IMG/VR virus record: IMGVR_UViG_3300030451_002116
Span: 1-64,000 of that record
Source: a virus
DNA: 64,000 bases
Reading direction: 5' to 3' (one strand)
Of this stretch, positions 1-64,000 are shown one piece after another. A model generated the notes under the pieces. That model ran no database searches. It had not been told where the DNA came from and was given only the letters and a program-made list of their open reading frames with translations. The position numbers and the translations under genes are program-made. The stretch's first letter is position 1; every line of letters begins with the position of its first letter.

Positions 1-3000
1 TGTGTCATTACCGCCATCAATAATCATATTTGTTGTGCTTCCATTCTTGAAAAGAATATCATCATCACCACGAAGAACCAAGTCATCATCAGCACGAAGC
101 GTAATATCAGTTCCATCAGCATTCCAACCTAAATAGGAACCTGCGGCATCTGCGCTGAGATATAGATAACCTGCAACACCAGTCGTTCCTACTCTTGCAT
201 TACCATCAACATCTAAAAGATGAGCAGGGCTTGTAGTTCCTATTCCTACCAATCCTTCTGATGTAATTCTTACTCTTTCAATAGAAGCAGTATCATCATC
301 TTGGTTAATAGGTGAAGTAAAGAATGTTAAATGCCCACCTTTGTCACCTGTGCTATGGTCTTCAGCAGCATAAGAAGCAATACCAGCAGATGCTTCTGTT
401 GCCTGTGAAGGAGCATTACCATCCTTTGAATCAAAACCAATTGCACCGAGTAAATCACCGCTAGAAATTGTGGTGTTTCTATTTATTATGGCCATTCCAT
501 CATTGAAATCTCCGGCTTGATGATACACTGTTAAAGAAGTTACTGGGTGAGAACCGTAGTTATTGATGGCTAACTTACCATCAATGAATGTCATACCAAC
601 GCTGCTTGTTGAATCATCATCTTGGTTTGTTGGTGAAAACATGAATTCCATGTATCCCCCTTTATCACCTGTGCTGTGGTCTTCTCTTGCTTTACCAACA
701 ATAGCAACAGATGCTTCTAAAACACTGCTTGGAACATTACCATCGTGAGAATCAAAACCAATACCACCAAGAATATCATTTGCTGATATTTCAGCACTAT
801 CTCTAACAATCATTATTCCGTTGTCGCCATTAGCACCAGAATGATTTACTTCTAGTGTATTACCGGCTTCAACATTACCACCGTTTCCAATACCAACACG
901 GCCATTGTTATCTTCTGTTATTACCTTTCTTAAGTTACTCCAACTTGTATCTTCTCCTGTTCTAAAGTAAAGAGGTTGATTTACTTGTACGTTTGAAGAA
1001 GAGTTTGAAGATAGTAATTGCCAAGCAGTATAACTGTCACCCCATCCTTTCATGGTTAATACTCCATCCCAAGAGTTAGGGCTACCAGTAATATCATCTG
1101 TGAAATGGAATGAAGCAGCCTTATCAGCATGGTCATCTGGAGTTATATCACCATCTGCTCTAGCATCTCTAATTCTTAATTCTGAAACATTACCGCCAAT
1201 CCAAGTCTTAACTCGACTAAAGGTTGCTTTACGATTTGTTCCACCAGCACCATTATCTACAATAATTAAGTCTGCGTCTGCTATTGCTTCACCTATATCT
1301 GTACCGCCGTCAATATCTAACGTAGTAATATCACCATCATAAGATGAACCTCCACCACTTTGGTCTGCCCAAGACAATGCACCGCTACCATCTGTCTTTA
1401 GAACTTGATTCGCTGAACCGTCTGCTGTTGGGAACGTGAATGCTTGATTAAAGGTAACTGCACCTGTTTCCATAACTTTGAATACTTCAGTACCACCACC
1501 AACGCTGTTTGAATCTTTCTTAACAATGAAACCTTTAGTACCAGCATTGTTGTTATTACTATCTATTTGAACATAAACATTTTCTGGTGCAGCAAGTTGT
1601 AGATTGTACCCGCTTTCAAACATACCTAAGTCTGCTCTGTTTCTGAATACAAATGAGGCAACATCTTCATTACCGGGTGTTAGACTTAGTTTATCATCAG
1701 TTAGAAGCACCTCTGCATTATTAGCCAACTGCATTCTAATTGCAGCATTAGCATTAAGGGAAAGGTCATCTCTTGAAGCACCGCTATTGTTTTGGTCATA
1801 GATAGTAACGCTAGGTTGAGCCGCAGTTTCAAATGCTTCTCTAAAGAATAACCCTGTATCCGCAACAACAGTCACACCAGAAGTATAGTTTGCATTAAGG
1901 TCTGGAACAGTTAATGTGTTTGTACCATAGTTTATTGCTGTCCAACTAAACTTTACACCATTAATTGTTCCTGTTCCCTTTTCATTAAATGTGCTTGCAT
2001 CTGTTAGAACAAGTGAAGTGTCACCATCTGAATAGTTAGAGGCTAATGTTGTTGTACCTTGATTGTATGCGTCAATCAAAACACTACCTTCAACGTGTAA
2101 TTGTTGGTCAGGGGCAGTTACCGTGTTTCCAGCATGACCTATTCCAACTCTTCCCTCAAATAAAGCAGAATAACCATATTGGTCTGCTCTATCGTTTCTT
2201 ATATGGAGTGTAGGGCTATCCACATATACGCTATCATCAAGTAAAAATACTAACGGGGTAGAAGTGCTTGAATCGTTTCTAGATACCTTTAATCCATGAA
2301 CTGAACCATCCGTCTGATGTATGCGTAATTTAGCATCAGGGTTTGTAGAACCTATTCCTACATTACCACCATCAAAGTATGAATTTCCACCTGCGTCTAA
2401 TACGACCTTTGACGTATTATTAGTTGGTGAATATGTATTATTTGCCCAATTACTTGTGCTAGAATACAAGGTTAGTATTCCATCTTGAGCCTCACCTGTG
2501 GCTGTACTTCCACCTGCTACGAGAGACATAATCGGTTTATTGCCGTCAGCATTCCCACCTAACCACCATTCTGAGAATCCATAGTTTCCAAAGATGTTCT
2601 TAACTCTCATACCTCCGCCATCACCAATTATGGTTTTGGTATAGTTAGGGCCATTGTGGTCATTTGTTGCTTCTAGCCTAATTGCGAAACCCGGCCCACT
2701 AGAAGAAGATTGGTCGTCAATGCAATCAACAACAAATGCTTGTGCGCCACTAAGAGTTGTTGCATCATTACTTGGTAATGTCTTAGTAATTGAAACATCG
2801 TTATTGATACTAACTGCTCCACCGGAAGCGATTTGCATTCTGTTTGTTCCAGCAGTTACGAATTGTATTGTATTAGCCGCAGACTGATACATACCCGTAT
2901 CAACATCACCTGCAAAACCAAAGCCGGGTTCAGAAGCAGATGCGTCTGATGCTATGAATTTACCACCGACTATACTTAAATCTGCTTCTGTAGTTGTAAA

Positions 3001-6000
3001 GTGGAACGAAGCACCACTACCTTGTGAATTAGCATCTGAATGTTGAAACCTAAATTCTCCTTTTTGTCCGTAACTGTTGGATGAGTTATCGCTGAATTGA
3101 ATACCAGCATATCCAGTATTCGTTGTATTTTGTATTACAAGAGGTGTGTCATTTGCTGCTGTTAAGTTTAATCCTGCGGCAGTAATGGTTCCTGTTGTTG
3201 TATCATCACCATCATTCTTAAGGAATGCATCATCTACATTAAATGTAATTTGTGTTTCACTTGTTCTAACTGCTGTTAAATTAGTACCACCTGATAAAGT
3301 AACATCATCGTTAGTATTACCACTTGCAGTAGCACCACCTAATCTTAGCGCAGTTGTACCGCCGGGAACACTAAAATCATATTGTGTATCTGATAATTGG
3401 CTAGTTAAAGCAACAGTACCAGAAGAATCTGGTAATGTAATTGTTCTATCAGCAGTTGGGTCTGTAATAGTCAATGTAGTCTCATTTGCATCAGCAGTTG
3501 CTCCTTCAAACACAATTGCATTTGCTGCATTCATAGTTACAGTATCAACAACGGTTTGTGTTCCTGTGACCTCAAAATTACCGTGAACTTTAACTAAATT
3601 ATCTTCACCGCTAATAGTTAACATATCAGAATGTGTACCATTCTTCAATACGCTTAAATGTAATTTACCATCTTCTGTACCATCTGATTGGTCTTCTATT
3701 GCTGCTTTAACTCTACCATATCCTAAAAGTTCATCGTTACTGTTAACTCCTTGAAAAGTTATTTGTCCAATAATGTCATCATCAGCAGGAGAGGCTGAAC
3801 CTCTAAACATGTTTAAATTAGGGCCACCATTTGAGTCACCATCTGTATCAGAAAGTAAGAGCGTTGGCCCTGTTCCACCATCATGTAATACAGTTAATTT
3901 TCCTTTGTTTGGAGTAGGAGAAGATGGGAAACTTTCACCTTCATCTGAAACTATAACTGCACCTGTTCCATCTGGTCTTAAAACAATGTCTCTATTATTG
4001 CTAGTAGTTTTAATTTCATGTGTTTGAACATCTAAATCTCCTCCTAGTTGTGGTGAAGTATCATCAACAACATCACCACCTGAAGCAACAAGGTCTATTG
4101 TACCATCATCATCTTGATATGTTGCAGTAATGTTGGTTTCTGTATTCCCACTAAACATAGCACCTACAATATCTTGAACTTGCTCATTCGATAATTGAGT
4201 GTTAGTATTGGTAGCAGCAATCGTGAGAGTTCCTGCTGCATCATCATAAGTTTTAGTAATATTAGAACCTGCTACTATAACTCCATTTACATAGTCTTCG
4301 ACTTGTTCCTGTGTTAGTTGAGTATCTGTATTTGTAGTAAATGTTAGATTGGCTTGCATATAGTTTGTTAAGTGAGCAATGTTGCTTACTTTCCAAGCAT
4401 CTGCTGATGCATCATAAATATTAAATCTATCTGCGGTATTCCAATTTGTTTGTCCAAATAATGTTTGACTTTCTGCATCCCACAATGAAAAGGTAGTTCC
4501 TGATAGAGCCATACCATTTCCGGCAGAATAAGTAGTATCGGTATCTGTTGATGCTATTGTTAGTGTTCCTGCCGCATCATCATAAGTTTTAGTTACATTT
4601 GAACCAGCGACTAGTAATCCATTTACAAAGTCTTCAACCTGTTCTTGGCTTAATTGAGTGTTTGCTGTCATGTCATCAACAACTAAGTCAATGGTTCCAT
4701 CTCCGTCTTGATATGAGGCAGATATTCTTGTTTCAGTGTTAGAGGTAAACATTGCTCCAACTATATCTTGAACTTCTTCAGCAGAAAGTTGAGTGTTAGT
4801 ATCTACTGAATCTTGTAAATCATCAATTGTCATATATTTCCATGAAGATGCTGATTCATCCCACAGTAAAATTTTATCATCAGTAGCATCAGTAGATTCG
4901 TTTAACTGGTTTAAAGTAGCGGGGTCTGCTATTTTTAACCCCGAAGAAGTGGTTGCTAATCCATTACCTGCTGATACTGAAAAAGTAGTTCCACCTAAAC
5001 TTATACCTGTTCCAGCACTATAAGTAGTGTTTGTATCTGTAGATGTAAATGTAATTGTATCGCCGCTATTAGTAGTAGTAATAGATACGTTACTACCTGC
5101 CGCAAATGTAACGGTATCAGTTTTAGCGTTAGCAACGAAGTTATCCTGTCCTGAAATAGATATTGTATTTAATGCATTTTGGTTAACTTCTGCACCATTA
5201 GCAGGAAGCGTAGTAAATACTTTACCAGAACCTACTAGGTTACCGGAAGTAATTTTATCTAATACATCTGTAACTTCTACTCTTTTAAAGACACTAGCAC
5301 TGTTATCATAGATAATTAGTTTATCCTGTGCGGGGGTAGTTGCAGTACCTATGTCAGTATAATCTGTTATTGTTGGAGAAAGTTTTGCGTTCCATGTAGA
5401 AGCAGAAGAAATGTAAGTATCTGCTATTGGTGTACCTTGCCATGTTCCTGTACTTATTGTTCCAACAGTTGTTAAAGAAGTGTTACCAGCAGTAGGAGAT
5501 TTACTGTCTATTTGTGTTTGGATAGCACTTGTTACACCATTTAGATATTGAAACTCAGTATTACTTATGGTTCCGTTTGCTATTTTTGTAGCAGAGATTG
5601 CCGCACCAGATTTTATGTTTGCGTTTGCTATGTTTGTTAGACTATTACCTGCACCATCAACATTAAATGTTTTATTTGTTAGAGTGTCTGTTGAGTCCTT
5701 TAATACAACAGTTCCAGTTGCGGCTGGTAATGTAATAGTTTTATCTGCATTAGGGTTATCTGCTGTTAGTATTACTTCGTGAGAATTGCCATCTCCTGCT
5801 CTAAATGCAATTTTATTATCTTCTGTAATTTGTATAGTTTCATTGCTATAAGTAGTGTCTCCTGTAACTACTAAATTACCGCCAATTGTAATAGTGTCGT
5901 TTGCATCTCCAAAAGTCATACTCCCTAAGTTTGCATTCAACGCAGCCTTAACATTTGTTGTATCAGTTACATCAGCACCATCTTCAACATTTATCATGGT

Positions 6001-6855
6001 TCTTAGGTTAGCAGGAGTTATTTCCTCTATGTTTCCTGCACCTGAAGAGTCTCTTCCAAGTATTCTATTTGTTGCTGAAACGTTTTGTATCTTAGCATAA
6101 GTAACTTGGTCATCTGCTATATGTGAAGTATCAATAGAACCATCAACTAACTCAGAAGAATCAACCGAATTAGCACCTAACATTGCAGCAGTTATTGTTC
6201 CTGTATCTCCTGTAGTTACAACAGTACCCGTTGTAGCAGGGAAAGTAATCGTTTGTCCACCTTTTGTAATAGTACCATCATCATTTATTCTTAGGTCTTC
6301 TGTAAAGTTAGAACCAAAGAAAGACATGGATTGAGAGGTTTTTCTAATTCCTAAAAATTGTACCTTTCTATCTGTGGCCTTAGCCGCGCTTCCCTTAGCG
6401 ATTTGAATTACTGCTACAGGTATATCTCCCGGTTTAGGAGATGCGGTTTTAGAAGTGGTAGTTCCTAAAGCGGTTGTTCCTCTAAATTTAATTGTATTCG
6501 CACTTTCTCCAGATTCACTTCCATCTGCTATTACAACTAAACCATACCAATCATTTGCTGAGTTAACAACCCAAGTAGGTTCTTGATTTGTTACCGCACT
6601 TGCAGTGGTTATTTTACCATCTCTAAGATATTTAATTTCTGAAATGCTAAATCTTGTATAGTTTGTTCCTCCTGCGTTTTGAGTTATATCTCCGCCATGT
6701 ATTACGAATGATAACCCTGTACCAATATTTAGTGCGTTAAGTATGCCGGAATGCAATTGGTCTGTACCATCTTGCAAATGCTCAGTATCGTTGTTTCCAG
6801 ACGAGCCTGTAATGCTATTCGACAATGTGCTGATAAACTTCGGATTTGTAGCCAT
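1..6855 (-). CDS. giant tail fibre / receptor-binding protein (partial, runs off left edge)
   Basis: The minus-strand frame from the ATG at 6853-6855 stays open to the window edge, giving at least 2285 residues with no stop. The protein is rich in G, T, S, N and D and has tail-fibre composition. It contains many short repeats: about ten variants of the ITLP-x-x-TGTV type, several TxYSAGxGxxL segments, and three or more VGIGxxxP modules (for example GIGTTSPAHLLDVDG near the edge). In other phages the VGIG-TxP module usually precedes a C-terminal intramolecular chaperone (Peptidase_S74), but that end lies outside the window. It follows the 118-residue tail protein with a TAATG overlap. The role, host-surface contact, is inferred from composition and position as the last tail gene. 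Confidence 0.85.
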   Translation of the reverse strand, partial: MATNPKFISTLSNSITGSSGNNDTEHLQDGTDQLHSGILNALNIGTGLSFVIHGGDITQNAGGTNYTRFSISEIKYLRDGKITTASAVTNQEPTWVVNSANDWYGLVVIADGSESGESANTIKFRGTTALGTTTSKTASPKPGDIPVAVIQIAKGSAAKATDRKVQFLGIRKTSQSMSFFGSNFTEDLRINDDGTITKGGQTITFPATTGTVVTTGDTGTITAAMLGANSVDSSELVDGSIDTSHIADDQVTYAKIQNVSATNRILGRDSSGAGNIEEITPANLRTMINVEDGADVTDTTNVKAALNANLGSMTFGDANDTITIGGNLVVTGDTTYSNETIQITEDNKIAFRAGDGNSHEVILTADNPNADKTITLPAATGTVVLKDSTDTLTNKTFNVDGAGNSLTNIANANIKSGAAISATKIANGTISNTEFQYLNGVTSAIQTQIDSKSPTAGNTSLTTVGTISTGTWQGTPIADTYISSASTWNAKLSPTITDYTDIGTATTPAQDKLIIYDNSASVFKRVEVTDVLDKITSGNLVGSGKVFTTLPANGAEVNQNALNTISISGQDNFVANAKTDTVTFAAGSNVSITTTNSGDTITFTSTDTNTTYSAGTGISLGGTTFSVSAGNGLATTSSGLKIADPATLNQLNESTDATDDKILLWDESASSWKYMTIDDLQDSVDTNTQLSAEEVQDIVGAMFTSNTETRISASYQDGDGTIDLVVDDMTANTQLSQEQVEDFVNGLLVAGSNVTKTYDDAAGTLTIASTDTDTTYSAGNGMALSGTTFSLWDAESQTLFGQTNWNTADRFNIYDASADAWKVSNIAHLTNYMQANLTFTTNTDTQLTQEQVEDYVNGVIVAGSNITKTYDDAAGTLTIAATNTNTQLSNEQVQDIVGAMFSGNTETNITATYQDDDGTIDLVASGGDVVDDTSPQLGGDLDVQTHEIKTTSNNRDIVLRPDGTGAVIVSDEGESFPSSPTPNKGKLTVLHDGGTGPTLLLSDTDGDSNGGPNLNMFRGSASPADDDIIGQITFQGVNSNDELLGYGRVKAAIEDQSDGTEDGKLHLSVLKNGTHSDMLTISGEDNLVKVHGNFEVTGTQTVVDTVTMNAANAIVFEGATADANETTLTITDPTADRTITLPDSSGTVALTSQLSDTQYDFSVPGGTTALRLGGATASGNTNDDVTLSGGTNLTAVRTSETQITFNVDDAFLKNDGDDTTTGTITAAGLNLTAANDTPLVIQNTTNTGYAGIQFSDNSSNSYGQKGEFRFQHSDANSQGSGASFHFTTTEADLSIVGGKFIASDASASEPGFGFAGDVDTGMYQSAANTIQFVTAGTNRMQIASGGAVSINNDVSITKTLPSNDATTLSGAQAFVVDCIDDQSSSSGPGFAIRLEATNDHNGPNYTKTIIGDGGGMRVKNIFGNYGFSEWWLGGNADGNKPIMSLVAGGSTATGEAQDGILTLYSSTSNWANNTYSPTNNTSKVVLDAGGNSYFDGGNVGIGSTNPDAKLRIHQTDGSVHGLKVSRNDSSTSTPLVFLLDDSVYVDSPTLHIRNDRADQYGYSALFEGRVGIGHAGNTVTAPDQQLHVEGSVLIDAYNQGTTTLASNYSDGDTSLVLTDASTFNEKGTGTINGVKFSWTAINYGTNTLTVPDLNANYTSGVTVVADTGLFFREAFETAAQPSVTIYDQNNSGASRDDLSLNANAAIRMQLANNAEVLLTDDKLSLTPGNEDVASFVFRNRADLGMFESGYNLQLAAPENVYVQIDSNNNNAGTKGFIVKKDSNSVGGGTEVFKVMETGAVTFNQAFTFPTADGSANQVLKTDGSGALSWADQSGGGSSYDGDITTLDIDGGTDIGEAIADADLIIVDNGAGGTNRKATFSRVKTWIGGNVSELRIRDARADGDITPDDHADKAASFHFTDDITGSPNSWDGVLTMKGWGDSYTAWQLLSSNSSSNVQVNQPLYFRTGEDTSWSNLRKVITEDNNGRVGIGNGGNVEAGNTLEVNHSGANGDNGIMIVRDSAEISANDILGGIGFDSHDGNVPSSVLEASVAIVGKAREDHSTGDKGGYMEFMFSPTNQDDDSTSSVGMTFIDGKLAINNYGSHPVTSLTVYHQAGDFNDGMAIINRNTTISSGDLLGAIGFDSKDGNAPSQATEASAGIASYAAEDHSTGDKGGHLTFFTSPINQDDDTASIERVRITSEGLVGIGTTSPAHLLDVDGNARVGTTGVAGYLYLSADAAGSYLGWNADGTDITLRADDDLVLRGDDDILFKNGSTTNMIIDGGNDT

Positions 6856-7211
6856 TACACTACCTCCAACCTAAAAGTAAAACTAATAGTCTCGTCTGCG
6901 GCTAGAGGCCCAATGCTCTTAAATGTAACCCGGCTTAACATATCTCCCCCTGTTGAAGCATTAAAAATACCTAATTCAGATATCTTATTACTGCCTAATT
7001 CTGAACCTGTAAAGTCTACAGTATAGACTAGAATACTTCCTATAATATCAGGAGTCACTGTTTTTCTTACAGTTAACACGCTATGGTCTAACATGGTTTG
7101 TGACGAAGAAGAAGAGTCTTCACCATCACCAACATCAATAAACGTAAAGGCGTTTACTGATTCCCCTTTAATCATCTTGCCTAAAGCAACCCTGCCCGCG
7201 TTTATTATCAT
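6855..7211 (-). CDS. small tail protein next to fibre (baseplate/fibre-attachment type)
   Basis: 118 residues. The segment ELGIFNASTGGDMLSRVTF (about residues 80-98), followed by an ITF-like strand, matches a pattern I know from small phage proteins encoded beside tail fibres, where E-[LI]-G-[LI]-F-N-A precedes G-x-M-L-[AS]-R. The N-terminus carries a run of five serines (residues 34-38), probably a loop. The start ATG overlaps the stop of the 2322-residue hub protein (ATGA), and its stop overlaps the fibre start (TAATG), so the three are translationally coupled. A structural role in fibre attachment or the tail tip is likely. The exact function is not established. Confidence 0.6.
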   Translation of the reverse strand: MIINAGRVALGKMIKGESVNAFTFIDVGDGEDSSSSSQTMLDHSVLTVRKTVTPDIIGSILVYTVDFTGSELGSNKISELGIFNASTGGDMLSRVTFKSIGPLAADETISFTFRLEVV

Positions 7212-10200
7212 AGTTTAATCTCCGTTGTTGTTACAATATCATTACCTGCGCCTATTGTAGATATATGACCTATTGTAGTAGTCCAGCCTATAACTGTTCC
7301 TTGTGGTGTAGTAATTTGATATTTAAGTGAATTTTCTCTTAATAATATATCATCAAATGAATAATGAACCTTTACTGATTCTTTAGCATTTTTACTAAAT
7401 AATGTTCCAAAGCCCGACTGTTGTTTTTGGCCTAGTTCAGAAAGCCTCTCAGCGATTGTCTTATTAAATGTTCCTACAGTTACCGTAGTAATACCAGACA
7501 TTACATTTTCTATTTCAAACACCGTAAACTCCTCGTTTTTAATATTGTGATTTTCAAAAGATAAAGTAACCAAATCACCTGCTTTCATTAACTCAAAGCC
7601 CTTTTTGTCCATCTTTAATGTTATCTTCTTAGCATCCGAATTATGTATTGCTAGTAGTTTTTCTGCCTTTATTCTTGCTTCTGCTATGTTTTTTATGTTA
7701 GGGTCAACAACCTTCAATGCCTTTGTATTTCCTTTTGGTTTAGGTACTCCTACCTCGGCCTTAACATTGTCACCGATAACAATTACTTTATTTGCTTTAT
7801 CAAACAGGCTGGTGTTGTTTTCTAATTCTAATACAGTTCCTTCTTTATAAGATATATCAAACTTTCTTTTAGAATCAAACTCATCTATTTTATTGATTTG
7901 CATCTTTCCGGGAGAGTTGTATACAAACTGATATTCTAAACCTTTCTTTGCAGCCAAAGAATTTACCGCACCAAAGACATCCTCCTCACGGAAATTTGAA
8001 GAAACAATTAATGGCTTTCTATTGTATACAATTATTTCATCATTAGCCTTTGGTTTATATTCTATATCTGCACCTCCACTATCTAGTTCTGCAAGAGTAA
8101 TTGTGTTTGTAGAAGTTGATGCTACTTTGCCTATAAATTTACCATCTTGGTTGTATATATTATCGTTTGCAGATAAACCTATAGCATTGTTTTCTAATGT
8201 AATTGTGGTTCCCGTTGTGTTTTGTGAAACTATGTTATTTGTGTATGTAAAGTCTTTTTCACTAAAATCCATCTCAATATCATTTTCTTCAAGTATTTGT
8301 TCTATTGCTGTTTCTGCATCTGTTCCTACAATAAATGTGCTTCCAATGTATGCTCTTTTGGCACTAGTAAGTTTAGGTTTAACATGTGTTGTAATAGTAA
8401 ATGTTTCACCAAAGGAAACTATTCCATTGAATGATAATTTTCCATCATATGTAAATCTCAATCTATTAGTGGAAGATTCTACATTCAAAAATTTAGTTTC
8501 ATTGTTTTCTCCATCTGTAATATGACATTCTAGTGTTTGACCATTTGTAAATAAACTCTTTGCTGCGGTTAATGTTCTTCTTTCTACATATCCGTTTCCT
8601 ATATTATCCACATCTAAAACTAAATACATAGCAAATAAACCCTCTTCGTATATTAAATCGTCATTCGTAACGGAAGCAGTAATACTATCTTCTGTGTCTC
8701 CTAAGGTATTTTCGCTTAGTTCTTTTTCTCCTGTTATAAAATTCTGTGTAAGGTATTTGTATTGTAATCCAGTGTCAAATATTTTATTTATATCAAAGAA
8801 ATCTGGAGTGTCTTTAAATGTTGTTTCTGATATTCTCATCAACCTAAATGTCTTTCCGTGCGTAGAAGTGTTAAGAGTTTTATCTAATTTAACTGTATGG
8901 CTTACATACGTTCCTGATGTGTTTGCAGAATGAGAGATTATTTTACCAACATAAATAGGTTCTCCGCTTAACTTGTTAGTAGTAGAAGAACCATCAAACG
9001 CATCTTTATCTGGTAATGTTATGTTTGTTCCTACTAATTTATCGGAGACTAAATAATATCCTGTTAGATTCGGAACAAAGTCTATCCAAGAATTTATACT
9101 ACTAGCAGAAGAAACATCCAATGTAATTGTAAAATTATCTGCGTTTATTGATTGGGTGCTTAAATCTATTTTTGGTTTAAATGCTGCTTGTGCTTGGAAT
9201 ATGTCTCCTTTTCTTTGGTCAATAGTATTTGAGTGGGAGTGTTTTTGCTCTCTGTCTCCATAGTTTGCATTGTCGCTTCTGCAACTGTCTTGGCCTAAGA
9301 AGTGAGAGCGTGTCTTTGTACCCAATAGGGCCATGTCTGGGCTTGATAACTGGTTTACTCTCAAAACTCTACTATGTTGGTCTACATCGTCTTGGAGAGC
9401 CGCACTGATGGTTCCAAGACTATCTGACCATGTGTGCTTCATTGAACCATCATCTGCATCAATATCTATTACTGCACTTGTGGGGTTTGTAAATGCTTCA
9501 TTAGCATCTCTTTGTTTAGTTACTTTTCTCATGTCTTTAAACAAAACGTTACAAGACTCAAAAATATGTATATTGTTATGTGCCATGTATTGTATTGCGT
9601 CTGCGTTGGTTCCAAACGTTTGTCTAGTAATACCATTTATTACCCTAGAAGGATGAAAATAAGTTTCACTAGATATTCCTGTCCAATCTTTAGATTGATG
9701 GAAAGCAGATACTTGTCCTCTATCATCTCCATCTTCATAATTAAATGAGCCTGTGCCATCTAAACCATCTATTGATTCTCCAATCATAGATATCCATAAG
9801 TTGTGAGCATTCATCGTATCGCTACTAGATGCTCCTTTTAACAGGTGATGTCTAATATAACTTCTATGTAGGTAAGGAATGGCAAGATATACGTTTGGCA
9901 TATAGATACCATTGTTTCCTAAATCATTCAAACCCCATTGACCATCTTCTTCAGAAATAGTGTTGAACAACTTTGGTCTTACAATGTAAATTTTATCTCC
10001 TGTTGTGTCATTAGCAGCATCATAAAACAATTTAATCTGGTTACTAGTATTGTTACTTAAGGTCAAAGTAGCATCATTAGTTATAGTTTGATGTGCAACC
10101 GCAAGAACTGTTCCATCCTTTCCTCTATAAATTGTATCTCCTGCTAGTAAAGTTACGTTGGAGAGTGCATTGTTTGCTGCATTTTTTATAGTAAGATAAC

Positions 10201-13200
10201 CAGTAGTAGAACTAGAAACATTGCTAAAGTCTGCACATAATCCAGCATATAATACCTTAAGTCTTGGATATTTAAAATGATTTAACTTTTCTAATTTATC
10301 AGTAGAAGGTAAAGATTCATAGTCTATTGGATTAAAATGCCAATCAAATGTAGCCTCAACAAGTCGCATTATTCCAAACCTTTTCATGTTAGAAGGAGTA
10401 ATTGATGCAGATTTAATAGTCATTGTATCGAAATCTGCATCCCTTTGTTGAGCAATACTAGATGAACCTGTATAACTTGTATGGGATGTAGATGGCCCAT
10501 TCACACTTTCGTCTTCTAACATCAACCCAAATGAAGTAAATTCATGAGAATCAGCAGCAAATCCTATATTATTATGCCTAAGTTTAGAATCTATATTAAA
10601 GTCACCTAAACCTAATATCTCATATTTTTTAGCACGATAATCTATATTTTCTAATTCATATGGTGTTGTAGTTACAGCACTTAGATTATCTACATATTCT
10701 GTGGGTGCTTTTCTATCTGCTGAACCACCTGTTAATCCCATATGTGTACCTGTCCAAAGATTAGATTCTCTTAGAGGATATTGCGAATGTGTTAAATCAC
10801 CCATAACAGCGTTAGCACTACTTGCTATTGAGTTATCTGCTGTGATAGCAGAAGCACTCCCAGAATAATCTATTTTATATGCTGATGCATAACCTTGAAT
10901 ATTTTGTTTGTTATCGGAATCATTGTATACACTATCATATGTTTGTCTAATAGTTCCAGATTTAAATCTATTTAATCCAGTATATCTAAACACGCTGTCT
11001 CCAAAGAAATAGTTTGAATCTATTGTTGGAGATAGTTTGTGTAAAAATCCACCTTGAGGTAGATTGCTATTTACTAAATATACCCCAGTAACACCAGTTC
11101 CACTACCAAGTAAAGTATCAGAGGCATTGCTTTCTAAACTACCTAAAACAAGTGGAAATGTTGGAGCCAGTGTAAGTAGAGAATTAGCCTCGTCTTTTGT
11201 ATTCATATTAGTAATTGTATACGGGCTTATGCTAGAAATTGTTTGCATGGGAATAATAGTTGTAGATGCTCTAGTTTCGTTTGCTAATTTAAATGCAAAG
11301 CAAGAATCCTTTCCTCTACTTATTCCTTTTATACTACTTATATCATATCCTAAACTTTCATCAGCAGAATACTTTCCAGTCGAAGATGAATATAATAAGT
11401 CGGTTTTAGTATTAGTAGTTCCTGAATATAAATTTTTCAATCCTGTGATGAAACTTACTCCGTTATTTCCTAAATGAGACAAATCCGTAGTATGTATTGT
11501 ATCTTGAATATTAGAACCCATAGCCTTTGTTGCCGTAATATAATTTTGAGTTCCGCCTAATCTATGGAACTTTAATGCTCTGTTGCCGTTAGTAATTGTA
11601 GTTCTATTGTTATGAGTAAATGTTATTACAGTAGTTCCAGAATTGTCTGCAACAGAAGCCACTTCTCCAAGAAATTTATTTCCACTATCTGCATAGAATA
11701 CTAAGTCATATTTGTTTAGAACTTGTAATACATCACTTGAGTCTGTTACTGTAATGCCATTATTTTGAACAGAAGCAACAGGATAAGTACCATCTAAAGC
11801 ATCAGTAAAGTCTAACATGGGGTTAACAGTTGAGTATACAATATCCGAAGTTCTTTCTAGGTTTTTATTTATAGTGTTATCAAGTAGTGATGATATATCA
11901 TCTCTACCAGTTACAGTATAAACAACATGACCATTTTCATTTCTTGTAGATACATCTTCAATAGAACCTTCAAAGACAGTTTCTTCTATAGAATAGTTTC
12001 CTTCCATATAATATAAGAAAGAAATATTATTTGAAGGAACATAGAATTTCTTAGTTGGGTTCTGTAATTTAACGTGACCGTTTACCGAGTCACCATAATC
12101 TATAGGAATATTATGACCATAAAATGCTTTATTTAAAAACATTAACTTATCATTATAGAGTCTTGCTTTTGTTTTAGAAATAGTTTTATTGTTTATTGTA
12201 AGTCTCGCTAAAGAATTAGAACTATAAACACCCTCAGTATCTATTGGCATAGAACCAGTTAATCCTCCGTTCCATGCTCTTACAAATATACTTTTATTAG
12301 ATGCTACAGGTAGTGTACCAACTGCCTCCCATGTTGAACCATTTATTAGTTTCTTTTTATCAACTGTTATGGCTTGAGTGCGCTTATCTGCTGTTGGTGC
12401 GGCGACAGAAGATACTCTATAAAACATATTATTAAATCTAATTATATCTCCAGCAGATAAAAATGAATCATTTCTAGCATCAAAACCTTCAAGTATTTGT
12501 TGTAAAATAATATTTTGTCCTGAAGTGGTATCAGTAGATGCTAAATATGGTAATTCATATTCTGATAAACTGCCCCTATGTAGAGAAGTAGTAATAACTA
12601 ATTTGTTATTTTCTTTCATTTTTATGTGTTTAATACCAGATTCATCAATAGAAGTAATAGTTGCGGCTTGAGTTATTCTATTCTGAGGACTATTTAAACT
12701 CGTAGGAGAAATAATATTTGTTACACCGTTGTTTCTATTTTGGCTATCTTTGAAACATAGATATCTACTAGGGCCGGATAGGTCTGCCGCAATTATAGAA
12801 TATGCACCAGTTGCGTTAAAACTTGTATGCTCAGAGGTTCTATCATGTGCATTTCTATAGTGGTTTCTAAATGCATTTGCCCACTCAGAAGGATTAAATG
12901 TATATGTTGTATTTCTATCTATTTCATTATTTGCTTCATCCTTTATTTCTGTATTATCTACAAGAACGGCATTTTGATTTAACGTTCCTAAGTCATGTAT
13001 GAATGAGTTATATTTTTTCTCCGTCTTAAACACAGCCCTATGTATTGTTCTACCATATTGAACGGTGCTTGCTACCCCTAACCCCGCTAAGAAATTTGTT
13101 CTAACTTGGTCTAAAGTTATAGTATTGTTAGAATCATCTCGACCAATAATTATACCTGCATGGAATCTTTGACCTGCTTCATCGCCTGAACCTAGTCTCC

Positions 13201-14176
13201 AAAGACTTTGCCCTAAATCAAATGAAGTAGTGCTAAAACCATTCGTTGTTATATTAGAACTTCCAATCCATAATTGTGACCCTCCTGTAGCATTATACGC
13301 TTTTCCGGTAGTGCCAAACGTAGTCCAATCTTTAAACCAACGAACTGTAGTTAGTAAATACTTTGTATCGTAATTTAATTGATTTGGTATATCTAATCTG
13401 TCTTCATAAAAATACCAATTTGGTCTGGACACTGAGCAGAAACCATCATATTTTTCAGCAGTAGTATTTATTGCCGTATCTCCTCTTAAGCCATATGATA
13501 CAGCAACAATGTTTGTATTTGTTACTGCTGGCCCTTTATAGACTTCAAAGTTTGTACCCTCTGGTATTGCTGTGGGGTATCTAGGTTCAAACTCAAAACC
13601 ATCTCCATATTCATCATAAGTTATTATTGATTTAATTTTAGCAAAATGTGGCCTAATTGTTGGAGAAGTATCATCAGATATTTCTGGATTTATTAAAACA
13701 AAGTAGTCATAATTTTCTAGGTCTAGTCCTGAATCTGGTGCGCTACTTCCTCCTACTTTTTGACCTGTAACTGTTTGGTGTGTATCAAAGCAGCGTAACT
13801 TAAACGATTGTGTATCTTGTTTATTTTGCATATAGTTTTCTAATACTTCTGGATTTGTTGATGGAAGTATTCTATTGACTATCGCATTAGTGTTTGGATT
13901 ATGATTAGAAATATCGGGTTCATCTGTTGAGCCTACATCATAAGCAGATTTTCTTATTTCGTAGAACTGAGCAGATTTACCTTCATATTGTGTACCTAAA
14001 CTATGAGTAGTTCCTCCACCGGGATTATCCGTAACTGCCGGATTTAGCAAAATAGGATTTACAGAAACGTTTGTAAAGGCTTTGTTAAGATAATTTACCC
14101 TATTGGCCCATGTGTTTGCAAACGCATAGGTATCAGCAGTACCTATATTTGCTGGATAAATATAATTTACTGGCAT
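7208..14176 (-). CDS. giant tail-tip / baseplate hub protein (Tal-like)
   Basis: 2322 residues, very large for a hub protein. The C-terminal quarter has the signature of tail-hub proteins of the gp27/Tal class: a segment near residue 1970 (AETAIEQILEENDIEMDF), then a YQF-x-x-N-x-P-G-K-M-Q-I stretch, an LELENNTSLFDKANKVIV-type strand, and an AEARIKAEKLLA helix before a beta barrel (LKMDKKGFELMKAGDLVTL). The first three quarters are beta-rich and aromatic with no recognised domain, perhaps host-adhesion or carbohydrate-binding modules. It overlaps the next gene by ATGA and the preceding LamG-type protein by TAATG. Position after the tape measure and the small tail-tip protein supports a hub at the tail tip. 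Confidence 0.65.
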   Translation of the reverse strand: MPVNYIYPANIGTADTYAFANTWANRVNYLNKAFTNVSVNPILLNPAVTDNPGGGTTHSLGTQYEGKSAQFYEIRKSAYDVGSTDEPDISNHNPNTNAIVNRILPSTNPEVLENYMQNKQDTQSFKLRCFDTHQTVTGQKVGGSSAPDSGLDLENYDYFVLINPEISDDTSPTIRPHFAKIKSIITYDEYGDGFEFEPRYPTAIPEGTNFEVYKGPAVTNTNIVAVSYGLRGDTAINTTAEKYDGFCSVSRPNWYFYEDRLDIPNQLNYDTKYLLTTVRWFKDWTTFGTTGKAYNATGGSQLWIGSSNITTNGFSTTSFDLGQSLWRLGSGDEAGQRFHAGIIIGRDDSNNTITLDQVRTNFLAGLGVASTVQYGRTIHRAVFKTEKKYNSFIHDLGTLNQNAVLVDNTEIKDEANNEIDRNTTYTFNPSEWANAFRNHYRNAHDRTSEHTSFNATGAYSIIAADLSGPSRYLCFKDSQNRNNGVTNIISPTSLNSPQNRITQAATITSIDESGIKHIKMKENNKLVITTSLHRGSLSEYELPYLASTDTTSGQNIILQQILEGFDARNDSFLSAGDIIRFNNMFYRVSSVAAPTADKRTQAITVDKKKLINGSTWEAVGTLPVASNKSIFVRAWNGGLTGSMPIDTEGVYSSNSLARLTINNKTISKTKARLYNDKLMFLNKAFYGHNIPIDYGDSVNGHVKLQNPTKKFYVPSNNISFLYYMEGNYSIEETVFEGSIEDVSTRNENGHVVYTVTGRDDISSLLDNTINKNLERTSDIVYSTVNPMLDFTDALDGTYPVASVQNNGITVTDSSDVLQVLNKYDLVFYADSGNKFLGEVASVADNSGTTVITFTHNNRTTITNGNRALKFHRLGGTQNYITATKAMGSNIQDTIHTTDLSHLGNNGVSFITGLKNLYSGTTNTKTDLLYSSSTGKYSADESLGYDISSIKGISRGKDSCFAFKLANETRASTTIIPMQTISSISPYTITNMNTKDEANSLLTLAPTFPLVLGSLESNASDTLLGSGTGVTGVYLVNSNLPQGGFLHKLSPTIDSNYFFGDSVFRYTGLNRFKSGTIRQTYDSVYNDSDNKQNIQGYASAYKIDYSGSASAITADNSIASSANAVMGDLTHSQYPLRESNLWTGTHMGLTGGSADRKAPTEYVDNLSAVTTTPYELENIDYRAKKYEILGLGDFNIDSKLRHNNIGFAADSHEFTSFGLMLEDESVNGPSTSHTSYTGSSSIAQQRDADFDTMTIKSASITPSNMKRFGIMRLVEATFDWHFNPIDYESLPSTDKLEKLNHFKYPRLKVLYAGLCADFSNVSSSTTGYLTIKNAANNALSNVTLLAGDTIYRGKDGTVLAVAHQTITNDATLTLSNNTSNQIKLFYDAANDTTGDKIYIVRPKLFNTISEEDGQWGLNDLGNNGIYMPNVYLAIPYLHRSYIRHHLLKGASSSDTMNAHNLWISMIGESIDGLDGTGSFNYEDGDDRGQVSAFHQSKDWTGISSETYFHPSRVINGITRQTFGTNADAIQYMAHNNIHIFESCNVLFKDMRKVTKQRDANEAFTNPTSAVIDIDADDGSMKHTWSDSLGTISAALQDDVDQHSRVLRVNQLSSPDMALLGTKTRSHFLGQDSCRSDNANYGDREQKHSHSNTIDQRKGDIFQAQAAFKPKIDLSTQSINADNFTITLDVSSASSINSWIDFVPNLTGYYLVSDKLVGTNITLPDKDAFDGSSTTNKLSGEPIYVGKIISHSANTSGTYVSHTVKLDKTLNTSTHGKTFRLMRISETTFKDTPDFFDINKIFDTGLQYKYLTQNFITGEKELSENTLGDTEDSITASVTNDDLIYEEGLFAMYLVLDVDNIGNGYVERRTLTAAKSLFTNGQTLECHITDGENNETKFLNVESSTNRLRFTYDGKLSFNGIVSFGETFTITTHVKPKLTSAKRAYIGSTFIVGTDAETAIEQILEENDIEMDFSEKDFTYTNNIVSQNTTGTTITLENNAIGLSANDNIYNQDGKFIGKVASTSTNTITLAELDSGGADIEYKPKANDEIIVYNRKPLIVSSNFREEDVFGAVNSLAAKKGLEYQFVYNSPGKMQINKIDEFDSKRKFDISYKEGTVLELENNTSLFDKANKVIVIGDNVKAEVGVPKPKGNTKALKVVDPNIKNIAEARIKAEKLLAIHNSDAKKITLKMDKKGFELMKAGDLVTLSFENHNIKNEEFTVFEIENVMSGITTVTVGTFNKTIAERLSELGQKQQSGFGTLFSKNAKESVKVHYSFDDILLRENSLKYQITTPQGTVIGWTTTIGHISTIGAGNDIVTTTEIKL

Positions 14177-16917
14177 TAATCATCAAACCTATAATAAAAA
14201 ATAATGTCGTTTTGACCGGGTGAAAGTGTAGTAGATGTAATAGAAGGGTTCGCTTTGTTAGACATTGCTATTTCATATAGTTCTCCATAAAATTGTGTAG
14301 TATTATCAGCACCTTGTCCAATTCTACAGTCAGAATCATCCATTTCAAACTTAAAACCATTAGCATTAGAGTCTGTTATAGAAACGTTTGCTGCTTTAAC
14401 TAAAGAATTATTTAAATATAGTTCTACCCTGCCTGTAGTATCATTATAAATTAAAGTTACTTTATACATAGAATCAACGTATAACGCTTCTCTTGGTTGT
14501 GATGCGTAGACAATAGAAGATACTGTTGCTGTTGGGTCTGTTGATAATGTAACTTGCGTAGTGCTATCCACCGTTGATACTGCACCTACTGATTCTCCTG
14601 AAGTATTAAATATTTGTTCTCCTACTCCTATATTAGTTGTATCAATTCCACTCACTACTCTTATATTTCCTGTTTGCCAAGAACCAAAACTAACATTAGT
14701 ATAAGTTTCAGAAATTGCATAACTACCTCCTGCTTGACTTAATTGTATTTTTACTTCGTGATTGCTACTTGGGCTAGAAGCAGTTAGTTTTGAACCTAAA
14801 GAACTATTATTTATAGCAGTTATTAGATTAGATGCTGCTGCTGTAGTGCTGCCACCTATTTGAAAATAAGTAAAATCTCCGCTTGTAGAACCTGTGCTTT
14901 GAGAACCTAAATTAGATGCTTTAAATTTCAAAACAGTAGCACCATCAGGGCTTGTTATCTGAATAAATTCGTTTGGTGCAGAAGCATCAGAACCACCTGC
15001 AAAGTCTACTTTAGTAACAACACCAAGATTTTCTGTAATAGTAGTATTACCCGCAACACCTGCTGTTCCTTGTGTTAAATTAACTTTATTCTGGTCACTA
15101 CCATCATCTGATGCTGTTATATCTAAAGCACTTACACTATTAACTGCTGCTGCAAAATTAGCCCTATTAGAACCACCACCACTAGGAAGGCGATAAAGAA
15201 CATAAGTTACAGATGGATTCCCAAAAGTAATAGTAGAACCAGTGGCATTAGTAGATTTAGTTGCATGAGCCGCTAAAAACTTAGTAATTGTTCCATCACT
15301 ATCAACCAATTGAATAGCCTTAGTTGAAGGTTCATTAGCATTCTCTCCTCCAGAAAAATTGTTTACAGTTACATGAGTCATATTTGTTGTTTTAGTTATA
15401 GTATAATTATTGCCTGTTGTACCTGCGGCATCAACAGTTAAATTAAGCGGTAACGGAGAACCACTTCCGGTTGTAGCAGTAATTTGGGTATTTCCGTTAG
15501 AATGATTAATTGCTTGTGCTAGACCAGTGTAAGTGTTTGCTAATGTGCTTCCTTTTAAAAATGGAAAAACGGTATCACTACCTCTAGTTACTGAGGTTCC
15601 TACGGTAACTTCACTAGCATCAAAATAACCAGAAGGATAAGGATGATATTTTTTTGCACTACCTCCCGTTGTTATAGTAATAAAATTATTAGTTACTTGA
15701 ACTTCATCTACTCCACCTGCCATTTGAGCAACGGCAATAGATGAATTTGATGCCAAAGTTGTACCTATTGCTAATGAAGCATTAGTGTCTCCAACTCTGT
15801 TTGGCGCACTTCCTGTAAAGGCTGCTGTAAATGTTAATACAATGTTACCGGGATTTAAAGTTGGATTTGCGTCTGCGCCCGGATTAGAAATAACACCTGC
15901 CCAAAATGATGAATTGCCTCCTATTCCTTTGTAAAATTCACCTGCTGTATCTTCATTAGTTGTACCTATTAAGTAAGCAAAAGAATTTGCAGGCCAAGTA
16001 CCTGTCAATGGGTCACCAGATGAACCAGTAAAACCCTGACTTGCGCTTTGAGCAAACCATCTATATGTAATACCTGCTTCAGTTGTAACTAATATACAAT
16101 CTGTTGAGTTACTATTTGGTGTAGCATGGCTAGGATTAGAATAAAACTTTACTTGACCCACCTCTTTAACAGGATAAGTATCAACGCTAAAATTATTGTT
16201 AGGAGCAGTAATTGAAGCAGTAGCATTTTGAGCAGGGTAATATGATTGTGGCGTACCTGAAATAGTAACGCTTCCTGTTGCTTGAGCATCACTAGTATCT
16301 AATTCATTTGCAGAAAAAGCACTATCTATACTTATGGTATTAAAGGGTAAAGCATTTTGTGCAGAACTTCCTATCTGTCTTAAACTAGTAGATATACCAT
16401 CGTAATAACCCGTTGAATCATAATATCCATGTAAAGTATTATTGCTGGTTATAACAGCATTATCTGTTTTGACATATCTTGTTGCATTTGTAGCCTGTGG
16501 AAAATCAGCAACTAATTTCCATTCAGATGGCTGATTTATATTTGTTGTAGTAGCGTTTTCTAAATATAAATGCAAGTTCGTGTTATAAAATATTGACATC
16601 TTTTTATCATTCTGAGATGTACCAAATCTTTTATTGCTTTGATAATGAGTGGGGTTAGATACAGTGGCCCCCAATCTAGGAGAAGTTTTCCTAGAATCTA
16701 ATGTACCAAAACCCGTTGAGTGACTTCCATACCCATTTATGTCATATGGGGTAAGTATAGCCTCTAAAGTGAATACGTTTCTAGGAGACCATACACCTGC
16801 TCTTAATGCTAAATCTGTATCTGTATCATTATATTCAGAATAATCTAAATTAAGATATCCATCACATAGCATAGGGAAAACCAGTGCTTTAGTTTCTCCA
16901 ACGAATACTCCCGGCAT
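14176..16917 (-). CDS. tail protein: concanavalin/LamG-like shell split by tandem beta modules
   Basis: 913 residues. Residues 1-130 and about 790-913 read like the two halves of one jelly-roll (LamG/concanavalin) domain: an N-terminal NVFTLEAILTPYDIN strand, and a C-terminal YKVTLIYNDTTGRVELYLNNSLVK with a closing FYGELYEIAMSNK. Between them lie at least three copies of a roughly 130-residue module. Each copy runs from an I-x-x-x-D-G-x-x-x-x-F-x-A strand through an A-x-x-[FL]-x-x-A-[IV]-N helix to an NxTIT-like strand and an F-x-GG end. I have seen this kind of module in marine phage structural proteins. It lies between the 241-residue protein and the hub protein. Probably a virion appendage or adhesin. 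Confidence 0.6.
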   Translation of the reverse strand: MPGVFVGETKALVFPMLCDGYLNLDYSEYNDTDTDLALRAGVWSPRNVFTLEAILTPYDINGYGSHSTGFGTLDSRKTSPRLGATVSNPTHYQSNKRFGTSQNDKKMSIFYNTNLHLYLENATTTNINQPSEWKLVADFPQATNATRYVKTDNAVITSNNTLHGYYDSTGYYDGISTSLRQIGSSAQNALPFNTISIDSAFSANELDTSDAQATGSVTISGTPQSYYPAQNATASITAPNNNFSVDTYPVKEVGQVKFYSNPSHATPNSNSTDCILVTTEAGITYRWFAQSASQGFTGSSGDPLTGTWPANSFAYLIGTTNEDTAGEFYKGIGGNSSFWAGVISNPGADANPTLNPGNIVLTFTAAFTGSAPNRVGDTNASLAIGTTLASNSSIAVAQMAGGVDEVQVTNNFITITTGGSAKKYHPYPSGYFDASEVTVGTSVTRGSDTVFPFLKGSTLANTYTGLAQAINHSNGNTQITATTGSGSPLPLNLTVDAAGTTGNNYTITKTTNMTHVTVNNFSGGENANEPSTKAIQLVDSDGTITKFLAAHATKSTNATGSTITFGNPSVTYVLYRLPSGGGSNRANFAAAVNSVSALDITASDDGSDQNKVNLTQGTAGVAGNTTITENLGVVTKVDFAGGSDASAPNEFIQITSPDGATVLKFKASNLGSQSTGSTSGDFTYFQIGGSTTAAASNLITAINNSSLGSKLTASSPSSNHEVKIQLSQAGGSYAISETYTNVSFGSWQTGNIRVVSGIDTTNIGVGEQIFNTSGESVGAVSTVDSTTQVTLSTDPTATVSSIVYASQPREALYVDSMYKVTLIYNDTTGRVELYLNNSLVKAANVSITDSNANGFKFEMDDSDCRIGQGADNTTQFYGELYEIAMSNKANPSITSTTLSPGQNDIIFYYRFDD

Positions 16918-16926
16918 TTATATTCC

Positions 16927-17652
16927 TCAAAAGGTAGTGTTGATAAAGTCTGAAATTGCTGTAGATGCTTGAACAAACGTCATAGTAAAATTAATTGATG
17001 GTGCTGTAGTACCTGATAAGTCTGTTCCAACATCTGTAATAAATCCTTTAATACCTTTTATCTCTTGAGAAACCGAACTAATAGCATCAAACGTTCCGGT
17101 AGTTTCCCCAATAGACCAATCTGGAACATCATATTTTCTGTTAGCAAAGTTAAATGGTATAAGTGGTAGGTCTGCGTGTGCAGTATCATCAGTAATTCCT
17201 GCTCTCAAATCATATTCATCGTCATACCTACTAGGAATTAAAACTATTAATTTAGAAGGGTTTTGGTCTTCTTGTAAGAAAGAAGAATCAACATATGAAT
17301 GAAGTAATTGTGCTATCTCATAACTAGTTAATTTTGCTTGTTTAGGTGTATCACTACCTGACCTTTTATGAATTGTTTGGTCTGTAATGAATCCCTGTAA
17401 ACTGATTTGCTTTCTTGCCATACCTGCATCCATAACTAATGTAGTAGATTCTCCAGAAATCAATCCAGAGAAAGGAACCTCAAACGGCATGGTTGTCTTA
17501 GACGTACTGATATTTATTGATTCACAATATAGTCCTATTCTATTTGTATGAATAGTATTTTGATTATCATCTATTGGTGAGTTCACTCTTCTTGCTAACT
17601 CTAACATAACGTATGTTGCGCCTTCTGCTCTAATATCTTTAAAATCTGTCAT
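16927..17652 (-). CDS. tail-tip protein (distal-tail-like)
   Basis: 241 residues, immediately after the tape measure (TAATG overlap) and before the large adhesion proteins, the usual place of the distal tail or tail-initiator protein. Residues 40-90 contain a beta-rich segment (YCESINISTSKTTMPFEV, then a hydrophobic G-L-I strand) followed by KQISLQGFITDQTI, consistent with a tube-like beta fold. A C-terminal stretch, SINFTMTFVQASTAISDF, resembles the final strand of tail-tube-like proteins. I cannot name the family with certainty. The assignment rests mainly on gene order. Confidence 0.45.
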   Translation of the reverse strand: MTDFKDIRAEGATYVMLELARRVNSPIDDNQNTIHTNRIGLYCESINISTSKTTMPFEVPFSGLISGESTTLVMDAGMARKQISLQGFITDQTIHKRSGSDTPKQAKLTSYEIAQLLHSYVDSSFLQEDQNPSKLIVLIPSRYDDEYDLRAGITDDTAHADLPLIPFNFANRKYDVPDWSIGETTGTFDAISSVSQEIKGIKGFITDVGTDLSGTTAPSINFTMTFVQASTAISDFINTTF

Positions 17653-19073
17653 TATGCAAACCTCGTTTGGGCGGTGTTAGTTCTATTCATTCTTAAGTTT
17701 ATTTCTCTTGCGACCTTATTAGCCATATCTTTAACCTCTGCATCTGATGCTCCTATACGACCTTGAACATTTACTGTAATATTTGTTGTACCTGTCATAC
17801 TCTTAGATTCGTTGTTTGTATGTACTCTTGAACCTCTTGGCAAAGAAACTAATTCTGGGCCTCTTTCTCCTACTAATGTCATATTTTCAGATACAACTCC
17901 ACCTGTTGCCCTACCTCTAACTGCGCTTGCTATAGCACCTGAAACTGCGGCAGCAAGTAAATACCCTAATGCTACTAACCATCCACCTGTGGCAATAAAT
18001 GTAATTGCTGCCATTACTACCAATACAGCAGAAAGAATACCAAATACTACTTCACCGATTCGTTGTGATACCTTTTCTCCGTCTGCTAACTTACCGAACA
18101 TAAAGTTTACTGCTGACTCAATTACAGCAGTTACTAGACCAATACCTACCATGAATACTCCAATAAGTATTTGAAGTAATCCACCTATTACCTTTAAGAA
18201 ACTTGCACCAAATTTACCAAAATCACCCTGTAAAGCGGCAACAACCATTCCTATTATACCTCCAAGAATTGATACTATTCCTGTTAAGATTAATTTAAGA
18301 GATGCTAAAATTAGTTTCCTGCTTTCTTGGAAATGCGGCCAAAGTAATTTAAATATGTTTACTATGACTAGCAATCCAAGTAGGAAAACTGTACTCCACA
18401 AAAAGAAGGATTTTAGAAATTGCATTAGTCCTTTTAAGACAGGCCCAATTGCTTTAGCAAATGCATTTAATCGTTGTCGTTGTTTTATAAAAAATTGAGC
18501 AACAGGATTATCTTTTGCTGCATCTATCTCATCTTGGTCTAGTCTGCTTTGTGTTACTCTGTCTTGTGCTTCAGTTAGTTTACCGTATTGGTTTTCTAAC
18601 ATAGCCTTAGTTGTTTTCTGAGCATCTTTTAGTATTTCTGCTTGTCTCTCTAAATCATTAGCAAATGTAATTTTACCTTCTTTCTCTAATGCTTCAACAT
18701 ATTTTTCAGATGCTTGTGTTATCGCACCGTATTCTTTAACAGTTCTTCTTGCTGTCTCAGACCAAGTTTCTAAATCCATTGACCCATCAATTAAGTCTGT
18801 ATTTAGGTTTTCTAATGCCTCGCTTAATTGAACTTGAGCATTGATGCTTTCCATCATATATTTATTTCCTTTTGATTGACCATCGTAATACATTACAAAT
18901 GCATCGGTAACTGCTCTTAACTTATTCTGTAAAGCCCAGAAATTAGGTAAAATACCCGATGCTGAACGACTAATAATAGTCCAAAACTTTGATTTGTTAA
19001 GACCAGTCATTACATCTTGTAAACCAGTAGATTGTTTGGAAAGGGCTTCAATAGAAGCGGCTATTGAATACAT
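17652..19073 (-). CDS. tail tape measure protein
   Basis: 473 residues. The N-terminal half is helical and coiled-coil-rich (about residues 60-190). Residues about 210-375 hold several hydrophobic helices rich in G, A, I, L and V (for example LGLLVIVNIFKLLWP and GIIGMVVAAL). Near residue 395 comes the hallmark tape-measure C-terminal motif VGERGPELVSLPRGSRV. It lies directly after the G/GT chaperone genes, as in lambda-like tails. At about 0.15 nm per residue its length would set a tail of roughly 70 nm. That figure is a rule-of-thumb inference, not a measurement. Confidence 0.88.
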   Translation of the reverse strand: MYSIAASIEALSKQSTGLQDVMTGLNKSKFWTIISRSASGILPNFWALQNKLRAVTDAFVMYYDGQSKGNKYMMESINAQVQLSEALENLNTDLIDGSMDLETWSETARRTVKEYGAITQASEKYVEALEKEGKITFANDLERQAEILKDAQKTTKAMLENQYGKLTEAQDRVTQSRLDQDEIDAAKDNPVAQFFIKQRQRLNAFAKAIGPVLKGLMQFLKSFFLWSTVFLLGLLVIVNIFKLLWPHFQESRKLILASLKLILTGIVSILGGIIGMVVAALQGDFGKFGASFLKVIGGLLQILIGVFMVGIGLVTAVIESAVNFMFGKLADGEKVSQRIGEVVFGILSAVLVVMAAITFIATGGWLVALGYLLAAAVSGAIASAVRGRATGGVVSENMTLVGERGPELVSLPRGSRVHTNNESKSMTGTTNITVNVQGRIGASDAEVKDMANKVAREINLRMNRTNTAQTRFA

Positions 19074-19095
19074 CCTGTCTTCTACTGAAATCTAA

Positions 19096-19664
19096 TCACC
19101 CTTTCCGTTGTGCCTTTTTAATTTCGTCTGCTTCTATTTCTTTAACAGCCCCATGTACCGACATAAATTTACTAATTGTTTTTATTGGAGTGTGTTGTGC
19201 TTCATATGGGTTTATATTAAACGCTTGGCAATAACTATACAATAAAACATCTAATGCTATTTCTGGTTCTACTTTTCTTCCTAATAAGGCATTTTTATAT
19301 ATCTTTAATTTCCCATATCATCCCCTAATGAATCCGTTAGGGGGTTTGGTAGTATTTCTTTTAATTGCGCTCCTACATATGGAGACAATCGCAAAAGTTC
19401 TATTCCAGACAGTTGCGGTTCTGTTTTTTCTATGAAGTTTTCTACCATAAACTTCCACATCTTGTTCATATCTATTTCCATTCCTTGTGTTTTTGGGTCA
19501 AGTTTCATAACGCTTGACATCGCTTGCTCGACTTGGAGCCATGTGGGTTCTTTGACCCACACTTTCATATATTCATCACTATCGGGAGCAACCTTCAAGT
19601 GATGGCATTCAGTTTCAACTGCTGTAAACAGTCTATTCTTATCACTAACTATTTTTCTTTCCAT
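19096..19664 (-). CDS. tail assembly chaperone GT (programmed -1 frameshift product)
   Basis: The 119-residue chaperone frame (19305-19664) ends in ...ATG GGA AAT TAA. Slipping back one base on G-GGA-AAT leads into a frame that stays open for 70 more codons and stops with TGA at 19096-19098. The extension (starting LKIYKNALLGRKVEPE and ending KAQRKG) has no start codon or ribosome-binding site of its own at its head, and sits exactly between the chaperone and the tape measure. This is the lambda gpG/gpGT arrangement. The fusion would be about 189 residues. Its role would be to bind tape-measure and tube proteins during tail assembly. Confidence 0.75.
19305..19664 (-). CDS. tail assembly chaperone G
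   Basis: 119 residues from ATG at 19662-19664. I chose this start because AGGTGG lies 8 bases upstream; a GTG four codons earlier would overlap that ribosome-binding site. The protein is acidic-helical with EPTWLQVEQAMSSVMKLDP in the middle and LLRLSPYVGAQL near the end. Its position (tube protein, this gene, tape measure) and its frameshift extension identify it as the G-type chaperone. A likely promoter lies upstream (TATA-like box at 19731-19740). Confidence 0.7.
   Translation of the reverse strand: MERKIVSDKNRLFTAVETECHHLKVAPDSDEYMKVWVKEPTWLQVEQAMSSVMKLDPKTQGMEIDMNKMWKFMVENFIEKTEPQLSGIELLRLSPYVGAQLKEILPNPLTDSLGDDMGN
19308..19314 (-). other. -1 frameshift slippery heptamer GGGAAAT
   Basis: The sequence fits X-XXY-YYZ in the zero frame (G GGA AAT) and lies immediately before the TAA stop at 19305-19307. 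Slippage gives GGG AAA and then TTA AAG ATA. It is the only obvious heptamer in the 3' part of the gene. I did not find a strong downstream pseudoknot by eye, and the following DNA is AT-rich. Confidence 0.7.
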
Positions 19665-19883
19665 AGTTTTTTCCACCTACAATATAACTAACAAACAAAC
19701 AAACGTATTGTTAGTGGAATCTGAGATTTGATTATAAAATAATTATTAAATGCCTCCGAGGATGGTATTTATCCCACCCTAAATTCGCACAACACCCCTC
19801 ATATTCGGGAATCGTGACGTAGAAATTGACCTCCGCTTTCTTAAAAAAATTTAGTTTTGAGTTGAATATCTCTTAAGGCTTGT
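19665..19883 (-). promoter_or_regulatory. intergenic region: tube-gene terminator plus chaperone promoter (putative)
   Basis: About 220 bases without a gene, in an operon that otherwise has almost no gaps. Read on the minus strand it begins, just below the tube-gene stop, with an oligo-T run (ACTAAATTTTTTTAAG, near 19840-19855), the kind of signal that ends archaeal transcripts. An AT-rich box, ATTTTATAAT, follows at 19731-19740, about 67-76 bases upstream of the chaperone ATG. The layout suggests that the very abundant tail-tube transcript is ended here and a new one begins. Confidence 0.45.
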
Positions 19884-21512
19884 TTACCCCTGTATTATCC
19901 AGTTTCCGTTGTATTGACAACCATTGGTTGCGAGGGTTCGTGCCGAGACTGAAACCGCAACTTCTAATTGTCCTTTATCATCTGGAAACGGAATGTCCAC
20001 AGAAGTCGTCAAATAGTTATCAAACTTAAATTTAATAAATTCCCCGGTTGACTTGGTAAACTCTAACTCAATTAACTCATCAGTCGTTGCTGTGTCCGAT
20101 GTTTCATTTTGCTTTCTTAACTCTTCCCATATACTTCTATCAGTTATAAGTAAGTTTAGGTTTAAATCATAAGTTCTTTGACCTGTAATGTGAGCAGAAG
20201 TAATAGTCCTGTCATAGTTTCCAATGAATCTTTGAGCAGTTAGGTTGTTAGATATTGCTAAACTTCCGCTTTTGACTCTAGCCATTTGTTGACCAAATAT
20301 CTTAATAGAACCATCAGAAAACATGAAAGGATTTATATCCTCTAAGTCTGTACCTGCATAGTTTACTAATTCACTAGCAGTTTCTATACCTCTCTTTGGA
20401 ACATAATTAGTTTCACAATCATGTGCTTTTCTTGCCATAGCACTTATAGAAGCCATTACTTCTTGACCTTCATCGAAGTTTAAAGTAAATGAGTTTACTT
20501 GGCATCCCGTATAAACTCTACAAAACATGCTTTCTTTATTTGTATCTACTTTAAACGTACTTCCGGTAAGACCATGCTTTTCATTTGTTATTTCTAAAGC
20601 AAACGATGGCAAATCACCTGAATCATTTTCTGTAATAGTATACAAAATATCTGGATATATACCATTAGTAGTATTAATTGCTTGATAGTTAGTTAAAGTG
20701 CCACCACCGGGATATGACGCTAAAGGAGGAAACAGTCTCTTTACTGTTTGACTTCCATCATAATCATCTAATACTCTATGGAATGTTGCATCAGCAGTGT
20801 TTCCTGTAATATGAGAATAAAAGCGGTCTGTGATTAAAGTATCTCCTGCTTCATTATCAGTTCCCCCTAATGATGAGGTTACATATGTCATATCTCCAAG
20901 CGCATAATACAACCAAGAACCATTGTTTAAAGCAACATCAAAAGATGCTTCTCCTAAATTTTCTGCCGCCTTATATTGGAAACCATAGTTTCTTGTTCCT
21001 CCCATTGCTAGATTAACTTGTTTCATTTCTACATCTACAGTAGGTGGTGTAATTGTATTAACTATTCCTAGCCAATGGTCTGCTGATAGTTTTATATCAG
21101 TGTCATTAGACGCAGGTGCAGGTAAAGGCGCACCATATCCATGAATAACTATCTTCATTCTGTTGTTTGCAGTCGTGCTTATTTGTTGGTTAAAGGTAAT
21201 TTTAGATGAGTCATTAGATTTAATTCTAAGAGTTTGTGCCGCAGCAACAGGACTTAAATCAGAACCATTTTGGTCTTTTTCTGTAATAGTGGCTAAACAA
21301 CCCCTATACAAATTTGTTGCCAATTTTATTCGGGTAGTTGCTGTAATCTTAACTGTGTCAAAACTACTACCTGTTATTGTTCCATTACTCGTTGATACAA
21401 TCAACGTTCCGTTCTTACTGCTCTCATTTATTAATGCACCCAAATCAAATTCTAATTCAGGTATCATAGTTGCAGATAATCCTGCACCTGTATATACTTC
21501 ATTATTTACCAT
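19884..21512 (-). CDS. major tail (tube) protein
   Basis: 542 residues, located before the G/GT chaperones and after the tail terminator, the standard place of the tube protein. It is beta-rich. The C-terminal third has alternating strands typical of tube subunits, such as VNSFTLNFDEGQEVMASISAMARK, here cited only by its ends at about residues 332-356, then SGSLAISNNLTAQRF and a closing GQLEVAVSVSARTLA. The length is greater than a typical 170-260-residue tube protein, which suggests one or two extra surface domains in the N-terminal half. No tag or zinc motif is present. Confidence 0.65.
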   Translation of the reverse strand: MVNNEVYTGAGLSATMIPELEFDLGALINESSKNGTLIVSTSNGTITGSSFDTVKITATTRIKLATNLYRGCLATITEKDQNGSDLSPVAAAQTLRIKSNDSSKITFNQQISTTANNRMKIVIHGYGAPLPAPASNDTDIKLSADHWLGIVNTITPPTVDVEMKQVNLAMGGTRNYGFQYKAAENLGEASFDVALNNGSWLYYALGDMTYVTSSLGGTDNEAGDTLITDRFYSHITGNTADATFHRVLDDYDGSQTVKRLFPPLASYPGGGTLTNYQAINTTNGIYPDILYTITENDSGDLPSFALEITNEKHGLTGSTFKVDTNKESMFCRVYTGCQVNSFTLNFDEGQEVMASISAMARKAHDCETNYVPKRGIETASELVNYAGTDLEDINPFMFSDGSIKIFGQQMARVKSGSLAISNNLTAQRFIGNYDRTITSAHITGQRTYDLNLNLLITDRSIWEELRKQNETSDTATTDELIELEFTKSTGEFIKFKFDNYLTTSVDIPFPDDKGQLEVAVSVSARTLATNGCQYNGNWIIQG

Positions 21513-21524
21513 TTTACCAACCTA

Positions 21525-22058
21525 CTAACTAACAATTGTTCTTCCGAACCTTTTCATGGTAACAGACAATTTATATCCCAACAACCTCTTATTTCTGTCA
21601 TTGGCATCGCTTCTGCCTGTAATTTCAATTAATTCAGCACTATCTCCTGCATTTATGCTTGGCCTTAGTGCCTTCTTCTCTAAGATGTAACGCACGATTT
21701 GGTATAAACTTTTCAGCCTTTCCCTTGCAAATGTTAGGTCGGCTGTCCCTGAACGTGGTTGTAAAGTTCTAATATGTAATGTAAATGTATATTCTTCGTT
21801 TCTTACGGAGTAATCTATAGTAGGATGTGATATGCTTGCAGAGTCTTCATAAAATATTATAATATCTGTTGAGTCTATATCTACTCTTCTTCCTTGATTT
21901 GGTGTAAAGTTTTTTACATCTACTAAAAGAGGCTTTGCTCTATGTGAAGATGTTCCTACAGGAGAGTCGCCAAAGGCATTAGAACCTGAACCAGTATCTA
22001 CGGTTGCATTAGTCCAATTCTCATCAATGAGAGTTATGAGGAAAGTGACTTCATCCAT
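21525..22058 (-). CDS. tail terminator / head-tail completion protein (putative)
   Basis: 177 residues between the connector genes and the tube gene. The mid-protein segment EEYTFTLHIRTLQP, followed by an amphipathic helix FARERLKSLYQIVRYILEKK and a final strand LGYKLSVTMKRFGR, resembles the alpha-beta pattern of tail terminator (gpU-like) proteins. Its start overlaps the upstream small gene by 25 bases. Family membership is inferred from size, order and predicted fold only. Confidence 0.45.
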   Translation of the reverse strand: MDEVTFLITLIDENWTNATVDTGSGSNAFGDSPVGTSSHRAKPLLVDVKNFTPNQGRRVDIDSTDIIIFYEDSASISHPTIDYSVRNEEYTFTLHIRTLQPRSGTADLTFARERLKSLYQIVRYILEKKALRPSINAGDSAELIEITGRSDANDRNKRLLGYKLSVTMKRFGRTIVS

Positions 22059-22255
22059 GTTTTTTCTTCCTTACTTAATATATATTCTGTTTTTCTAAAA
22101 AAGTGGTCTGCGGCATTTTCTAATACCATATCTTCATCGGCGGCTAAATCTTCTAATCCAATCACAGCAAGATATTCTTGCTCTAACTTTGCTCTCTCTC
22201 TTTCTAGTTTTAATATTTCTTGAAATTCTATAAATAGATTATTCATTTTACTCAT
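22034..22255 (-). CDS. small helical protein, unknown
   Basis: 73 residues, predicted to be almost entirely helical and charged (FQEILKLERERAKLEQEYLA). It is preceded by AGGTGATTAC and a start ATG, a good ribosome-binding site. It overlaps the following tail terminator candidate by 25 bases, an unusually long overlap here. Possibly a head-tail joining accessory. No recognisable family. Confidence 0.6.
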   Translation of the reverse strand: MSKMNNLFIEFQEILKLERERAKLEQEYLAVIGLEDLAADEDMVLENAADHFFRKTEYILSKEEKTWMKSLSS

Positions 22256-22263
22256 GTAATCAC

Positions 22264-23400
22264 CTAGTCAATTAAGTGAAGTAGTTGTTTTTTACCATCT
22301 ATTATAGCCTTTGCTTCCTCTAGGAGTATATCGTGCTTTGTCTTTAAGTCAATATTAGCACCTGTTTCTGCAATAAGTATAGTATTATCATCATGTAATA
22401 GAACTTCTGCCGCAACCATCTTAGTTGCCGCTTCATGTATTGAAGAAGGTATTCGGCTACTTCCTACTTGATAAGTGACTTTTATGGTGTTGTTCTGCAT
22501 ATGAGGATATTCATGTTTAAAATATATCCTACCCTCTTCACTTATCTGCCACCAATCCTTTAATCTTCCGTAATCTTCCTTGTCTACAAAAGAAAACGTG
22601 TTAATTTTTGCTAAAGTAGAACCTTGCCATTCCTCAATTGTGCAAATTGTTCCAGCATCAGAAGGAAGTAATGAAGAAATTTTTACTCTTGACCCGTCAT
22701 GGCTAGGAGAAGCATAAAAGAAATCTGAGATATTTTTGTCAGTATGGTTTCCTCCGCCATCACTTGTGTCATTTTCTCCTGCAATTGTCTTAGCCTGTGT
22801 TTCTCCTGTAAAATTTGCTGTCTTTGTTGGGAATTTTTCGTTAATTGCATCGCATAATTGTAATACTGTTGTTTTTTCACCTAAATGATTATAGAAACCA
22901 TTAGCAGTATTTCTTGGCACATTAAATCTAATTGTATTTGCGGCTCCCGGAGTTCCCACATAAAAGACATATTTATGATTCTCGGTTGTTGTTGTGGGTG
23001 TAATCTCTGTCATGGCCGAAGCAACGTCTTCATATTTACTTCCATTCCATAGTTCTAATCTAACTATTTTTCTTATATTAGGATATAATAATTGAACAAA
23101 CCCTATATAATCTTTGAAATGCGTAACAGGATATGCGCTTTCTCTTGTGGGTAAAAAGTCATGATGTTCCTTTTGAATAATAATTGGTCTATAAGATGTC
23201 TTAATACTATCATCTATTTTTCCTTCTACTCTTTTAATTATCTTACCCACTTCTGCATTTGTAGGGCTTGTTGAACCACTAAAAGTCTGACATTGTAATA
23301 AAGCAGATACTTCATCGTGTGTGGTATAATGCCCTATACCTGTTCCATAATTTACCCCGGAGGTTCTTACATAATCACTTTCTGACTTTAACGTACTCAT
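22264..23400 (-). CDS. head-tail connector / adaptor protein (putative)
   Basis: 378 residues. The region around residues 28-75 (DEVSALLQCQTF, then TNAEVGKIIKRVEGKIDDSI) resembles the helical start of gp6/gp15-type adaptors, in which a Val-x-x-[IL]-[IL]-x-x-[AV] helix follows a short loop. The middle contains beta segments, and the C-terminus is a helix ending KKQLLHLID. The larger size than bacterial adaptors implies an inserted domain. The gene overlaps its upstream neighbour by ATGA. Confidence 0.45.
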   Translation of the reverse strand: MSTLKSESDYVRTSGVNYGTGIGHYTTHDEVSALLQCQTFSGSTSPTNAEVGKIIKRVEGKIDDSIKTSYRPIIIQKEHHDFLPTRESAYPVTHFKDYIGFVQLLYPNIRKIVRLELWNGSKYEDVASAMTEITPTTTTENHKYVFYVGTPGAANTIRFNVPRNTANGFYNHLGEKTTVLQLCDAINEKFPTKTANFTGETQAKTIAGENDTSDGGGNHTDKNISDFFYASPSHDGSRVKISSLLPSDAGTICTIEEWQGSTLAKINTFSFVDKEDYGRLKDWWQISEEGRIYFKHEYPHMQNNTIKVTYQVGSSRIPSSIHEAATKMVAAEVLLHDDNTILIAETGANIDLKTKHDILLEEAKAIIDGKKQLLHLID

Positions 23401-24440
23401 TTATCCATCACCCATTTCTTTAATCTATTCATTTGTCTTCTCATGTATGAAACCATTGCTATTTTATTAGTATCTGTAAATTGTTTTTGTCCACCTTCTT
23501 CTGCTCTTCCTCTTTTTCCTTCGGGTCGTATATATTCTCTTAATTTATATTTCTTTTGCTTATCATACCTTGTTTGCATTTCTGGTCTTAGTTCTGTGAC
23601 ATCTCTAAAACTGTATCTTTTAGTGCGTTGAAAGTCTATCTCTTCAAGATAAAATACATTTGCTTTGGTATCTAATTCATTCAAAGGGTCTTTGGCTGTC
23701 TCTAAAGTTTTAATATATTTAGCATTTGCCGTTTCGCCTCTGATATATAGTCTTAATATTCCTGTAACAGTAGGTGTTATTGCCTCTTCTATCTGCTTTC
23801 TAATTGATGGTATTTTTGTTAAAGTCTTCCAATCTAAATCAACAGTTTTATCTCCGGGTTCAGGTACACCACTCTCAAAAAACTTTCTTTCAGAATAACT
23901 AGATTTATTAGAAGCATGAATAATAAACTTTGGTCTTTGTACTAATTTTTTAGTTTCTTTCATTTGTTCTGCTAATCCTGCGCTTCCTTGTGCCTCAAAT
24001 ATTCTTGATTCAAACCCAGTAAGATTTTCTTTATCTGCATGTTTCATAACAAAATCTCTTTCTGATTTTGAGAATTTTTTAGGTTTATCGGGAAACTTAA
24101 AAGTTTTATTACCTTCTTCGTCATCAACACCGTACACTATATTCTTAACAGTTAGAAAATTAATTGCCCCAACATTATAAGCATCTTCTAATATATCTAA
24201 ATCTCTAGTGCTTAATTCTACATCTCCTGTCCAGTCAGATTGTTCATTTATTAATTTATTCAAAGCAAGTTTAGCGTTAATTTTAATCCACATCTTCATG
24301 TCTTTATCGTTAAATTGTTTCCACCCTTTAGGATAATATGAAGCAGACACACTATATTCCGTTGGGTATTCTTTATCATAATCATCAGATGGGTCACCAT
24401 CAGGGCCAACAACGTCTTCTAATGCTTTTTCTAATATCAT
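23397..24440 (-). CDS. hypothetical virion-region protein
   Basis: 347 residues, charged, lysine-rich, no family recognised. Aromatic patches (SASYYPKGWKQFNDKDMKMWIK) and a basic C-terminus (MSYMRRQMNRLKKWVMDK-like, about residues 328-347) suggest binding to nucleic acid or to another head protein. It is flanked by ATGA overlaps on both sides and lies between the capsid genes and the connector genes, so it is probably structural or an assembly factor. Confidence 0.5.
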   Translation of the reverse strand: MILEKALEDVVGPDGDPSDDYDKEYPTEYSVSASYYPKGWKQFNDKDMKMWIKINAKLALNKLINEQSDWTGDVELSTRDLDILEDAYNVGAINFLTVKNIVYGVDDEEGNKTFKFPDKPKKFSKSERDFVMKHADKENLTGFESRIFEAQGSAGLAEQMKETKKLVQRPKFIIHASNKSSYSERKFFESGVPEPGDKTVDLDWKTLTKIPSIRKQIEEAITPTVTGILRLYIRGETANAKYIKTLETAKDPLNELDTKANVFYLEEIDFQRTKRYSFRDVTELRPEMQTRYDKQKKYKLREYIRPEGKRGRAEEGGQKQFTDTNKIAMVSYMRRQMNRLKKWVMDK

Positions 24441-25291
24441 CCGTCTGCCTCCTCAAATAAACGATACCATTCTTCTAAATCCATATCTCCAACAAGTTTC
24501 TCATATGGCATTTGTATTCCCTGTTCTGCCATTAAATCAGCAATAATCTCATCAAAATTAACGGTGATTACAATCCGCCTGTTTTTTCTATTCTCGTCTA
24601 TATCATAATCATCTACTGAAACAACAAGATATTTATTCCAGCCTTCTTTAATTTTAGCAGCAATTTGTTCTTCATTCATTTTACCTGCCTTTCTTTGATG
24701 AATAGTACCCTCTAATGAATCTTCTGGTTGGAACTTTTTTCCTGCCTCTGTTAAAGCCTTACCATAAGGTCTAACGCTTTCTCCTGCTGAATAAAGTTCA
24801 GTTCCTTTTTCATCCTTCATTTTGTGTGCAGTAGTTAACCATTCATATCCTAATTTATCAAGAAGCCCTTCCATTTTCATATCTTTTCTTGTATCGTCTA
24901 AGTCTCTTAATATTGCATCAAATCTATCATCTGTTCCAGAAGTATTTACAAACACTCTAGTCTTTGTAAAAAACTCTTCTGCTGTCAAATCCATTATTGA
25001 CTCCCATGCTTTTTGAATATAGTTTTCATATTCAATTCTATTAAATTTCATATCAGGATTTTCATCAGTAGCATCTTCTAATAAAGCAGAGTTTAAATAA
25101 TGTTTCATGTTTTTACTAATACTGCTATAGTTTTTGACAGTAAAAGGAGACACTATATATTTTAACATAAGCACGGCTAATGGGTTATCTAGGACATCAC
25201 CCGTTAAGGATGCGTTATCTATTTCTATTGGTTCAGAACCAACAGAATAGTCCCTATTTTCATATCTAATAGTAGCAGGTAACCTAATCAT
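24437..25291 (-). CDS. hypothetical virion-region protein
   Basis: 284 residues, acidic, mixed alpha/beta, no recognised motif. The C-terminus MDLEEWYRLFEEADG is an amphipathic acidic helix with one tryptophan, loosely like the W-motif helices elsewhere in the window but without the pattern. It is coupled to the 347-residue protein by ATGA. Position suggests a head-neck role. Confidence 0.5.
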   Translation of the reverse strand: MIRLPATIRYENRDYSVGSEPIEIDNASLTGDVLDNPLAVLMLKYIVSPFTVKNYSSISKNMKHYLNSALLEDATDENPDMKFNRIEYENYIQKAWESIMDLTAEEFFTKTRVFVNTSGTDDRFDAILRDLDDTRKDMKMEGLLDKLGYEWLTTAHKMKDEKGTELYSAGESVRPYGKALTEAGKKFQPEDSLEGTIHQRKAGKMNEEQIAAKIKEGWNKYLVVSVDDYDIDENRKNRRIVITVNFDEIIADLMAEQGIQMPYEKLVGDMDLEEWYRLFEEADG

Positions 25292-25300
25292 TTATACCAC

Positions 25301-26014
25301 TTAAGCCAACCAAGCGGCCCAAGCAGCACCTTTAGAAATCATCTGCGATAGACCTAAACCACTTCTAGGTGGAGTATAGGTCATTTGACCCGTATTGGGG
25401 TCTATCCAGTAAGGATTCCCCATTGTGTCCGTACCTGCTGGTGGAATTGGATAACCAGAATTGTTGCTAAATGCCTGTTGTTGCTGATACATGGCTTGAT
25501 TAAACTGAGTTGCACCACCGCCACCTTGAATCTGTGATGGGTCAACACCGCCGTTAACAGGCATTCCTGCCGATACTCCTACAGGTGCAGGTGCAGGGGC
25601 TTGTGGAGTAGGTGCGCTAAATCCTTGAGATTCTAAGTATTGACTCTTAGCCATCTTTCTTTGATAAACTACCTCAGAATTTATTGCAGTTGCTAATAAT
25701 GTTTGTAAATCTAATTGTATGTTAGCCGCAGTTACAGCATTATAATCTGCCTGTGCAACAGAAGTCACACCTAACTCTGTACCTGTTCCTACAGTATCTA
25801 AACGTAGTTTTACTAATTGTTCACTAACTACCTTTTCTACTACATCTTCTACTAGTTGTGCAAGCGCACCTAAAAACTGTTCACCGTGATAAGTAAAGAA
25901 CTCTTCTACATGGTTCTCTTGTAAAGTTAGTAAATTATTTGTGGCTTTAAATTGAGCCTGACTCGTTGCATCTATTTGTTGTGCTATACTTCTATTTGAT
26001 GTACCCCATACCAT
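25301..26014 (-). CDS. low-complexity tail-region protein, G/Q/P-rich C-terminus
   Basis: 237 residues. Residues 1-125 are helical (QAQFKATNNLLTLQENHVEEFF). After residue about 130 comes a proline/glutamine/glycine-rich linker (PTPQAPAPAPVG, QQQQAF), and then a short WIDPNTGQMTYTPP strand. The composition suggests a flexible linker that links two virion parts. No enzyme motif. A two-base gap separates it from the zinc-finger protein upstream. Confidence 0.5.
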   Translation of the reverse strand: MVWGTSNRSIAQQIDATSQAQFKATNNLLTLQENHVEEFFTYHGEQFLGALAQLVEDVVEKVVSEQLVKLRLDTVGTGTELGVTSVAQADYNAVTAANIQLDLQTLLATAINSEVVYQRKMAKSQYLESQGFSAPTPQAPAPAPVGVSAGMPVNGGVDPSQIQGGGGATQFNQAMYQQQQAFSNNSGYPIPPAGTDTMGNPYWIDPNTGQMTYTPPRSGLGLSQMISKGAAWAAWLA

Positions 26015-26015
26015 A

Positions 26016-26738
26016 TTATTGTGCCTCCAATTCTATTGCGTTTTCAGGTATCTCTACTTTATCCTGAGGAATAACTTGTGCGCCACTGGTCATTAATTCT
26101 AAAACTCTTTTATTAATGCCATTTTGTTCCATTGTTAATCGAAATAATTCGTCTTCCTTGTTTTCATTAGACATTTGAGGGGGCTTTATAGTCCACCCCA
26201 TTCCTGACAAACTCTCTATGTCTGACTGCCTTAATGAAGTTAGCGGTGCTGATTGTAACATTTTAGGCACTTTGGGCATAGGTATGTATGATTCAAAAGA
26301 AAGACCATGTTCTTCCGCTATTATTTGTTGCTCTAACATCTCATATTGTCTGTGCAATTGTGCATGTTTTTCACAGTAAGTTCCCCTCATAGGATAACCT
26401 TTTCTTACTTTGTGAAGAGGTATTGTTGGTCTCATTGGGTCTGATGCTTCCCAAACCTTATGGGTTCCACATACAACACATCTATCCTTCGTATTAAATT
26501 TATAACTGTAAGGTATCTTCATAAAACTTTTTCTTTCAGGCCACAGTATCTTTAACATTTCTTTTAATTGTTTTCTAGGCTTACTGCTTTTATACTCATA
26601 TTGCATAACTGAGCCGGGTGACCTAGCAAGTTTAATGGGAGGTAAAAAGGGATTTGCTGCTATTGTGTTATTAGCAGGTATTAAAGAAGGAGGCTGATAA
26701 GTAGGTGCTATTGTCATCTTTCCAACTCCGATTGCCAA
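26016..26738 (-). CDS. zinc-binding protein, unknown role
   Basis: 240 residues. One zinc site is visible: C87-x2-C90 (RCVVCGTHK) and C122-x2-H125 (YCEKHAQ), separated by 31 residues rich in basic and proline residues. The N-terminus is proline-rich, and the C-terminus is helical and acidic. It overlaps the 69-residue upstream gene by 25 bases. I infer a structural or protein-interaction role because of its place beside the GTPase and connector genes. Confidence 0.55.
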   Translation of the reverse strand: MAIGVGKMTIAPTYQPPSLIPANNTIAANPFLPPIKLARSPGSVMQYEYKSSKPRKQLKEMLKILWPERKSFMKIPYSYKFNTKDRCVVCGTHKVWEASDPMRPTIPLHKVRKGYPMRGTYCEKHAQLHRQYEMLEQQIIAEEHGLSFESYIPMPKVPKMLQSAPLTSLRQSDIESLSGMGWTIKPPQMSNENKEDELFRLTMEQNGINKRVLELMTSGAQVIPQDKVEIPENAIELEAQ

Positions 26739-26923
26739 TTCTCTTTACCCATCATCTCTAAGTCATTAAAAGTCATCTCTTTAAATATTGGATTACGGTT
26801 AGCAATCCTCATTATATGTGCCACGGCTTCTTGTAGTTTTTGACCCGAATCGGGCATTTCTGTATTAAATGTTAACATCTTAGCGATGTCTTCAAACTCT
26901 TGATATATTGTTTTTTCTACCAT
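26714..26923 (-). CDS. small helical protein, unknown
   Basis: 69 residues, acidic and helical (YQEFEDIAKMLTFNTEMPDSG at the start). No motif recognised. The stop codon of the GTPase gene overlaps its start by one base, and its own 3' end overlaps the zinc protein by 25 bases. Tight coupling to the GTPase suggests a partner protein, but nothing in its sequence proves this. Confidence 0.5.
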   Translation of the reverse strand: MVEKTIYQEFEDIAKMLTFNTEMPDSGQKLQEAVAHIMRIANRNPIFKEMTFNDLEMMGKENWQSELER

Positions 26924-27591
26924 TAGTAATCCTCTATCATTGTTGAAATTCCTCTGTAAACCATTTCTGAATCTGATTTTGCACTTACTATATATTTGTA
27001 TGTAGGTATGCCTTTATCATTTAATTTATTTGCTCCATCTCTAAATGCTTGGAATATAGGGTGTTGTTGTATCTCTTTGTATTCATACCTGTCTTTCCAT
27101 AGGTCATATTTGTTTGCCCATATACCTACTGCTTTTGGATAATCTTTATCAGATTTTTTATACTTTTTATTTACGTTGTCCCAATAAGGCGCACATATTG
27201 TATCTACTAAAAATGTCCAACATAGTTGTTGTTCTATATCAAAGTGTTTTGTTAAATGTCTATCGTCAATCATAAAGATAATATATTCTACTTTTCTTTT
27301 TCTCATATCGTATAGCCATTCATTCCAATATGTTGTTTCTCCTCCTATATCTGATGTTTTGATTGTGTGTTGGTCTCCATCAATTTTAATTGTTTTTCTT
27401 AATGCTCTTTCTCTTCCAACAGTTCTTTGTTTAATTTCTGGTACATCTCCTCTTGTTCTTAATTGATGATGTAATGTTGTTTTTCCTACTTGCGTAGCAC
27501 CATATACTCCTACTGCATGTGGATTTATTTTCTTCCAAAGTAATCCTAACTGCTCTATACAGATAATTACGAACCCTGTCATCACCGACAT
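26923..27591 (-). CDS. small Ras/Arf-like GTPase
   Basis: 222 residues with all the main G-box signatures: G1 GATQVGKT at residues 31-38, a candidate G2 Thr57, G3 DIGG at 81-84, G4 NKYD at 160-163 and G5 SAK at 203-205. It is therefore expected to bind and hydrolyse GTP. The hydrophobic N-terminus (TGFVIICIEQLGLLW, residues 5-19) could be a membrane anchor or amphipathic helix, as in Arf proteins. GGTGATTGA precedes the ATG. It lies between capsid and connector genes and directly after two small membrane proteins. Such GTPases are uncommon in tailed viruses, and its substrate or partner is unknown. Confidence 0.85.
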   Translation of the reverse strand: MSVMTGFVIICIEQLGLLWKKINPHAVGVYGATQVGKTTLHHQLRTRGDVPEIKQRTVGRERALRKTIKIDGDQHTIKTSDIGGETTYWNEWLYDMRKRKVEYIIFMIDDRHLTKHFDIEQQLCWTFLVDTICAPYWDNVNKKYKKSDKDYPKAVGIWANKYDLWKDRYEYKEIQQHPIFQAFRDGANKLNDKGIPTYKYIVSAKSDSEMVYRGISTMIEDY

Positions 27592-27599
27592 TCAATCAC

Positions 27600-27818
27600 C
27601 TAGAAATGAAATATCGAAGTAATACCTCCCCAAAGCGTACTAAATAAATTAACACCAAACGATGGTAATGCATGACCAATACAAAAACTTACAAGAGAAG
27701 CAATAACTCCCCAAAAGTAAAATCTTGCTCTTAGAAACCAAACATCTGCTGAATGCGCTCTTTGCATATCATACGCTAAAGCAGATTCATCCATACCAAA
27801 TGCTATGGCTTCCAACAT
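27600..27818 (-). CDS. small membrane protein
   Basis: 72 residues. A charged N-terminal third (DMQRAHSADVWFLRARF) precedes one or two hydrophobic stretches (YFWGVIASLVSFCIGHALP, about residues 34-52, and a weaker one near the C-terminus). There is no signal peptidase site. It stands between the 131-residue membrane protein and the GTPase, so the three may act together. Confidence 0.6.
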   Translation of the reverse strand: MLEAIAFGMDESALAYDMQRAHSADVWFLRARFYFWGVIASLVSFCIGHALPSFGVNLFSTLWGGITSIFHF

Positions 27819-27822
27819 TTAA

Positions 27823-28218
27823 TCACTCAACCTGTGCTAAAAAGGGAGATACTTGGGGTTCTTCTGTTGTTACGGGTTGTGGTTGTATAGGCTGTCTATT
27901 CCAACTTTGGTTAAACTGTTGTAGGCTTTGACGAACCTTTTCTCTTTGTTGTTCATCTCTAGCCCTTCTAGCCCAATAAGCGGCAATTCTTCTGTCGAGT
28001 AAAGTCATCTCAATGTAGTCATTCAAAGCCAAATCAAACACGGCTTTCATTACAAGTATTCCACCAATGGTCATTAGTGAAAATACTATTGCATGTGCAT
28101 AGTGTGAAAAGGCAAGTAAATTACCATATTCAGCATAAAAGAAAACATTTATGCCACTAATGCAACCAACGAATAATATCGTCATTACTAGTTTTGTATC
28201 TTTTTCTAAAGCGGGCAT
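27823..28218 (-). CDS. two-transmembrane protein with soluble C-terminal tail
   Basis: 131 residues. Hydrophobic segments at about residues 9-30 (LVMTILFVGCISGINVFFY) and 41-65 (HAIVFSLMTIGGILVMKAVF) predict two membrane helices. The remaining 60 residues are basic then Q/P-rich (QPIQPQPVTTEEPQ). Four bases separate it from the gene before it and from the 72-residue membrane protein. In an otherwise soluble head-tail region, a membrane pair suggests an envelope-linked, entry or exit function. Confidence 0.6.
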   Translation of the reverse strand: MPALEKDTKLVMTILFVGCISGINVFFYAEYGNLLAFSHYAHAIVFSLMTIGGILVMKAVFDLALNDYIEMTLLDRRIAAYWARRARDEQQREKVRQSLQQFNQSWNRQPIQPQPVTTEEPQVSPFLAQVE

Positions 28219-28222
28219 TTTT

Positions 28223-28537
28223 TCATCTCACTTGAACGGAGACTACTACATCATTGGCTGCTGTACCTGAAACTGCTGCACGACTTAAAAACAGACCTGT
28301 ACCTAAAATAGCCCCATGATAATCCAAATCTACTGATGTTCCAGCAGGTACAGGTATTACTGCAAATAGGCTTGAAGCAACGGCTGAAGAATTATCATAT
28401 AAACTAATGGTTTGTTCAGCACCGTCATTATTGTGTATCTTTACAGACATCAACTTAACGCGCTCTTTTATCAAATGTTCTGTTTCAGCACCGTCAGTTG
28501 TGGTACTCTTATAACAGTAATTCAACGAGCCTGACAT
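28223..28537 (-). CDS. small beta protein, possible head decoration or accessory
   Basis: 104 residues, preceded by GGAGATGCTAAA and ATG. The sequence is beta-rich (VKLMSVKIHNNDGAEQTISL, VPAGTSVDLDYHGAIL). The pattern of short strands with a GxSVDLDY core resembles small viral surface proteins. It is the first gene after the terminator at 28614-28640, and heads the membrane-protein/GTPase group rather than the capsid group. Confidence 0.45.
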   Translation of the reverse strand: MSGSLNYCYKSTTTDGAETEHLIKERVKLMSVKIHNNDGAEQTISLYDNSSAVASSLFAVIPVPAGTSVDLDYHGAILGTGLFLSRAAVSGTAANDVVVSVQVR

Positions 28538-28613
28538 TTTAGCATCTCCTGTGTATTGGTGTGAGGGAGCGTATCCCTTATGAATGTTACTTAAAAATAA
28601 AATGTTGTAGTGA

Positions 28614-28640
28614 CCTATGACCCCGTTAAGGGGCCATAGG
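28614..28640 (-). terminator. strong stem-loop terminator after capsid genes
   Basis: CCTATG-A-CCCC / GGGG-C-CATAGG, with a 5-base loop and one internal mismatch, forms a 10-bp stem. On the minus strand it lies 19-45 bases after the stop of the 111-residue protein and is followed about 11 bases later by a T-rich run (TTTTATTTTT). It separates the capsid transcript from the downstream membrane/GTPase/tail genes, perhaps to keep capsid mRNA in excess. Confidence 0.7.
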
Positions 28641-28658
28641 CCACATTTATTGCGGTAA

Positions 28659-28994
28659 TCAAAGATTTCCGTAGACCCGAACTCTTACAGAGCCTTCATC
28701 ACTTGTGCCTGATTGTGCGGCTGTGCCTGTGGAAAGAATCAGTTTAAAACTACTCCCTGATTCATAGCCTCCACCTTCTGCTACAATTGCTCTAGCATCA
28801 TGGCCGATTTCTTCCACACCCGTTACTATTACAGCATTTATGGTTCTTAAACCAAGTTCTGCTGCTGTTACGAGCATACCCGTATTATCGTTAGCATCAC
28901 AATTTATATTAGCATCAACATAGTATTCATCGCCTGATACTTTAGGCGTTGTATATCCCTTATGGTCTGCTAATACTGTTACTGTAACTGCCAT
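28659..28994 (-). CDS. head decoration-like protein (putative)
   Basis: 111 residues, beta-rich, directly after the major capsid gene, a place often held by decoration or cement proteins. The start ATG follows GAGGTGATTAAGT, a good ribosome-binding site. It begins VTVTVLADHKGYTTPKVSG and ends with SVRVRVYGNL, typical edge strands. The intrinsic role is not proven by sequence. Confidence 0.5.
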   Translation of the reverse strand: MAVTVTVLADHKGYTTPKVSGDEYYVDANINCDANDNTGMLVTAAELGLRTINAVIVTGVEEIGHDARAIVAEGGGYESGSSFKLILSTGTAAQSGTSDEGSVRVRVYGNL

Positions 28995-29005
28995 ACTTAA
29001 TCACC

Positions 29006-30415
29006 TCATGCACTGGTTAGGTTCGTTATCTTTCCTTGTCCCTTAAAGAAGGAGCAACCAGTCTCAGCAATCGTGCGGTACAATGCCTGATTACCAAGTT
29101 TGGCAACACCGAATGGGTTACCGTGGTCAATACCATCTTCAAAGTATTGGGTGGGTTTCATTACAGATAGCCACAGGTGGTCTGTATCAAGAATGAGTAT
29201 ATCACTCAATTTGTTAGCAGTAGCCTGTCCTGTTTGTGGCATATCCTTACAAGGAATAATTGGGATGTCGTAGTAAGTAGCGACCCTAAAGCCAACTTCT
29301 GAACCCTTTACACCCCTAACACCGTTATGAGTAGGAATAATCTCCTTCCTATCCATAAATCGCTCTTGGGACTGTAGTAAGTCACCAAGATGCTGAATGG
29401 TGTCGTATCCTGTTAAGATAACCTTTGGGCTTCCTCCGGCTTCTCTAATGTTTCTTAACGCCTTGTTAAGAATTGTTAGAGTTAATGGCCTTGCATCACC
29501 TTCTGCATAACCATCACCATTGTCAACATATGCATCCATAAACCCTGCACCTGTAACAGTACCCATTTTGCTGGTTCCACTTGCACTTCCGGGGTTTCTG
29601 TCAGTATTGTTGAACAATGTATACATTGCTGCATCAACCGTGGTTTTAGTGCCGTCACTGGCCTTATTAACCGAGAACAACCCATCATCGAAAGCATCTG
29701 CTAATTCCTGCTTTGAGGAAACTATCTTCATTAAAGAAGTGTAGTTTCTTTCAACGTTAGCATTAGCATTGCTTAGGTCAAGCGACTCAAGAGGCAATAG
29801 AAGCATAGCGTTCTGCATCTCTGCGTGGTGCTTACCCATGTCTTCACGGATTAAAGCACGGATGTCTCCAACGCCGTCATCAATCTTTGCCATTTCAAGA
29901 GCCAATTCCGAGAACTCAAACATATGAGCAACGGTCTTGGGGCTGGTGTTTAACTTGTCATAGGTGGGTGTAATAGCAGAAATAGTTCCTGCCGTTGAAT
30001 CAGCACCAGAATCTATTGCTGCGTTTTCACCGTATCCACCTAGAGCATCTGGTCGTAGGGCATCTCCACCCTTTGTTAACGTTCCACTGTTATCTGCCAT
30101 AGAGATTTTATTATCTCCACCGCCACCTGCTCTCTTTGTCATCACTCTCCAACCAGAAGAAACATAAGGTCTCTTTGGTAGCATTGCGAGTGCATTGCAT
30201 TCTTGGTTAATCATTGACCATACTTTCTTACCGTAGGCCAAGTTATATAGGTCACTTAACGCCGAATTAGCACTAGCCATGCTGTTACCCGAATCGTGGG
30301 CTGCGGATAATCCGCTAACAACACCTGCCGCCTTTAACAGCGCATTACCTGAACCGCCCCTAATACCATAGGTTGCGGCTTCCAAATCTCTCATAGACTT
30401 AATATATCCTGTCAT
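29006..30415 (-). CDS. major capsid protein (HK97-type, probable)
   Basis: 469 residues. It lies immediately after the protease-scaffold gene, and its AGGTGATATAAG-ATG start is one of the best translation signals here. Its base composition is richer in G+C than most neighbours, as expected for a highly expressed gene. The pattern of an N-terminal helical segment, LREAGGSPKVILTGYDTIQH-like P-domain strands (about residues 320-345) and a C-terminal VAKLGNQALYRTI strand fits HK97 capsid proteins. No N-terminal W-motif is present. Confidence 0.75.
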   Translation of the reverse strand: MTGYIKSMRDLEAATYGIRGGSGNALLKAAGVVSGLSAAHDSGNSMASANSALSDLYNLAYGKKVWSMINQECNALAMLPKRPYVSSGWRVMTKRAGGGGDNKISMADNSGTLTKGGDALRPDALGGYGENAAIDSGADSTAGTISAITPTYDKLNTSPKTVAHMFEFSELALEMAKIDDGVGDIRALIREDMGKHHAEMQNAMLLLPLESLDLSNANANVERNYTSLMKIVSSKQELADAFDDGLFSVNKASDGTKTTVDAAMYTLFNNTDRNPGSASGTSKMGTVTGAGFMDAYVDNGDGYAEGDARPLTLTILNKALRNIREAGGSPKVILTGYDTIQHLGDLLQSQERFMDRKEIIPTHNGVRGVKGSEVGFRVATYYDIPIIPCKDMPQTGQATANKLSDILILDTDHLWLSVMKPTQYFEDGIDHGNPFGVAKLGNQALYRTIAETGCSFFKGQGKITNLTSA

Positions 30416-30425
30416 CTTATATCAC

Positions 30426-31673
30426 CTAGTTCTCATATTGAGCGATAAAGTTGTGTATCTCTCCCCAATCCATTTCTGAAACATCAGGTACTTCAATTTC
30501 AGCAGAAGAGGATTTTACAATCTCATCCGTTTGAGCAGTTAATGACTTCCTAAGAAGAGCAAACTCTTCCTTAAGTGCATCAACCTCATTCTTGGCATCA
30601 TACTCGTTTCGGGCAACAGAAGCCTTCCTTAAGTCTTGCTCCTTTACGAACCTCTCTTCAAACTGAGCCTTTAGAGAGTCATAAGCCATCTTCTCTAACT
30701 GCTCGGCTTTGAAAGCCTCGTAAGCCTTCTCTACATTTTCGCTGCTAAGGTCTAAAGTAGCGAAATCTTCGTTATTCCACTCCTTGTATAATTGACCAAA
30801 TTGTGCGGCTTGTGGGTGTTTCTTGCCTTCTGCTTCTTCTCCGGCATGACCCGCCTCAACGAAGCCTTCCGGCCCCATTCTACCCTTAGCGGTATTATCG
30901 GAGTATTCCATGTTCATATTCTCTTCATCCATGTCGGCCATTTCTTCATCCTTACCGTAATCGCCGGATTCCATGTCTGCGTCTTCTATGTCCACATCAT
31001 CTTCTCCCTTCATGTCTGCATTCTCCATATCGGCCATTTCCTCATCCTTATCTGGTTTTGCATCCATTTCTTCTTTCTTTAGGTCATTAACTTCCGCCAT
31101 AAGCGTGTTAAGTTCCTCAAGTGCTTTTTCCAATCTCTCAGTCATGTCACTCTTCTCCTCCTTTAATATGTCAAACTTTGCTTCTGGGTTTATTCCTTTT
31201 TCACAAATTGTTACTTCATGGAGTTCTAATTTATCTATCTCATTATATTGGCCTAACTCTTCGCTTGTTTTTTGCCTCTTAGATAGTGCTTGTCCACCTA
31301 TACTAAATGAACGTAAGGTTCCTTTTCTGATACCTCTTTGAATTTCTTTTGCCTTTTCTATGTCATCTCTTAATTTAATAACAACATAAAAGCCTACATC
31401 ATCTACTTCTGTCTTGTGAAGGTTTCCATTTTTATCTCTATAATTTTCTATTACGTCACCGACTTGAACATTTGAATGATTTGACATTACATTTCTATAC
31501 TTGGGTGTTTCCATATATTTTATAACTGCTTCTTCTAATGCTTTTAGTGTAATTAAGTCATTTTGTTTATCTACAATTTCTATTGATGCATATCCTCCTA
31601 TGACTAAATCATCTGATTTTAAAATACTAAAGTTACCTTCTGTATGCGACTTAAGCAAAGTGGCTTCCGACAC
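30426..31673 (-). CDS. prohead protease fused to an acidic scaffold domain
   Basis: 415 residues. Residues 1-170 form a prohead-protease domain: a SNHSNVQVG histidine region with H66, a RSFSIGG serine region with S124, and LHEVTIC with E153 in the usual order for the U35/S78 type. Residues 175-395 are very acidic, methionine-rich and coiled-coil, i.e. scaffold-like. The protein ends MDWGEIHNFIAQYEN (W403), which resembles the N-terminal W-motif of 25 other proteins here. It would process the capsid during maturation and template prohead assembly. Confidence 0.8.
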   Translation of the reverse strand: MSEATLLKSHTEGNFSILKSDDLVIGGYASIEIVDKQNDLITLKALEEAVIKYMETPKYRNVMSNHSNVQVGDVIENYRDKNGNLHKTEVDDVGFYVVIKLRDDIEKAKEIQRGIRKGTLRSFSIGGQALSKRQKTSEELGQYNEIDKLELHEVTICEKGINPEAKFDILKEEKSDMTERLEKALEELNTLMAEVNDLKKEEMDAKPDKDEEMADMENADMKGEDDVDIEDADMESGDYGKDEEMADMDEENMNMEYSDNTAKGRMGPEGFVEAGHAGEEAEGKKHPQAAQFGQLYKEWNNEDFATLDLSSENVEKAYEAFKAEQLEKMAYDSLKAQFEERFVKEQDLRKASVARNEYDAKNEVDALKEEFALLRKSLTAQTDEIVKSSSAEIEVPDVSEMDWGEIHNFIAQYEN

Positions 31674-31712
31674 AATACCACTTCCTCAATTTACTATATG
31701 AAGGCCACGATA

Positions 31713-34223
31713 TTACGCAACTTGCATGGTTAACTTTTTATGTCGGTCTTCAGTAATATCCCATATTCCTTCGTCTTTGTCAGCATCTAACATCTTTTGC
31801 TTAACACCAGTCCATACTAACCAAGTATCTTCTTCATTCACAGGTACTACTCTAAAGTGGACTCTTGTATCAAACTTCTTACCATTGATTTTATATTCGT
31901 GATAACCATGTCTTTGCACACCTAACTTAATTTTACCAGAATCTATAAGTTTTCCTCTTGTTGTTTTATCTGCAACCTGTGCAGGAAACTTTCCTGATTT
32001 ACCAAATAAGTTGTAAATGTCTTCTGTATCTTCTATATCAATAGTCCACGCCATATCTTTTTTATCTGTTTCAATAATAAATTCTAAGTTATCATCATCA
32101 CCATAGTATATAGAAAATGTTCCAGACTTAGGAGTGTCTGCTTTAATTAATTTATCTTTATTTGGAACAAAAGTATCCTTAGCCACCTTAACAAAATCAT
32201 CAAAATCAGTTAACCAATTTACTAATTTACGCATATCGTTATCCCACAATGCTTCACTTAATTCAGGTATCTTTTCTTTAGCAAATTTTTGTATATCTCT
32301 TACATGTGTTCCTTTACCATCTGGGTCTTTATCATGTAAGAAAGATTTAATGGCTACTCTAGCATCTCCAGACTTTGCCTTCATTAACTCTGTAATTTCA
32401 TGCTTCCACAAATCTATATCTGCTAAAGCATTTTTCTCCATTAAAGTATCCCCACTGAATCCATATATAGTATAGCCATCAAAATCTCCTTTCATTATTA
32501 TTTCGGCTTCCCCATGAATATTATCAGTAACAATATATTTCTTTAGTGCATCTCTAACTTCATACTTTAATGTCTTTCTTCCCTCTTTAGATAACAAATC
32601 CAAAGTAATAAGTTTTTCAGGTTGTTCCACTTCGGGGAGTTCTATTACCTTAGCAGTGTATAATTTATAGCCTTTAGGTGTCTTTCTTACTTCGTCAACC
32701 TTAACTCTAACTATGTCACCTACATCTACATCTTCCTTTGTATTTAGGGCTTTACCGACAGAGAGATACTTTATTCCTTTTAACTCAGTACCACCATGTT
32801 CTCTTGCTTCTTCTCCGCTAAGTGGCCCTGCCCCTAATGTATACGAATTTAGATTTGATTTTGTAGTTTTCTTATCTAAAACAATCAAATCTAAGTCAAC
32901 AAATTTCTTCATCTTAATCCACTTTGGATTCTTTTTAGTACCAATATAATATGTGGATTCTATATCTTTTATAACTACTCCTTCTGAAGCAGGTAGTTCC
33001 ATAATATCTTTAGAATACTTTTCCACTTCTGCTAACGAATCTGCAATTCTTGTATTCTTTTTATTTGGAAACCCTAACTCATCAGAAGAGTTTTGAGATA
33101 GTTGATAAAATAATGTATTGATTCTTTCTCTTAAAGGGTTGTCTGCTAAATTCTTTCCTTCGTGGTGCATTATATCAAAGACCCTAGCCTTTAATTTAGC
33201 ATCAGGATATTTGTTTTTAAATAAGTGTGCTATAGTATCTGCTCTATGAAGAGGCTCATCTTTATCATATAGTATTAGTTCTGCATCAAAGATACAATCT
33301 CCAAATCTCTTTTGCTTTAATTTATCTACAATGTCTTTACATTTAGAAGTAATATCTTTTTCATTGTAAGAATAAATTTTTACTTTGTCTTTTATTTTAT
33401 GAAGTTGAACCCTGATACCATCATACTTTTCTTGAACTAGCCATTCTCCACTAAAGCCCTTAAGTTCTTCAATGTCTTTAACTTCAAATATTCTATACAT
33501 TGGTTTGTTTGGTATGATAAAATCAGTATCCGCTTTTTCTTCTTTAGAGTCCTCAGACTTTTCTAATCTAATTGCAATTAACTTTTCCCAATCCTCTTCT
33601 GTGTTATCTCTTAGATATACCTTTTTCAATAACTCAAGAGCAGGTTTAAATTTGGGCTTTATTTTAGATGTGTCTTTGTTATCACCATAATGCTCAATAA
33701 TATAAATAGGAATATCATCTAATCTAAGGTCTAGCCCTTCCGCGCCTTCTGCTATATCTGCTATATTAATTCCTTCTTGTTCCCATGAGGCTGATGATAT
33801 TCCGTGTGAATGTGTTCTCAAAGCATAGTGTATAAACATAGCATATATTGCTGGCTTAGATATAAATGTCTCTATAACCCTGTCTCCTAACTGTTTAGCA
33901 AACGGGTCATTTACTTCATCGGAATTGTATCTTAATCTTTTTATTTGAGCATATAAATCTCTAGCATGATTTGATTCAGGGTCTAGTGTGTTTTTATTAA
34001 ACACTACTTCTTCGTCTAAATATTTTTTCATTTCGTTAGTAAAACTACTAAGTCCATCGAAATCATCTCTTATCTTTTCGACAGACTTCCTCCATTGTTC
34101 CCCATATTCTTTAGGGTCTTCTCTCGCAGTAAGATATTTTACTCTCACATCTTCATAAAAATCAAGAACACGCTTCGCCAAGTTCTTATTTTTTTTGCGA
34201 AAGAAGACCCCAGATTGTGCCAT
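31713..34223 (-). CDS. ATP-dependent DNA ligase with extra C-terminal domain
   Basis: 836 residues. The nucleotidyltransferase core is clear: motif I EKYDGIR with K266 as the expected AMP-binding lysine, a conserved FDAEL near 312-316, ARVFDIMHHEG near 346-355, an EGVVIKD motif IV, and WIKMKK motif V. An OB-fold segment follows (VGDIVRVKVDEVRKT). Residues about 700-836 form an additional domain containing HGYHEYKINGKKF, then R-x-HFR-x-VP and WLVWTGVKQ, which may be distantly like the LigD phosphoesterase domain (weak). It sits inside the head gene block, an odd place for a replication or repair enzyme. Confidence 0.85.
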   Translation of the reverse strand: MAQSGVFFRKKNKNLAKRVLDFYEDVRVKYLTAREDPKEYGEQWRKSVEKIRDDFDGLSSFTNEMKKYLDEEVVFNKNTLDPESNHARDLYAQIKRLRYNSDEVNDPFAKQLGDRVIETFISKPAIYAMFIHYALRTHSHGISSASWEQEGINIADIAEGAEGLDLRLDDIPIYIIEHYGDNKDTSKIKPKFKPALELLKKVYLRDNTEEDWEKLIAIRLEKSEDSKEEKADTDFIIPNKPMYRIFEVKDIEELKGFSGEWLVQEKYDGIRVQLHKIKDKVKIYSYNEKDITSKCKDIVDKLKQKRFGDCIFDAELILYDKDEPLHRADTIAHLFKNKYPDAKLKARVFDIMHHEGKNLADNPLRERINTLFYQLSQNSSDELGFPNKKNTRIADSLAEVEKYSKDIMELPASEGVVIKDIESTYYIGTKKNPKWIKMKKFVDLDLIVLDKKTTKSNLNSYTLGAGPLSGEEAREHGGTELKGIKYLSVGKALNTKEDVDVGDIVRVKVDEVRKTPKGYKLYTAKVIELPEVEQPEKLITLDLLSKEGRKTLKYEVRDALKKYIVTDNIHGEAEIIMKGDFDGYTIYGFSGDTLMEKNALADIDLWKHEITELMKAKSGDARVAIKSFLHDKDPDGKGTHVRDIQKFAKEKIPELSEALWDNDMRKLVNWLTDFDDFVKVAKDTFVPNKDKLIKADTPKSGTFSIYYGDDDNLEFIIETDKKDMAWTIDIEDTEDIYNLFGKSGKFPAQVADKTTRGKLIDSGKIKLGVQRHGYHEYKINGKKFDTRVHFRVVPVNEEDTWLVWTGVKQKMLDADKDEGIWDITEDRHKKLTMQVA

Positions 34224-34225
34224 GT

Positions 34226-34450
34226 TTATCCTTCAAACTCAGTTATGTTTGTTTGTTCTTCATCCCTACCTTTTACATCTGGTACGGATTCAGCCTTTGG
34301 CTTTTTGACATCAACAGTTTCACCTGTTTCGTTCTCTATATCAGCGATTTGAGTAGAAACAATTTCCTTTCCTAACTCTAATGCTTTAACCATCAGTTCT
34401 TCCATCTTTTCTTCTTTTGTTACTTTTTGTGGTAATCCATCATCCATCAA
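34226..34450 (-). CDS. small acidic protein, unknown
   Basis: 74 residues, acidic, helical N-terminal half (MEELMVKALELGKEIVSTQI) and an unstructured, charged C-terminus. Overlaps the 82-residue gene by 4 bases (ATGA). Located in the head block between coiled-coil proteins and the ligase; perhaps a scaffold accessory. No recognised motif. Confidence 0.5.
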   Translation of the reverse strand: MMDDGLPQKVTKEEKMEELMVKALELGKEIVSTQIADIENETGETVDVKKPKAESVPDVKGRDEEQTNITEFEG

Positions 34451-34695
34451 TAACCACCTTCCAATTTTGCTACCATTTCATTGATATCTTTCCAATCCAT
34501 CTTGGCAATATCATCAACGCTAGTAGTTCCACTACCCATTGTGGGTGTTGGTGTATTTGTGACAACTAAACCTGACTTCATCAGTATGTTGTCATCATTG
34601 TAAACAGTTTTTTCTAACTTGCTTACCTTATCAACTAACTCCTTCAACAGAAGAAGCATTTCATTGTCTGCACTTTCGTCACTCATCTTTCTCAT
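34447..34695 (-). CDS. small scaffold-like protein with C-terminal W-helix
   Basis: 82 residues. It ends DIAKMDWKDINEMVAKLEGGY (W68), an amphipathic helix that closely resembles the C-terminus of the scaffold-protease (MDWGEIHNFIAQYEN): both have M-D-W-x-[ED]-I-[NH]. The N-terminal half is a short coiled coil (LLLLKELVDKVSKLEKTVY). It overlaps the neighbouring genes at both ends. I infer that this C-terminal helix is a shared docking element in the prohead core. Confidence 0.55.
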   Translation of the reverse strand: MRKMSDESADNEMLLLLKELVDKVSKLEKTVYNDDNILMKSGLVVTNTPTPTMGSGTTSVDDIAKMDWKDINEMVAKLEGGY

Positions 34696-35014
34696 CTCCT
34701 AAATCTCCTTTGCTCTTTGGATAAATCATCCCTCGCATTTGGCGATATAGAATCTCATAATCTTTTCTAAGTTCAGATGCAGCCGCTACAAGAGATATGT
34801 TTGTCTCTTCTATTTTCTCCATCTTTTTCTTATCAGACTTATTTACATTAAGAGATTTTATTTCATCCAATAAATCTCCTAACTTGGTAAAGTCTTGTCC
34901 CATATATTCTGTTGGCTGAACAGATTGTAACAACTTCTTAATTTTCTTCTTTTGCTTTGGGTCAACCTTTGCCAACAATTCACTTTCTTCTTTTAAAATA
35001 ACTTTTTCCCACAT
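34679..35014 (-). CDS. helical protein with N-terminal W-motif
   Basis: 111 residues, strongly helical. It begins MWEKVILKEES, one of the W-motif starts, and continues with KKKIKKLLQ and KKMEKIEE coiled-coil segments. Its start follows the coiled-coil 592-residue protein. It is the leftmost W-tagged protein, i.e. closest to the capsid genes. Function unknown; a head-assembly partner is plausible by position. Confidence 0.55.
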   Translation of the reverse strand: MWEKVILKEESELLAKVDPKQKKKIKKLLQSVQPTEYMGQDFTKLGDLLDEIKSLNVNKSDKKKMEKIEETNISLVAAASELRKDYEILYRQMRGMIYPKSKGDLGDEKDE

Positions 35015-35017
35015 ATT

Positions 35018-36796
35018 TTATCTTCCTCCCATTCTCTCTAATAATTGTTTTATCTGAGGAATCCTATTAAACGCTAAAACTTCTAATCTGTATTGTTTTT
35101 GTAATTTATATAACCTTGCTATTCTTTCTTGGGATTTGAAATTGTCTATTAAATCATCCATTCTTTTCTCTAATTTGACCCGTCTTTCTCTAGTCATTTT
35201 ATTATAGTACGGGTCTCCCCTTCCCGGATTAATTAATTTAAGTAATCTTCTATAATCCTGTGATTGTTTAAACCTATCAAACTCTTTATCTATTTTAGTA
35301 TTTACATTTTGTAAGTTTGTTTCTGCCCCTTTCTTAGAATTGTTTTTAGTTTCTTCTTTTAGAGTTCTGAGGTGCATCATTAATTTTTCTTTGGTGTCTG
35401 GTTTTGTATCTCCACCTGCAAGGAAACTTTGTATTGGGTCAAGTTTTGCTCTTTGCTTTTTATCCTCTTCCCTAATTTGTGCAAATCTTTGTTCTTCCCA
35501 TTCCTTCTCTTCTTTTGTTTTTGGACTTGCAGTAGCATCTCTTCTAAGTCTTTCTCTTTCTTCATCTTCTTGTATTTCCTGTAAGGCAATACCCTGTTTT
35601 GATTTGTAGTCTTTAATATTATTTTGAAGTCCTTCATAATGTTCTCTAAGGTCGGCAAGATATTCAAAATTAGTAACTGATTCCGCAACTCTTTTATCGC
35701 CGTTCTCATTAATAATTTGTTCTAATTTATCTATAGCAGACTTAGTATTCATAATTTTAGCATATTCTTTTTCTACTTCTTTAATAAGTTTGACTAAATA
35801 GTTTCCTGCATATTCTTGAAAGTCTTCTCCTTCTTTTTCTGACTCACTTTTAACATCCCAGTCCCTACGAATACTTGCAGCAATTTCATCGAGAGACCAA
35901 TTTCTATCTCCATCAACATCTTCAATAAAGTCTTCAATTAAATCATAAAAGTCTGCATCTGCACTTGTGTTTGCATTTAAATTATTTACTAATTTGTTTA
36001 AATGTATTGCTGAGTTTTTATTAAATTTATATTCATCTGCGTTTAATGTCTTAATTAAAGAAGGTACAGTAGATTTATCTACTCTCTTTTGTTCAATTCT
36101 TTGTGCTACTCTTCTCAGTTTGTCTGCTCTAGTAATACTTCTATTAAATTCTGATTTTAAAAATCTTTCAAATTTTCTATATAAGTCTGTAACATTTCTT
36201 TTACCGTCTGAATCTACTCTAACTAACTTCGACACAATTGCAGGATGAATCTTTTTCTTATCATTCCAGACAGATTCATTTAGACCCACTAAGAATTTTG
36301 ATGTTATTATTTTTCTCTCCTTTAAATCAGATTTAGTTTTATCAGTTATCCTTTGGTCTTCTTCTAAATCTATCAAAACTTCATTAAGTGTTTTTTCTTG
36401 GAGACTCATTTTTCTTTCTACTTTGGTTGTTTTAGTATCTTGTAGAAATACATCAATAACTTTTAGTATGGTTTCTTTATCTTTCTCTTCAGCATATCTC
36501 ATTATATTTTGTAAAGAAGATTTTATAAATTCAAATGAACTTACCTTCCAACCCTCAGGGCGTTGTCTATCTTTGAAAGAAGTCTTAAGTTGAGAACTAG
36601 TCCAAGTAATTTGAGGCTTTGGATTTATTTCATCTTTGTTCCTCTCAATATACTTGGAGATAGTTCTTCTTATTGCATACTGAACTTCTTTTAAAGTTAA
36701 ATCATTTTCTGCCAATTTTTTAGCATTATCTTTTTTTCTTAAAATTCTGTAAAGTTCCACTTCGGCGGTAACCTGTTTAAGTAACAGTTCCACCAT
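35018..36796 (-). CDS. long coiled-coil head-region protein
   Basis: 592 residues, highly charged (K/E/D/R-rich) and helical. Strong coiled coil between residues about 370 and 490 (QEIQEDEERERLRRDATAS, KEWEEQRFAQIREED). AAGGTGATTTA precedes the ATG. No catalytic motif. It lies between the portal and the ligase. Candidates are a scaffold or a core protein of the prohead. It lacks the W-motif at both ends. Confidence 0.5.
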   Translation of the reverse strand: MVELLLKQVTAEVELYRILRKKDNAKKLAENDLTLKEVQYAIRRTISKYIERNKDEINPKPQITWTSSQLKTSFKDRQRPEGWKVSSFEFIKSSLQNIMRYAEEKDKETILKVIDVFLQDTKTTKVERKMSLQEKTLNEVLIDLEEDQRITDKTKSDLKERKIITSKFLVGLNESVWNDKKKIHPAIVSKLVRVDSDGKRNVTDLYRKFERFLKSEFNRSITRADKLRRVAQRIEQKRVDKSTVPSLIKTLNADEYKFNKNSAIHLNKLVNNLNANTSADADFYDLIEDFIEDVDGDRNWSLDEIAASIRRDWDVKSESEKEGEDFQEYAGNYLVKLIKEVEKEYAKIMNTKSAIDKLEQIINENGDKRVAESVTNFEYLADLREHYEGLQNNIKDYKSKQGIALQEIQEDEERERLRRDATASPKTKEEKEWEEQRFAQIREEDKKQRAKLDPIQSFLAGGDTKPDTKEKLMMHLRTLKEETKNNSKKGAETNLQNVNTKIDKEFDRFKQSQDYRRLLKLINPGRGDPYYNKMTRERRVKLEKRMDDLIDNFKSQERIARLYKLQKQYRLEVLAFNRIPQIKQLLERMGGR

Positions 36797-36805
36797 TAAA
36801 TCACC

Positions 36806-37015
36806 TTACCACGGAATATTTTCGTGTCTCTTATTGTCCAGTTTTTTTGCTTTCTTAAATTGCACAACACCCGGAACATGGTCTGGTTGTTCGCGCTTTA
36901 ATGTTGCCGGGTCATTTCCGACAATATCATGTCTCTTACTGACATCTTTCTTCATTGCATTTACTTCCTTGTTAATCTCCTTAACAAGTTCTTTTTTCTT
37001 ATCTATTGTTGTCAT
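36806..37015 (-). CDS. small basic protein, unknown
   Basis: 69 residues, lysine-rich. N-terminal helix DKKKELVKEINKEVNAMKKD, C-terminus ends in NKRHENIPW. No zinc site. Overlaps the upstream 222-residue gene by ATGA. No family recognised. Confidence 0.5.
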   Translation of the reverse strand: MTTIDKKKELVKEINKEVNAMKKDVSKRHDIVGNDPATLKREQPDHVPGVVQFKKAKKLDNKRHENIPW

Positions 37016-37680
37016 TTTCTTTCACTCTCAAGATATTCTATTCCTCTATATTTTATAGGAATCTTTTTACCGCTACTTAATAATTTATCTACTTCTCTCC
37101 ACTCTTTAAAGTTTATTACAGAAAAAGAATATGGTACTCCGGGCATTGTATATCCTGTACCTCTTTTTTTATCCTCTGATTTATATCCTGTCTCTCTAAC
37201 TACATTAAGGTCAAACCAACCTAGTTTTCTAAAAAGAGGATTTAATTTCTCTATTATGTCATTTTGCGCCCAAGTTCTTAAGTCATCCCAAGTCTGCCAT
37301 CTTCTGTTAAATTCTTCGCTTGGAAATGTTGATACTCTTTCTCTATGAAATCTTTGTCTTCCTCCAAAAAATTCACCAGTCATTGCAGGGCGATTGTATC
37401 TTTTTGTACTAAAAAACCTATTTAAAAAATGAAAGAAATGTGCAGGGCTACCAAAGGGTTCGGGTCGTGTAGGTGAATGCCAATAACTTTTACCATATCT
37501 TTTTTTAGATGCATTTTTCCAAATTGTTGTATAAGCCTCATCTATCTCTTCTTTGTACTTATGCCATTTAGGTTTAAGTTGGTCTAAATCTCTTGAAAAG
37601 TCTCTATCATCAAACGGTGAACCTTGTTCATCTCTTGGTAAACCAACTTCTACTTTCTTAATAGTTTGTTGCCAATTCAT
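37012..37680 (-). CDS. W-tagged basic aromatic protein, unknown
   Basis: 222 residues, begins MNWQQTIKKVEVG (W-motif). The body is basic and unusually aromatic (PAHFFHFLNRFFSTKRYNRP, GEFFGGRQRFHRERVS). It is coupled to the portal by ATGA. A compact DNA- or capsid-binding protein is possible, but nothing diagnostic is visible. Confidence 0.5.
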   Translation of the reverse strand: MNWQQTIKKVEVGLPRDEQGSPFDDRDFSRDLDQLKPKWHKYKEEIDEAYTTIWKNASKKRYGKSYWHSPTRPEPFGSPAHFFHFLNRFFSTKRYNRPAMTGEFFGGRQRFHRERVSTFPSEEFNRRWQTWDDLRTWAQNDIIEKLNPLFRKLGWFDLNVVRETGYKSEDKKRGTGYTMPGVPYSFSVINFKEWREVDKLLSSGKKIPIKYRGIEYLESERK

Positions 37681-39323
37681 CCAACTCGCCTCTCTGTTCT
37701 TGAATCAACATTCTTATTACCTGCTTCCCTCGGTAAACCAGTAAATCTTTTATCTGGGCCAGTTTCAGAAGATGGTTTATTTCTGGTTGCTGGCGGATTT
37801 TCTTGTGGAGTAGTTCTTTCTTGTTGCCCCTGTTGTTCCATAATTTGACCCATTTGACTTGCATCTATATTTGTACCAGCATAGGGGTCACGTTCAATTT
37901 GTTTGTCTTGTCCCTTAGGTGCTTTACCTTCTTCTGGTTTTGGTTTATGATAAGAAAACCTTCCCTTATCATCCATTTCTACTTCAAAGCCTAAGTTTTT
38001 AATAGACGCAGCAATTTGCACTTCTAGTTCTCTTAACCTTATTTTGGCTAACTCATCTTCTTCTTCAGAAGGAGGTAACTTTAATTTCCAATCTGTGATT
38101 CCAAATTGTTCTGTAATAAATGGTAAAACATAATCATTCCAAATAGTTTGTGCCATTTCAACTGCACGGTTTGTAACAAGAATTTGCATACCTTCATTAT
38201 TCAATCCACCACTGGCGGAATTGTCTGCCATGAAAATTTTAGATACGCCATAGAACGCAGAAATTCTATCTCTTAAATCTTCTTTAACAGCAACATAATC
38301 CATTTCTTTTAGGCTATCTAAAAACTTTATCCACTCAATAGAACCTTTACCATTTTCTGCTTCTATTCCCATAACAGGAATAAAGTGAGGGTCTTGCTCC
38401 ATTTTTTCTTTAACGCCTCTCCAGAAATTTTTCATAGAATCAATATTTCTGGTTTGAACTGCAAGTAATCCTCTTGGCATTCTGCTCTTTGAATAAGAAG
38501 AATTTACATAATTTTCCATAGCAATCAACGTAGTAATGTGATTCCAAAGAGTAAGTATTGGAGACAAACCATAAAGTCTACTTGGATTATATTTACTAAA
38601 GTGTAGAACTTCTCCCTTAATATAATACTGTTCTTCTCCATGCGCTCTATTTACATAATGAATTGGATAAGTAGGGCCACCGCATTCTTCACATCTTTCA
38701 GCAGGGTCATCCGATTTGAAATCTCTATGTCTGATACAGGTAAATCCTTCTTTTCCTTTTGTTCCTTTTTCATCAGAATAAATTGCCATGCTTACAGGGT
38801 CTCCCCTATACATTTCTTTTATTCTGTGCATTTTTATTTCGCCGTTGCCATCTAAGAAATATTCTTTAACTAGAATAACATAGGCATCATCCATGATGTT
38901 TAAATCATCTTCCATTTCTTTTAGAATATCAATAAACATTTGCTCAGATTCATTTACATACCTGTGTAAAAATTTCTTAGCATAAACTAATTGGTCTTTG
39001 TTAGGCTTTTTTAAATCTGGGCTACCGCATTCTTGACAAGCGGGAGTAGGAGACTTATGTTCATTACCACAAGAGTTACATTTTAATGCAAACTTTTCTT
39101 CCCAATGATAACCTCTTCTAAATATCTCCGTCTTTAATTGACTAGTGCAGGTTCTTACTATTACTGATTGTTGTGCAACATGATATACCACTGGTGCAGT
39201 AATCATGTATGAAGTATCTTTTTCTTGGATACCCGGATTGAAAACTTTTCTATCAGCAGGTTTAGGAGTTCTTCTCCTAAATACATTGCGAATAGAAAAT
39301 CTTCTTTGTTCTTCTTCTACCAT
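37677..39323 (-). CDS. portal protein with two zinc ribbons
   Basis: 548 residues. The portal pattern is clear in GEVLHFSKYNPSRLYGLSP (about residues 237-255) and following helices, together with position after the large terminase. Two zinc sites are inserted: C82-x2-C85 with C96-x2-C99, and C196/H199 with C211-x2-C214. The C-terminus is a Q/P-rich tail. It would form the packaging channel and head-tail joint. The zinc ribbons presumably stabilise a wing/clip region or mediate contact with the terminase; that is inference. Confidence 0.8.
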   Translation of the reverse strand: MVEEEQRRFSIRNVFRRRTPKPADRKVFNPGIQEKDTSYMITAPVVYHVAQQSVIVRTCTSQLKTEIFRRGYHWEEKFALKCNSCGNEHKSPTPACQECGSPDLKKPNKDQLVYAKKFLHRYVNESEQMFIDILKEMEDDLNIMDDAYVILVKEYFLDGNGEIKMHRIKEMYRGDPVSMAIYSDEKGTKGKEGFTCIRHRDFKSDDPAERCEECGGPTYPIHYVNRAHGEEQYYIKGEVLHFSKYNPSRLYGLSPILTLWNHITTLIAMENYVNSSYSKSRMPRGLLAVQTRNIDSMKNFWRGVKEKMEQDPHFIPVMGIEAENGKGSIEWIKFLDSLKEMDYVAVKEDLRDRISAFYGVSKIFMADNSASGGLNNEGMQILVTNRAVEMAQTIWNDYVLPFITEQFGITDWKLKLPPSEEEDELAKIRLRELEVQIAASIKNLGFEVEMDDKGRFSYHKPKPEEGKAPKGQDKQIERDPYAGTNIDASQMGQIMEQQGQQERTTPQENPPATRNKPSSETGPDKRFTGLPREAGNKNVDSRTERRVG

Positions 39324-39326
39324 TTA

Positions 39327-40652
39327 TCATACATCCATTTTTGAATTTGCTTCCAACTTACTAATCCCATCTATATCAATGTCCCATTCATTCCAATTGA
39401 AATTAGTGTTGTCTTTGTGATTGTGATATTTCATAAGTTTAAATAACTCATCTTTTCTGTCTTTGTACCAATCTGCTTTTTTATTCTCTTTCTTTATTTT
39501 AATTAGTTCTAGCAAAACTTTTGCATTTGGCCCTTTCATTCTAAAGTGTGGTAAACAATTTTTTAATAGTTTAGTAATATCTTTTCCAGAATAGAAATTT
39601 AATCTGTTAACAGGTCTAGTGTCTTGTGGTGACTTTTGGTCTAAATGTAATCTTCCAATGCTTCCTAATGATTTATACATTTCCATCATAAATGCTTTTC
39701 CTCTATCTCCTGTCGCAACTAAACCTACTCTTGGATTATGATTTTTGTCCATTGTAATATATCCATCAGAGTCTATGAATGCTGCTGTGTATGCCCATAT
39801 ATTCTTTTTTATTTCATCATTAAATTTATAATAAGCACCATTGACCCCAGTTATATTTTCTTCCTTTGCTAGTTTAGCAATTATTGCAGTAGAAGTTTTA
39901 TCGTATAGATTCTTTTCTAAAGAATCATGAATTTCTCTTGCAGAAATACCCGGATTATTACAAACTGCTTTTAAGATTTCACTCTTCAAGACTGACTTGG
40001 GGCTAGGGTTTATAGAGGTTTCCTTTAGAATTGCTTTAAATTCTTTTTTGGCTTCTGTTGCTTTCTTTAGATTAGAAGCATACTCTTTACCAAATGAAAG
40101 TTCTTTCATATCTAAATTTGCTTCCCAATTTTTACAAAGCGAATCCACTACTCTTCTTCTAGTATCTTCTTCACTTATTTTACTTAGTTTTAGTAAATCG
40201 CTTTCAGAACAAGTCATACTTTGTAAAGGAACCTTATATTTCTTTACCCAATAAATAGATTCTATACATTTGTTAAGATAATCAGAATAACCATCAATTA
40301 GATTATCAATAGCCTTCGTAAATTTAATTTTTGGTTCTCCTTTTAATGTCCTTCGATAATTTCTCATTTCTTTAACTACCATAGGAATACTATTACCCTG
40401 AATCTCATATGCCTGAGGATAAACATCTAATGCCTTTTTAGCATCTGTTAAATTCATTCCAAACTCTTCTGCATAATCTTTTGTTATATCATCATGGCTT
40501 CTTATTGGTTTGTTTTCTAACCAACTTGCGTTTTTCATGCCATCAGTTAAGTTTTCCATTTGTTCAGTTAACTTAGCCTTTTCACGCATAATTTTTGATT
40601 GTGCTTCTAATTCATCAGCCTGTTCTTCTTCTAAATCTGATTCATTTGTCAT
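39327..40652 (-). CDS. winged-helix plus LAGLIDADG-type protein
   Basis: 441 residues. Residues about 220-277 read as a winged helix (SVLKSEILKAVCNNPGISAR, then a beta wing YYKFND). The C-terminal 155 residues carry one LAGLIDADG-like helix, AAFIDSDGYITM (residues 290-301, D296 as likely metal ligand), followed by homing-endonuclease-like strands and a LRPH-like region near NCLPHFRMKG. It stands between terminase and portal with 14- and 3-base gaps and no intein splice signature. It is either a free-standing homing endonuclease or a virus protein that has recruited the fold. Confidence 0.65.
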   Translation of the reverse strand: MTNESDLEEEQADELEAQSKIMREKAKLTEQMENLTDGMKNASWLENKPIRSHDDITKDYAEEFGMNLTDAKKALDVYPQAYEIQGNSIPMVVKEMRNYRRTLKGEPKIKFTKAIDNLIDGYSDYLNKCIESIYWVKKYKVPLQSMTCSESDLLKLSKISEEDTRRRVVDSLCKNWEANLDMKELSFGKEYASNLKKATEAKKEFKAILKETSINPSPKSVLKSEILKAVCNNPGISAREIHDSLEKNLYDKTSTAIIAKLAKEENITGVNGAYYKFNDEIKKNIWAYTAAFIDSDGYITMDKNHNPRVGLVATGDRGKAFMMEMYKSLGSIGRLHLDQKSPQDTRPVNRLNFYSGKDITKLLKNCLPHFRMKGPNAKVLLELIKIKKENKKADWYKDRKDELFKLMKYHNHKDNTNFNWNEWDIDIDGISKLEANSKMDV

Positions 40653-40666
40653 CTTTTACACCCGAC

Positions 40667-42103
40667 CTAAAAATTTAAACCTATCATTCCCGTATTTTGC
40701 TCAAATAGAGGCGTTTCAGGCTCATCGAATAGTTCCATGTCATCAAGGAGCATAAACGCTTCTGTCGGCGTTTGTGAGGCCGCATTTGCTAAGGCTAGGC
40801 CCATAACCAAGTCGTCATGCGCACCGACTCCCTCAAACTTACCAGATTGAGTAATTGAGAACATAGATAATTCTTCTAATAGTGCTTGAGTCATCTTTCT
40901 GCTGTTATTATCTCCATACGGAAGATGTAATTTGTTGTTTTCAAAGTTCATTTGTAGATTTAATATAATTTCTTGCTTCTTTCTACGGGTTGTATCAAAA
41001 TCCCTTACATTTAAGTCGGATACAGCCCTTAACTCTTGTGTAAACGCCTTTGCGAATGTATTTGTTTCGTAAAGTATGACTTCCGGCTCAAACACTTGAC
41101 CAATTAGACGTAATTTATCAATATTTTCTCTAAATTGAACATTTTTACTTCTATCTACATGAACAATGCTTTTATTTTTCTCATCATCTACTTCTAAAAC
41201 CATAATTACGTTATAATCGCCGTCTGTAGAGATAGCAGGGTCAACACCTACATAATATTTGTATCCTTTATCTTTTCTGTGACCTAATTTAAGAATTAAA
41301 TCTCTATTTTTTGCATTTTCTAAGTGTTCTTGTCCAAAAAGTGCTGTTCCTGTTGAAACTGGTATACATAGATACTCCCTAGTAAACTTTAATGAACCAA
41401 TTTCTGCCTTCCTTTGCATCAGAGCATCAAAATCCCATCTTTCAGGCCATAAGGGTTCATTCATTGAATCTAAACAGGGATATTTTCTAACTGTATAGGC
41501 TTCGTTTTCTTCTAGTTGTGAGAAAATATCAGTATAAGTAAAAGGAGTCCCTATCATTCTAAGATTAGCAGTGTGGTGAAGTGTAGGAATCATATCTCCG
41601 AAGAACCAATCAGTAACTCTTTGAATACCAGTTAAACTAAACTCTTTCAAAGGGTCATCAATAATAATTTCTTGCGGGTGAAGACCACGAATCTGTGAAC
41701 CTACTGACCTTTCAAGAATTGAGTTGCCATTCGTTAATGTTATGTTTCCAATAGCCCATCCTCTTGTTGGTCTAAACTTTTTTAACTGTGGTAAATTAAA
41801 ATATCTATCTATCTCTCTCATGTGAACAAGAGTCTGCTTTTGGTTCGATGAAATGTATAGCATCTGATATGGTGGTTCTTGGAACACTAAATTCCAAACT
41901 ACCCAAGAATGCATAAAAACAGATTTTCCGTGGTCACGACTACAGACTATTACGGTTCTATCTGTGTTTGACATAGTATCTAGCCATTCTTGCATATAGG
42001 CAGGATACATCATACCTAATACATTTTGAAAGAAATAAGGAAATGAATCTTTTGACATTTGCATATCCATCTGATGAGCAAAGTTTAATTCTTCTAATTC
42101 CAT
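40667..42103 (-). CDS. terminase large subunit (TerL)
   Basis: 478 residues. ATPase: Walker A CSRDHGKS at residues 54-61, Walker B EIIIDDP at 145-151. RNase H-like nuclease: YYVGVDPAISTDGDYN (first acidic residue near 286), VILYETNT, and a late acidic HDDLVMGLALA. It cuts and packages DNA into the prohead with the portal. It ends in an acidic tail (DDMELFDEPETP). The upstream gene, the GNAT-like protein, overlaps it by one base. Confidence 0.9.
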   Translation of the reverse strand: MELEELNFAHQMDMQMSKDSFPYFFQNVLGMMYPAYMQEWLDTMSNTDRTVIVCSRDHGKSVFMHSWVVWNLVFQEPPYQMLYISSNQKQTLVHMREIDRYFNLPQLKKFRPTRGWAIGNITLTNGNSILERSVGSQIRGLHPQEIIIDDPLKEFSLTGIQRVTDWFFGDMIPTLHHTANLRMIGTPFTYTDIFSQLEENEAYTVRKYPCLDSMNEPLWPERWDFDALMQRKAEIGSLKFTREYLCIPVSTGTALFGQEHLENAKNRDLILKLGHRKDKGYKYYVGVDPAISTDGDYNVIMVLEVDDEKNKSIVHVDRSKNVQFRENIDKLRLIGQVFEPEVILYETNTFAKAFTQELRAVSDLNVRDFDTTRRKKQEIILNLQMNFENNKLHLPYGDNNSRKMTQALLEELSMFSITQSGKFEGVGAHDDLVMGLALANAASQTPTEAFMLLDDMELFDEPETPLFEQNTGMIGLNF

Positions 42104-42702
42104 TATTTCTCTCTCCTTAATGATGCGTTAATTTTATTCCATTTCTTTGCCATTGGTACAGGTAAATAAATAACAAAATCCTGCCCTTTACTTGCCGCCA
42201 TTTCTGCATGTTCATCCACGACCTTCTTTGGTATAAAGTCATAGTAACTTTCTAAGTTATCTGGGTTTGTCATCCAAAATTTTCTCTTGAAAGAATCAGC
42301 CCAAGCAGTGCCTCCTAATGTAGTATTATTGATTAAACCTATTCCGGGCTTAGAAGCCATCTTATCCATTTTTTCATTCTGTAGTTTCCTACTAATTCCT
42401 GAAAAACCTTTAGAGCCACCACGCCTATAATCAGGATGAACTCTTGTACCTGCTAATACCCAATAGGTTCCATAATCTTGCCAACCACTATAACCAATCA
42501 TTCTATTATTATCCCATGCAGTAAGATAATCCCCTTCAAAAGTATATGGGTTTAGATTATTAGGATTATCTCTTCTTGCGGGCCTATCATTATCTGGATT
42601 TGATTCGTTCCAAATTTCAACAATCTCTTCTTCAGAAAAAGCCCTAACAGGAAAAGTTATTCCTTTGTATCCTGTTTGTTTAAGCAAGTCAAACCAATTC
42701 AA
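42103..42702 (-). CDS. W-tagged GNAT-family N-acetyltransferase
   Basis: 199 residues starting with a TTG codon behind AGGTGGTGGGATTT. It begins MNWFDLLKQTG, the shared W-motif, and then a GNAT fold: LTAWDNNRMIGYSGW (beta strands), TRVHPDYRRGGSKGF at about residues 86-100 as the acetyl-CoA pyrophosphate-binding motif A, and a later alpha/beta half. The substrate is unknown (protein N-terminus, lysine, or small molecule). A 64-base T-rich gap separates it from the preceding gene. If the W-motif is a packaging tag, this enzyme would be delivered with the DNA and act on host targets early; inference only. Confidence 0.75.
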   Translation of the reverse strand: MNWFDLLKQTGYKGITFPVRAFSEEEIVEIWNESNPDNDRPARRDNPNNLNPYTFEGDYLTAWDNNRMIGYSGWQDYGTYWVLAGTRVHPDYRRGGSKGFSGISRKLQNEKMDKMASKPGIGLINNTTLGGTAWADSFKRKFWMTNPDNLESYYDFIPKKVVDEHAEMAASKGQDFVIYLPVPMAKKWNKINASLRREK

Positions 42703-42766
42703 AATCCCACCACCTAAATCTTGTTAATTTAATTTTTTTCAATGGAAGATTTTTCTTTTTTTTCAT

Positions 42767-43051
42767 TTAATAACCCATGTCCATTTTACTTGGCCCTGAC
42801 AGTTCTCTAACTTTTTGACAACAGAGCCTAATTTTTTGAGTTGATTGTAGGTTCCAAAAAGCATCCTTCTCCATCCTAAATTTCTTTTCTATGTAAGCAC
42901 ATAATTCTTTTCTTGTCATTGCTTCAAAATCAGCATCTATTTTTGTCCCTAGAATTGGCCCTGTTTCTGGTGGCAATCTTGAATCTAAAATGACATATAT
43001 TCTACCCATCAAATCAATGAGTTTACTAATTACTTTGTGTCTAAGTTTCAT
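42767..43051 (-). CDS. helical protein, unknown
   Basis: 94 residues, helical and basic, with two adjacent cysteines (RLCCQKV). Begins MKLRHKVISKLIDL, no W-motif. Its ATG overlaps the stop of the newly identified 52-residue gene by ATGA. A gap of 64 bases with T-runs follows it. Function not recognisable. Confidence 0.5.
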   Translation of the reverse strand: MKLRHKVISKLIDLMGRIYVILDSRLPPETGPILGTKIDADFEAMTRKELCAYIEKKFRMEKDAFWNLQSTQKIRLCCQKVRELSGPSKMDMGY

Positions 43052-43206
43052 TTCTCATCAACTACCTTGTGTTCAAATAAATAATCCGATGCATCATCTA
43101 CGGATGACCAATCATGTTCATCTAAATCATATTTATCTGCGACTTCCTCTAAATCATCTATTGCCTCATCAACTGGCTTTTTCTTTACAATGTCAAACCA
43201 CTTCAT
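43048..43206 (-). CDS. 52-residue W-tagged mini-protein
   Basis: Short coding frame, 52 codons plus stop: begins MKWFDIVKKKP and continues as an acidic helix (DEAIDDLEEVADKY), ends VVDEK. It fits perfectly in the cassette: its start overlaps the stop of the 140-residue gene by ATGA, and its stop overlaps the next start by ATGA. Its N-terminus matches the W-motif of its neighbours, the best evidence that it is real. Confidence 0.7.
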   Translation of the reverse strand: MKWFDIVKKKPVDEAIDDLEEVADKYDLDEHDWSSVDDASDYLFEHKVVDEK

Positions 43207-43625
43207 GCAGTGTAACCTCCGGGTTCATCAGTTTCTATAAACATCTCAAGAATTTCTTTTCCCTTTTCAACATCTATTTTTTCTGGTCTAGGTACTCCCA
43301 TCATGTCTACCATAAAATCAGGTATCATCTTAAATCCTTCATCTGCCGCATCCCACTTTACTTTGGTTAAATAATGATAAAGAAATTCAGGGTTTGGTTC
43401 TGGTACATCAACGACATCGCTTATTAATTTATAATTATGTTTTTGTCTCTCTATCATGTCCCTCAGTTTACTAGGAGCCATAAAAGCATCGCCAGTTCTT
43501 TCCTCTTGTTTTAATGCTAGTTTATACAGAGCCTCTACAAATTCTAAACTCTGTAATGTTTGTTTTACCATCATAAGCCCTACATCTTTTATAGGGTTTC
43601 TTTTTGTGATTTCAAACCAACTCAT
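43203..43625 (-). CDS. W-tagged protein, unknown
   Basis: 140 residues, begins MSWFEITKRNP. After the tag it is helical (LQSLEFVEALYKLALKQEER). No enzyme motif. Overlaps both neighbours by ATGA. Its role is unknown; its length and tag are typical of this cassette. Confidence 0.55.
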   Translation of the reverse strand: MSWFEITKRNPIKDVGLMMVKQTLQSLEFVEALYKLALKQEERTGDAFMAPSKLRDMIERQKHNYKLISDVVDVPEPNPEFLYHYLTKVKWDAADEGFKMIPDFMVDMMGVPRPEKIDVEKGKEILEMFIETDEPGGYTA

Positions 43626-46174
43626 CGGAACACCGCCTTTACATGATAAACAACGTCTTCGTTCACACCGTACTTATTAGCAATACTATTCATGCTTTCA
43701 AATTCATTAACTATACCTACAATATCGGTTGCTGTTAGTTCAGTTTTATATTGACTCTTAATTAATTCTATAGTATCATTTATGTTATCAAAATCATCAA
43801 GTCTACCATAGCCTTCATAAGTTGGTTTATTTAACATTTTTCTTATTTCATCATGAACAACAAGTACGGCTCTTTCAGGTACAGATAATCTTATCATGTC
43901 TCCTCTCTCAGTATGTAGCGACATAAAAGTTTTCATTTGATTACTCTTATTAGCATCCTTTTGGAATAACTTAGACTTGGCTGCAATAAACGCAATTAAA
44001 TATTTATACATTGGTTGAGGCTTACCCTCATTATTATACTCGTCTGCAAGACGTTGTACGCTCTCGCCTCTTATTTTTAGTTGTCCTATGTTGACATTTC
44101 TATTTGTTCTAGCAATCCTTTCAAGGATAGAAGCGAAGTATTTTTTGTCTATAGATATATCATCAGTGAAATCTTCTACTATATCTAACACATCTTCTGT
44201 TGTATTTATCAATAGTTTTTCAGATGGTGATGTAGTAGTCAATGCTTTTCTATAATTATTGATTTGTATTAAATCATTCTTATCTATCAAGCCTATACCA
44301 ACTGTTAAGAACTGTGTAAATAGTTGTGCTATTAATTGGTTTGGTGCGCCCCTTCCTGTAAACTGTGCTAGTTCCTGTGAGCGCAAAAATTTAGGAGTGT
44401 CTCTAAACACCATAAATTCTCCATAAGAAGGCTTGACATAATATTCTTGTATTGCTACTAATAGGTTTTCTATTGCCTCTTCAAACTCTCCCAAGTCTTC
44501 TCTTAGTGAACCTAAGTGTCCTAATCTGAATCTGCTCATAATGTGATAGTGTTGTTTAGTATCTTCTGTTATTTTCTTTTGGCCTCTTTCTGCATCTCCA
44601 CCAGTAGGCATATCTGCTTGTTCCCATATTTCAGGCATCGTTGTTCTATTGAGAGGTTCTTCTATTAGTTCGCCTACGGCCTCCAATAAATCTAAATGGA
44701 ATTTTTCCAAAGATTCATAATTTGGTACTTTGATTTCTTTATTTTGTTTATCTTCAAAACCTAAACTTTCATCATAGAAATTATACACTTCTTGGGTAAA
44801 TGGTAAATAAAACCAGTCTCTTGAAACATCAGCAACTTGTTCTCTTCTTTCTTCATGTTCATCTAAAAGTTCTTGTAGGTCTTCTGCAACGCCACTATCA
44901 ATTTCATTTTCTTCTTGAATTTCTTGCTTTAGTATTTCTAAAAACTTTATGTAAGCAGTTTTACTGAATGGGTCTTTTACTATTCCTTTTTGGGCAGCGA
45001 TACCATATATCGGGTCAACCTGTGAAATTCTAGTAATATTGTCTATTTGCTTTCTAAAGTTTTCAGCCGCAATTTGTGGTGCGCCGGATTGACCTACTCC
45101 AAATTCTGCTTCAGCCGCACCTCTTTGTGAATCTCCTTCTTCCGAACCATATCCTTCATAAATATCTATATCTTCTTCATCTATTTCAAACTCTTCATCT
45201 TGTTCTTCGATGCTTCTTAAAGAATCGCCTTCATCAAAGATATCTTTTATTTTTTCTATTATGGCATTATGAACATTCATAAGAGTTTCTTCATCATCAT
45301 CGCTTGCTACAGGATAATAGATTGACCTAGATTTAATGACATAGTTCTTATCATCCATGTCCTGATACAAATCATACAGTTTCTTTAACTCACCGTCTAA
45401 TTCTGTAAAGAATGTTTCCGATTCTTTCAGCCCTATTATCTTTACATCTTCAGAACCATCATCTAATTTATCTATTTGTTTTTCGATTCCTTCCCATTCT
45501 ATTAGGACTTTTTGAATGGCTCCTCTTAAATCATCAAACTTATCGTAAACCTTTTCCCAGTGGTCATAAAATTTCTTTCTTGACTTAACCATTCTTGGGT
45601 CTATTATTCCTAACAACTCTCCTTCATCGAAATTTTGTATTTTCAATTTCTTTTTTCTAGCAGTTGATTCAAGAGAATTTGCTAGTGATGTTAGCCCTAA
45701 AGCATAATGTGACATAACATCTAATCCCTTAGTTGTATTAATCATATCAGTAATAAACTTCTTGTTTTCATCTGAGTTATTTAATACTTCTAAATCATCC
45801 AACTCTAATGCACTCTTTAAATCATTAGGTTGAAGTTTTCTATTTCTATATCTAAATTCAGAAATGATATTTTTTATCATATTCTTACTTGTTTTTCCTC
45901 TATCGGTTCCTACCGATAATGCAGCCATGTAATCTTTAATATATTGTTCCGAGAATCTTTTCTTTTGTAAAAGAGATTTGATGTTTTCTAACTCTTTATC
46001 TTTATTAAGAGTTTCACTGATAAGTAATTTATGTGTGTTTGAAATATGTCCTTCTTCAAACTGCGTGTTCTTCATCTCTCTTATCTTTGCAATATATTCT
46101 TTACTGTCTACTTCATACTTCTCAGTATATGCCCGCCGGGACAGGGTAATGTAATCCTGAATTTCTTGAGTCAT
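43622..46174 (-). CDS. very large acidic coiled-coil protein
   Basis: 850 residues, acidic (E/D-rich around residues 310-360: EEFEIDEEDIDIYEGYGSEE), with long helices. GGAGGTACAAGA precedes the ATG. It has no W-motif (begins MTQEIQDYIT). No catalytic site recognised. Together with the next gene it makes up 4.5 kb. Possibly a large internal head protein or assembly scaffold. Ends are joined to neighbours by ATGA overlaps. Confidence 0.5.
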   Translation of the reverse strand: MTQEIQDYITLSRRAYTEKYEVDSKEYIAKIREMKNTQFEEGHISNTHKLLISETLNKDKELENIKSLLQKKRFSEQYIKDYMAALSVGTDRGKTSKNMIKNIISEFRYRNRKLQPNDLKSALELDDLEVLNNSDENKKFITDMINTTKGLDVMSHYALGLTSLANSLESTARKKKLKIQNFDEGELLGIIDPRMVKSRKKFYDHWEKVYDKFDDLRGAIQKVLIEWEGIEKQIDKLDDGSEDVKIIGLKESETFFTELDGELKKLYDLYQDMDDKNYVIKSRSIYYPVASDDDEETLMNVHNAIIEKIKDIFDEGDSLRSIEEQDEEFEIDEEDIDIYEGYGSEEGDSQRGAAEAEFGVGQSGAPQIAAENFRKQIDNITRISQVDPIYGIAAQKGIVKDPFSKTAYIKFLEILKQEIQEENEIDSGVAEDLQELLDEHEERREQVADVSRDWFYLPFTQEVYNFYDESLGFEDKQNKEIKVPNYESLEKFHLDLLEAVGELIEEPLNRTTMPEIWEQADMPTGGDAERGQKKITEDTKQHYHIMSRFRLGHLGSLREDLGEFEEAIENLLVAIQEYYVKPSYGEFMVFRDTPKFLRSQELAQFTGRGAPNQLIAQLFTQFLTVGIGLIDKNDLIQINNYRKALTTTSPSEKLLINTTEDVLDIVEDFTDDISIDKKYFASILERIARTNRNVNIGQLKIRGESVQRLADEYNNEGKPQPMYKYLIAFIAAKSKLFQKDANKSNQMKTFMSLHTERGDMIRLSVPERAVLVVHDEIRKMLNKPTYEGYGRLDDFDNINDTIELIKSQYKTELTATDIVGIVNEFESMNSIANKYGVNEDVVYHVKAVFR

Positions 46175-48192
46175 TCTTGTACCTCCTTAACTAGACCTTC
46201 ATCAGATAATCTTCCCATAAGTTTATACAATTTATCTTCGCCACCTTTAATTTCTAATTGTAACAACTGTAGATATTGTGATGTGTTATCAATAATATCT
46301 TGAACCTTTTGTTTAACGGATTCTACTAAGCCATCCATAATAGTAGAAAAGGAAGATTGCGCTTCCGTTAATAATTGGTTAAATAGTTTCTTTTCTTCTT
46401 CTTCATCATCTTCTTCTTCTGCGTCATACATGTCGTTTCTTATGGCATTTAGTTCTCTAGTCCCATAATAGAAATCTAAACTTATTAACAACCTTAACAT
46501 TTCTACAGGTGAAGACTCTCCCGAATGAGTGCCTGTTGCCTTTAGTTCTCTTAATAGGTCTGATACAGTATCTCCCTCTGTCATAGAAATGTTAATCATT
46601 TCAGAATCTTTTCTTAGTAGTTTGATTTGGTTCACAAACTCCTTTGCTAATTCTACAGGGATTCCTTCATAATTTAACTTGTTAGCATTTTCTCTTATAC
46701 TAGTAAATAAATCAGCACTTCCTTCCTTAGCATTGAATATTTCTTCAACGCTAAATGCAAGTTCTAATAGGTCATCTTTCTCATAGAACTCAGACAGTGC
46801 TTGGTTAATTTCTAACTCATCTTTACCTCTTAATTTTTTGAACATCTCTACTTCATCATCAGTAAATAAGTTAGTTCCTTGTCCTCTGTAATAATTTTCT
46901 AGTGCTTTAAAATCATCTCTCAAAGCAACAGCATCATCCTTCTTAGAACCAGTTATGTATTTGTAAAACTTGGGAAATTCCTCAGATTGTCTCCTATAGA
47001 TTTCTTGAAGTTCCTGTATTTTTTCTTTAGATACTCCTGAAGGGTGGTCTTCACTTACCTTTTCTTTTACTTTATCTTTAAGGTCTTCTCTCCTATAATA
47101 CTTAGATTGTTTGTCTACATCTTTTTCTAATAATGAAACAAGTTTTTTAGGAACATTTCTGCTTAGTTTAATTTCTTCACCTGACTCAATCATCTGTTTT
47201 AGATTTAGTGAAGGACTCTTCAATAGAGTTTCTAAACTTGTACTAACGGTGACGTTGTTACCTAACAAAGAAGACCTAGCATTTTGTAAAGCCTTTTTAC
47301 TTTTTGTCTTAGGGGTAGGCATAAACTCCATTTTCTTTCTCCAGCCTTTTAACCCTAATAGTTTCAAATAGTTTAATGCATCTTCTGCATCCGTTACTTG
47401 ATTCTCATAAGTTTTTGATTCAGAAACATCTATTTCTCTTTGAACTCTATCAGATATCTCTGTGTCTCCAAACAAATCTAGTAAGGCAGATTTTTTGAAT
47501 CCACCTGTTCTAGTAAATCTAATTCTTTGTCCAGTCTTTCTTTGCTCAAGTCTATTGATAACATCTCTTACTTGATTAAACATATCAGGACTTATTTTCT
47601 CAGGTAGTGTAACTGTAACTTCATCATCTGTCTTTGTTACTTCTGCTCCTTCTAATGCCTCTTTGATTTCATCGAAGGCTTCTACTTGTGTAGTTTTGTA
47701 AACTTTATCTGTACTGTAATATAACAAATCAACATCGTCTTTATCTATTGCCTCTATTATTTCTGACTTGTTTTGCATTAGCAAGTCTTTCTTTTTAGTT
47801 CTAGTTTTACCACTCCAACTTCTAAGTCCCTTTCCTACAAACGCCTTTAGCGGGCCTGTGTCTCCTTCTTTGAGAGATTCTAAAATCTTATCAAACTTTG
47901 AACTTACAGTACCCTTTTGTTGCGCTCTTACGTTTTCTTCAGTAAGAATTTCATTCAATACATTTACAAGTTTTAATGCGTTTGCTGCAATCTCATCTTC
48001 TTTGTCCTTGAACTCTTGAGGGATTTGTTTCTTATTTGATAAAGCAGTTACTTTATTCTTAACTCTTATGATATTCTTTTTATCATCTTTCTTTGCTTCA
48101 CCTTCGATATATGCTACGCCCTGTTCTGTGGTTAGTAAACCAGCAACATTGTCTGGTTTTGGTAATGCTTTCAAAACAGTTTCCCAAGTCAT
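46171..48192 (-). CDS. W-tagged large helical protein
   Basis: 673 residues, begins MTWETVLKALPKP (W-motif). The rest is charged and helical, with an acidic patch near the C-terminus (DAEEEDDEEEEKKLFNQLL). No known domain recognised. The start follows a 4-base gap from the gene upstream. If the tag directs proteins into the head, this one is the largest cargo. Confidence 0.5.
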   Translation of the reverse strand: MTWETVLKALPKPDNVAGLLTTEQGVAYIEGEAKKDDKKNIIRVKNKVTALSNKKQIPQEFKDKEDEIAANALKLVNVLNEILTEENVRAQQKGTVSSKFDKILESLKEGDTGPLKAFVGKGLRSWSGKTRTKKKDLLMQNKSEIIEAIDKDDVDLLYYSTDKVYKTTQVEAFDEIKEALEGAEVTKTDDEVTVTLPEKISPDMFNQVRDVINRLEQRKTGQRIRFTRTGGFKKSALLDLFGDTEISDRVQREIDVSESKTYENQVTDAEDALNYLKLLGLKGWRKKMEFMPTPKTKSKKALQNARSSLLGNNVTVSTSLETLLKSPSLNLKQMIESGEEIKLSRNVPKKLVSLLEKDVDKQSKYYRREDLKDKVKEKVSEDHPSGVSKEKIQELQEIYRRQSEEFPKFYKYITGSKKDDAVALRDDFKALENYYRGQGTNLFTDDEVEMFKKLRGKDELEINQALSEFYEKDDLLELAFSVEEIFNAKEGSADLFTSIRENANKLNYEGIPVELAKEFVNQIKLLRKDSEMINISMTEGDTVSDLLRELKATGTHSGESSPVEMLRLLISLDFYYGTRELNAIRNDMYDAEEEDDEEEEKKLFNQLLTEAQSSFSTIMDGLVESVKQKVQDIIDNTSQYLQLLQLEIKGGEDKLYKLMGRLSDEGLVKEVQE

Positions 48193-48196
48193 TTAA

Positions 48197-49054
48197 TCAC
48201 GCTACAAACCAGTCATCTTCCTTTATTCCTTCTGGAATAAATAGGAAGTCATCATTCGGATTTTCTATCACTTGTTCTTTGAACCCTGTAACGAAATCCG
48301 GCTTATCCATGTCTGGTGCGGCGGCTCTACCTCTAGGCGTAACTTCTGGGAATCCCTTTAGATTGTCATCTTTTAATCGTTGTCTATTTAATCTAAATAG
48401 TCCCTTCTCCACCAAACTCATAATTATGGGGTTTTCGCCTTGTTTTATATTTACTAAATCTCCTAATCCAAAATCAGCAAATAGTTTCCTTTGTTGCTTT
48501 AATGCTGCGCCACCAGTATCATAATACGTTCTTATGTATAGTGCTGCGGCTTCTGCATTTGTTAATGGCACTATCTCAGGCATGTATATGAAATTAGTAT
48601 CTGCTGGAATATCTATTATTACAGATTGATAAGGTCTCCTTACATCCTCTATAATAGAAACACCTAATTCATCTGGGTTTAAAGTCCAAGTAGCCCTACC
48701 GCTACCAACATCTCTAATATCTGGTATTTGAGAAGCCCTATCCATTTCTCCCCAAATAGCCTCATCATATTCTACATCTCTTTCTCTTAACTGCCAGTTA
48801 TTGATGTTAACTTTTCCATACAATCCTCTAGCAGTATTACTAACAAGTCGTGGTCTAAAGATGTTATTCTTTCTTTTGAACCACCTTACCATCGTTCTCT
48901 CTTTATTGAATCTGTCCATCCACTTTCCAGATTCATTGAAGACTAAATCTTCTAATTCTGGAAACGCTGCTAAATTAAAGTATCCATACTTTTCACCTTG
49001 CATCGTAGTAGGCATCTTCAATACTTTTTCCCAAAGTTCATCCATTTTTTTCAC
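48197..49054 (-). CDS. W-tagged protein, unknown
   Basis: 285 residues. Begins MKKMDELWEKVLKMP: the W-motif is shifted four residues by an extra N-terminal segment. Its start follows TAGGTGAAAAAA. Mixed alpha/beta with a DTNFIYMPEIVPLTNAEAAA segment near residue 165. No family recognised. Confidence 0.5.
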   Translation of the reverse strand: MKKMDELWEKVLKMPTTMQGEKYGYFNLAAFPELEDLVFNESGKWMDRFNKERTMVRWFKRKNNIFRPRLVSNTARGLYGKVNINNWQLRERDVEYDEAIWGEMDRASQIPDIRDVGSGRATWTLNPDELGVSIIEDVRRPYQSVIIDIPADTNFIYMPEIVPLTNAEAAALYIRTYYDTGGAALKQQRKLFADFGLGDLVNIKQGENPIIMSLVEKGLFRLNRQRLKDDNLKGFPEVTPRGRAAAPDMDKPDFVTGFKEQVIENPNDDFLFIPEGIKEDDWFVA

Positions 49055-49462
49055 CTAATCTATTTGACTTCTATCTTGTCTAAATTCACCTGCTTGACCT
49101 GCATTACAATCCCACGGTTGAAAGTTATGAACTGTTTTAGCACTCCTTCCTGAAGTTGGTGACACAAATGATTCTAATATTTCTTTGTGTATATCACATG
49201 ATTGATGACCACAGTTTCTACACTTGTATGTTGCCCTCATGTTACACATTGGATTACGACATTCACATTCATCTTTTGTTTGTGGTGCGACATCAGTGGC
49301 ATCTTCCGTTGAATCCTCCTGTTCTGTTCTATCACCCATTTGACGGGTATCTTTCGTTTTACTCCTAGTCCTGTCTAACTTAGGCGGGGGGTCTCGCAAT
49401 AAAGGTTGGGGGCCACTTGGACTTCTATCAAAAATCTTAACGATATCCTTCCAATCATTCAT
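49055..49462 (-). CDS. W-tagged cysteine-rich zinc protein
   Basis: 135 residues, begins MNDWKDIVKIF. Linker rich in P, R, S and K follows. Residues 66-92 form a zinc module: C66, C68, C73, C81, C84, C89, H92 (ATYKCRNCGHQSCDIH). The arrangement, C-x7-C-x2-C-x4-C-x2-H, recurs in the 99-residue protein at 56991, so the two are paralogues. Probable zinc-stabilised binding module. Confidence 0.65.
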   Translation of the reverse strand: MNDWKDIVKIFDRSPSGPQPLLRDPPPKLDRTRSKTKDTRQMGDRTEQEDSTEDATDVAPQTKDECECRNPMCNMRATYKCRNCGHQSCDIHKEILESFVSPTSGRSAKTVHNFQPWDCNAGQAGEFRQDRSQID

Positions 49463-49631
49463 ATTTGAACCTCTTATTTAATGCGTCTTTTCTCCTATTA
49501 CAACCGCAGTCTTTACCCGTCTTTTCTGAAACATAATCAACTGCTTTCTTTATTCCTGTAGCAGTAGTAATTCTTTCAATAGTATCTCCTAAACCTTTAT
49601 CTTCTTTTAAAAGTTTATCTTTCCAACTCAT
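49455..49631 (-). CDS. 58-residue W-tagged mini-protein with CGC motif
   Basis: Begins MSWKDKLLKED and ends with GKDCGCNRRKDALNKRFKY, a C-G-C-x-x-[RK]-K-x-x-L-N-x-x-F signature that I recognise from small proteins of many tailed phages. The function of that family is not known to me. It overlaps the zinc-protein start by 8 bases. Confidence 0.7.
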   Translation of the reverse strand: MSWKDKLLKEDKGLGDTIERITTATGIKKAVDYVSEKTGKDCGCNRRKDALNKRFKYE

Positions 49632-49642
49632 TGTAACCTCTC

Positions 49643-49828
49643 CTATGCATTCTCTTGTTGAAATTCCATCTCTCTTAACATATCAGGAGTGCAATCGTGA
49701 TTAGCAAAATCTTCTTCGTTATCACTTTCATAACCACATAATTGACAACGATACTTATCTTCTTGAACACCGTGTTTAAAATTACCTAATTCGTATCTTT
49801 TTGCCTTTAGCATATCTTGCCAACTCAT
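49643..49828 (-). CDS. W-tagged C2HC mini zinc finger
   Basis: 61 residues, begins MSWQDMLKAKR. One zinc finger: C28-x2-C31, H44, C46 (YRCQLCGYESDNEEDFANHDC). Gaps of 11 and 2 bases to its neighbours. Typical size for a DNA- or protein-binding finger. Confidence 0.65.
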   Translation of the reverse strand: MSWQDMLKAKRYELGNFKHGVQEDKYRCQLCGYESDNEEDFANHDCTPDMLREMEFQQENA

Positions 49829-49830
49829 AA

Positions 49831-50151
49831 TTATAACCTCTCAAATGTTCCTAATGTTGGTTGTCTAGGGTCAGGTACTTGCGTTTTTACTTCGGCTAAT
49901 GTGGTCTGTGTTTTAGGAACTTTAGGAACCTTTTCTAATGCTCTTAATTGAGAAGTCATTTGCCCTGCGTTAGATATTATTCTATTAATCCACCTATCTT
50001 CTATTTCTTTGGCTTCCATACTAAGCCCCTTTCTTTCTAATACGTTCATAAATGAATCAATCTTTTCAAATTCATCTTTTACATTGTTCCATCGAGGGTT
50101 CTTAGAAAACCTCATCAATGGTTGTCTTTTAACTATATCTTCCCAATTCAT
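49831..50151 (-). CDS. W-tagged protein, unknown
   Basis: 106 residues, begins MNWEDIVKRQP. Basic N-terminus then a helical segment (NVKDEFEKIDSFMNVLERKG) and proline/threonine-rich end. ATGA overlap with the coiled-coil gene upstream. No motif recognised. Confidence 0.5.
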   Translation of the reverse strand: MNWEDIVKRQPLMRFSKNPRWNNVKDEFEKIDSFMNVLERKGLSMEAKEIEDRWINRIISNAGQMTSQLRALEKVPKVPKTQTTLAEVKTQVPDPRQPTLGTFERL

Positions 50152-51227
50152 GTTGTTCTTGGCTCCCTTAAAAAATTATTTAAATCTGTAAGTGCAGTAG
50201 TTAGGGCTTCTTCCCTTTGTTCTCTTCGGGTTTCATAATCTTTCATTTCTTGTGCTGTTGGCCCTGCTTCTCTCGCTTCTGTTTTTCTATCTTCTTCAAC
50301 ATCTTTGTCTTCTTCTTGTTGTAATTCATTTAATAACTTAGCAGACTGTTCAGATATGTTTCCTGATGCCCTCTGTCTTTCTAAATTTTGAATTAGTTTT
50401 TGATTTGATGCCCTTCTTTGTTCAGCAGTTAATGTAGCCAATGGTTGGTTTGCTTTAAATCCGGGTTGTAATCCTGCTTCTTGTGCTTCTGCTGATGTCA
50501 TCGCTGGTTGTCTTTGTTCTGTAGCATCTGTTGGTTTTCCTCTAACAGTTTGAACATTTCTTCCTAAAGTCTGTCTCCATGTTTCTCCTATCTTTCCACC
50601 AGAACCTATTCTTAATCTTTCTAAAGGAGATAGTTTTGTTTCGCCTCTTCCTTGAACTGCTTCTCTTTCTGCGCCTCTAACGTTTCCAAACATTCTATCT
50701 TGTCTTTGAGGGTCATTAACATAATCACTTACTGCTTGTCGCTGTCTTGCATTTTCTTCTGCTTCTCTTACTTTTGCCCTATCTCTTTCTATTTTCGCTT
50801 TGCCTTGTTGAGTGTCAACTCTTGCTTGTCTTTCTCTTAGTTTTTGTTTTCTATCAATAGCCGCCTGTTCCCTCTTTCTTTCTTGTTCTTTGGCTCTTAA
50901 TTGTCTTTGATAATCAGCCCTATCCTTTTGGTCTTCTTGTTCTTTTTGTCGTTGTTCAAAGAACTTAAAATTTTCATCTTGTTCTTTTCCTCTTGCTTCG
51001 TCTGCTTGAGCAGATAATTCAGAACCTCTTGATTCAAGAACATTTTTCCTTTGTTGTTCTTTCATCTCTTTTGCCTTGCTTTCTTCTACTCCTCTTTGAT
51101 ATCTTCTTTGTGCGCTATCAGTAGATATTTTCTTATCTCGCTGTTTTATCTTTCTTCTACTGCCAGCAACAAACCCCGGTTTCATAGGGGCTTTAGCAAG
51201 TTCAAACCAAGCAGCAGTTGCGTTCAT
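50148..51227 (-). CDS. W-tagged, very charged coiled-coil protein
   Basis: 359 residues. Begins MNATAAWFELAKAP, a W-motif with a five-residue extension. Residues about 20-200 are an almost uninterrupted charged coiled coil (K/R/E/Q, e.g. EQQRKNVLESRGSEL). AAAGGTGATATA precedes the ATG. The net charge and repetition suggest an elongated structural or nucleic-acid-binding protein. Confidence 0.55.
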   Translation of the reverse strand: MNATAAWFELAKAPMKPGFVAGSRRKIKQRDKKISTDSAQRRYQRGVEESKAKEMKEQQRKNVLESRGSELSAQADEARGKEQDENFKFFEQRQKEQEDQKDRADYQRQLRAKEQERKREQAAIDRKQKLRERQARVDTQQGKAKIERDRAKVREAEENARQRQAVSDYVNDPQRQDRMFGNVRGAEREAVQGRGETKLSPLERLRIGSGGKIGETWRQTLGRNVQTVRGKPTDATEQRQPAMTSAEAQEAGLQPGFKANQPLATLTAEQRRASNQKLIQNLERQRASGNISEQSAKLLNELQQEEDKDVEEDRKTEAREAGPTAQEMKDYETRREQREEALTTALTDLNNFLREPRTT

Positions 51228-51231
51228 TATA

Positions 51232-51546
51232 TCACCTTTCTTTTTCTCTTAGTTTATTTTGCCACGAAGAATCAAAAAATTCTGGTGAGGCTCTATCATC
51301 TGGTTTACCACCGAATTGCGCCCCTCGCATCTTAGGCATCTTTGTTGCCTTTTCTTTATCCCTTACAAGTTTTAATCTATATAATACTACAAACTTATTA
51401 CAGTCGTCACAAACTCTGCCATCAATTAAAGGTCTACCATTGTTTCCAAATTTTCCGTATGGTTTACCACACAAAGCACAGGTTTTACCTCTGTCTTCCA
51501 TGTCATCATTTTGTCTGACTGTTTTGAAAATATCATCCCAATTCAT
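51232..51546 (-). CDS. W-tagged zinc-ribbon protein
   Basis: 104 residues from the ATG at 51544-51546. A 13-residue upstream extension is possible in frame, but this ATG overlaps the stop of the gene before it (ATGA) and gives the W-motif MNWDDIFKTV at the N-terminus. Zinc ribbon: C23-x2-C26 and C46-x2-C49 (TCALCGKPY, VCDDCNKF). Similar four-cysteine ribbons occur in small HNH and RNA-polymerase-like proteins, but no HNH histidines are visible. Confidence 0.65.
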   Translation of the reverse strand: MNWDDIFKTVRQNDDMEDRGKTCALCGKPYGKFGNNGRPLIDGRVCDDCNKFVVLYRLKLVRDKEKATKMPKMRGAQFGGKPDDRASPEFFDSSWQNKLREKER

Positions 51547-52202
51547 GCCATTTTCTCCTCCATCTTTCGTTTCACATCTAACCAAACTTGTGGATGATTT
51601 TGTGCTAATACCTCTTGAACAATCTGCATTTGCGCTACTATGATTGTATCCTGTCTCTTATGAACTAACTTGCCCTTAAACTCCATAAGATATCGTAGAC
51701 TCTCTCTAATCTCTTTTGCTAGTTTAGTTAAACTATCTATGTATTTAGGATGTAATGGCTCATCGCTATCGAAAAGCGTATCTATTTTCATTTCTAACCG
51801 TGTTATATTTTTAGACAGACTCTCAATTTCGTCTACCTCCTTCACCGCTATTATATTTGCCGCAGACTTCTGAACCAATGGTTGAAGATGTTTCCTCATG
51901 TGTCGCTTTACTTGTTCTTCTGAACATTTCAAAAGCATTGAAACACCTTTTGGTGTTACCGAACCTTCACTTAATTCTTTCTCTAAATGACCTCTTAACT
52001 CATGCGTACAAAAGGCACACCTCGGATTAGATGCATCAACATAATCTCCCATATGATTTCTTTGATGCCTTGCTGATGTTCCGCTAGGCCAATCCATTTG
52101 CCTATCCAAATCATCAGGCGCAATAGCCATTGTTTCTAATTGCGCTTCTAAATCATCACGGTCTTCGTGATTACATAATTTACATCGTCTTCTCTTTACC
52201 AT
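51543..52202 (-). CDS. double zinc-finger/helix-turn-helix protein, candidate small terminase
   Basis: 219 residues from the ATG at 52200-52202 (MVKRRRCKLC), preferred because it overlaps the end of the upstream gene; six more residues in frame are possible. Two copies of a C-x2-C...H-x3-H unit: C7, C10, H46, H50 and C62, C65, H101, H105, each ending in an R-H-x3-H helix (ARHQRNH, KRHMRKH). A coiled coil follows. This zinc/helix plan occurs in some small terminases and DNA-binding proteins, so it may select DNA for packaging. It has no W-motif. Confidence 0.5.
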   Translation of the reverse strand: MVKRRRCKLCNHEDRDDLEAQLETMAIAPDDLDRQMDWPSGTSARHQRNHMGDYVDASNPRCAFCTHELRGHLEKELSEGSVTPKGVSMLLKCSEEQVKRHMRKHLQPLVQKSAANIIAVKEVDEIESLSKNITRLEMKIDTLFDSDEPLHPKYIDSLTKLAKEIRESLRYLMEFKGKLVHKRQDTIIVAQMQIVQEVLAQNHPQVWLDVKRKMEEKMA

Positions 52203-53365
52203 GCTAATACACTCTTCCAACTCTTTTTAACTTCTTTCTTTTTCTTTTCTACAGGTTTAGGCTTTGCTACCCCCGGCATGAATACAGTTTCTTTACCGGG
52301 TGTTCTCTTACACTTACCTGTTAAAATGGCTAGATTTTTTGTCTGCCTTCTTGAAATGTTTACTGAAATCCCTTTTACTTCTCCTATGAACTTATCATAG
52401 TCTGCTACTCTTTTAACAGTCTTACTGTCTTTTACACCAATATCTATAAATGTAAATGCCTTGAGCCTATTGTTAACATGGGTGTCTCTGAACATACCTG
52501 TTGTCTTATTAATGCCCCAACCGGGAGCCTGTGGTGTTCCAACGCATTCTGCCATGTATTCCTTGATGGCATCTATAGTCATCAATTCTGGAGCAGTTAC
52601 GCCTTTTCCAGAATCCACAATCTTTAGTTTCAAATGCTCAAAACTAACATCTTCCTCTAATGCCTTTACAGTTTCACTTAGAATATAAACTAAACCATTG
52701 CTAACCAATTGTTGCTTTAAGATTATACTCTTTTTAACTTCATATAACGTACCATCACCTGCAAACAATGCTTGCCACATTGGAGGCTCGGCAGTATTTT
52801 TACTTGTATTATACCAATCAGAAGAAACCGCCTTTATTGACTCCTCTTTTCCTCCAAACAATTTTGCTTTTAGATTTCTATATTTAACATAATCAGTGGT
52901 TCTATAATGACCATATACTTCTTTAGTATCTGTCTCTTCATCATAGTCTGCATTCTTTCTATTTACCTTTCTAAAAATAGGTACTGTGAAAACAATGTTT
53001 CTTGGGTCTGCTTCGGTATTCTGCATGTTCTTTAATTTAGTATATACCTTAGTAACATTCTTTTTATCTTCCTCAGTTATACCATCTGTTAAATCTAACA
53101 AAGCATCCAGTAACTCCACTACGTTACCTGCACCGTCATCTAACGGGTCATCAGTATATGGCCTAGCAACTTGTGTATCTCCATGTGCGGCAACTAAATC
53201 TAATAATGTTTTATCAGAAGTAATTCCCATTTGCTCTCCACTAACACTACTACATTGGTCTTTCCATTCTTCATAAGCCTCCTTAAACTTAGAAGAATCA
53301 AAAGTTTGTGTTCCCTGAGAGCCGTCTATAGAGACTCCAACATTTGCCTTCTTTTCTTTTGCCAT
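52196..53365 (-). CDS. hypothetical protein with C-terminal W-motif
   Basis: 389 residues. No N-terminal W-motif, but the C-terminus ends KKSWKSVLAW, reminiscent of the motif (W-x-x-[VL]-L). Mixed alpha/beta (TLLDLVAAHGDTQVARPY, AFTFIDIGVKDSKTVKRV). The start overlaps the 81-residue gene by one base. Function unknown; the end of the protein might dock to the same partner as the tagged proteins. Confidence 0.5.
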   Translation of the reverse strand: MAKEKKANVGVSIDGSQGTQTFDSSKFKEAYEEWKDQCSSVSGEQMGITSDKTLLDLVAAHGDTQVARPYTDDPLDDGAGNVVELLDALLDLTDGITEEDKKNVTKVYTKLKNMQNTEADPRNIVFTVPIFRKVNRKNADYDEETDTKEVYGHYRTTDYVKYRNLKAKLFGGKEESIKAVSSDWYNTSKNTAEPPMWQALFAGDGTLYEVKKSIILKQQLVSNGLVYILSETVKALEEDVSFEHLKLKIVDSGKGVTAPELMTIDAIKEYMAECVGTPQAPGWGINKTTGMFRDTHVNNRLKAFTFIDIGVKDSKTVKRVADYDKFIGEVKGISVNISRRQTKNLAILTGKCKRTPGKETVFMPGVAKPKPVEKKKKEVKKSWKSVLAW

Positions 53366-53610
53366 TACTCTTCCTCTTCATCATTATCCATTGTGTGAAT
53401 AGATAGGTCTTTCTTTCTATTATCCACACCCCCTTCATCATCTAGGTTTTGCGACATACCCCCTGCTACGGCTGTTGCACCTGCACCTATTATTGGAGCG
53501 ATAACTTTCTCCAAATCTTTCTTCTTCTTTCCGTATAATGGTCTTGCCTCTATACCCCCTGTATTAGACATGACTGCACCTGAATCTTTTATTACATTCC
53601 ACCACTTCAT
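53365..53610 (-). CDS. W-tagged protein, unknown
   Basis: 81 residues, begins MKWWNVIKDSG. Contains a glycine/alanine hydrophobic stretch (VIAPIIGAGATAVAGG, residues about 35-50) that might be a short membrane-active or packing helix, and ends in an acidic DNDEEEE tail. Overlaps both neighbours by 1-4 bases. Confidence 0.5.
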   Translation of the reverse strand: MKWWNVIKDSGAVMSNTGGIEARPLYGKKKKDLEKVIAPIIGAGATAVAGGMSQNLDDEGGVDNRKKDLSIHTMDNDEEEE

Positions 53611-53816
53611 AGTTTTTTTACCTCCTTCAATAAATCTGCATAGTAACTGCTTTTTCGATTATAAAATATTCTTACTAATTTTACTTTGTCGTTTGCTCCC
53701 ATAAATATAGGGTCATTTTTCTTAACACCATATTCTTCCATTTGGCGAATTTCCTTATCTGTTTTGATTTCCTCTAACTGAACATCATACTTTTGTTTGA
53801 ATATTTTAAACCACAT
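53607..53816 (-). CDS. W-tagged small protein, unknown
   Basis: 69 residues, begins MWFKIFKQKYD. Mixed helix/strand, ends with YNRKSSYYADLLKEVKKL. A 1-base gap to the gene before. No motif recognised. Confidence 0.5.
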   Translation of the reverse strand: MWFKIFKQKYDVQLEEIKTDKEIRQMEEYGVKKNDPIFMGANDKVKLVRIFYNRKSSYYADLLKEVKKL

Positions 53817-53817
53817 A

Positions 53818-54486
53818 CTATTCTTCTCCTTCTGGTAGTTCTGGTAATTTCTTAAGTGCTTTAACTATTTCTTTATATGCAGGATGTTTAGTAAATAATG
53901 TAATGTAAAATATCTTATCATCCTTTGTAGGTGGCTTGAATTTATAAGGTTGTGGTGGTCTTTCTGTAGAAGTATCTTTAGTTATTTTAACAGAAGTTCT
54001 TTCTTCTTCTTCTTCTTCTAACCCCATAGCATCATAGTATGCTTGACGGTCTCCTTCTTCCCAAAAATCAAATGTAACTAATTTTGGTTTCCCCATAAAC
54101 TTTAGATTTTTATTTGCTAACTCTAGCCCAAATTTTGCTAAATCTCTAACTACTTCTCTTAATTTATTTTTACCAGCAGAACCAACATGTGACGGGTGAG
54201 TATTATATGTGAATTCATATGGCTCATCTGCATTAAAATTATCTTTTATCTGTTTCATGGTAAAGTTATCTTTAGATTGATTTAACATTGTTGGAGATAA
54301 AGTTTTGAGACCTATCCAAGCAAGCGGTAATCTTCCGCTTCCTCTACCTTCCATTGTATACCCATCACCTGTTGCTTTAACAATGTCTATCATATTAGGT
54401 CTACTTTCATAGTTTTCAATAGCCTCATTTATTTCTGATTCAGTTGGCATCAAACGCTCTCTTTTAAGAAGGCTTTCCCACATCAT
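53818..54486 (-). CDS. W-tagged protein, unknown
   Basis: 222 residues, begins MMWESLLKRER. The middle (KFGLELANKNLKFMGKPKLVTFDFWEEGDRQ-like region, residues about 120-150) has alternating helices and strands that faintly recall the second half of a GNAT fold, but no acetyl-CoA motif is seen. ATGA overlap with the preceding gene. Function unknown. Confidence 0.5.
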   Translation of the reverse strand: MMWESLLKRERLMPTESEINEAIENYESRPNMIDIVKATGDGYTMEGRGSGRLPLAWIGLKTLSPTMLNQSKDNFTMKQIKDNFNADEPYEFTYNTHPSHVGSAGKNKLREVVRDLAKFGLELANKNLKFMGKPKLVTFDFWEEGDRQAYYDAMGLEEEEEERTSVKITKDTSTERPPQPYKFKPPTKDDKIFYITLFTKHPAYKEIVKALKKLPELPEGEE

Positions 54487-55211
54487 CTTCTTCTCACCCC
54501 ATCTAAATCTCTAAGTTGTTTCTTCCATCTTGGTCTTTTTTTCTTAGGAGAAACTTGTTCATCCTTCCAATCTCTATGTTTTTCTCTATATCTTTCAGAT
54601 GGCTTCATTTCAGAAGGAGCCAATTTACCTTCCATCCTAGCACCCTCTTCTTCATCAATAGTTAAATCTTCATTGTCTTTCATGTAAGTTGTTTTACACA
54701 ATTGCCATTGTTCTTGAACATACTTCATTCCATCTAAATTCATAATGTCTATACCAAAGAGAGTTATGTCCTCCCCTCTATCTGGTTCCATTAAGTTGTT
54801 GATAGTTTTACAATCATAGTCCATAATTGTACGGAATACTTTCTTTCTTCTTGCAGGAGTTAGTTTGTAAAGATTTTCATTTTCATTCATATATTCAATA
54901 ACTTCTTCTAATAATAATTCTTTTGCCCCTTCACAGCAAGGGTCATCATCTGGATTTACTTGGCCGTCTTCTGCCATTGTAAAACTAGGAGAAACCCTAC
55001 TAATAATATCTTTAGACATTCCACCCCTTTGACTGTATTCTTCCTCTTCATCATCATCAGAAGAAGGCGCACCTCCCCCGCCTCTATTTGGGCCACCGCC
55101 TCCACCGCCAAAACCGCTTTGTCTATCTAATTCAGATTCTCTTTCCCTATTAACCCACTTACCAGTTTTAGGGTCTTTTGTCCTAACCTTTAGAATCTTA
55201 TTCCAATCCAT
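54483..55211 (-). CDS. W-tagged acidic, glycine-rich protein
   Basis: 242 residues, begins MDWNKILKVRT. Residues 30-60 are a glycine-rich linker followed by an acidic run (PSSDDDEEEEYSQRGG). The middle has CCEGAKELLLEEVIEYM with paired cysteines. The C-terminus is basic (KKKRPRWKKQLRDLDGVRRR). This acidic-middle, basic-end plan is like chromatin-type or DNA-condensing proteins; not proven. Confidence 0.55.
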   Translation of the reverse strand: MDWNKILKVRTKDPKTGKWVNRERESELDRQSGFGGGGGGPNRGGGGAPSSDDDEEEEYSQRGGMSKDIISRVSPSFTMAEDGQVNPDDDPCCEGAKELLLEEVIEYMNENENLYKLTPARRKKVFRTIMDYDCKTINNLMEPDRGEDITLFGIDIMNLDGMKYVQEQWQLCKTTYMKDNEDLTIDEEEGARMEGKLAPSEMKPSERYREKHRDWKDEQVSPKKKRPRWKKQLRDLDGVRRR

Positions 55212-55213
55212 AA

Positions 55214-55573
55214 CTACACCTTGTAATATGTTTTCTTTCCGTTCCTTCCAACGCCGCGTTCTTGTTTTGTTGTAATGTTCATTGTTTCTAATCTCTTTCT
55301 TAAGAAAGACGTAAGGTTTTCATCACTATCTTTTAACTTGGGATTTTGTTCTCTTAGTGATTTTATTATATCGTCTATTGTATTCCAATCGTTATTAGTT
55401 TGTAAATATTTTGTAATCTGTGATTCTAAAGAATCATAAAATTCAGTGCTTCTTTTTCCGTGTTTCTTTCTTAGATAATCTAAATGTTTCATATCATCAG
55501 ACTTTGCATACTTTTCAGCAAGCATCTCAAACTCTTTGAGTTCATCAGATTTAATTAATTCAAACCAAGTCAT
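55214..55573 (-). CDS. W-tagged helical protein, winged-helix-like end
   Basis: 119 residues, begins MTWFELIKSDE. Residues about 60-119 (WNTIDDIIKSLREQNPKLKD, then SFLRKRLETMNI and a GKKTYYKV wing) resemble a winged helix-turn-helix, so DNA binding is plausible. A similar shape is seen in the 104-residue protein at 56665. 4-base gap to the gene before. Confidence 0.55.
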   Translation of the reverse strand: MTWFELIKSDELKEFEMLAEKYAKSDDMKHLDYLRKKHGKRSTEFYDSLESQITKYLQTNNDWNTIDDIIKSLREQNPKLKDSDENLTSFLRKRLETMNITTKQERGVGRNGKKTYYKV

Positions 55574-55577
55574 TCAA

Positions 55578-55862
55578 TCACCAATCTCTACACGCCATAC
55601 ATCTAGCAGAATAATCTCCTTTTCCGCACGTTGAACATTTATGTCTTGCTCTAAAGGATTTCTTTCTCTTAGTGTTTCCACTCTTACCTGTCACTTTAAC
55701 TCCTGATTGACCCCAATGAACTTTCTTATACTTGCCTTTCTTTCCTGATGGAACACAAGCCATCCATTTCTTTCCACTTCTTGTTGATTTGGTTTTACCT
55801 GTTCTTTTGGTACACCTACCAGACTTACACAGGTTATCAAACCAAGCATCCATTTTATTCAA
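55578..55862 (-). CDS. W-tagged basic Cys-rich protein of a marine-phage family
   Basis: 94 residues. Begins MNKMDAWFDNLCKSG (shifted W-motif). The second half, HWGQSGVKVTGKSGN then RKKSFRARHKCSTCG and CMACRDW, matches a protein pattern I know from marine phages in which G-x-x-K precedes RRKSFRARHNC. Very basic with cysteines that could bind zinc. Its function in phages is unknown; a DNA-binding or internal-virion role is plausible. Confidence 0.65.
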   Translation of the reverse strand: MNKMDAWFDNLCKSGRCTKRTGKTKSTRSGKKWMACVPSGKKGKYKKVHWGQSGVKVTGKSGNTKRKKSFRARHKCSTCGKGDYSARCMACRDW

Positions 55863-56223
55863 TCCTTGTAGTATCCTTACTTAAATGTCTTAAGTATTTA
55901 TCATCTAATTCATAGAAGTGAAATAGTTTTTTACTCTTGCCTTCTACATGTTCTTTACCAGACATTAAAGTTCCATCGGGGTGTTTGTGGGTTTCACCAG
56001 TCCACTGAACAGGTTTACCATCTTCAATATAGAAATGTCTTTCTCCCTTTCCTTTCCTAAGATTCTTAAAATCTTCTCCCGTTATTTTACCATCATCATT
56101 GGTGTCAATTTCATGCTGGTCACCAACGAGTTTTTTCTCCTCCATTACAACAACAGGCCCGTATGTTTTACACGGATTTTGCCCACAGCCGCAATGTCTC
56201 TTTATTACTTCTTCCCAAGTCAT
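55855..56223 (-). CDS. W-tagged EF-hand/dockerin-like protein
   Basis: 122 residues, begins MTWEEVIKRH then a C-G-C-x-x-x-x-C cluster (CGCGQNPC). Residues about 38-58 contain a calcium-loop sequence, DTNDDGKITGEDF (D1, N3, D5, G6, I8, D12), as in EF-hands and dockerins. Similar single loops occur in small phage proteins. Calcium-dependent binding to another virion or host component is possible. Confidence 0.6.
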   Translation of the reverse strand: MTWEEVIKRHCGCGQNPCKTYGPVVVMEEKKLVGDQHEIDTNDDGKITGEDFKNLRKGKGERHFYIEDGKPVQWTGETHKHPDGTLMSGKEHVEGKSKKLFHFYELDDKYLRHLSKDTTRIE

Positions 56224-56483
56224 CTTTTTCCTTTTCTCCTTTTATATGTTTTACACGCTGCACATGTTGGTCTACATCTTCTCTTTTTACCTTTTGAAGC
56301 ATCTTTTCTACCACAAGGTTTAGGCCCACCCTTTCTTCCACAAGTTGAACAATCAATCCATCCTCCCTGTGTTTTACCTCCTTTGGTTTCTTTTCCGCCT
56401 CTTCTTGAAAACCATCCATGTAATCCTTCATCTTTTTCGCGCTTGAATTTGTCTCCGCCTTTAACTACTTCAAACCAACTCAT
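56220..56483 (-). CDS. W-tagged basic zinc-binding mini-protein
   Basis: 87 residues, begins MSWFEVVKGG. Rich in K, R and G, with cysteines C45, C48, C57, C70, C74, C77 that can form one or two zinc sites. The C-terminus KTYKRRKGKR is strongly basic. Compact, positively charged and tagged: a good candidate for a protein packaged with DNA. ATGA overlap with the next gene. Confidence 0.6.
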   Translation of the reverse strand: MSWFEVVKGGDKFKREKDEGLHGWFSRRGGKETKGGKTQGGWIDCSTCGRKGGPKPCGRKDASKGKKRRCRPTCAACKTYKRRKGKR

Positions 56484-56665
56484 TTTGATTTACCCCAATT
56501 AGCACAACCTACCTTTCTACAACGCACTACTGCACCGGAAGCATAAGCAGAAGGCCAAACTGAATATCTTGCTTTTACCTTTCTAGTACAGCAATCATCT
56601 GTGTTTTTCTTTTTCTTACGCCTTCGCGCTTTTTTCTTCTTGGCCTTTACAACTTCAAACCACAT
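56480..56665 (-). CDS. W-tagged lysine-rich protein of the WPSAYASGA family
   Basis: 61 residues, begins MWFEVVKAKKK followed by a lysine/arginine run (residues 8-20). The C-terminus contains RYSVWPSAYASGAVVRCRKVG and ends WGKSK. I recognise the [FW]-PSAYASGA signature as a conserved phage domain of unknown function (I believe it is a DUF5872-like domain, number not checked). The lysine-rich start suggests DNA binding. Confidence 0.7.
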   Translation of the reverse strand: MWFEVVKAKKKKARRRKKKKNTDDCCTRKVKARYSVWPSAYASGAVVRCRKVGCANWGKSK

Positions 56666-56979
56666 TATTTCTGCCCCACATATAAAAACTTCATACCATT
56701 GCGTTCATAGATTATTCGCATATTACCTAGTCTAGCCTCTCTTTTGAGAAATGCCCTTAATTCTCCATCAGTAGGCATAGCCCTTCTAAGAGGAGATTTT
56801 GGTTTACCGGAAGCATCTAACACTCTACCTGCGGCTCTTTCTTTGTTGTCTTTTTCAATAGCAGTTCTAACCATAGACATTATTTGTGCTACGTCTAATG
56901 GCCTGTCAACATACTTAATGGTGTCTGAAACAATTTGATGTAGTTGTTTTTTCTTTTTTACTATATCTTCCCAACCCAT
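56665..56979 (-). CDS. W-tagged winged-helix-like protein
   Basis: 104 residues, begins MGWEDIVKKKK. The rest (VAQIMSMVRTAIEKDNKERA, then ELRAFLKREARLGNMRIIY and a KFLYVG wing) has the helix-helix-wing order of a winged helix. Similar in plan to the 119-residue protein at 55214. It starts an 11-base gap after the preceding zinc protein. Confidence 0.55.
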   Translation of the reverse strand: MGWEDIVKKKKQLHQIVSDTIKYVDRPLDVAQIMSMVRTAIEKDNKERAAGRVLDASGKPKSPLRRAMPTDGELRAFLKREARLGNMRIIYERNGMKFLYVGQK

Positions 56980-56990
56980 AATTTAGCACC

Positions 56991-57290
56991 TCATAGTTTT
57001 ACCATGTTATTGTGACCATCCATGCCACTGTCTTTATGCTCATCACACCATTGCGCTCCACATTCAGCACAAGCCCACGTTGCTTTATTTTTACAACCTC
57101 TGCCAAAAGGTTGCCAAGAGGAACACGCATCTTTTGGGAAATCTGCAATGTTAAAATCTGCCATAGTGTCTTTACCAGTCCTACGCTGAAAACCCTTAAA
57201 CTCCTTAGGTTTCTTTTCTGGTGTTTTTGGGTCAGGCTTTTTCCCCCCTCTATTCGGATTAAATACTTTAACGAGTTCTTCCCATGACAT
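56991..57290 (-). CDS. W-tagged zinc protein, paralogue of the 135-residue protein
   Basis: 99 residues, begins MSWEELVKVFN. Zinc residues C56, C66, C74, C77, C82, H85 (ATWACAECGAQWCDEH) follow a lysine/proline-rich linker. The C-x7-C-x2-C-x4-C-x2-H segment matches that in 49055-49462, so both derive from one ancestor and both carry the N-terminal tag. Possible DNA- or protein-binding zinc knuckle. Confidence 0.65.
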   Translation of the reverse strand: MSWEELVKVFNPNRGGKKPDPKTPEKKPKEFKGFQRRTGKDTMADFNIADFPKDACSSWQPFGRGCKNKATWACAECGAQWCDEHKDSGMDGHNNMVKL

Positions 57291-57294
57291 AGGG

Positions 57295-58848
57295 TTACCT
57301 CCAATCCAGCATAGGAAGCAGTTTAGTCTTAAGGTCTGCGGGCAAGTTGGTATTGCTATAGAACAGATATCCTAATTTTAACACCATCTTGTCATTCTTG
57401 CGTATGCCCAAAGTATTAATCAAAACGTCACTAGAACTTGCCTGTGCCTTTTTCCACGCATAATATCTTACAATATAATATTGGTCATCTATTCTGGTTT
57501 CAACGGTTTTCTGCCTCCATTTGCGGGGCTTATCAAATTGAGTATCATATTTATTTTCTAAGTCTTCAATAACCATTAGTTCTCTTGGCCTGAGTTCTTT
57601 CTTCCATTTATCATAATCACCGACTCTTTTATACCAGCCCTTCATATTGCCACTTAGAATCATATCTGCTCTTGAGACTACATAAGCCTCCCTTCCTGCA
57701 CTTGGGTCTAATGTTCTTTCAGGTACATCTTCTGGAGATTTTGTTTTTGCTTTTTTACCACTCCATAAATCACCGTTTTCATCTAACGGCCCAAAGACAT
57801 CTTTTTTACCAAAGGGTTCATTGGTGAGTTTTCTAAGTGCAATACAAGCAATTATCTCTGGAATATCATCTATAAATTTATAATTAGTAAAATACGGTTG
57901 AGCAATAGGATTTTCAAAATTACTGCCGCTTTCAGTCAAACCTAACTGTCTTCTAACTTTAGGGTCATCCGCTTGCTTTTTTCTTTCTTCTTCAATTAAA
58001 TTAAGAGCATCTTGCATTTTATCATTAATGCCAAAAATGTTTATTCTAGAACCCATATCTTTTTTCATTTTATCCCAGTAATTTGACATTTCTTTTCTAC
58101 ACTTATCATCTCTTAATCCTTCTGTAGTATATGCTTCGTGAACATCTTCTATTTTGGTATCTGAAAACAATTGTGATTCAGGTTCATCTTCTCTTCCAAG
58201 ACCGGGGCCAGCCGCAAGTGCTGTATTTAAATTACCTACCTGTTTACCCATTTTATTATAATACTGTAATAACCTACCTGTTAACCACTCGGCATATTTA
58301 TCTAAATTTCCTTCTGGTGATTGAGCATGCATAAACATTTTTAACGCTAGAGAATATCTTATATTGTAATAATCCTGACTATCATTTAATTGACCCTGAC
58401 TTTGAGACCTATCTCGCTCAGTATCCCTAAAGAACCATCCATAATGTAGCCTATTAGCAAACTGATGGAAAAAGGAACTTACACTTGGATGTTCTATATC
58501 TCCCTCCATTTCATTATCTTTCATTATCTCAATTAAATCTCTAACATCCATAAAACTATTAGGAAGTACATAATCACCCTGCCTCTCTAATATAAGATTT
58601 AATACCTTTGTCTTCCATTCGGAATTAAGTTGGTCGGTGTTTCTACCACGAAGAAAAATCGAAGCATCAAAATACGGTCTTTGCAAATAACTAAAAGGAG
58701 AGTAATTAAAAATTCTTTGTCCTCTTAATATCTGAGATAATGCTTCTACTGATGATGCATAATATTGGCTTACATTAGAAGGAATATATATTTTCTTTAT
58801 CTCATCTTTCTCATCAGTAGGAATTCTTGCTATTTCTCTCCAACTCAT
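57295..58848 (-). CDS. W-tagged large protein, unknown
   Basis: 517 residues, begins MSWREIARIPTDE (W-motif with Arg in place of Lys at the last position). Mixed alpha/beta. Repeated aromatic/charged segments (SVEALSQILRGQRIFNYSPF near residue 40; a YYIVRYYAWKKAQ strand near 465). No family recognised. Its ATG overlaps the mini-membrane gene by ATGA. It is the first large gene of the long operon. Confidence 0.5.
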   Translation of the reverse strand: MSWREIARIPTDEKDEIKKIYIPSNVSQYYASSVEALSQILRGQRIFNYSPFSYLQRPYFDASIFLRGRNTDQLNSEWKTKVLNLILERQGDYVLPNSFMDVRDLIEIMKDNEMEGDIEHPSVSSFFHQFANRLHYGWFFRDTERDRSQSQGQLNDSQDYYNIRYSLALKMFMHAQSPEGNLDKYAEWLTGRLLQYYNKMGKQVGNLNTALAAGPGLGREDEPESQLFSDTKIEDVHEAYTTEGLRDDKCRKEMSNYWDKMKKDMGSRINIFGINDKMQDALNLIEEERKKQADDPKVRRQLGLTESGSNFENPIAQPYFTNYKFIDDIPEIIACIALRKLTNEPFGKKDVFGPLDENGDLWSGKKAKTKSPEDVPERTLDPSAGREAYVVSRADMILSGNMKGWYKRVGDYDKWKKELRPRELMVIEDLENKYDTQFDKPRKWRQKTVETRIDDQYYIVRYYAWKKAQASSSDVLINTLGIRKNDKMVLKLGYLFYSNTNLPADLKTKLLPMLDWR

Positions 58849-58940
58849 TTACTAAACCTTCCTAAAGATGATGCCGCCCGCCAAATAAAGAAAACAATGT
58901 ACGTTACTATTAATACACCTATTGTTGCTATTGTTGACAT
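58845..58940 (-). CDS. 31-residue single-membrane mini-protein
   Basis: 31 codons plus stop. MSTIATIGVLIVTYIVFFIW forms a clear transmembrane helix, then RAASSLGRFSK. The stop overlaps the start of the 517-residue gene by ATGA, which is how genes are coupled throughout. Its own ribosome-binding site is weak (GGGCGAACATAC). It is the first gene of the long minus-strand operon. Single-pass peptides of this size in viruses are often holin- or pore-like, but nothing confirms it here. Confidence 0.5.
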   Translation of the reverse strand: MSTIATIGVLIVTYIVFFIWRAASSLGRFSK

Positions 58941-58969
58941 GTATGTTCGCCCGGACTAATTTGTTAAAC

Positions 58970-58979
58970 ACTTAAAATC
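58970..58979 (-). promoter_or_regulatory. putative promoter of the long operon
   Basis: Minus-strand GATTTTAAGT lies about 30-40 bases upstream of the mini-membrane ATG at 58940, a plausible archaeal TATA element giving a short leader. AT content in the region is high, so false matches are easy. Confidence 0.3.
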
Positions 58980-59742
58980 GAAAATTTGGCCCGTAATTTA
59001 TTTGCCACTTGCGTTTTTTTTCTACCTGTTTTAATTACATTCCCAGAATAAAAATGTTTTTATCATTCTTTTAGTGGTAAAAGAGACCATTAGTTTTGTA
59101 TTCTTTACTTCGCGACCCCGTTTTTACAGTACATTAATTACAGGCTTTACTTTTGGTCGCTCTGTATATAGATATCACAGGTGCGGGTACTATTTAGATA
59201 TACTACTAGCAGGTATTAAGATTTTAAGCCTGCTGCGACTAAATAAAACAAATAAAAATCAAAGAAAAAAAATCGTTCCAAAGCATATGGTCATGCAAAT
59301 ATATTTGACCCGTAAGGAATATCATTCAATCACGAATGTAATCTTCTACGCACAATTGCTGATTGCAGCAATTGTAGGTACTATGTACCTGTAGAATTAT
59401 ACCGCGATTTACTTCCCTTCCATATGGTCATGTAAATACATGCACCCGTCAGGAAATTCTTCCAACAACGATTGTCGTATTCAGTGTTCAGTGGAGCATA
59501 GTAGTGATAACACTTACTATTACCCTATTTCTCTGAATACGTCATCTTATGTTTTCATCCTTCCATATGGTTCGGAGGTGAAACACGGCGGATTAACACG
59601 CATTATGAGTTATACTTCACTCATCATCGTCATAGAAAATATCCACGTTTTCACCTCCATACGAACCCGGCGGGTTGCACAACTTGTGACAACCATATGG
59701 TAATGCCTGTGCTTTGCAAACAGAATGCCCGATAAACGGGAC
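58980..59742. other. gene-poor structured region, two palindrome-headed near-repeats
   Basis: About 760 bases with no supported protein gene. It holds three ACCATATGGT-like palindromes at 59284, 59420 and 59562 and an exact one at 59692. Sequences beginning at 59283 and 59420 align over about 60 bases (CATATGGTCATG-x-AAATA-x-AT, ACCCGT-x-AGGAA), i.e. two diverged copies. Stems include GCGACC/GGTCGC, AGCAGG/CCTGCT, ACAATTGCTG/CAGCAATTGT and CGTATTCAG/CTGAATACG. Probably structured RNAs or regulatory DNA. Confidence 0.55.
59569..59667. ncRNA. structured RNA candidate with a long closing stem
   Basis: GGTTC (59569) pairs with GAACC (59663), and GGAGGTGAAA (59574-59583) with TTTTCACCTCC (59648-59658), about 15 base pairs in all. 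An inner hairpin ATGAGT/ACTCAT is nested within. It begins inside the palindrome CCATATGGT. Which strand is transcribed cannot be told from the pairing. Confidence 0.5.
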
Positions 59743-59883
59743 TTACTTCATTGTTACGATTTTACAGCAATTACCCATCTTTACTCTAAAATCGCCTAAT
59801 TCCATTCCGCAGGTTTCACATATTTTAATCATTATTTTTACATCCATTAAACCAGCACCAATAGAACGAGGATTCACAATCAT
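59743..59883 (-). CDS. possible 46-residue cysteine-bearing mini-protein
   Basis: In-frame ATG to TAA, beginning MIVNPRSIGAGL, with a C-E-T-C-G site and a later CC pair (ICETCGMELGDF, GNCCKIV), which could bind one zinc. It lies 26 bases after the stop of the 242-residue gene. The ribosome-binding site is poor, and an internal ATG 12 codons in is another possible start. Followed by a hairpin TCCCGTTTATCGGG (about 59728-59741), possibly a terminator. Confidence 0.4.
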   Translation of the reverse strand: MIVNPRSIGAGLMDVKIMIKICETCGMELGDFRVKMGNCCKIVTMK

Positions 59884-59909
59884 TACAGGAGGGAAGGGTA
59901 TTTCTCATA

Positions 59910-60638
59910 CTAATCCTCCAATACCTGTTTAGTAGTCTCAGGCGTACATTCGTAATTAGCCTCGCTTTTTATACTTGTCTCACAATCAACCTCTATCATT
60001 ACAACATCATCTGAATACTTCTGTAATATATCTGTAACTGTTTTGCGCATCTTCTTCATTGTGGATAGTGGTGTTTCTACTAGCATAAACTCAATGTTCT
60101 TTCTATCGGTCACTGATTCGGCTTCGTAAGTGATTACCATTTTTAGAGTAAAAGAACCACCGTATCCTTGTTCAAATTTGGTCTTCATTGTAGTGCCATC
60201 TTCAAACAATACTTTGCCCATAGCACCAGCAGATATTTGTTCTGCTCCTTCTGGTAATTCAAAGACTTCTTCATCCACTACTAGATATTCGCCTCTTACT
60301 CTCTTCCAATCATGGCTGCTTGTTTTGGTATAATTGGTAGCAATAGTGGCTTCAATACCATATTCATCTAATCCTTCTATTGCTCTATCAGCCTGTGAAC
60401 TGTAAGCAAGAGTCATCATAATTTGATTGTTATCATCAACAATGCTGTATGTAGTTTCTTCATCTATTATTTCTTGAAAACCATAGTTCTCTGCGCTCGG
60501 AGTTCCATAAGCGTAACTAGCAGTTAGTGCCAAACCCTTATCAAATAGGTCTGATTGCACCTTTCTGTTCAATTTCTTGTGGTCTCTAAAACTATCACTC
60601 TTGAATTTGATTGCCATCTTTCTTTCATATATTGTCAT
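59910..60638 (-). CDS. hypothetical protein
   Basis: 242 residues. The start ATG at 60638 follows GGAGATGAGTAA; an alternative in-frame ATG is seven codons later. Mixed beta/alpha. The centre (ELPEGAEQISAGAMGKVLFE) and end (VEVDCETSIK-like, two cysteines) give no clue to function. It directly follows the 62-residue protein and so probably shares its promoter. Confidence 0.55.
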   Translation of the reverse strand: MTIYERKMAIKFKSDSFRDHKKLNRKVQSDLFDKGLALTASYAYGTPSAENYGFQEIIDEETTYSIVDDNNQIMMTLAYSSQADRAIEGLDEYGIEATIATNYTKTSSHDWKRVRGEYLVVDEEVFELPEGAEQISAGAMGKVLFEDGTTMKTKFEQGYGGSFTLKMVITYEAESVTDRKNIEFMLVETPLSTMKKMRKTVTDILQKYSDDVVMIEVDCETSIKSEANYECTPETTKQVLED

Positions 60639-60827
60639 TTACTCATCTCCTATTTGTTCAACATAATCATTCAATGCTGACTTCATATCTTTCATTACAT
60701 CTTCTAGGTTATCACCAGATACCTTTAGTTTGCTAATACACAATACTAGGGCAGACCCAGATTTCATGTGCTTAACCTCTAACACGTATTTTGGCTCGTT
60801 AATTATTGTTGCGTCATTTGTTTCCAT
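60639..60827 (-). CDS. 62-residue protein, leaderless start
   Basis: Reading from ATG at 60825-60827 (METNDATIINEP). A longer frame to 60872 exists, but it would run across the promoter. TATATATT lies about 27 bases upstream of this ATG, just the distance at which archaeal transcription starts at the first base of the coding sequence. The protein is alpha/beta (VLEVKHMKSGSALVLCISK then an acidic helix) with no recognised domain. One base separates it from the next gene. Confidence 0.65.
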   Translation of the reverse strand: METNDATIINEPKYVLEVKHMKSGSALVLCISKLKVSGDNLEDVMKDMKSALNDYVEQIGDE

Positions 60828-60847
60828 ACATCTTATTAGTTTTATCA

Positions 60848-60860
60848 GAATATATAGGGT
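60848..60860 (-). promoter_or_regulatory. TATA-box promoter for the 60.6-60.8 kb genes
   Basis: On the minus strand CACCCTATATATTCTG, TATA core at about 60850-60858. The first ATG is about 27 bases downstream, so the mRNA is probably leaderless. This is the clearest promoter in the window. Confidence 0.6.
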
Positions 60861-60868
60861 GAGTGTTA

Positions 60869-60900
60869 GCAAAGCACACTACCATATGGTTTGCTTTGCG
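60869..60900. repeat. palindrome ACCATATGGT inside a hairpin
   Basis: GCAAAGC...GCTTTGC arms flank ACCATATGGT (60881-60890), so the site is a palindrome within an inverted repeat. The downstream stretch (TTTGCTTTGCGTTAAACC) is nearly repeated at 62197-62217. Confidence 0.6.
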
Positions 60901-60915
60901 TTAAACCCGGATGGA

Positions 60916-60942
60916 GAATAGGGGGTAATTACCCCCCTATTC
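60916..60942 (-). terminator. near-perfect 27-base inverted repeat terminator
   Basis: GAATAGGGGG-TAATTA-CCCCCTATTC forms a GC-rich stem around the stop of the 181-residue gene (its TAG is at 60937-60939). It lies at the right place to end that transcript. A run of A/T after the stem is short, so it could also be a regulatory stem. Confidence 0.6.
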
Positions 60943-61482
60943 TTCTTCCCCTCCGTCAATGAAGGATACAACAGGGTATCCCTCAGAATCGTAAGAGCCA
61001 TCCCAATGATACTTCTTGGAAGTGTCATTGTTTGCGTGGGCGTTAAATGCACCATTCAGGAATGTGCGCTCCTTCTTGGTCATTTCCTTTGCGTATGCCT
61101 CTGCACCATCGGCCATATCTCTGTAAAGAAGGCCACCGGACTTTCCGTGCGTTCTTAGGGTTGCGTAAATTGCGGGGTAAACCACATCTCTGCAAGCCAC
61201 GAAATACACTTCATTGAGGTATAGGTCGAATTGAGACTTGGTTGCGATATCCATCAAGGATTTGCGGCCTTGTCCAATTGGAGAGTTAGCGACATCGGTG
61301 AATACACCGACTATGCTGTTCCAATATCTCTTTCGGGTGCTTGGGTTAGCGTCACCGAGAGTGAACATTGAACGAACCATTGCGGCCAAATCCGATTGTT
61401 CGGGGTTAGCCGCAAACCACTCTTCCAAGTCTGCTTTCTTTGCGTTCCATCTGTTATCATCTATGCTGTTATCTGTTGCCAT
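60937..61482 (-). CDS. hypothetical protein, paralogue of the divergent plus-strand protein
   Basis: 181 residues. GGAGATGATGATTT precedes the ATG. Codons are richer in G and C than in the neighbouring operon. The segments LGDANPSTRKRYWNSI and LRTHGKSGGLLYRDMADGAEAYA correspond to TGDNNSSTRDSLTNSI and LRKHGKSKGSPVYADADEYAN in the protein starting at 63529, with the same spacing. So the two are homologous. Family not recognised. Confidence 0.65.
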   Translation of the reverse strand: MATDNSIDDNRWNAKKADLEEWFAANPEQSDLAAMVRSMFTLGDANPSTRKRYWNSIVGVFTDVANSPIGQGRKSLMDIATKSQFDLYLNEVYFVACRDVVYPAIYATLRTHGKSGGLLYRDMADGAEAYAKEMTKKERTFLNGAFNAHANNDTSKKYHWDGSYDSEGYPVVSFIDGGEEE

Positions 61483-61545
61483 AAATCATCATCTCCGTTG
61501 ATTAGTAGGGTAGTACCCCCTATTATCTCCGTTCTATTAAATGCT

Positions 61546-61562
61546 ACAGAACATATATGGTT
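61546..61562 (-). promoter_or_regulatory. possible promoter of the 181-residue gene
   Basis: Minus-strand AAACCATATATGTTC is about 70 bases upstream of the ATG at 61482. A similar element, AGAACCATATATATAC, lies at the same distance from the divergent gene at 63529. A short GGGGGTACTACCC repeat lies between it and the ATG. Confidence 0.4.
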
Positions 61563-61601
61563 TTTATTTCACAAAGTATAACACCATATGGTTATGAAGT
61601 A

Positions 61602-61688
61602 GGCTACAAAAGAGTTCAGGCTACAGCCACTCGCACTCTATAGTGCGAATCTAAATGTGGTGAGATGTGCCTGAAATCTATTGTAGTC
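61602..61688. ncRNA. structured RNA candidate A
   Basis: Four nested stems by eye: GGCTACAA/TTGTAGTC (61602-61609 with 61681-61688, one G-U), TTCAGGC/GCCTGAA (61615 with 61669), CCAC/GTGG (61627 with 61657), TCGCACT/AGTGCGA (61631 with 61642). The segment AATCTAAATGTGG directly follows the terminal hairpin. It begins about 10 bases after ACCATATGGT. Further stems (GCTGCT...AGCAGC; AGATACA/TGTATCT; TTGATGT/ACATCAA) continue to the next palindrome. Confidence 0.55.
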
Positions 61689-61918
61689 GCTCAATACCCC
61701 AAATCGGGTTTTGTCCGACTCAAACAATAATAGACGGTAAATCAAGTTTTAGACTTAACCAATGCTGCTTTCGCTTAGGCTAGATACATTGTGTATCTTA
61801 GCAGCCTTAGAGCCTTCTTATTGATGTAGTTAATTTTAACAACATCAATAATTAAAACATGATAAACCATCTATTAACTCATCGGACAACCATATGGTTG
61901 AGTTTAGATAATAGTAGA

Positions 61919-62172
61919 ACTTTCGAAACGTAAAGGAGGGCTTTCGAAAGTGCATACCTAGCGTGGTAATTCTCAATTACAGCCAAAGTGATAGCGTAGT
62001 ATGCAGTATCGAAAGAACGAGTTTAGGTTTCGAAAGGCTACTTATCATAAACGACACCCTATTTCTTTTGTCGGGTATAAACCTTTACGCTGCGTTATAC
62101 GAGCAGCACATCCTTCGTGACGCTTTGGCTCTTATTATGAATAATCACTTCAATTGTACTGCCGTATAACGC
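61919..62172. ncRNA. structured RNA candidate B (multi-stem)
   Basis: ACTTTCGAAA/TTTCGAAAGT (61919 with 61942), TGCATAC/GTATGCA (61951 with 61999) enclosing a GTAATT/AATTAC hairpin followed by AGCCAAAGTG, and CGTTATAC-type stem GCGTTATACG/CGTATAACGC (62092-62101 with 62163-62172). The stems are perfect, and there is no competing protein gene. Confidence 0.5.
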
Positions 62173-62218
62173 GCTCTTTTTGTTTATTACCATATGGTTT
62201 TGCTTTGCGAATAAACCA

Positions 62219-62323
62219 GATTTCAAATTGAAGGATGCGAGTGATTATTGATTATGGGGGCAAATCTTCGGCATCACCTTAATTCCCCTCACTCGACTTA
62301 TTTCCTTCAATGGGCTTGAATCT
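62219..62323. ncRNA. structured RNA candidate C
   Basis: Nested pairs AGATTTCAA/TTGAATCT (62219 with 62316), TTGAAGGA/TCCTTCAA (62228 with 62303) and CGAGTG/CACTCG (62238 with 62290) form a long closing helix around GGGG...CCCC. Further hairpins follow downstream to 62632: CTCAG/CTGAG then TAAATG, and TACTTACC/GGTAAGTA (62594 with 62625) enclosing CCGGG/CCCGG. Confidence 0.5.
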
Positions 62324-62691
62324 GAATGGGTTTTGTTTTGTGCTTTCCTAAGGCACTCTCAGACCCGACTGAGTAAATGAAAGTGTAGGGGAGATTATGT
62401 TTCCACATCTTCCCAATTCCGAATGCGTGTTAGTTTTAAGAAAATTTGCTAAGTTTCTTATTAACGCCGGAATACCAGATTATGACCCCGCTAAGGGTTG
62501 TGTAGTGTGGTATCTTTTTCTTCAATCCCACTCCCTGCCCACTATAGGCTCTAATCTGTGCCTTACACCCTAACAACGGTGTTATTCAGCCACTACTTAC
62601 CGGGTTGCACTCCCGGCATTAGTAGGTAAGTAACCGAATATATGAGGTGTTCTTTCACAAAGTATCACACCATATGGTTACATAGTGTGAG

Positions 62692-62769
62692 TTTACGCCT
62701 AAGGCTGTATTTTGGGTCTCTTTCAATAAGAGAGTCCAAACGTGGCCAAAAGCCAGCGTTAGGCGTAAA
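62692..62769. ncRNA. structured RNA candidate D
   Basis: A perfect 11-base closing stem TTTACGCCTAA/TTAGGCGTAAA (62692-62702 with 62759-62769) surrounds a TCTCTT/AAGAGA hairpin followed by AGTCCAAACGTGG (62733-62745), the counterpart of AATCTAAATGTGG in A. It starts 13 bases after ACCATATGGT. Confidence 0.6.
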
Positions 62770-62992
62770 GGAACCTTGATAACCTGACGGGTTGTCTTTT
62801 GTATTTGTAAGGCTGTCTTCGTTCAATTCAAATGGCAATCATAAAGTTTTACCTTGTTGTAACGCTTAGGCTCACTGTAATGACAGTGTACTAAGGCCGC
62901 GCACTGATTTGCGCTGGCCTGTAAAACATTATGTTACCATCTTCATCTTGCCAGCCTTTTGTTTTGTAAGACAACCATATGGTAAGGATAAA

Positions 62993-63055
62993 CGTATGCT
63001 GGTGGTATAGGCTCTCTAAAGAGCCAATCTAAATGTTAAATACTTCCAGCATACG
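62993..63055. ncRNA. structured RNA candidate E1
   Basis: Perfect 10-base closing stem CGTATGCTGG/CCAGCATACG (62993 with 63046) around GGCTCT/AGAGCC (loop CTAA) and then AATCTAAATGT, identical to candidate A at the same structural place. Begins 9 bases after ACCATATGGT. A following hairpin ACCAG/CTGGT lies at 63064-63077. Confidence 0.6.
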
Positions 63056-63116
63056 GAGATACACCAGATTTCTGGTCGGGTATTATGGAAAGTTTCGCTT
63101 AACTAGGGTGATAAAC

Positions 63117-63201
63117 GGCGCAGGAAGGGTAAAGTTCTACGAAGCGTAAAACGTGTTGACTTGTATCTTGGATACATTTACTCTTTACCACTCCTGCGAC
63201 C
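63117..63201. ncRNA. structured RNA candidate E2
   Basis: CGCAGGA-x-x-GGTAAAG pairs with CTTTACC-x-x-TCCTGCG as a broken 14-base helix. Inside are TACG/CGTA then AAACGTG, again hairpin plus an AAAYGTG core, and a second hairpin TGTATC/GATACA with loop TTG (compare AGATACA/TGTATCT in unit A). Confidence 0.5.
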
Positions 63202-63249
63202 AGTTTCTCACTCCTATTTAAGACTCAACTATTTCCTAAACCATATGGT

Positions 63250-63423
63250 ACGATTAATTGAACAGATAGATGCCTTAATCGCTTCTGTTAAAAGTAGGCA
63301 ACTGGGAAATCGAAACTGCCTACCTCCGTTTCGACTGGAAGTGTAAAAATTACACCTTCGCTCCGAAAAAAACGGCTTGTTTTTCCTTCTCGGCTTTCCA
63401 GACCCCTGAAAAACGCTATCATT
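63250..63423. other. short palindrome-bounded unit with small hairpins
   Basis: Between palindromes at 63240 and 63424. Contains GATTAA/TTAATC, TAGGCA/TGCCTA and GTGTAA/TTACAC stems but no clear copy of the AAAYGTG core. A minus-strand open frame crosses it (63229-63477) but shows no protein-like features. Confidence 0.4.
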
Positions 63424-63446
63424 ACCATATGGTTCGGCTTTGTATA

Positions 63447-63462
63447 GAACCATATATATACT
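63447..63462 (+). promoter_or_regulatory. possible promoter of the plus-strand gene
   Basis: AGAACCATATATATACTC contains a TATA-like core at 63451-63461, about 70-78 bases upstream of the ATG at 63529. It shares AACCATATAT with the promoter proposed for the minus-strand paralogue. Confidence 0.4.
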
Positions 63463-63528
63463 CGATGACCTTGCCAAGAATGCCCCCGAACAGAGGCAAC
63501 GAATGATAAAAACAATAGGTGATAAAAG

Positions 63529-64000
63529 ATGGAAGATATTGAGTGGGATTCAGTAAAGATAAAAGTAAACACTATGCTTGAAGGAAACGCAGAAGTAGGT
63601 GACATACCTTCTGATGTCGTTACCCTAGCACAGATGTTAATAACGACAGGAGATAATAACTCCTCAACAAGAGATAGCCTGACTAACAGCATTAAGGACA
63701 TGCTAAAGCCATACGCAGGATATCCGTGGAAGAGAGGCAATCAGGGCATTCTACCAGCCGCAGCCCGCGCTGTAGTAGATTCTGCAACTGATAACATCAG
63801 AGAAGCAGCAAGAACGTTCTTTAACGAGACTTCGCAGTATTCTCAGCCACTTCTGCGAAAGCACGGTAAGAGCAAGGGTTCCCCTGTTTACGCCGATGCT
63901 GACGAGTATGCAAACGAACTTGCATCAAAGGCTCGTAAGGCAGCAACACAACTCTTCAAGGATGGAGAGTGGGATGGTTCGCTATCCGGCCTTGCTGCTT
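63529..64000 (+). CDS. hypothetical protein, paralogue of the 181-residue protein (partial, right edge)
   Basis: Open from ATG at 63529 (AGGTGATAAAAG upstream) for 157 codons to the window end. Begins MEDIEWDSVKIKV. The segments TGDNNSSTRDSLTNSI and LRKHGKSKGSPVYADADEYAN align with the protein at 60937-61482, so these are homologous. It is the only gene on the plus strand and probably starts a plus-strand early operon outside the window. Function unknown. Confidence 0.75.
   Translation, partial: MEDIEWDSVKIKVNTMLEGNAEVGDIPSDVVTLAQMLITTGDNNSSTRDSLTNSIKDMLKPYAGYPWKRGNQGILPAAARAVVDSATDNIREAARTFFNETSQYSQPLLRKHGKSKGSPVYADADEYANELASKARKAATQLFKDGEWDGSLSGLAA

Follow-up and report, generated by a model that had tools for sequence, protein, structure and literature searches.

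A short tryptophan peptide at the ends of otherwise unrelated proteins around the head genes of a magrovirus-like virus: a candidate capsid-loading signal

Why would 25 proteins of very different size, encoded around the head genes of one tailed virus, begin with variants of the same short tryptophan peptide? The window in which this was seen (the whole stretch of DNA analysed, 64,000 nucleotides) comes from record IMGVR_UViG_3300030451_002116 of the magrovirus-like group of tailed viruses, an abundant marine group whose hosts are probably archaea and which is described, in the passages of PMC10160649 cited here, as ubiquitous in the surface ocean. The features that mark a Magrovirales-type virus were found, namely a large Caudoviricetes genome with a family B DNA polymerase, an ATP-dependent ligase, a major capsid protein (MCP) and a prohead protease; the last three are all encoded within the window, and the polymerase was present in all 12 long related records, in a search that covered related records. 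Relatives of the window MCP include Druskaviridae, and a search of this MCP against PDB sequences returned no match. A host assignment through GTDB contigs was set aside, the only matches being four MAG contigs, in bins of Maricaulis and Altibacter, that are likely mis-binned.

The peptide in the window

The first-pass annotation had claimed at least 25 minus-strand proteins with this N-terminal tag. Applied to an independent list of 63 window genes, a strict pattern, M-x(0,7)-W-x-x-[ILVMF]-[ILVMFYCA]-[KR], matched 20 starts and a looser form 25, two of the 25 (51232–51546 and 55578–55853) with the start set at an inner ATG, where the tag begins. The tagged proteins range from 52 to 673 aa and all lie among the 35 genes of 34447–58848, as the claimed size spread and clustering at 34.7–58.8 kb required. 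In 2000 whole-protein shuffles, the strict pattern occurred 0.10 times on average (maximum 2) and the looser form 0.54 times (maximum 4); shuffling of the first 15 residues alone gave a strict mean of 0.32 (maximum 3), and the strict pattern followed 2 of 465 internal Met in window proteins. Portal, terminase large subunit (TerL), MCP and the listed tail genes are untagged, in agreement with the annotation, and so are the prohead protease and the ligase. Tagged genes share the strand of the head genes, are interspersed with them and lie near the prohead protease. Net charge per residue was +0.024 for the 25 tagged proteins versus −0.029 for the 38 untagged ones, as a comparison without a significance test. 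The features, by coordinates and strand, are the following.

29006–30415, minus: major capsid protein, SU10/Druskaviridae-like, untagged; candidate docking partner
30426–31673, minus: prohead protease (S78) with scaffold-like tail region; C-terminal W-peptide MDWGEIHNFIAQYEN within 30426–30476, possibly tag-related
34447–34695, minus: 82-aa coil-like protein, ending in W-peptide MDWKDINEMVAKLEGGY within 34447–34503
34679–35014, minus: tagged ORF, MWEKVILK (variant spacing), tag at 34991–35014; relatives MSWEDILLK, MTWEDILRK
37012–37680, minus: tagged ORF, variant MNWQQTIK; relatives MSWTLIIK, MNWLLVLK
37677–39323, minus: portal, untagged
40667–42103, minus: terminase large subunit, untagged
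42103–42702, minus: tagged GNAT-fold acetyltransferase, TTG start, NWFDLLK; many relatives tagged C-terminally instead
43048–43206, minus: tagged ORF, MKWFDIVK
43203–43625, minus: tagged ORF, variant MSWFEITK
46171–48192, minus: tagged ORF, 673 aa, MTWETVLK
48197–49045, minus: tagged ORF, MDELWEKVLK, counted from inner ATG; possible GTG start at 49054
49055–49462, minus: tagged Cys-rich ORF, MNDWKDIVK
49455–49631, minus: tagged ORF, variant MSWKDKLLK; relatives MSWKKLLK, MTWKSILK
49643–49828, minus: tagged ORF, MSWQDMLK; sub-threshold C2H2 match
49831–50151, minus: tagged ORF, MNWEDIVK
50148–51227, minus: tagged ORF, MNATAAWFELAK
51232–51546, minus: tagged ORF, MNWDDIFK, start at inner ATG; just below DUF4428 cut-off
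52196–53365, minus: C-terminally tagged ORF, SWKSVLAW at 52196–52222; N-terminus untagged
53365–53610, minus: tagged ORF, MKWWNVIK
53607–53816, minus: tagged ORF, MWFKIFK
53818–54486, minus: tagged ORF, MMWESLLK
54483–55211, minus: tagged ORF, MDWNKILK
55214–55573, minus: tagged ORF, MTWFELIK
55578–55853, minus: tagged ORF, variant MDAWFDNLCK, start at inner ATG
55855–56223, minus: tagged ORF, MTWEEVIK; sub-threshold EF-hand match
56220–56483, minus: tagged basic Cys-rich ORF, MSWFEVVK
56480–56665, minus: tagged basic ORF, MWFEVVK
56665–56979, minus: tagged ORF, MGWEDIVK
56991–57290, minus: tagged ORF, MSWEELVK; sub-threshold AN1 zinc-finger match
57295–58848, minus: tagged ORF, 517 aa, MSWREIAR

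Recurrence among relatives and at either terminus

The coding pattern of the tag was found 3–17 times per record in 20 records of the group, versus none for the reversed control; the 16-record enrichment set had been chosen because one tag variant was already found in each. A few coding-pattern matches contain a stop codon or sit on the other strand (8 minority-strand matches in all). Gene calls from the window and 80 related loci, 1684 in total with many near-duplicates among them, showed the core W-x-x-[ILVMF]-[ILVMFYC]-[KR] at 36 per 1000 positions within residues 1–5 versus 0.13 per 1000 past residue 200; the reversed motif was never seen in residues 1–15, but 33 times elsewhere. The M-x-W form stood at 276 gene starts and followed 135 of the 14273 internal Met, some of these being, in our view, mis-called starts. 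A G-rich stretch 8–12 bases upstream of the tag ATG (158 families) supports this ATG as the true start. The 468 distinct tagged proteins fall into up to 188 clusters separated by BLAST (single linkage, E 1e-4), among which distant relatives may count separately; the logo of these clusters gives the consensus M-S-W-x-D-I-L-K, with little conservation past the K. Otherwise unrelated proteins thus have a short terminal peptide in common, as do those with a T4-type capsid-targeting sequence (CTS). In the nine records longer than 92 kb for which matches were listed (two more of such size were not), 88 of 93 listed matches lay within 20 kb of TerL, a region of about 41% of the genome.

Tag conservation inside tag-selected clusters is circular; orthologues found by the protein body alone give the unconditioned version, with the stretch upstream of the body inspected and V, L or F forms also allowed. 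Among 254 such orthologues, 186 carried the strict tag, 37 a loose or F form and 31 none; 5 further comparisons had no room for it. An untagged orthologue was present in 13 of 77 families, several of these orthologues being fusions by eye, in some of which the junction holds a W-peptide, and three loci longer than 15 kb from a second clade had no tag. These sequence comparisons show that the tag is mostly kept while the protein bodies diverge.

The description of the motif as N-terminal is right for 25 window genes but too narrow, since C-terminal copies exist; such placement is new here. C-terminal occurrence was absent from the first-pass account. In the family of the window gene 52196–53365, 31 of 42 distinct C-termini are tagged, and 10 of the 11 untagged ones trace, by the listed ends, to the second clade, where most relatives of this protein are without the C-terminal tag. 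An alignment of 33 of its 49 distinct matches plus the window protein has tag residue W383 as its only invariant column, an invariance that is largely due to selection, as 13 of the 16 omitted sequences are, by their listed ends, without the C-terminal motif; 31 of 42 is the fair figure. AlphaFold2 predicts the tag of this protein as a C-terminal helix (383–388) apart from the core and beyond a low-confidence linker, and that of the GNAT as a helix at residues 3–10, with pLDDT near 60–65 in both tag regions. A fold search with the 52196 protein gave no PDB match at E 0.001 and matched three unnamed viral models.

The acetyltransferase adjoining TerL is tagged N-terminally in the window clade and C-terminally in many relatives. 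Of 100 rows from an iterated profile search that spread over fused two-domain proteins, 10 were N-tagged, 35 C-tagged, 0 both and 55 neither; 7 of the 10 N-tagged rows match the second domain only, and the N-tagged GNATs proper are three (window, L004 and L007) plus L006, whose variant start was missed by the pattern. As a control, the loose motif was found in 30 of 799 internal 16-mers from the proteins of this set, and 16 of its 45 listed rows with neither tag end, by eye, in still looser W tails. The window GNAT was aligned with 41 of its 63 listed relatives, omitting 14 sequences that were truncated or nearly identical to others and 8 paralogues about 157 aa long. In this alignment a W also stands in the same C-terminal column of the window GNAT (KKWNKINASLRR), but the hydrophobic pair is missing. 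Some fused proteins carry the tag at the domain junction. Over 3351 gene calls, the C-terminal motif occurred in 111 versus 53 for its reversed form, with 24 of the 111 contributed by one W-rich family of 74–78 aa. Copies at C-termini and junctions speak for a docking peptide that is exposed, and against explanations through the start codon.

The varied folds claimed for the window proteins were borne out for the GNAT, but EF-hand and zinc fingers appeared only as sub-threshold Pfam matches. Pfam, PHROGs and NCBIfam, run on 120 of 150 tagged cluster representatives of at least 80 aa, gave isolated matches; Pfam recognised 9 families in these 120, with one member each, and PAP2, KH and zinc-ribbon matches occur among tagged relatives. 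PHROG matches to head-protease and DNA-pilot were also seen among the representatives, and the members behind them were not found among 20 chosen members. With so few recognised domains, takeover functions are mostly unsupported.

A loading signal and its rivals

A separable, mostly kept peptide, centred on the head genes and placed at either end of one family, is best read as a shared loading signal. We give a probability of roughly 0.6 to the tag being a signal for capsid loading, similar in its working to the T4 CTS or encapsulin cargo peptides; the sorting or loading signal proposed from the window is the best fit, although supported in part. M-S/N/T-W-x-D/E-I/V/L-L/I/V-K would then be a terminal address label, forming a short amphipathic helix with W and I-L on one face, which would anchor the proteins that bear it, as virions assemble, to some component of the growing prohead, the capsid protein or the scaffold-protease core being the likeliest. 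The tagged proteins would be enclosed in the head and probably ejected with the DNA, active at once in the next host cell, where they may serve takeover or anti-defence. Removal of the tag by the prohead protease is not indicated. Against head loading stands the largest tagged window protein, which at 673 aa would be a bulky cargo.

The tails of two further proteins bear on the docking partner. An end of the form [SDENT]W.[DENQS][ILVM] was present in 49 of 51 distinct C-termini of the protease-scaffold and 81 of 84 of the 82-aa coil-like protein; in the last 22 residues, this motif occurred in 220 of 3351 gene calls, both families included. By the tag profile, 3.5% and 6.1% of internal 20-mers score at least as high as the respective medians of these tails; the N-terminus of the protease, without any such peptide, scores equally high (3.45%). 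Likeness of the tails to the tag is weak by this profile; the protease-scaffold peptide is possibly related to the tag, and mimicry is only suggestive. We put forward tentatively an open form of cargo loading, in which a W-peptide at an end, or fusion to a tagged protein, might lead to enclosure by mimicry of the scaffold tail, with more than 100 unrelated injected proteins packed and exchanged.

Tagged proteins might instead be recruited only as far as the terminase, the portal or some other hub where virions are assembled or packaged, and act there with no entry into the head. The gathering of tags round TerL and, in two models, a terminal tag apart from the folded core are consistent with this, but a large, changing protein set suits cargo better than a defined assembly machine, and portal, TerL, MCP and protease are themselves untagged, which makes such a hub unlikely. 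That the peptide binds a host factor (chaperonin, proteasome, membrane or polymerase) and sorts or stabilises late proteins seems improbable: a short amphipathic helix would suit such binding, and according to its ICTV profile (PMC10768690) a related family has GroEL and GroES genes of its own, yet head-gene clustering would not be expected, window tail genes are untagged and few matches lie far from TerL.

Selection could also act on the DNA or mRNA of the gene start, as a translation-initiation or gene-capture recombination site, with the peptide as a by-product. The earlier statement that codons differ is valid for Leu at the second hydrophobic position (+4), which uses all six codons, but not at every position, since AGT encodes the preceding Ser in 107 of 109 cases versus 146 of 269 for second-codon Ser of untagged genes. 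This Ser bias favours a nucleic-acid signal, whereas the Leu codons and the copies at C-termini and domain junctions, for which it is set aside, make it very improbable. We give as little credence to common descent, by which one paralogous family would have diverged past recognition with the N-terminus merely its most conserved part; many small tandem proteins of unknown fold, and clusters that rest on BLAST, blind to distant relatives, speak for it, but the GNAT fold, the PAP2, KH and zinc-ribbon matches, and tags at opposite ends in relatives of the same protein speak against it.

If the tag is a capsid-loading signal, the likely injected proteins of a surface-ocean virus group would be named at one stroke; tagged proteins mostly match no known family, and the tag would be a simple rule to find more. 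It might also serve as a short label for loading proteins into HK97-type shells. Whatever its function, that one octapeptide recurs in as many as 188 protein clusters is a clear-cut fact open to testing.

Comparison with known systems

The herpesvirus protease-scaffold has a C-terminal capsid-binding tail, which is also carried by a second scaffold form. The C-terminal W-peptide that protease-scaffold and 82-aa coil-like protein have in common here may be a similar arrangement; we know of no herpesvirus cargo tag of this kind.

The precedent of T4 named in the first-pass annotation holds as a way of working but not as a sequence relation, since the tag profile misses the T4 internal proteins. 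These proteins are basic, and the first 10 residues of IPIII suffice, with residues 4 and 7 weighing most in targeting (PMC9026906, passages cited); carriers of the signal are the IP proteins and Alt (PMC7411985, passages cited). The starts of IPII and IPIII have an aromatic residue followed by hydrophobics at i+3 and i+4. When the tag profile was run on 73 T4 N-termini, from the genes of one 50-kb stretch with Alt outside it, ipIII and ipII ranked 11 and 12, with 13.7% of internal T4 14-mers reaching their score, and ipI ranked 57 of 73, its score reached by 61%; homology to the T4 signal was dropped, since the internal proteins did not stand out. Like the tag, the T4 CTS (IPI–IPIII, Alt) is a short peptide at the N-terminus of head-made proteins that otherwise differ. 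It is, however, N-terminal and removed by gp21 after L/I-x-E, whereas here 25 proteins in one genome carry a Trp peptide that can stand at either terminus; the 188-cluster logo shows no conserved site for cleavage behind the peptide, and a prohead protease gene is present in the window.

Phage P1 DarB offers a further likeness, its N-terminal signal being sufficient to bring a reporter into the phage head (PMC9024508, passages cited). Encapsulin cargo peptides are short, sit at one end or the other of unrelated cargo proteins and load them into an HK97-fold shell (PMC7355545, passages cited). The either-terminus position of the tag agrees with them, a likeness judged from position, not sequence; unlike the present case, encapsulins are cellular nanocompartments, not viruses. 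If the loading reading is true, the CTS idea would be widened from a few T4 proteins to lineage-wide, either-terminus addressing in another group of tailed viruses.

Distribution of the tag in the window and in related genomes

Tagged starts were found in 25 of the 63 window genes (20 by the strict pattern, M-x(0,7)-W-x-x-[ILVMF]-[ILVMFYCA]-[KR]), and all 25 lay among the 35 genes of 34447-58848, in agreement with the clustered N-terminal tryptophan motif described on at least 25 proteins by the first-pass annotation. Whole-protein shuffles, a comparison proposed there, gave a mean of 0.10 strict matches and a maximum of 2, against the observed 20. TerL and portal, which had been said to lack the tag, are both among the ten untagged genes of this region:

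TerL
Portal
34447-34695, minus strand: 82-aa coil-like protein
52196-53365, minus strand: C-terminally tagged protein
Six ORFs at 35018, 36806, 39327, 42767, 43622 and 51543

Several relatives of the 35018-36796 ORF have N-termini such as MSFLDGFLI and MNFMEILW, in which the tag takes a Phe form; the window copy starts with MVELLLK, with no aromatic residue at that place. The 441-aa ORF at 39327-40652, flanked by TerL and portal, has a PHROG HNH-endonuclease match (E 1e-4), and an ORF of 462-484 aa is present at the TerL-portal interval in the three relatives examined (TerL-bearing loci L177, L195 and L218). The 850-aa protein at 43622-46174, with 69 BLAST matches among gene calls of related loci, carries a conserved C-terminal segment of the VYHVKAxFR type.

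In 20 records the coding pattern of the tag occurred 3-17 times per record, and the reversed pattern 0 times. Sixteen further records, drawn from an IMG/VR scan for one tag variant (41 stretches) and thus containing at least one each by construction, had 2-18 matches each, versus 2 in total for the control; 13 of them bear this TerL, and the three without a TerL match may be fragments. The count in other viral genomes that had also been proposed was 0 in six of nine control records (T4, HVTV-1, HCTV-1, HGTV-1, vir519 and pVco-5); the remaining three were Bacteroides phage DAC16 (four matches, one containing a stop codon), a Pelagibacter phage and a Synechococcus phage (one each), and the only reversed match among the nine was in the Synechococcus phage. 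The neighbourhood of the first TerL set contained 440 tags in 1420 kb, and a second clade (TerL identity of about 56%) was also tagged, with 181 in 963 kb. Among the listed tag matches of nine records longer than 92 kb, 88 of 93 were located within 20 kb of TerL.

The 570 tagged starts represent 468 distinct proteins in 188 BLAST clusters, 112 of them singletons. A logo with one member per cluster read M-S-W-[E/F/K/Q]-[D/N/E]-[I/V]-[L/I/V]-K and was near background past K; in a MAFFT alignment of 120 representatives, W3 was invariant, M1 and K8 reached at least 90%, and the consensus MSWxxILK was followed by one majority residue. A G-rich stretch resembling a ribosome-binding site precedes the tag ATG. 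The codon variation claimed earlier holds for leucine at the second hydrophobic position, where all six codons are in use, but not for the serine preceding W, where 107 of 109 clusters use AGT. Second codons in untagged genes show part of this bias (AGT in 146 of 269); the AGT excess at the tag serine is above that of other second codons. Among 254 orthologues detected by the body alone, the strict tag was present in 186 and a loose or F form in 37; the other 31 were untagged, several of them being fusions to a neighbour as judged by eye.

Position of the tag at either terminus

The tag had been described as N-terminal; this did not hold throughout two families, and it is a terminal peptide, for which the N-terminal position is one option. 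The window copy of the first family, the 52196-53365 protein, ends in SWKSVLAW and its relatives in DWRTVLK, SWEEILK, DWREIIK, SWKEIIK and similar. A query trimmed of this end retrieved 42 distinct C-termini, of which 31 carried the tag and the other 11 were mostly from the second clade. AlphaFold2 placed the tag, with modest confidence, in a C-terminal helix beyond a low-confidence linker.

The second family is that of the GNAT gene beside TerL:

42103-42702, minus strand: GNAT gene, start NWFDLLK

Similar starts are found in the closest relatives, L004 and L007, and a variant in L006; other relatives have C-termini GWKDILRR, NWFYIMRK, KWMQVLRR or AWDIIKGR. In direct BLAST the window protein matched relatives ending in AWSILYKGDF at E 9e-16 and in WRFILMRG at about 1e-6, whereas its matches to relatives with the ends AWVVIKGE, AWSILKTLR and WMQVLRRHV were weaker (E 6e-5 to 3e-4); a fused L177 protein matched the AWSILKTLR form at 5e-19 and the AWVVIKGE form at 2e-18. 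An iterated profile, which grew over fused two-domain proteins, yielded a set of 100 with 10 N-tagged (7 matching the second domain only), 35 C-tagged and 55 neither, and by the patterns used no member was tagged at both ends. Where GNAT and the following gene product form one fused protein, the junction between them holds the peptide (AMKKAWEILK in L166, AMKKAWEVLK in L177, AMQKAWKIIK in L254), and in split genomes it forms the end of the first protein or the start of the second. The adjacent tagged genes are split in L218, L197 and L186. The AlphaFold2 model of the window protein had the tag in an N-terminal helix, at modest confidence, and matched GNAT enzymes in Foldseek (best 8h66, E 6.8e-5).

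A C-terminal W-peptide on the protease-scaffold and coil-like proteins

A conserved C-terminal W-peptide is common to two proteins:

30426-31673, minus strand: prohead protease with scaffold-like tail region; W-peptide at 30426-30476, MSWGEIHNFI type
34447-34695, minus strand: 82-aa coil-like protein; W-peptide at 34447-34503, MDWKDINEMV type

The form [SDENT]W.[DENQS][ILVM] was present in 49 of the 51 distinct ends of the protease family and in 81 of the 84 of the coil-like family, as if one docking tail were common to two scaffold-type proteins. In herpesviruses, the capsid protein is bound by the scaffold tail. The W-peptide has the first half of the tag in common and lacks L-K. Its tag-profile scores were equalled by 3.5% and 6.1% of internal 20-mers, a weak likeness, and the unrelated protease N-terminus reached a comparable score; mimicry of the scaffold tail by the tag is a lead, short of proof.

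The virus, and comparison with known targeting systems

The window covers 64,000 of the 68,657 bases of the record and encodes, on the minus strand:

TerL, portal, prohead protease with long tail region
SU10-type major capsid protein, ATP-dependent DNA ligase, tail tube protein

In the phage collection the major capsid protein matched nine records at 23-28% identity, one from a Methanofastidiosa virus and the others from tailed viruses of haloarchaea. IMG/VR contains many TerL relatives, in records up to 103 kb (best 80 of 258 retained). PolB is present in 12 of 12 long related records; PF00136 matches are two-piece in eight (G002, G004, G005, G007, G012, G014, G015 and G016), in different open frames in seven and a single frame in G015, hinting at a split polymerase. 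These features fit the magroviruses, viruses of marine Poseidoniales described in an ICTV profile (PMC10768690), and make the window a candidate member of that group. TerL of this group also occurs on MAG contigs labelled Maricaulis and Altibacter (L164, L165, L166 and L167), which are probably mis-binned.

The magrovirus paper PMC10160649 has no mention of N-terminal or motif, nothing on an N-terminal motif was found for Poseidoniales viruses, and the literature on capsid targeting in archaeal tailed viruses yielded only Salmonella phage work. As in the first-pass annotation, no account of the tag was found in the literature covered, which took in part of the magrovirus papers.

The tag looks like a docking label, because it occurs at either end, on different folds, with a concentration among head genes, and is mostly kept through body divergence. 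Its best-supported use would be prohead loading, in which tagged proteins would be carried into the prohead via the tag. In T4, according to PMC9026906, ten residues are enough for capsid targeting, residues 4 and 7 weigh most, and cargo fused to the targeting sequence reaches the host. No relationship between the tag and the T4 sequence was detectable, in line with the earlier view that the two are distinct. In encapsulins, either terminus of the cargo may carry the loading peptide (PMC7355545), and in phage P1 the head signal of DarB is N-terminal, with no consensus signal found among the Dar proteins (PMC9024508). The tag would work like these capsid-targeting peptides, and the system described here differs from such precedents in scale, sequence and choice of terminus.
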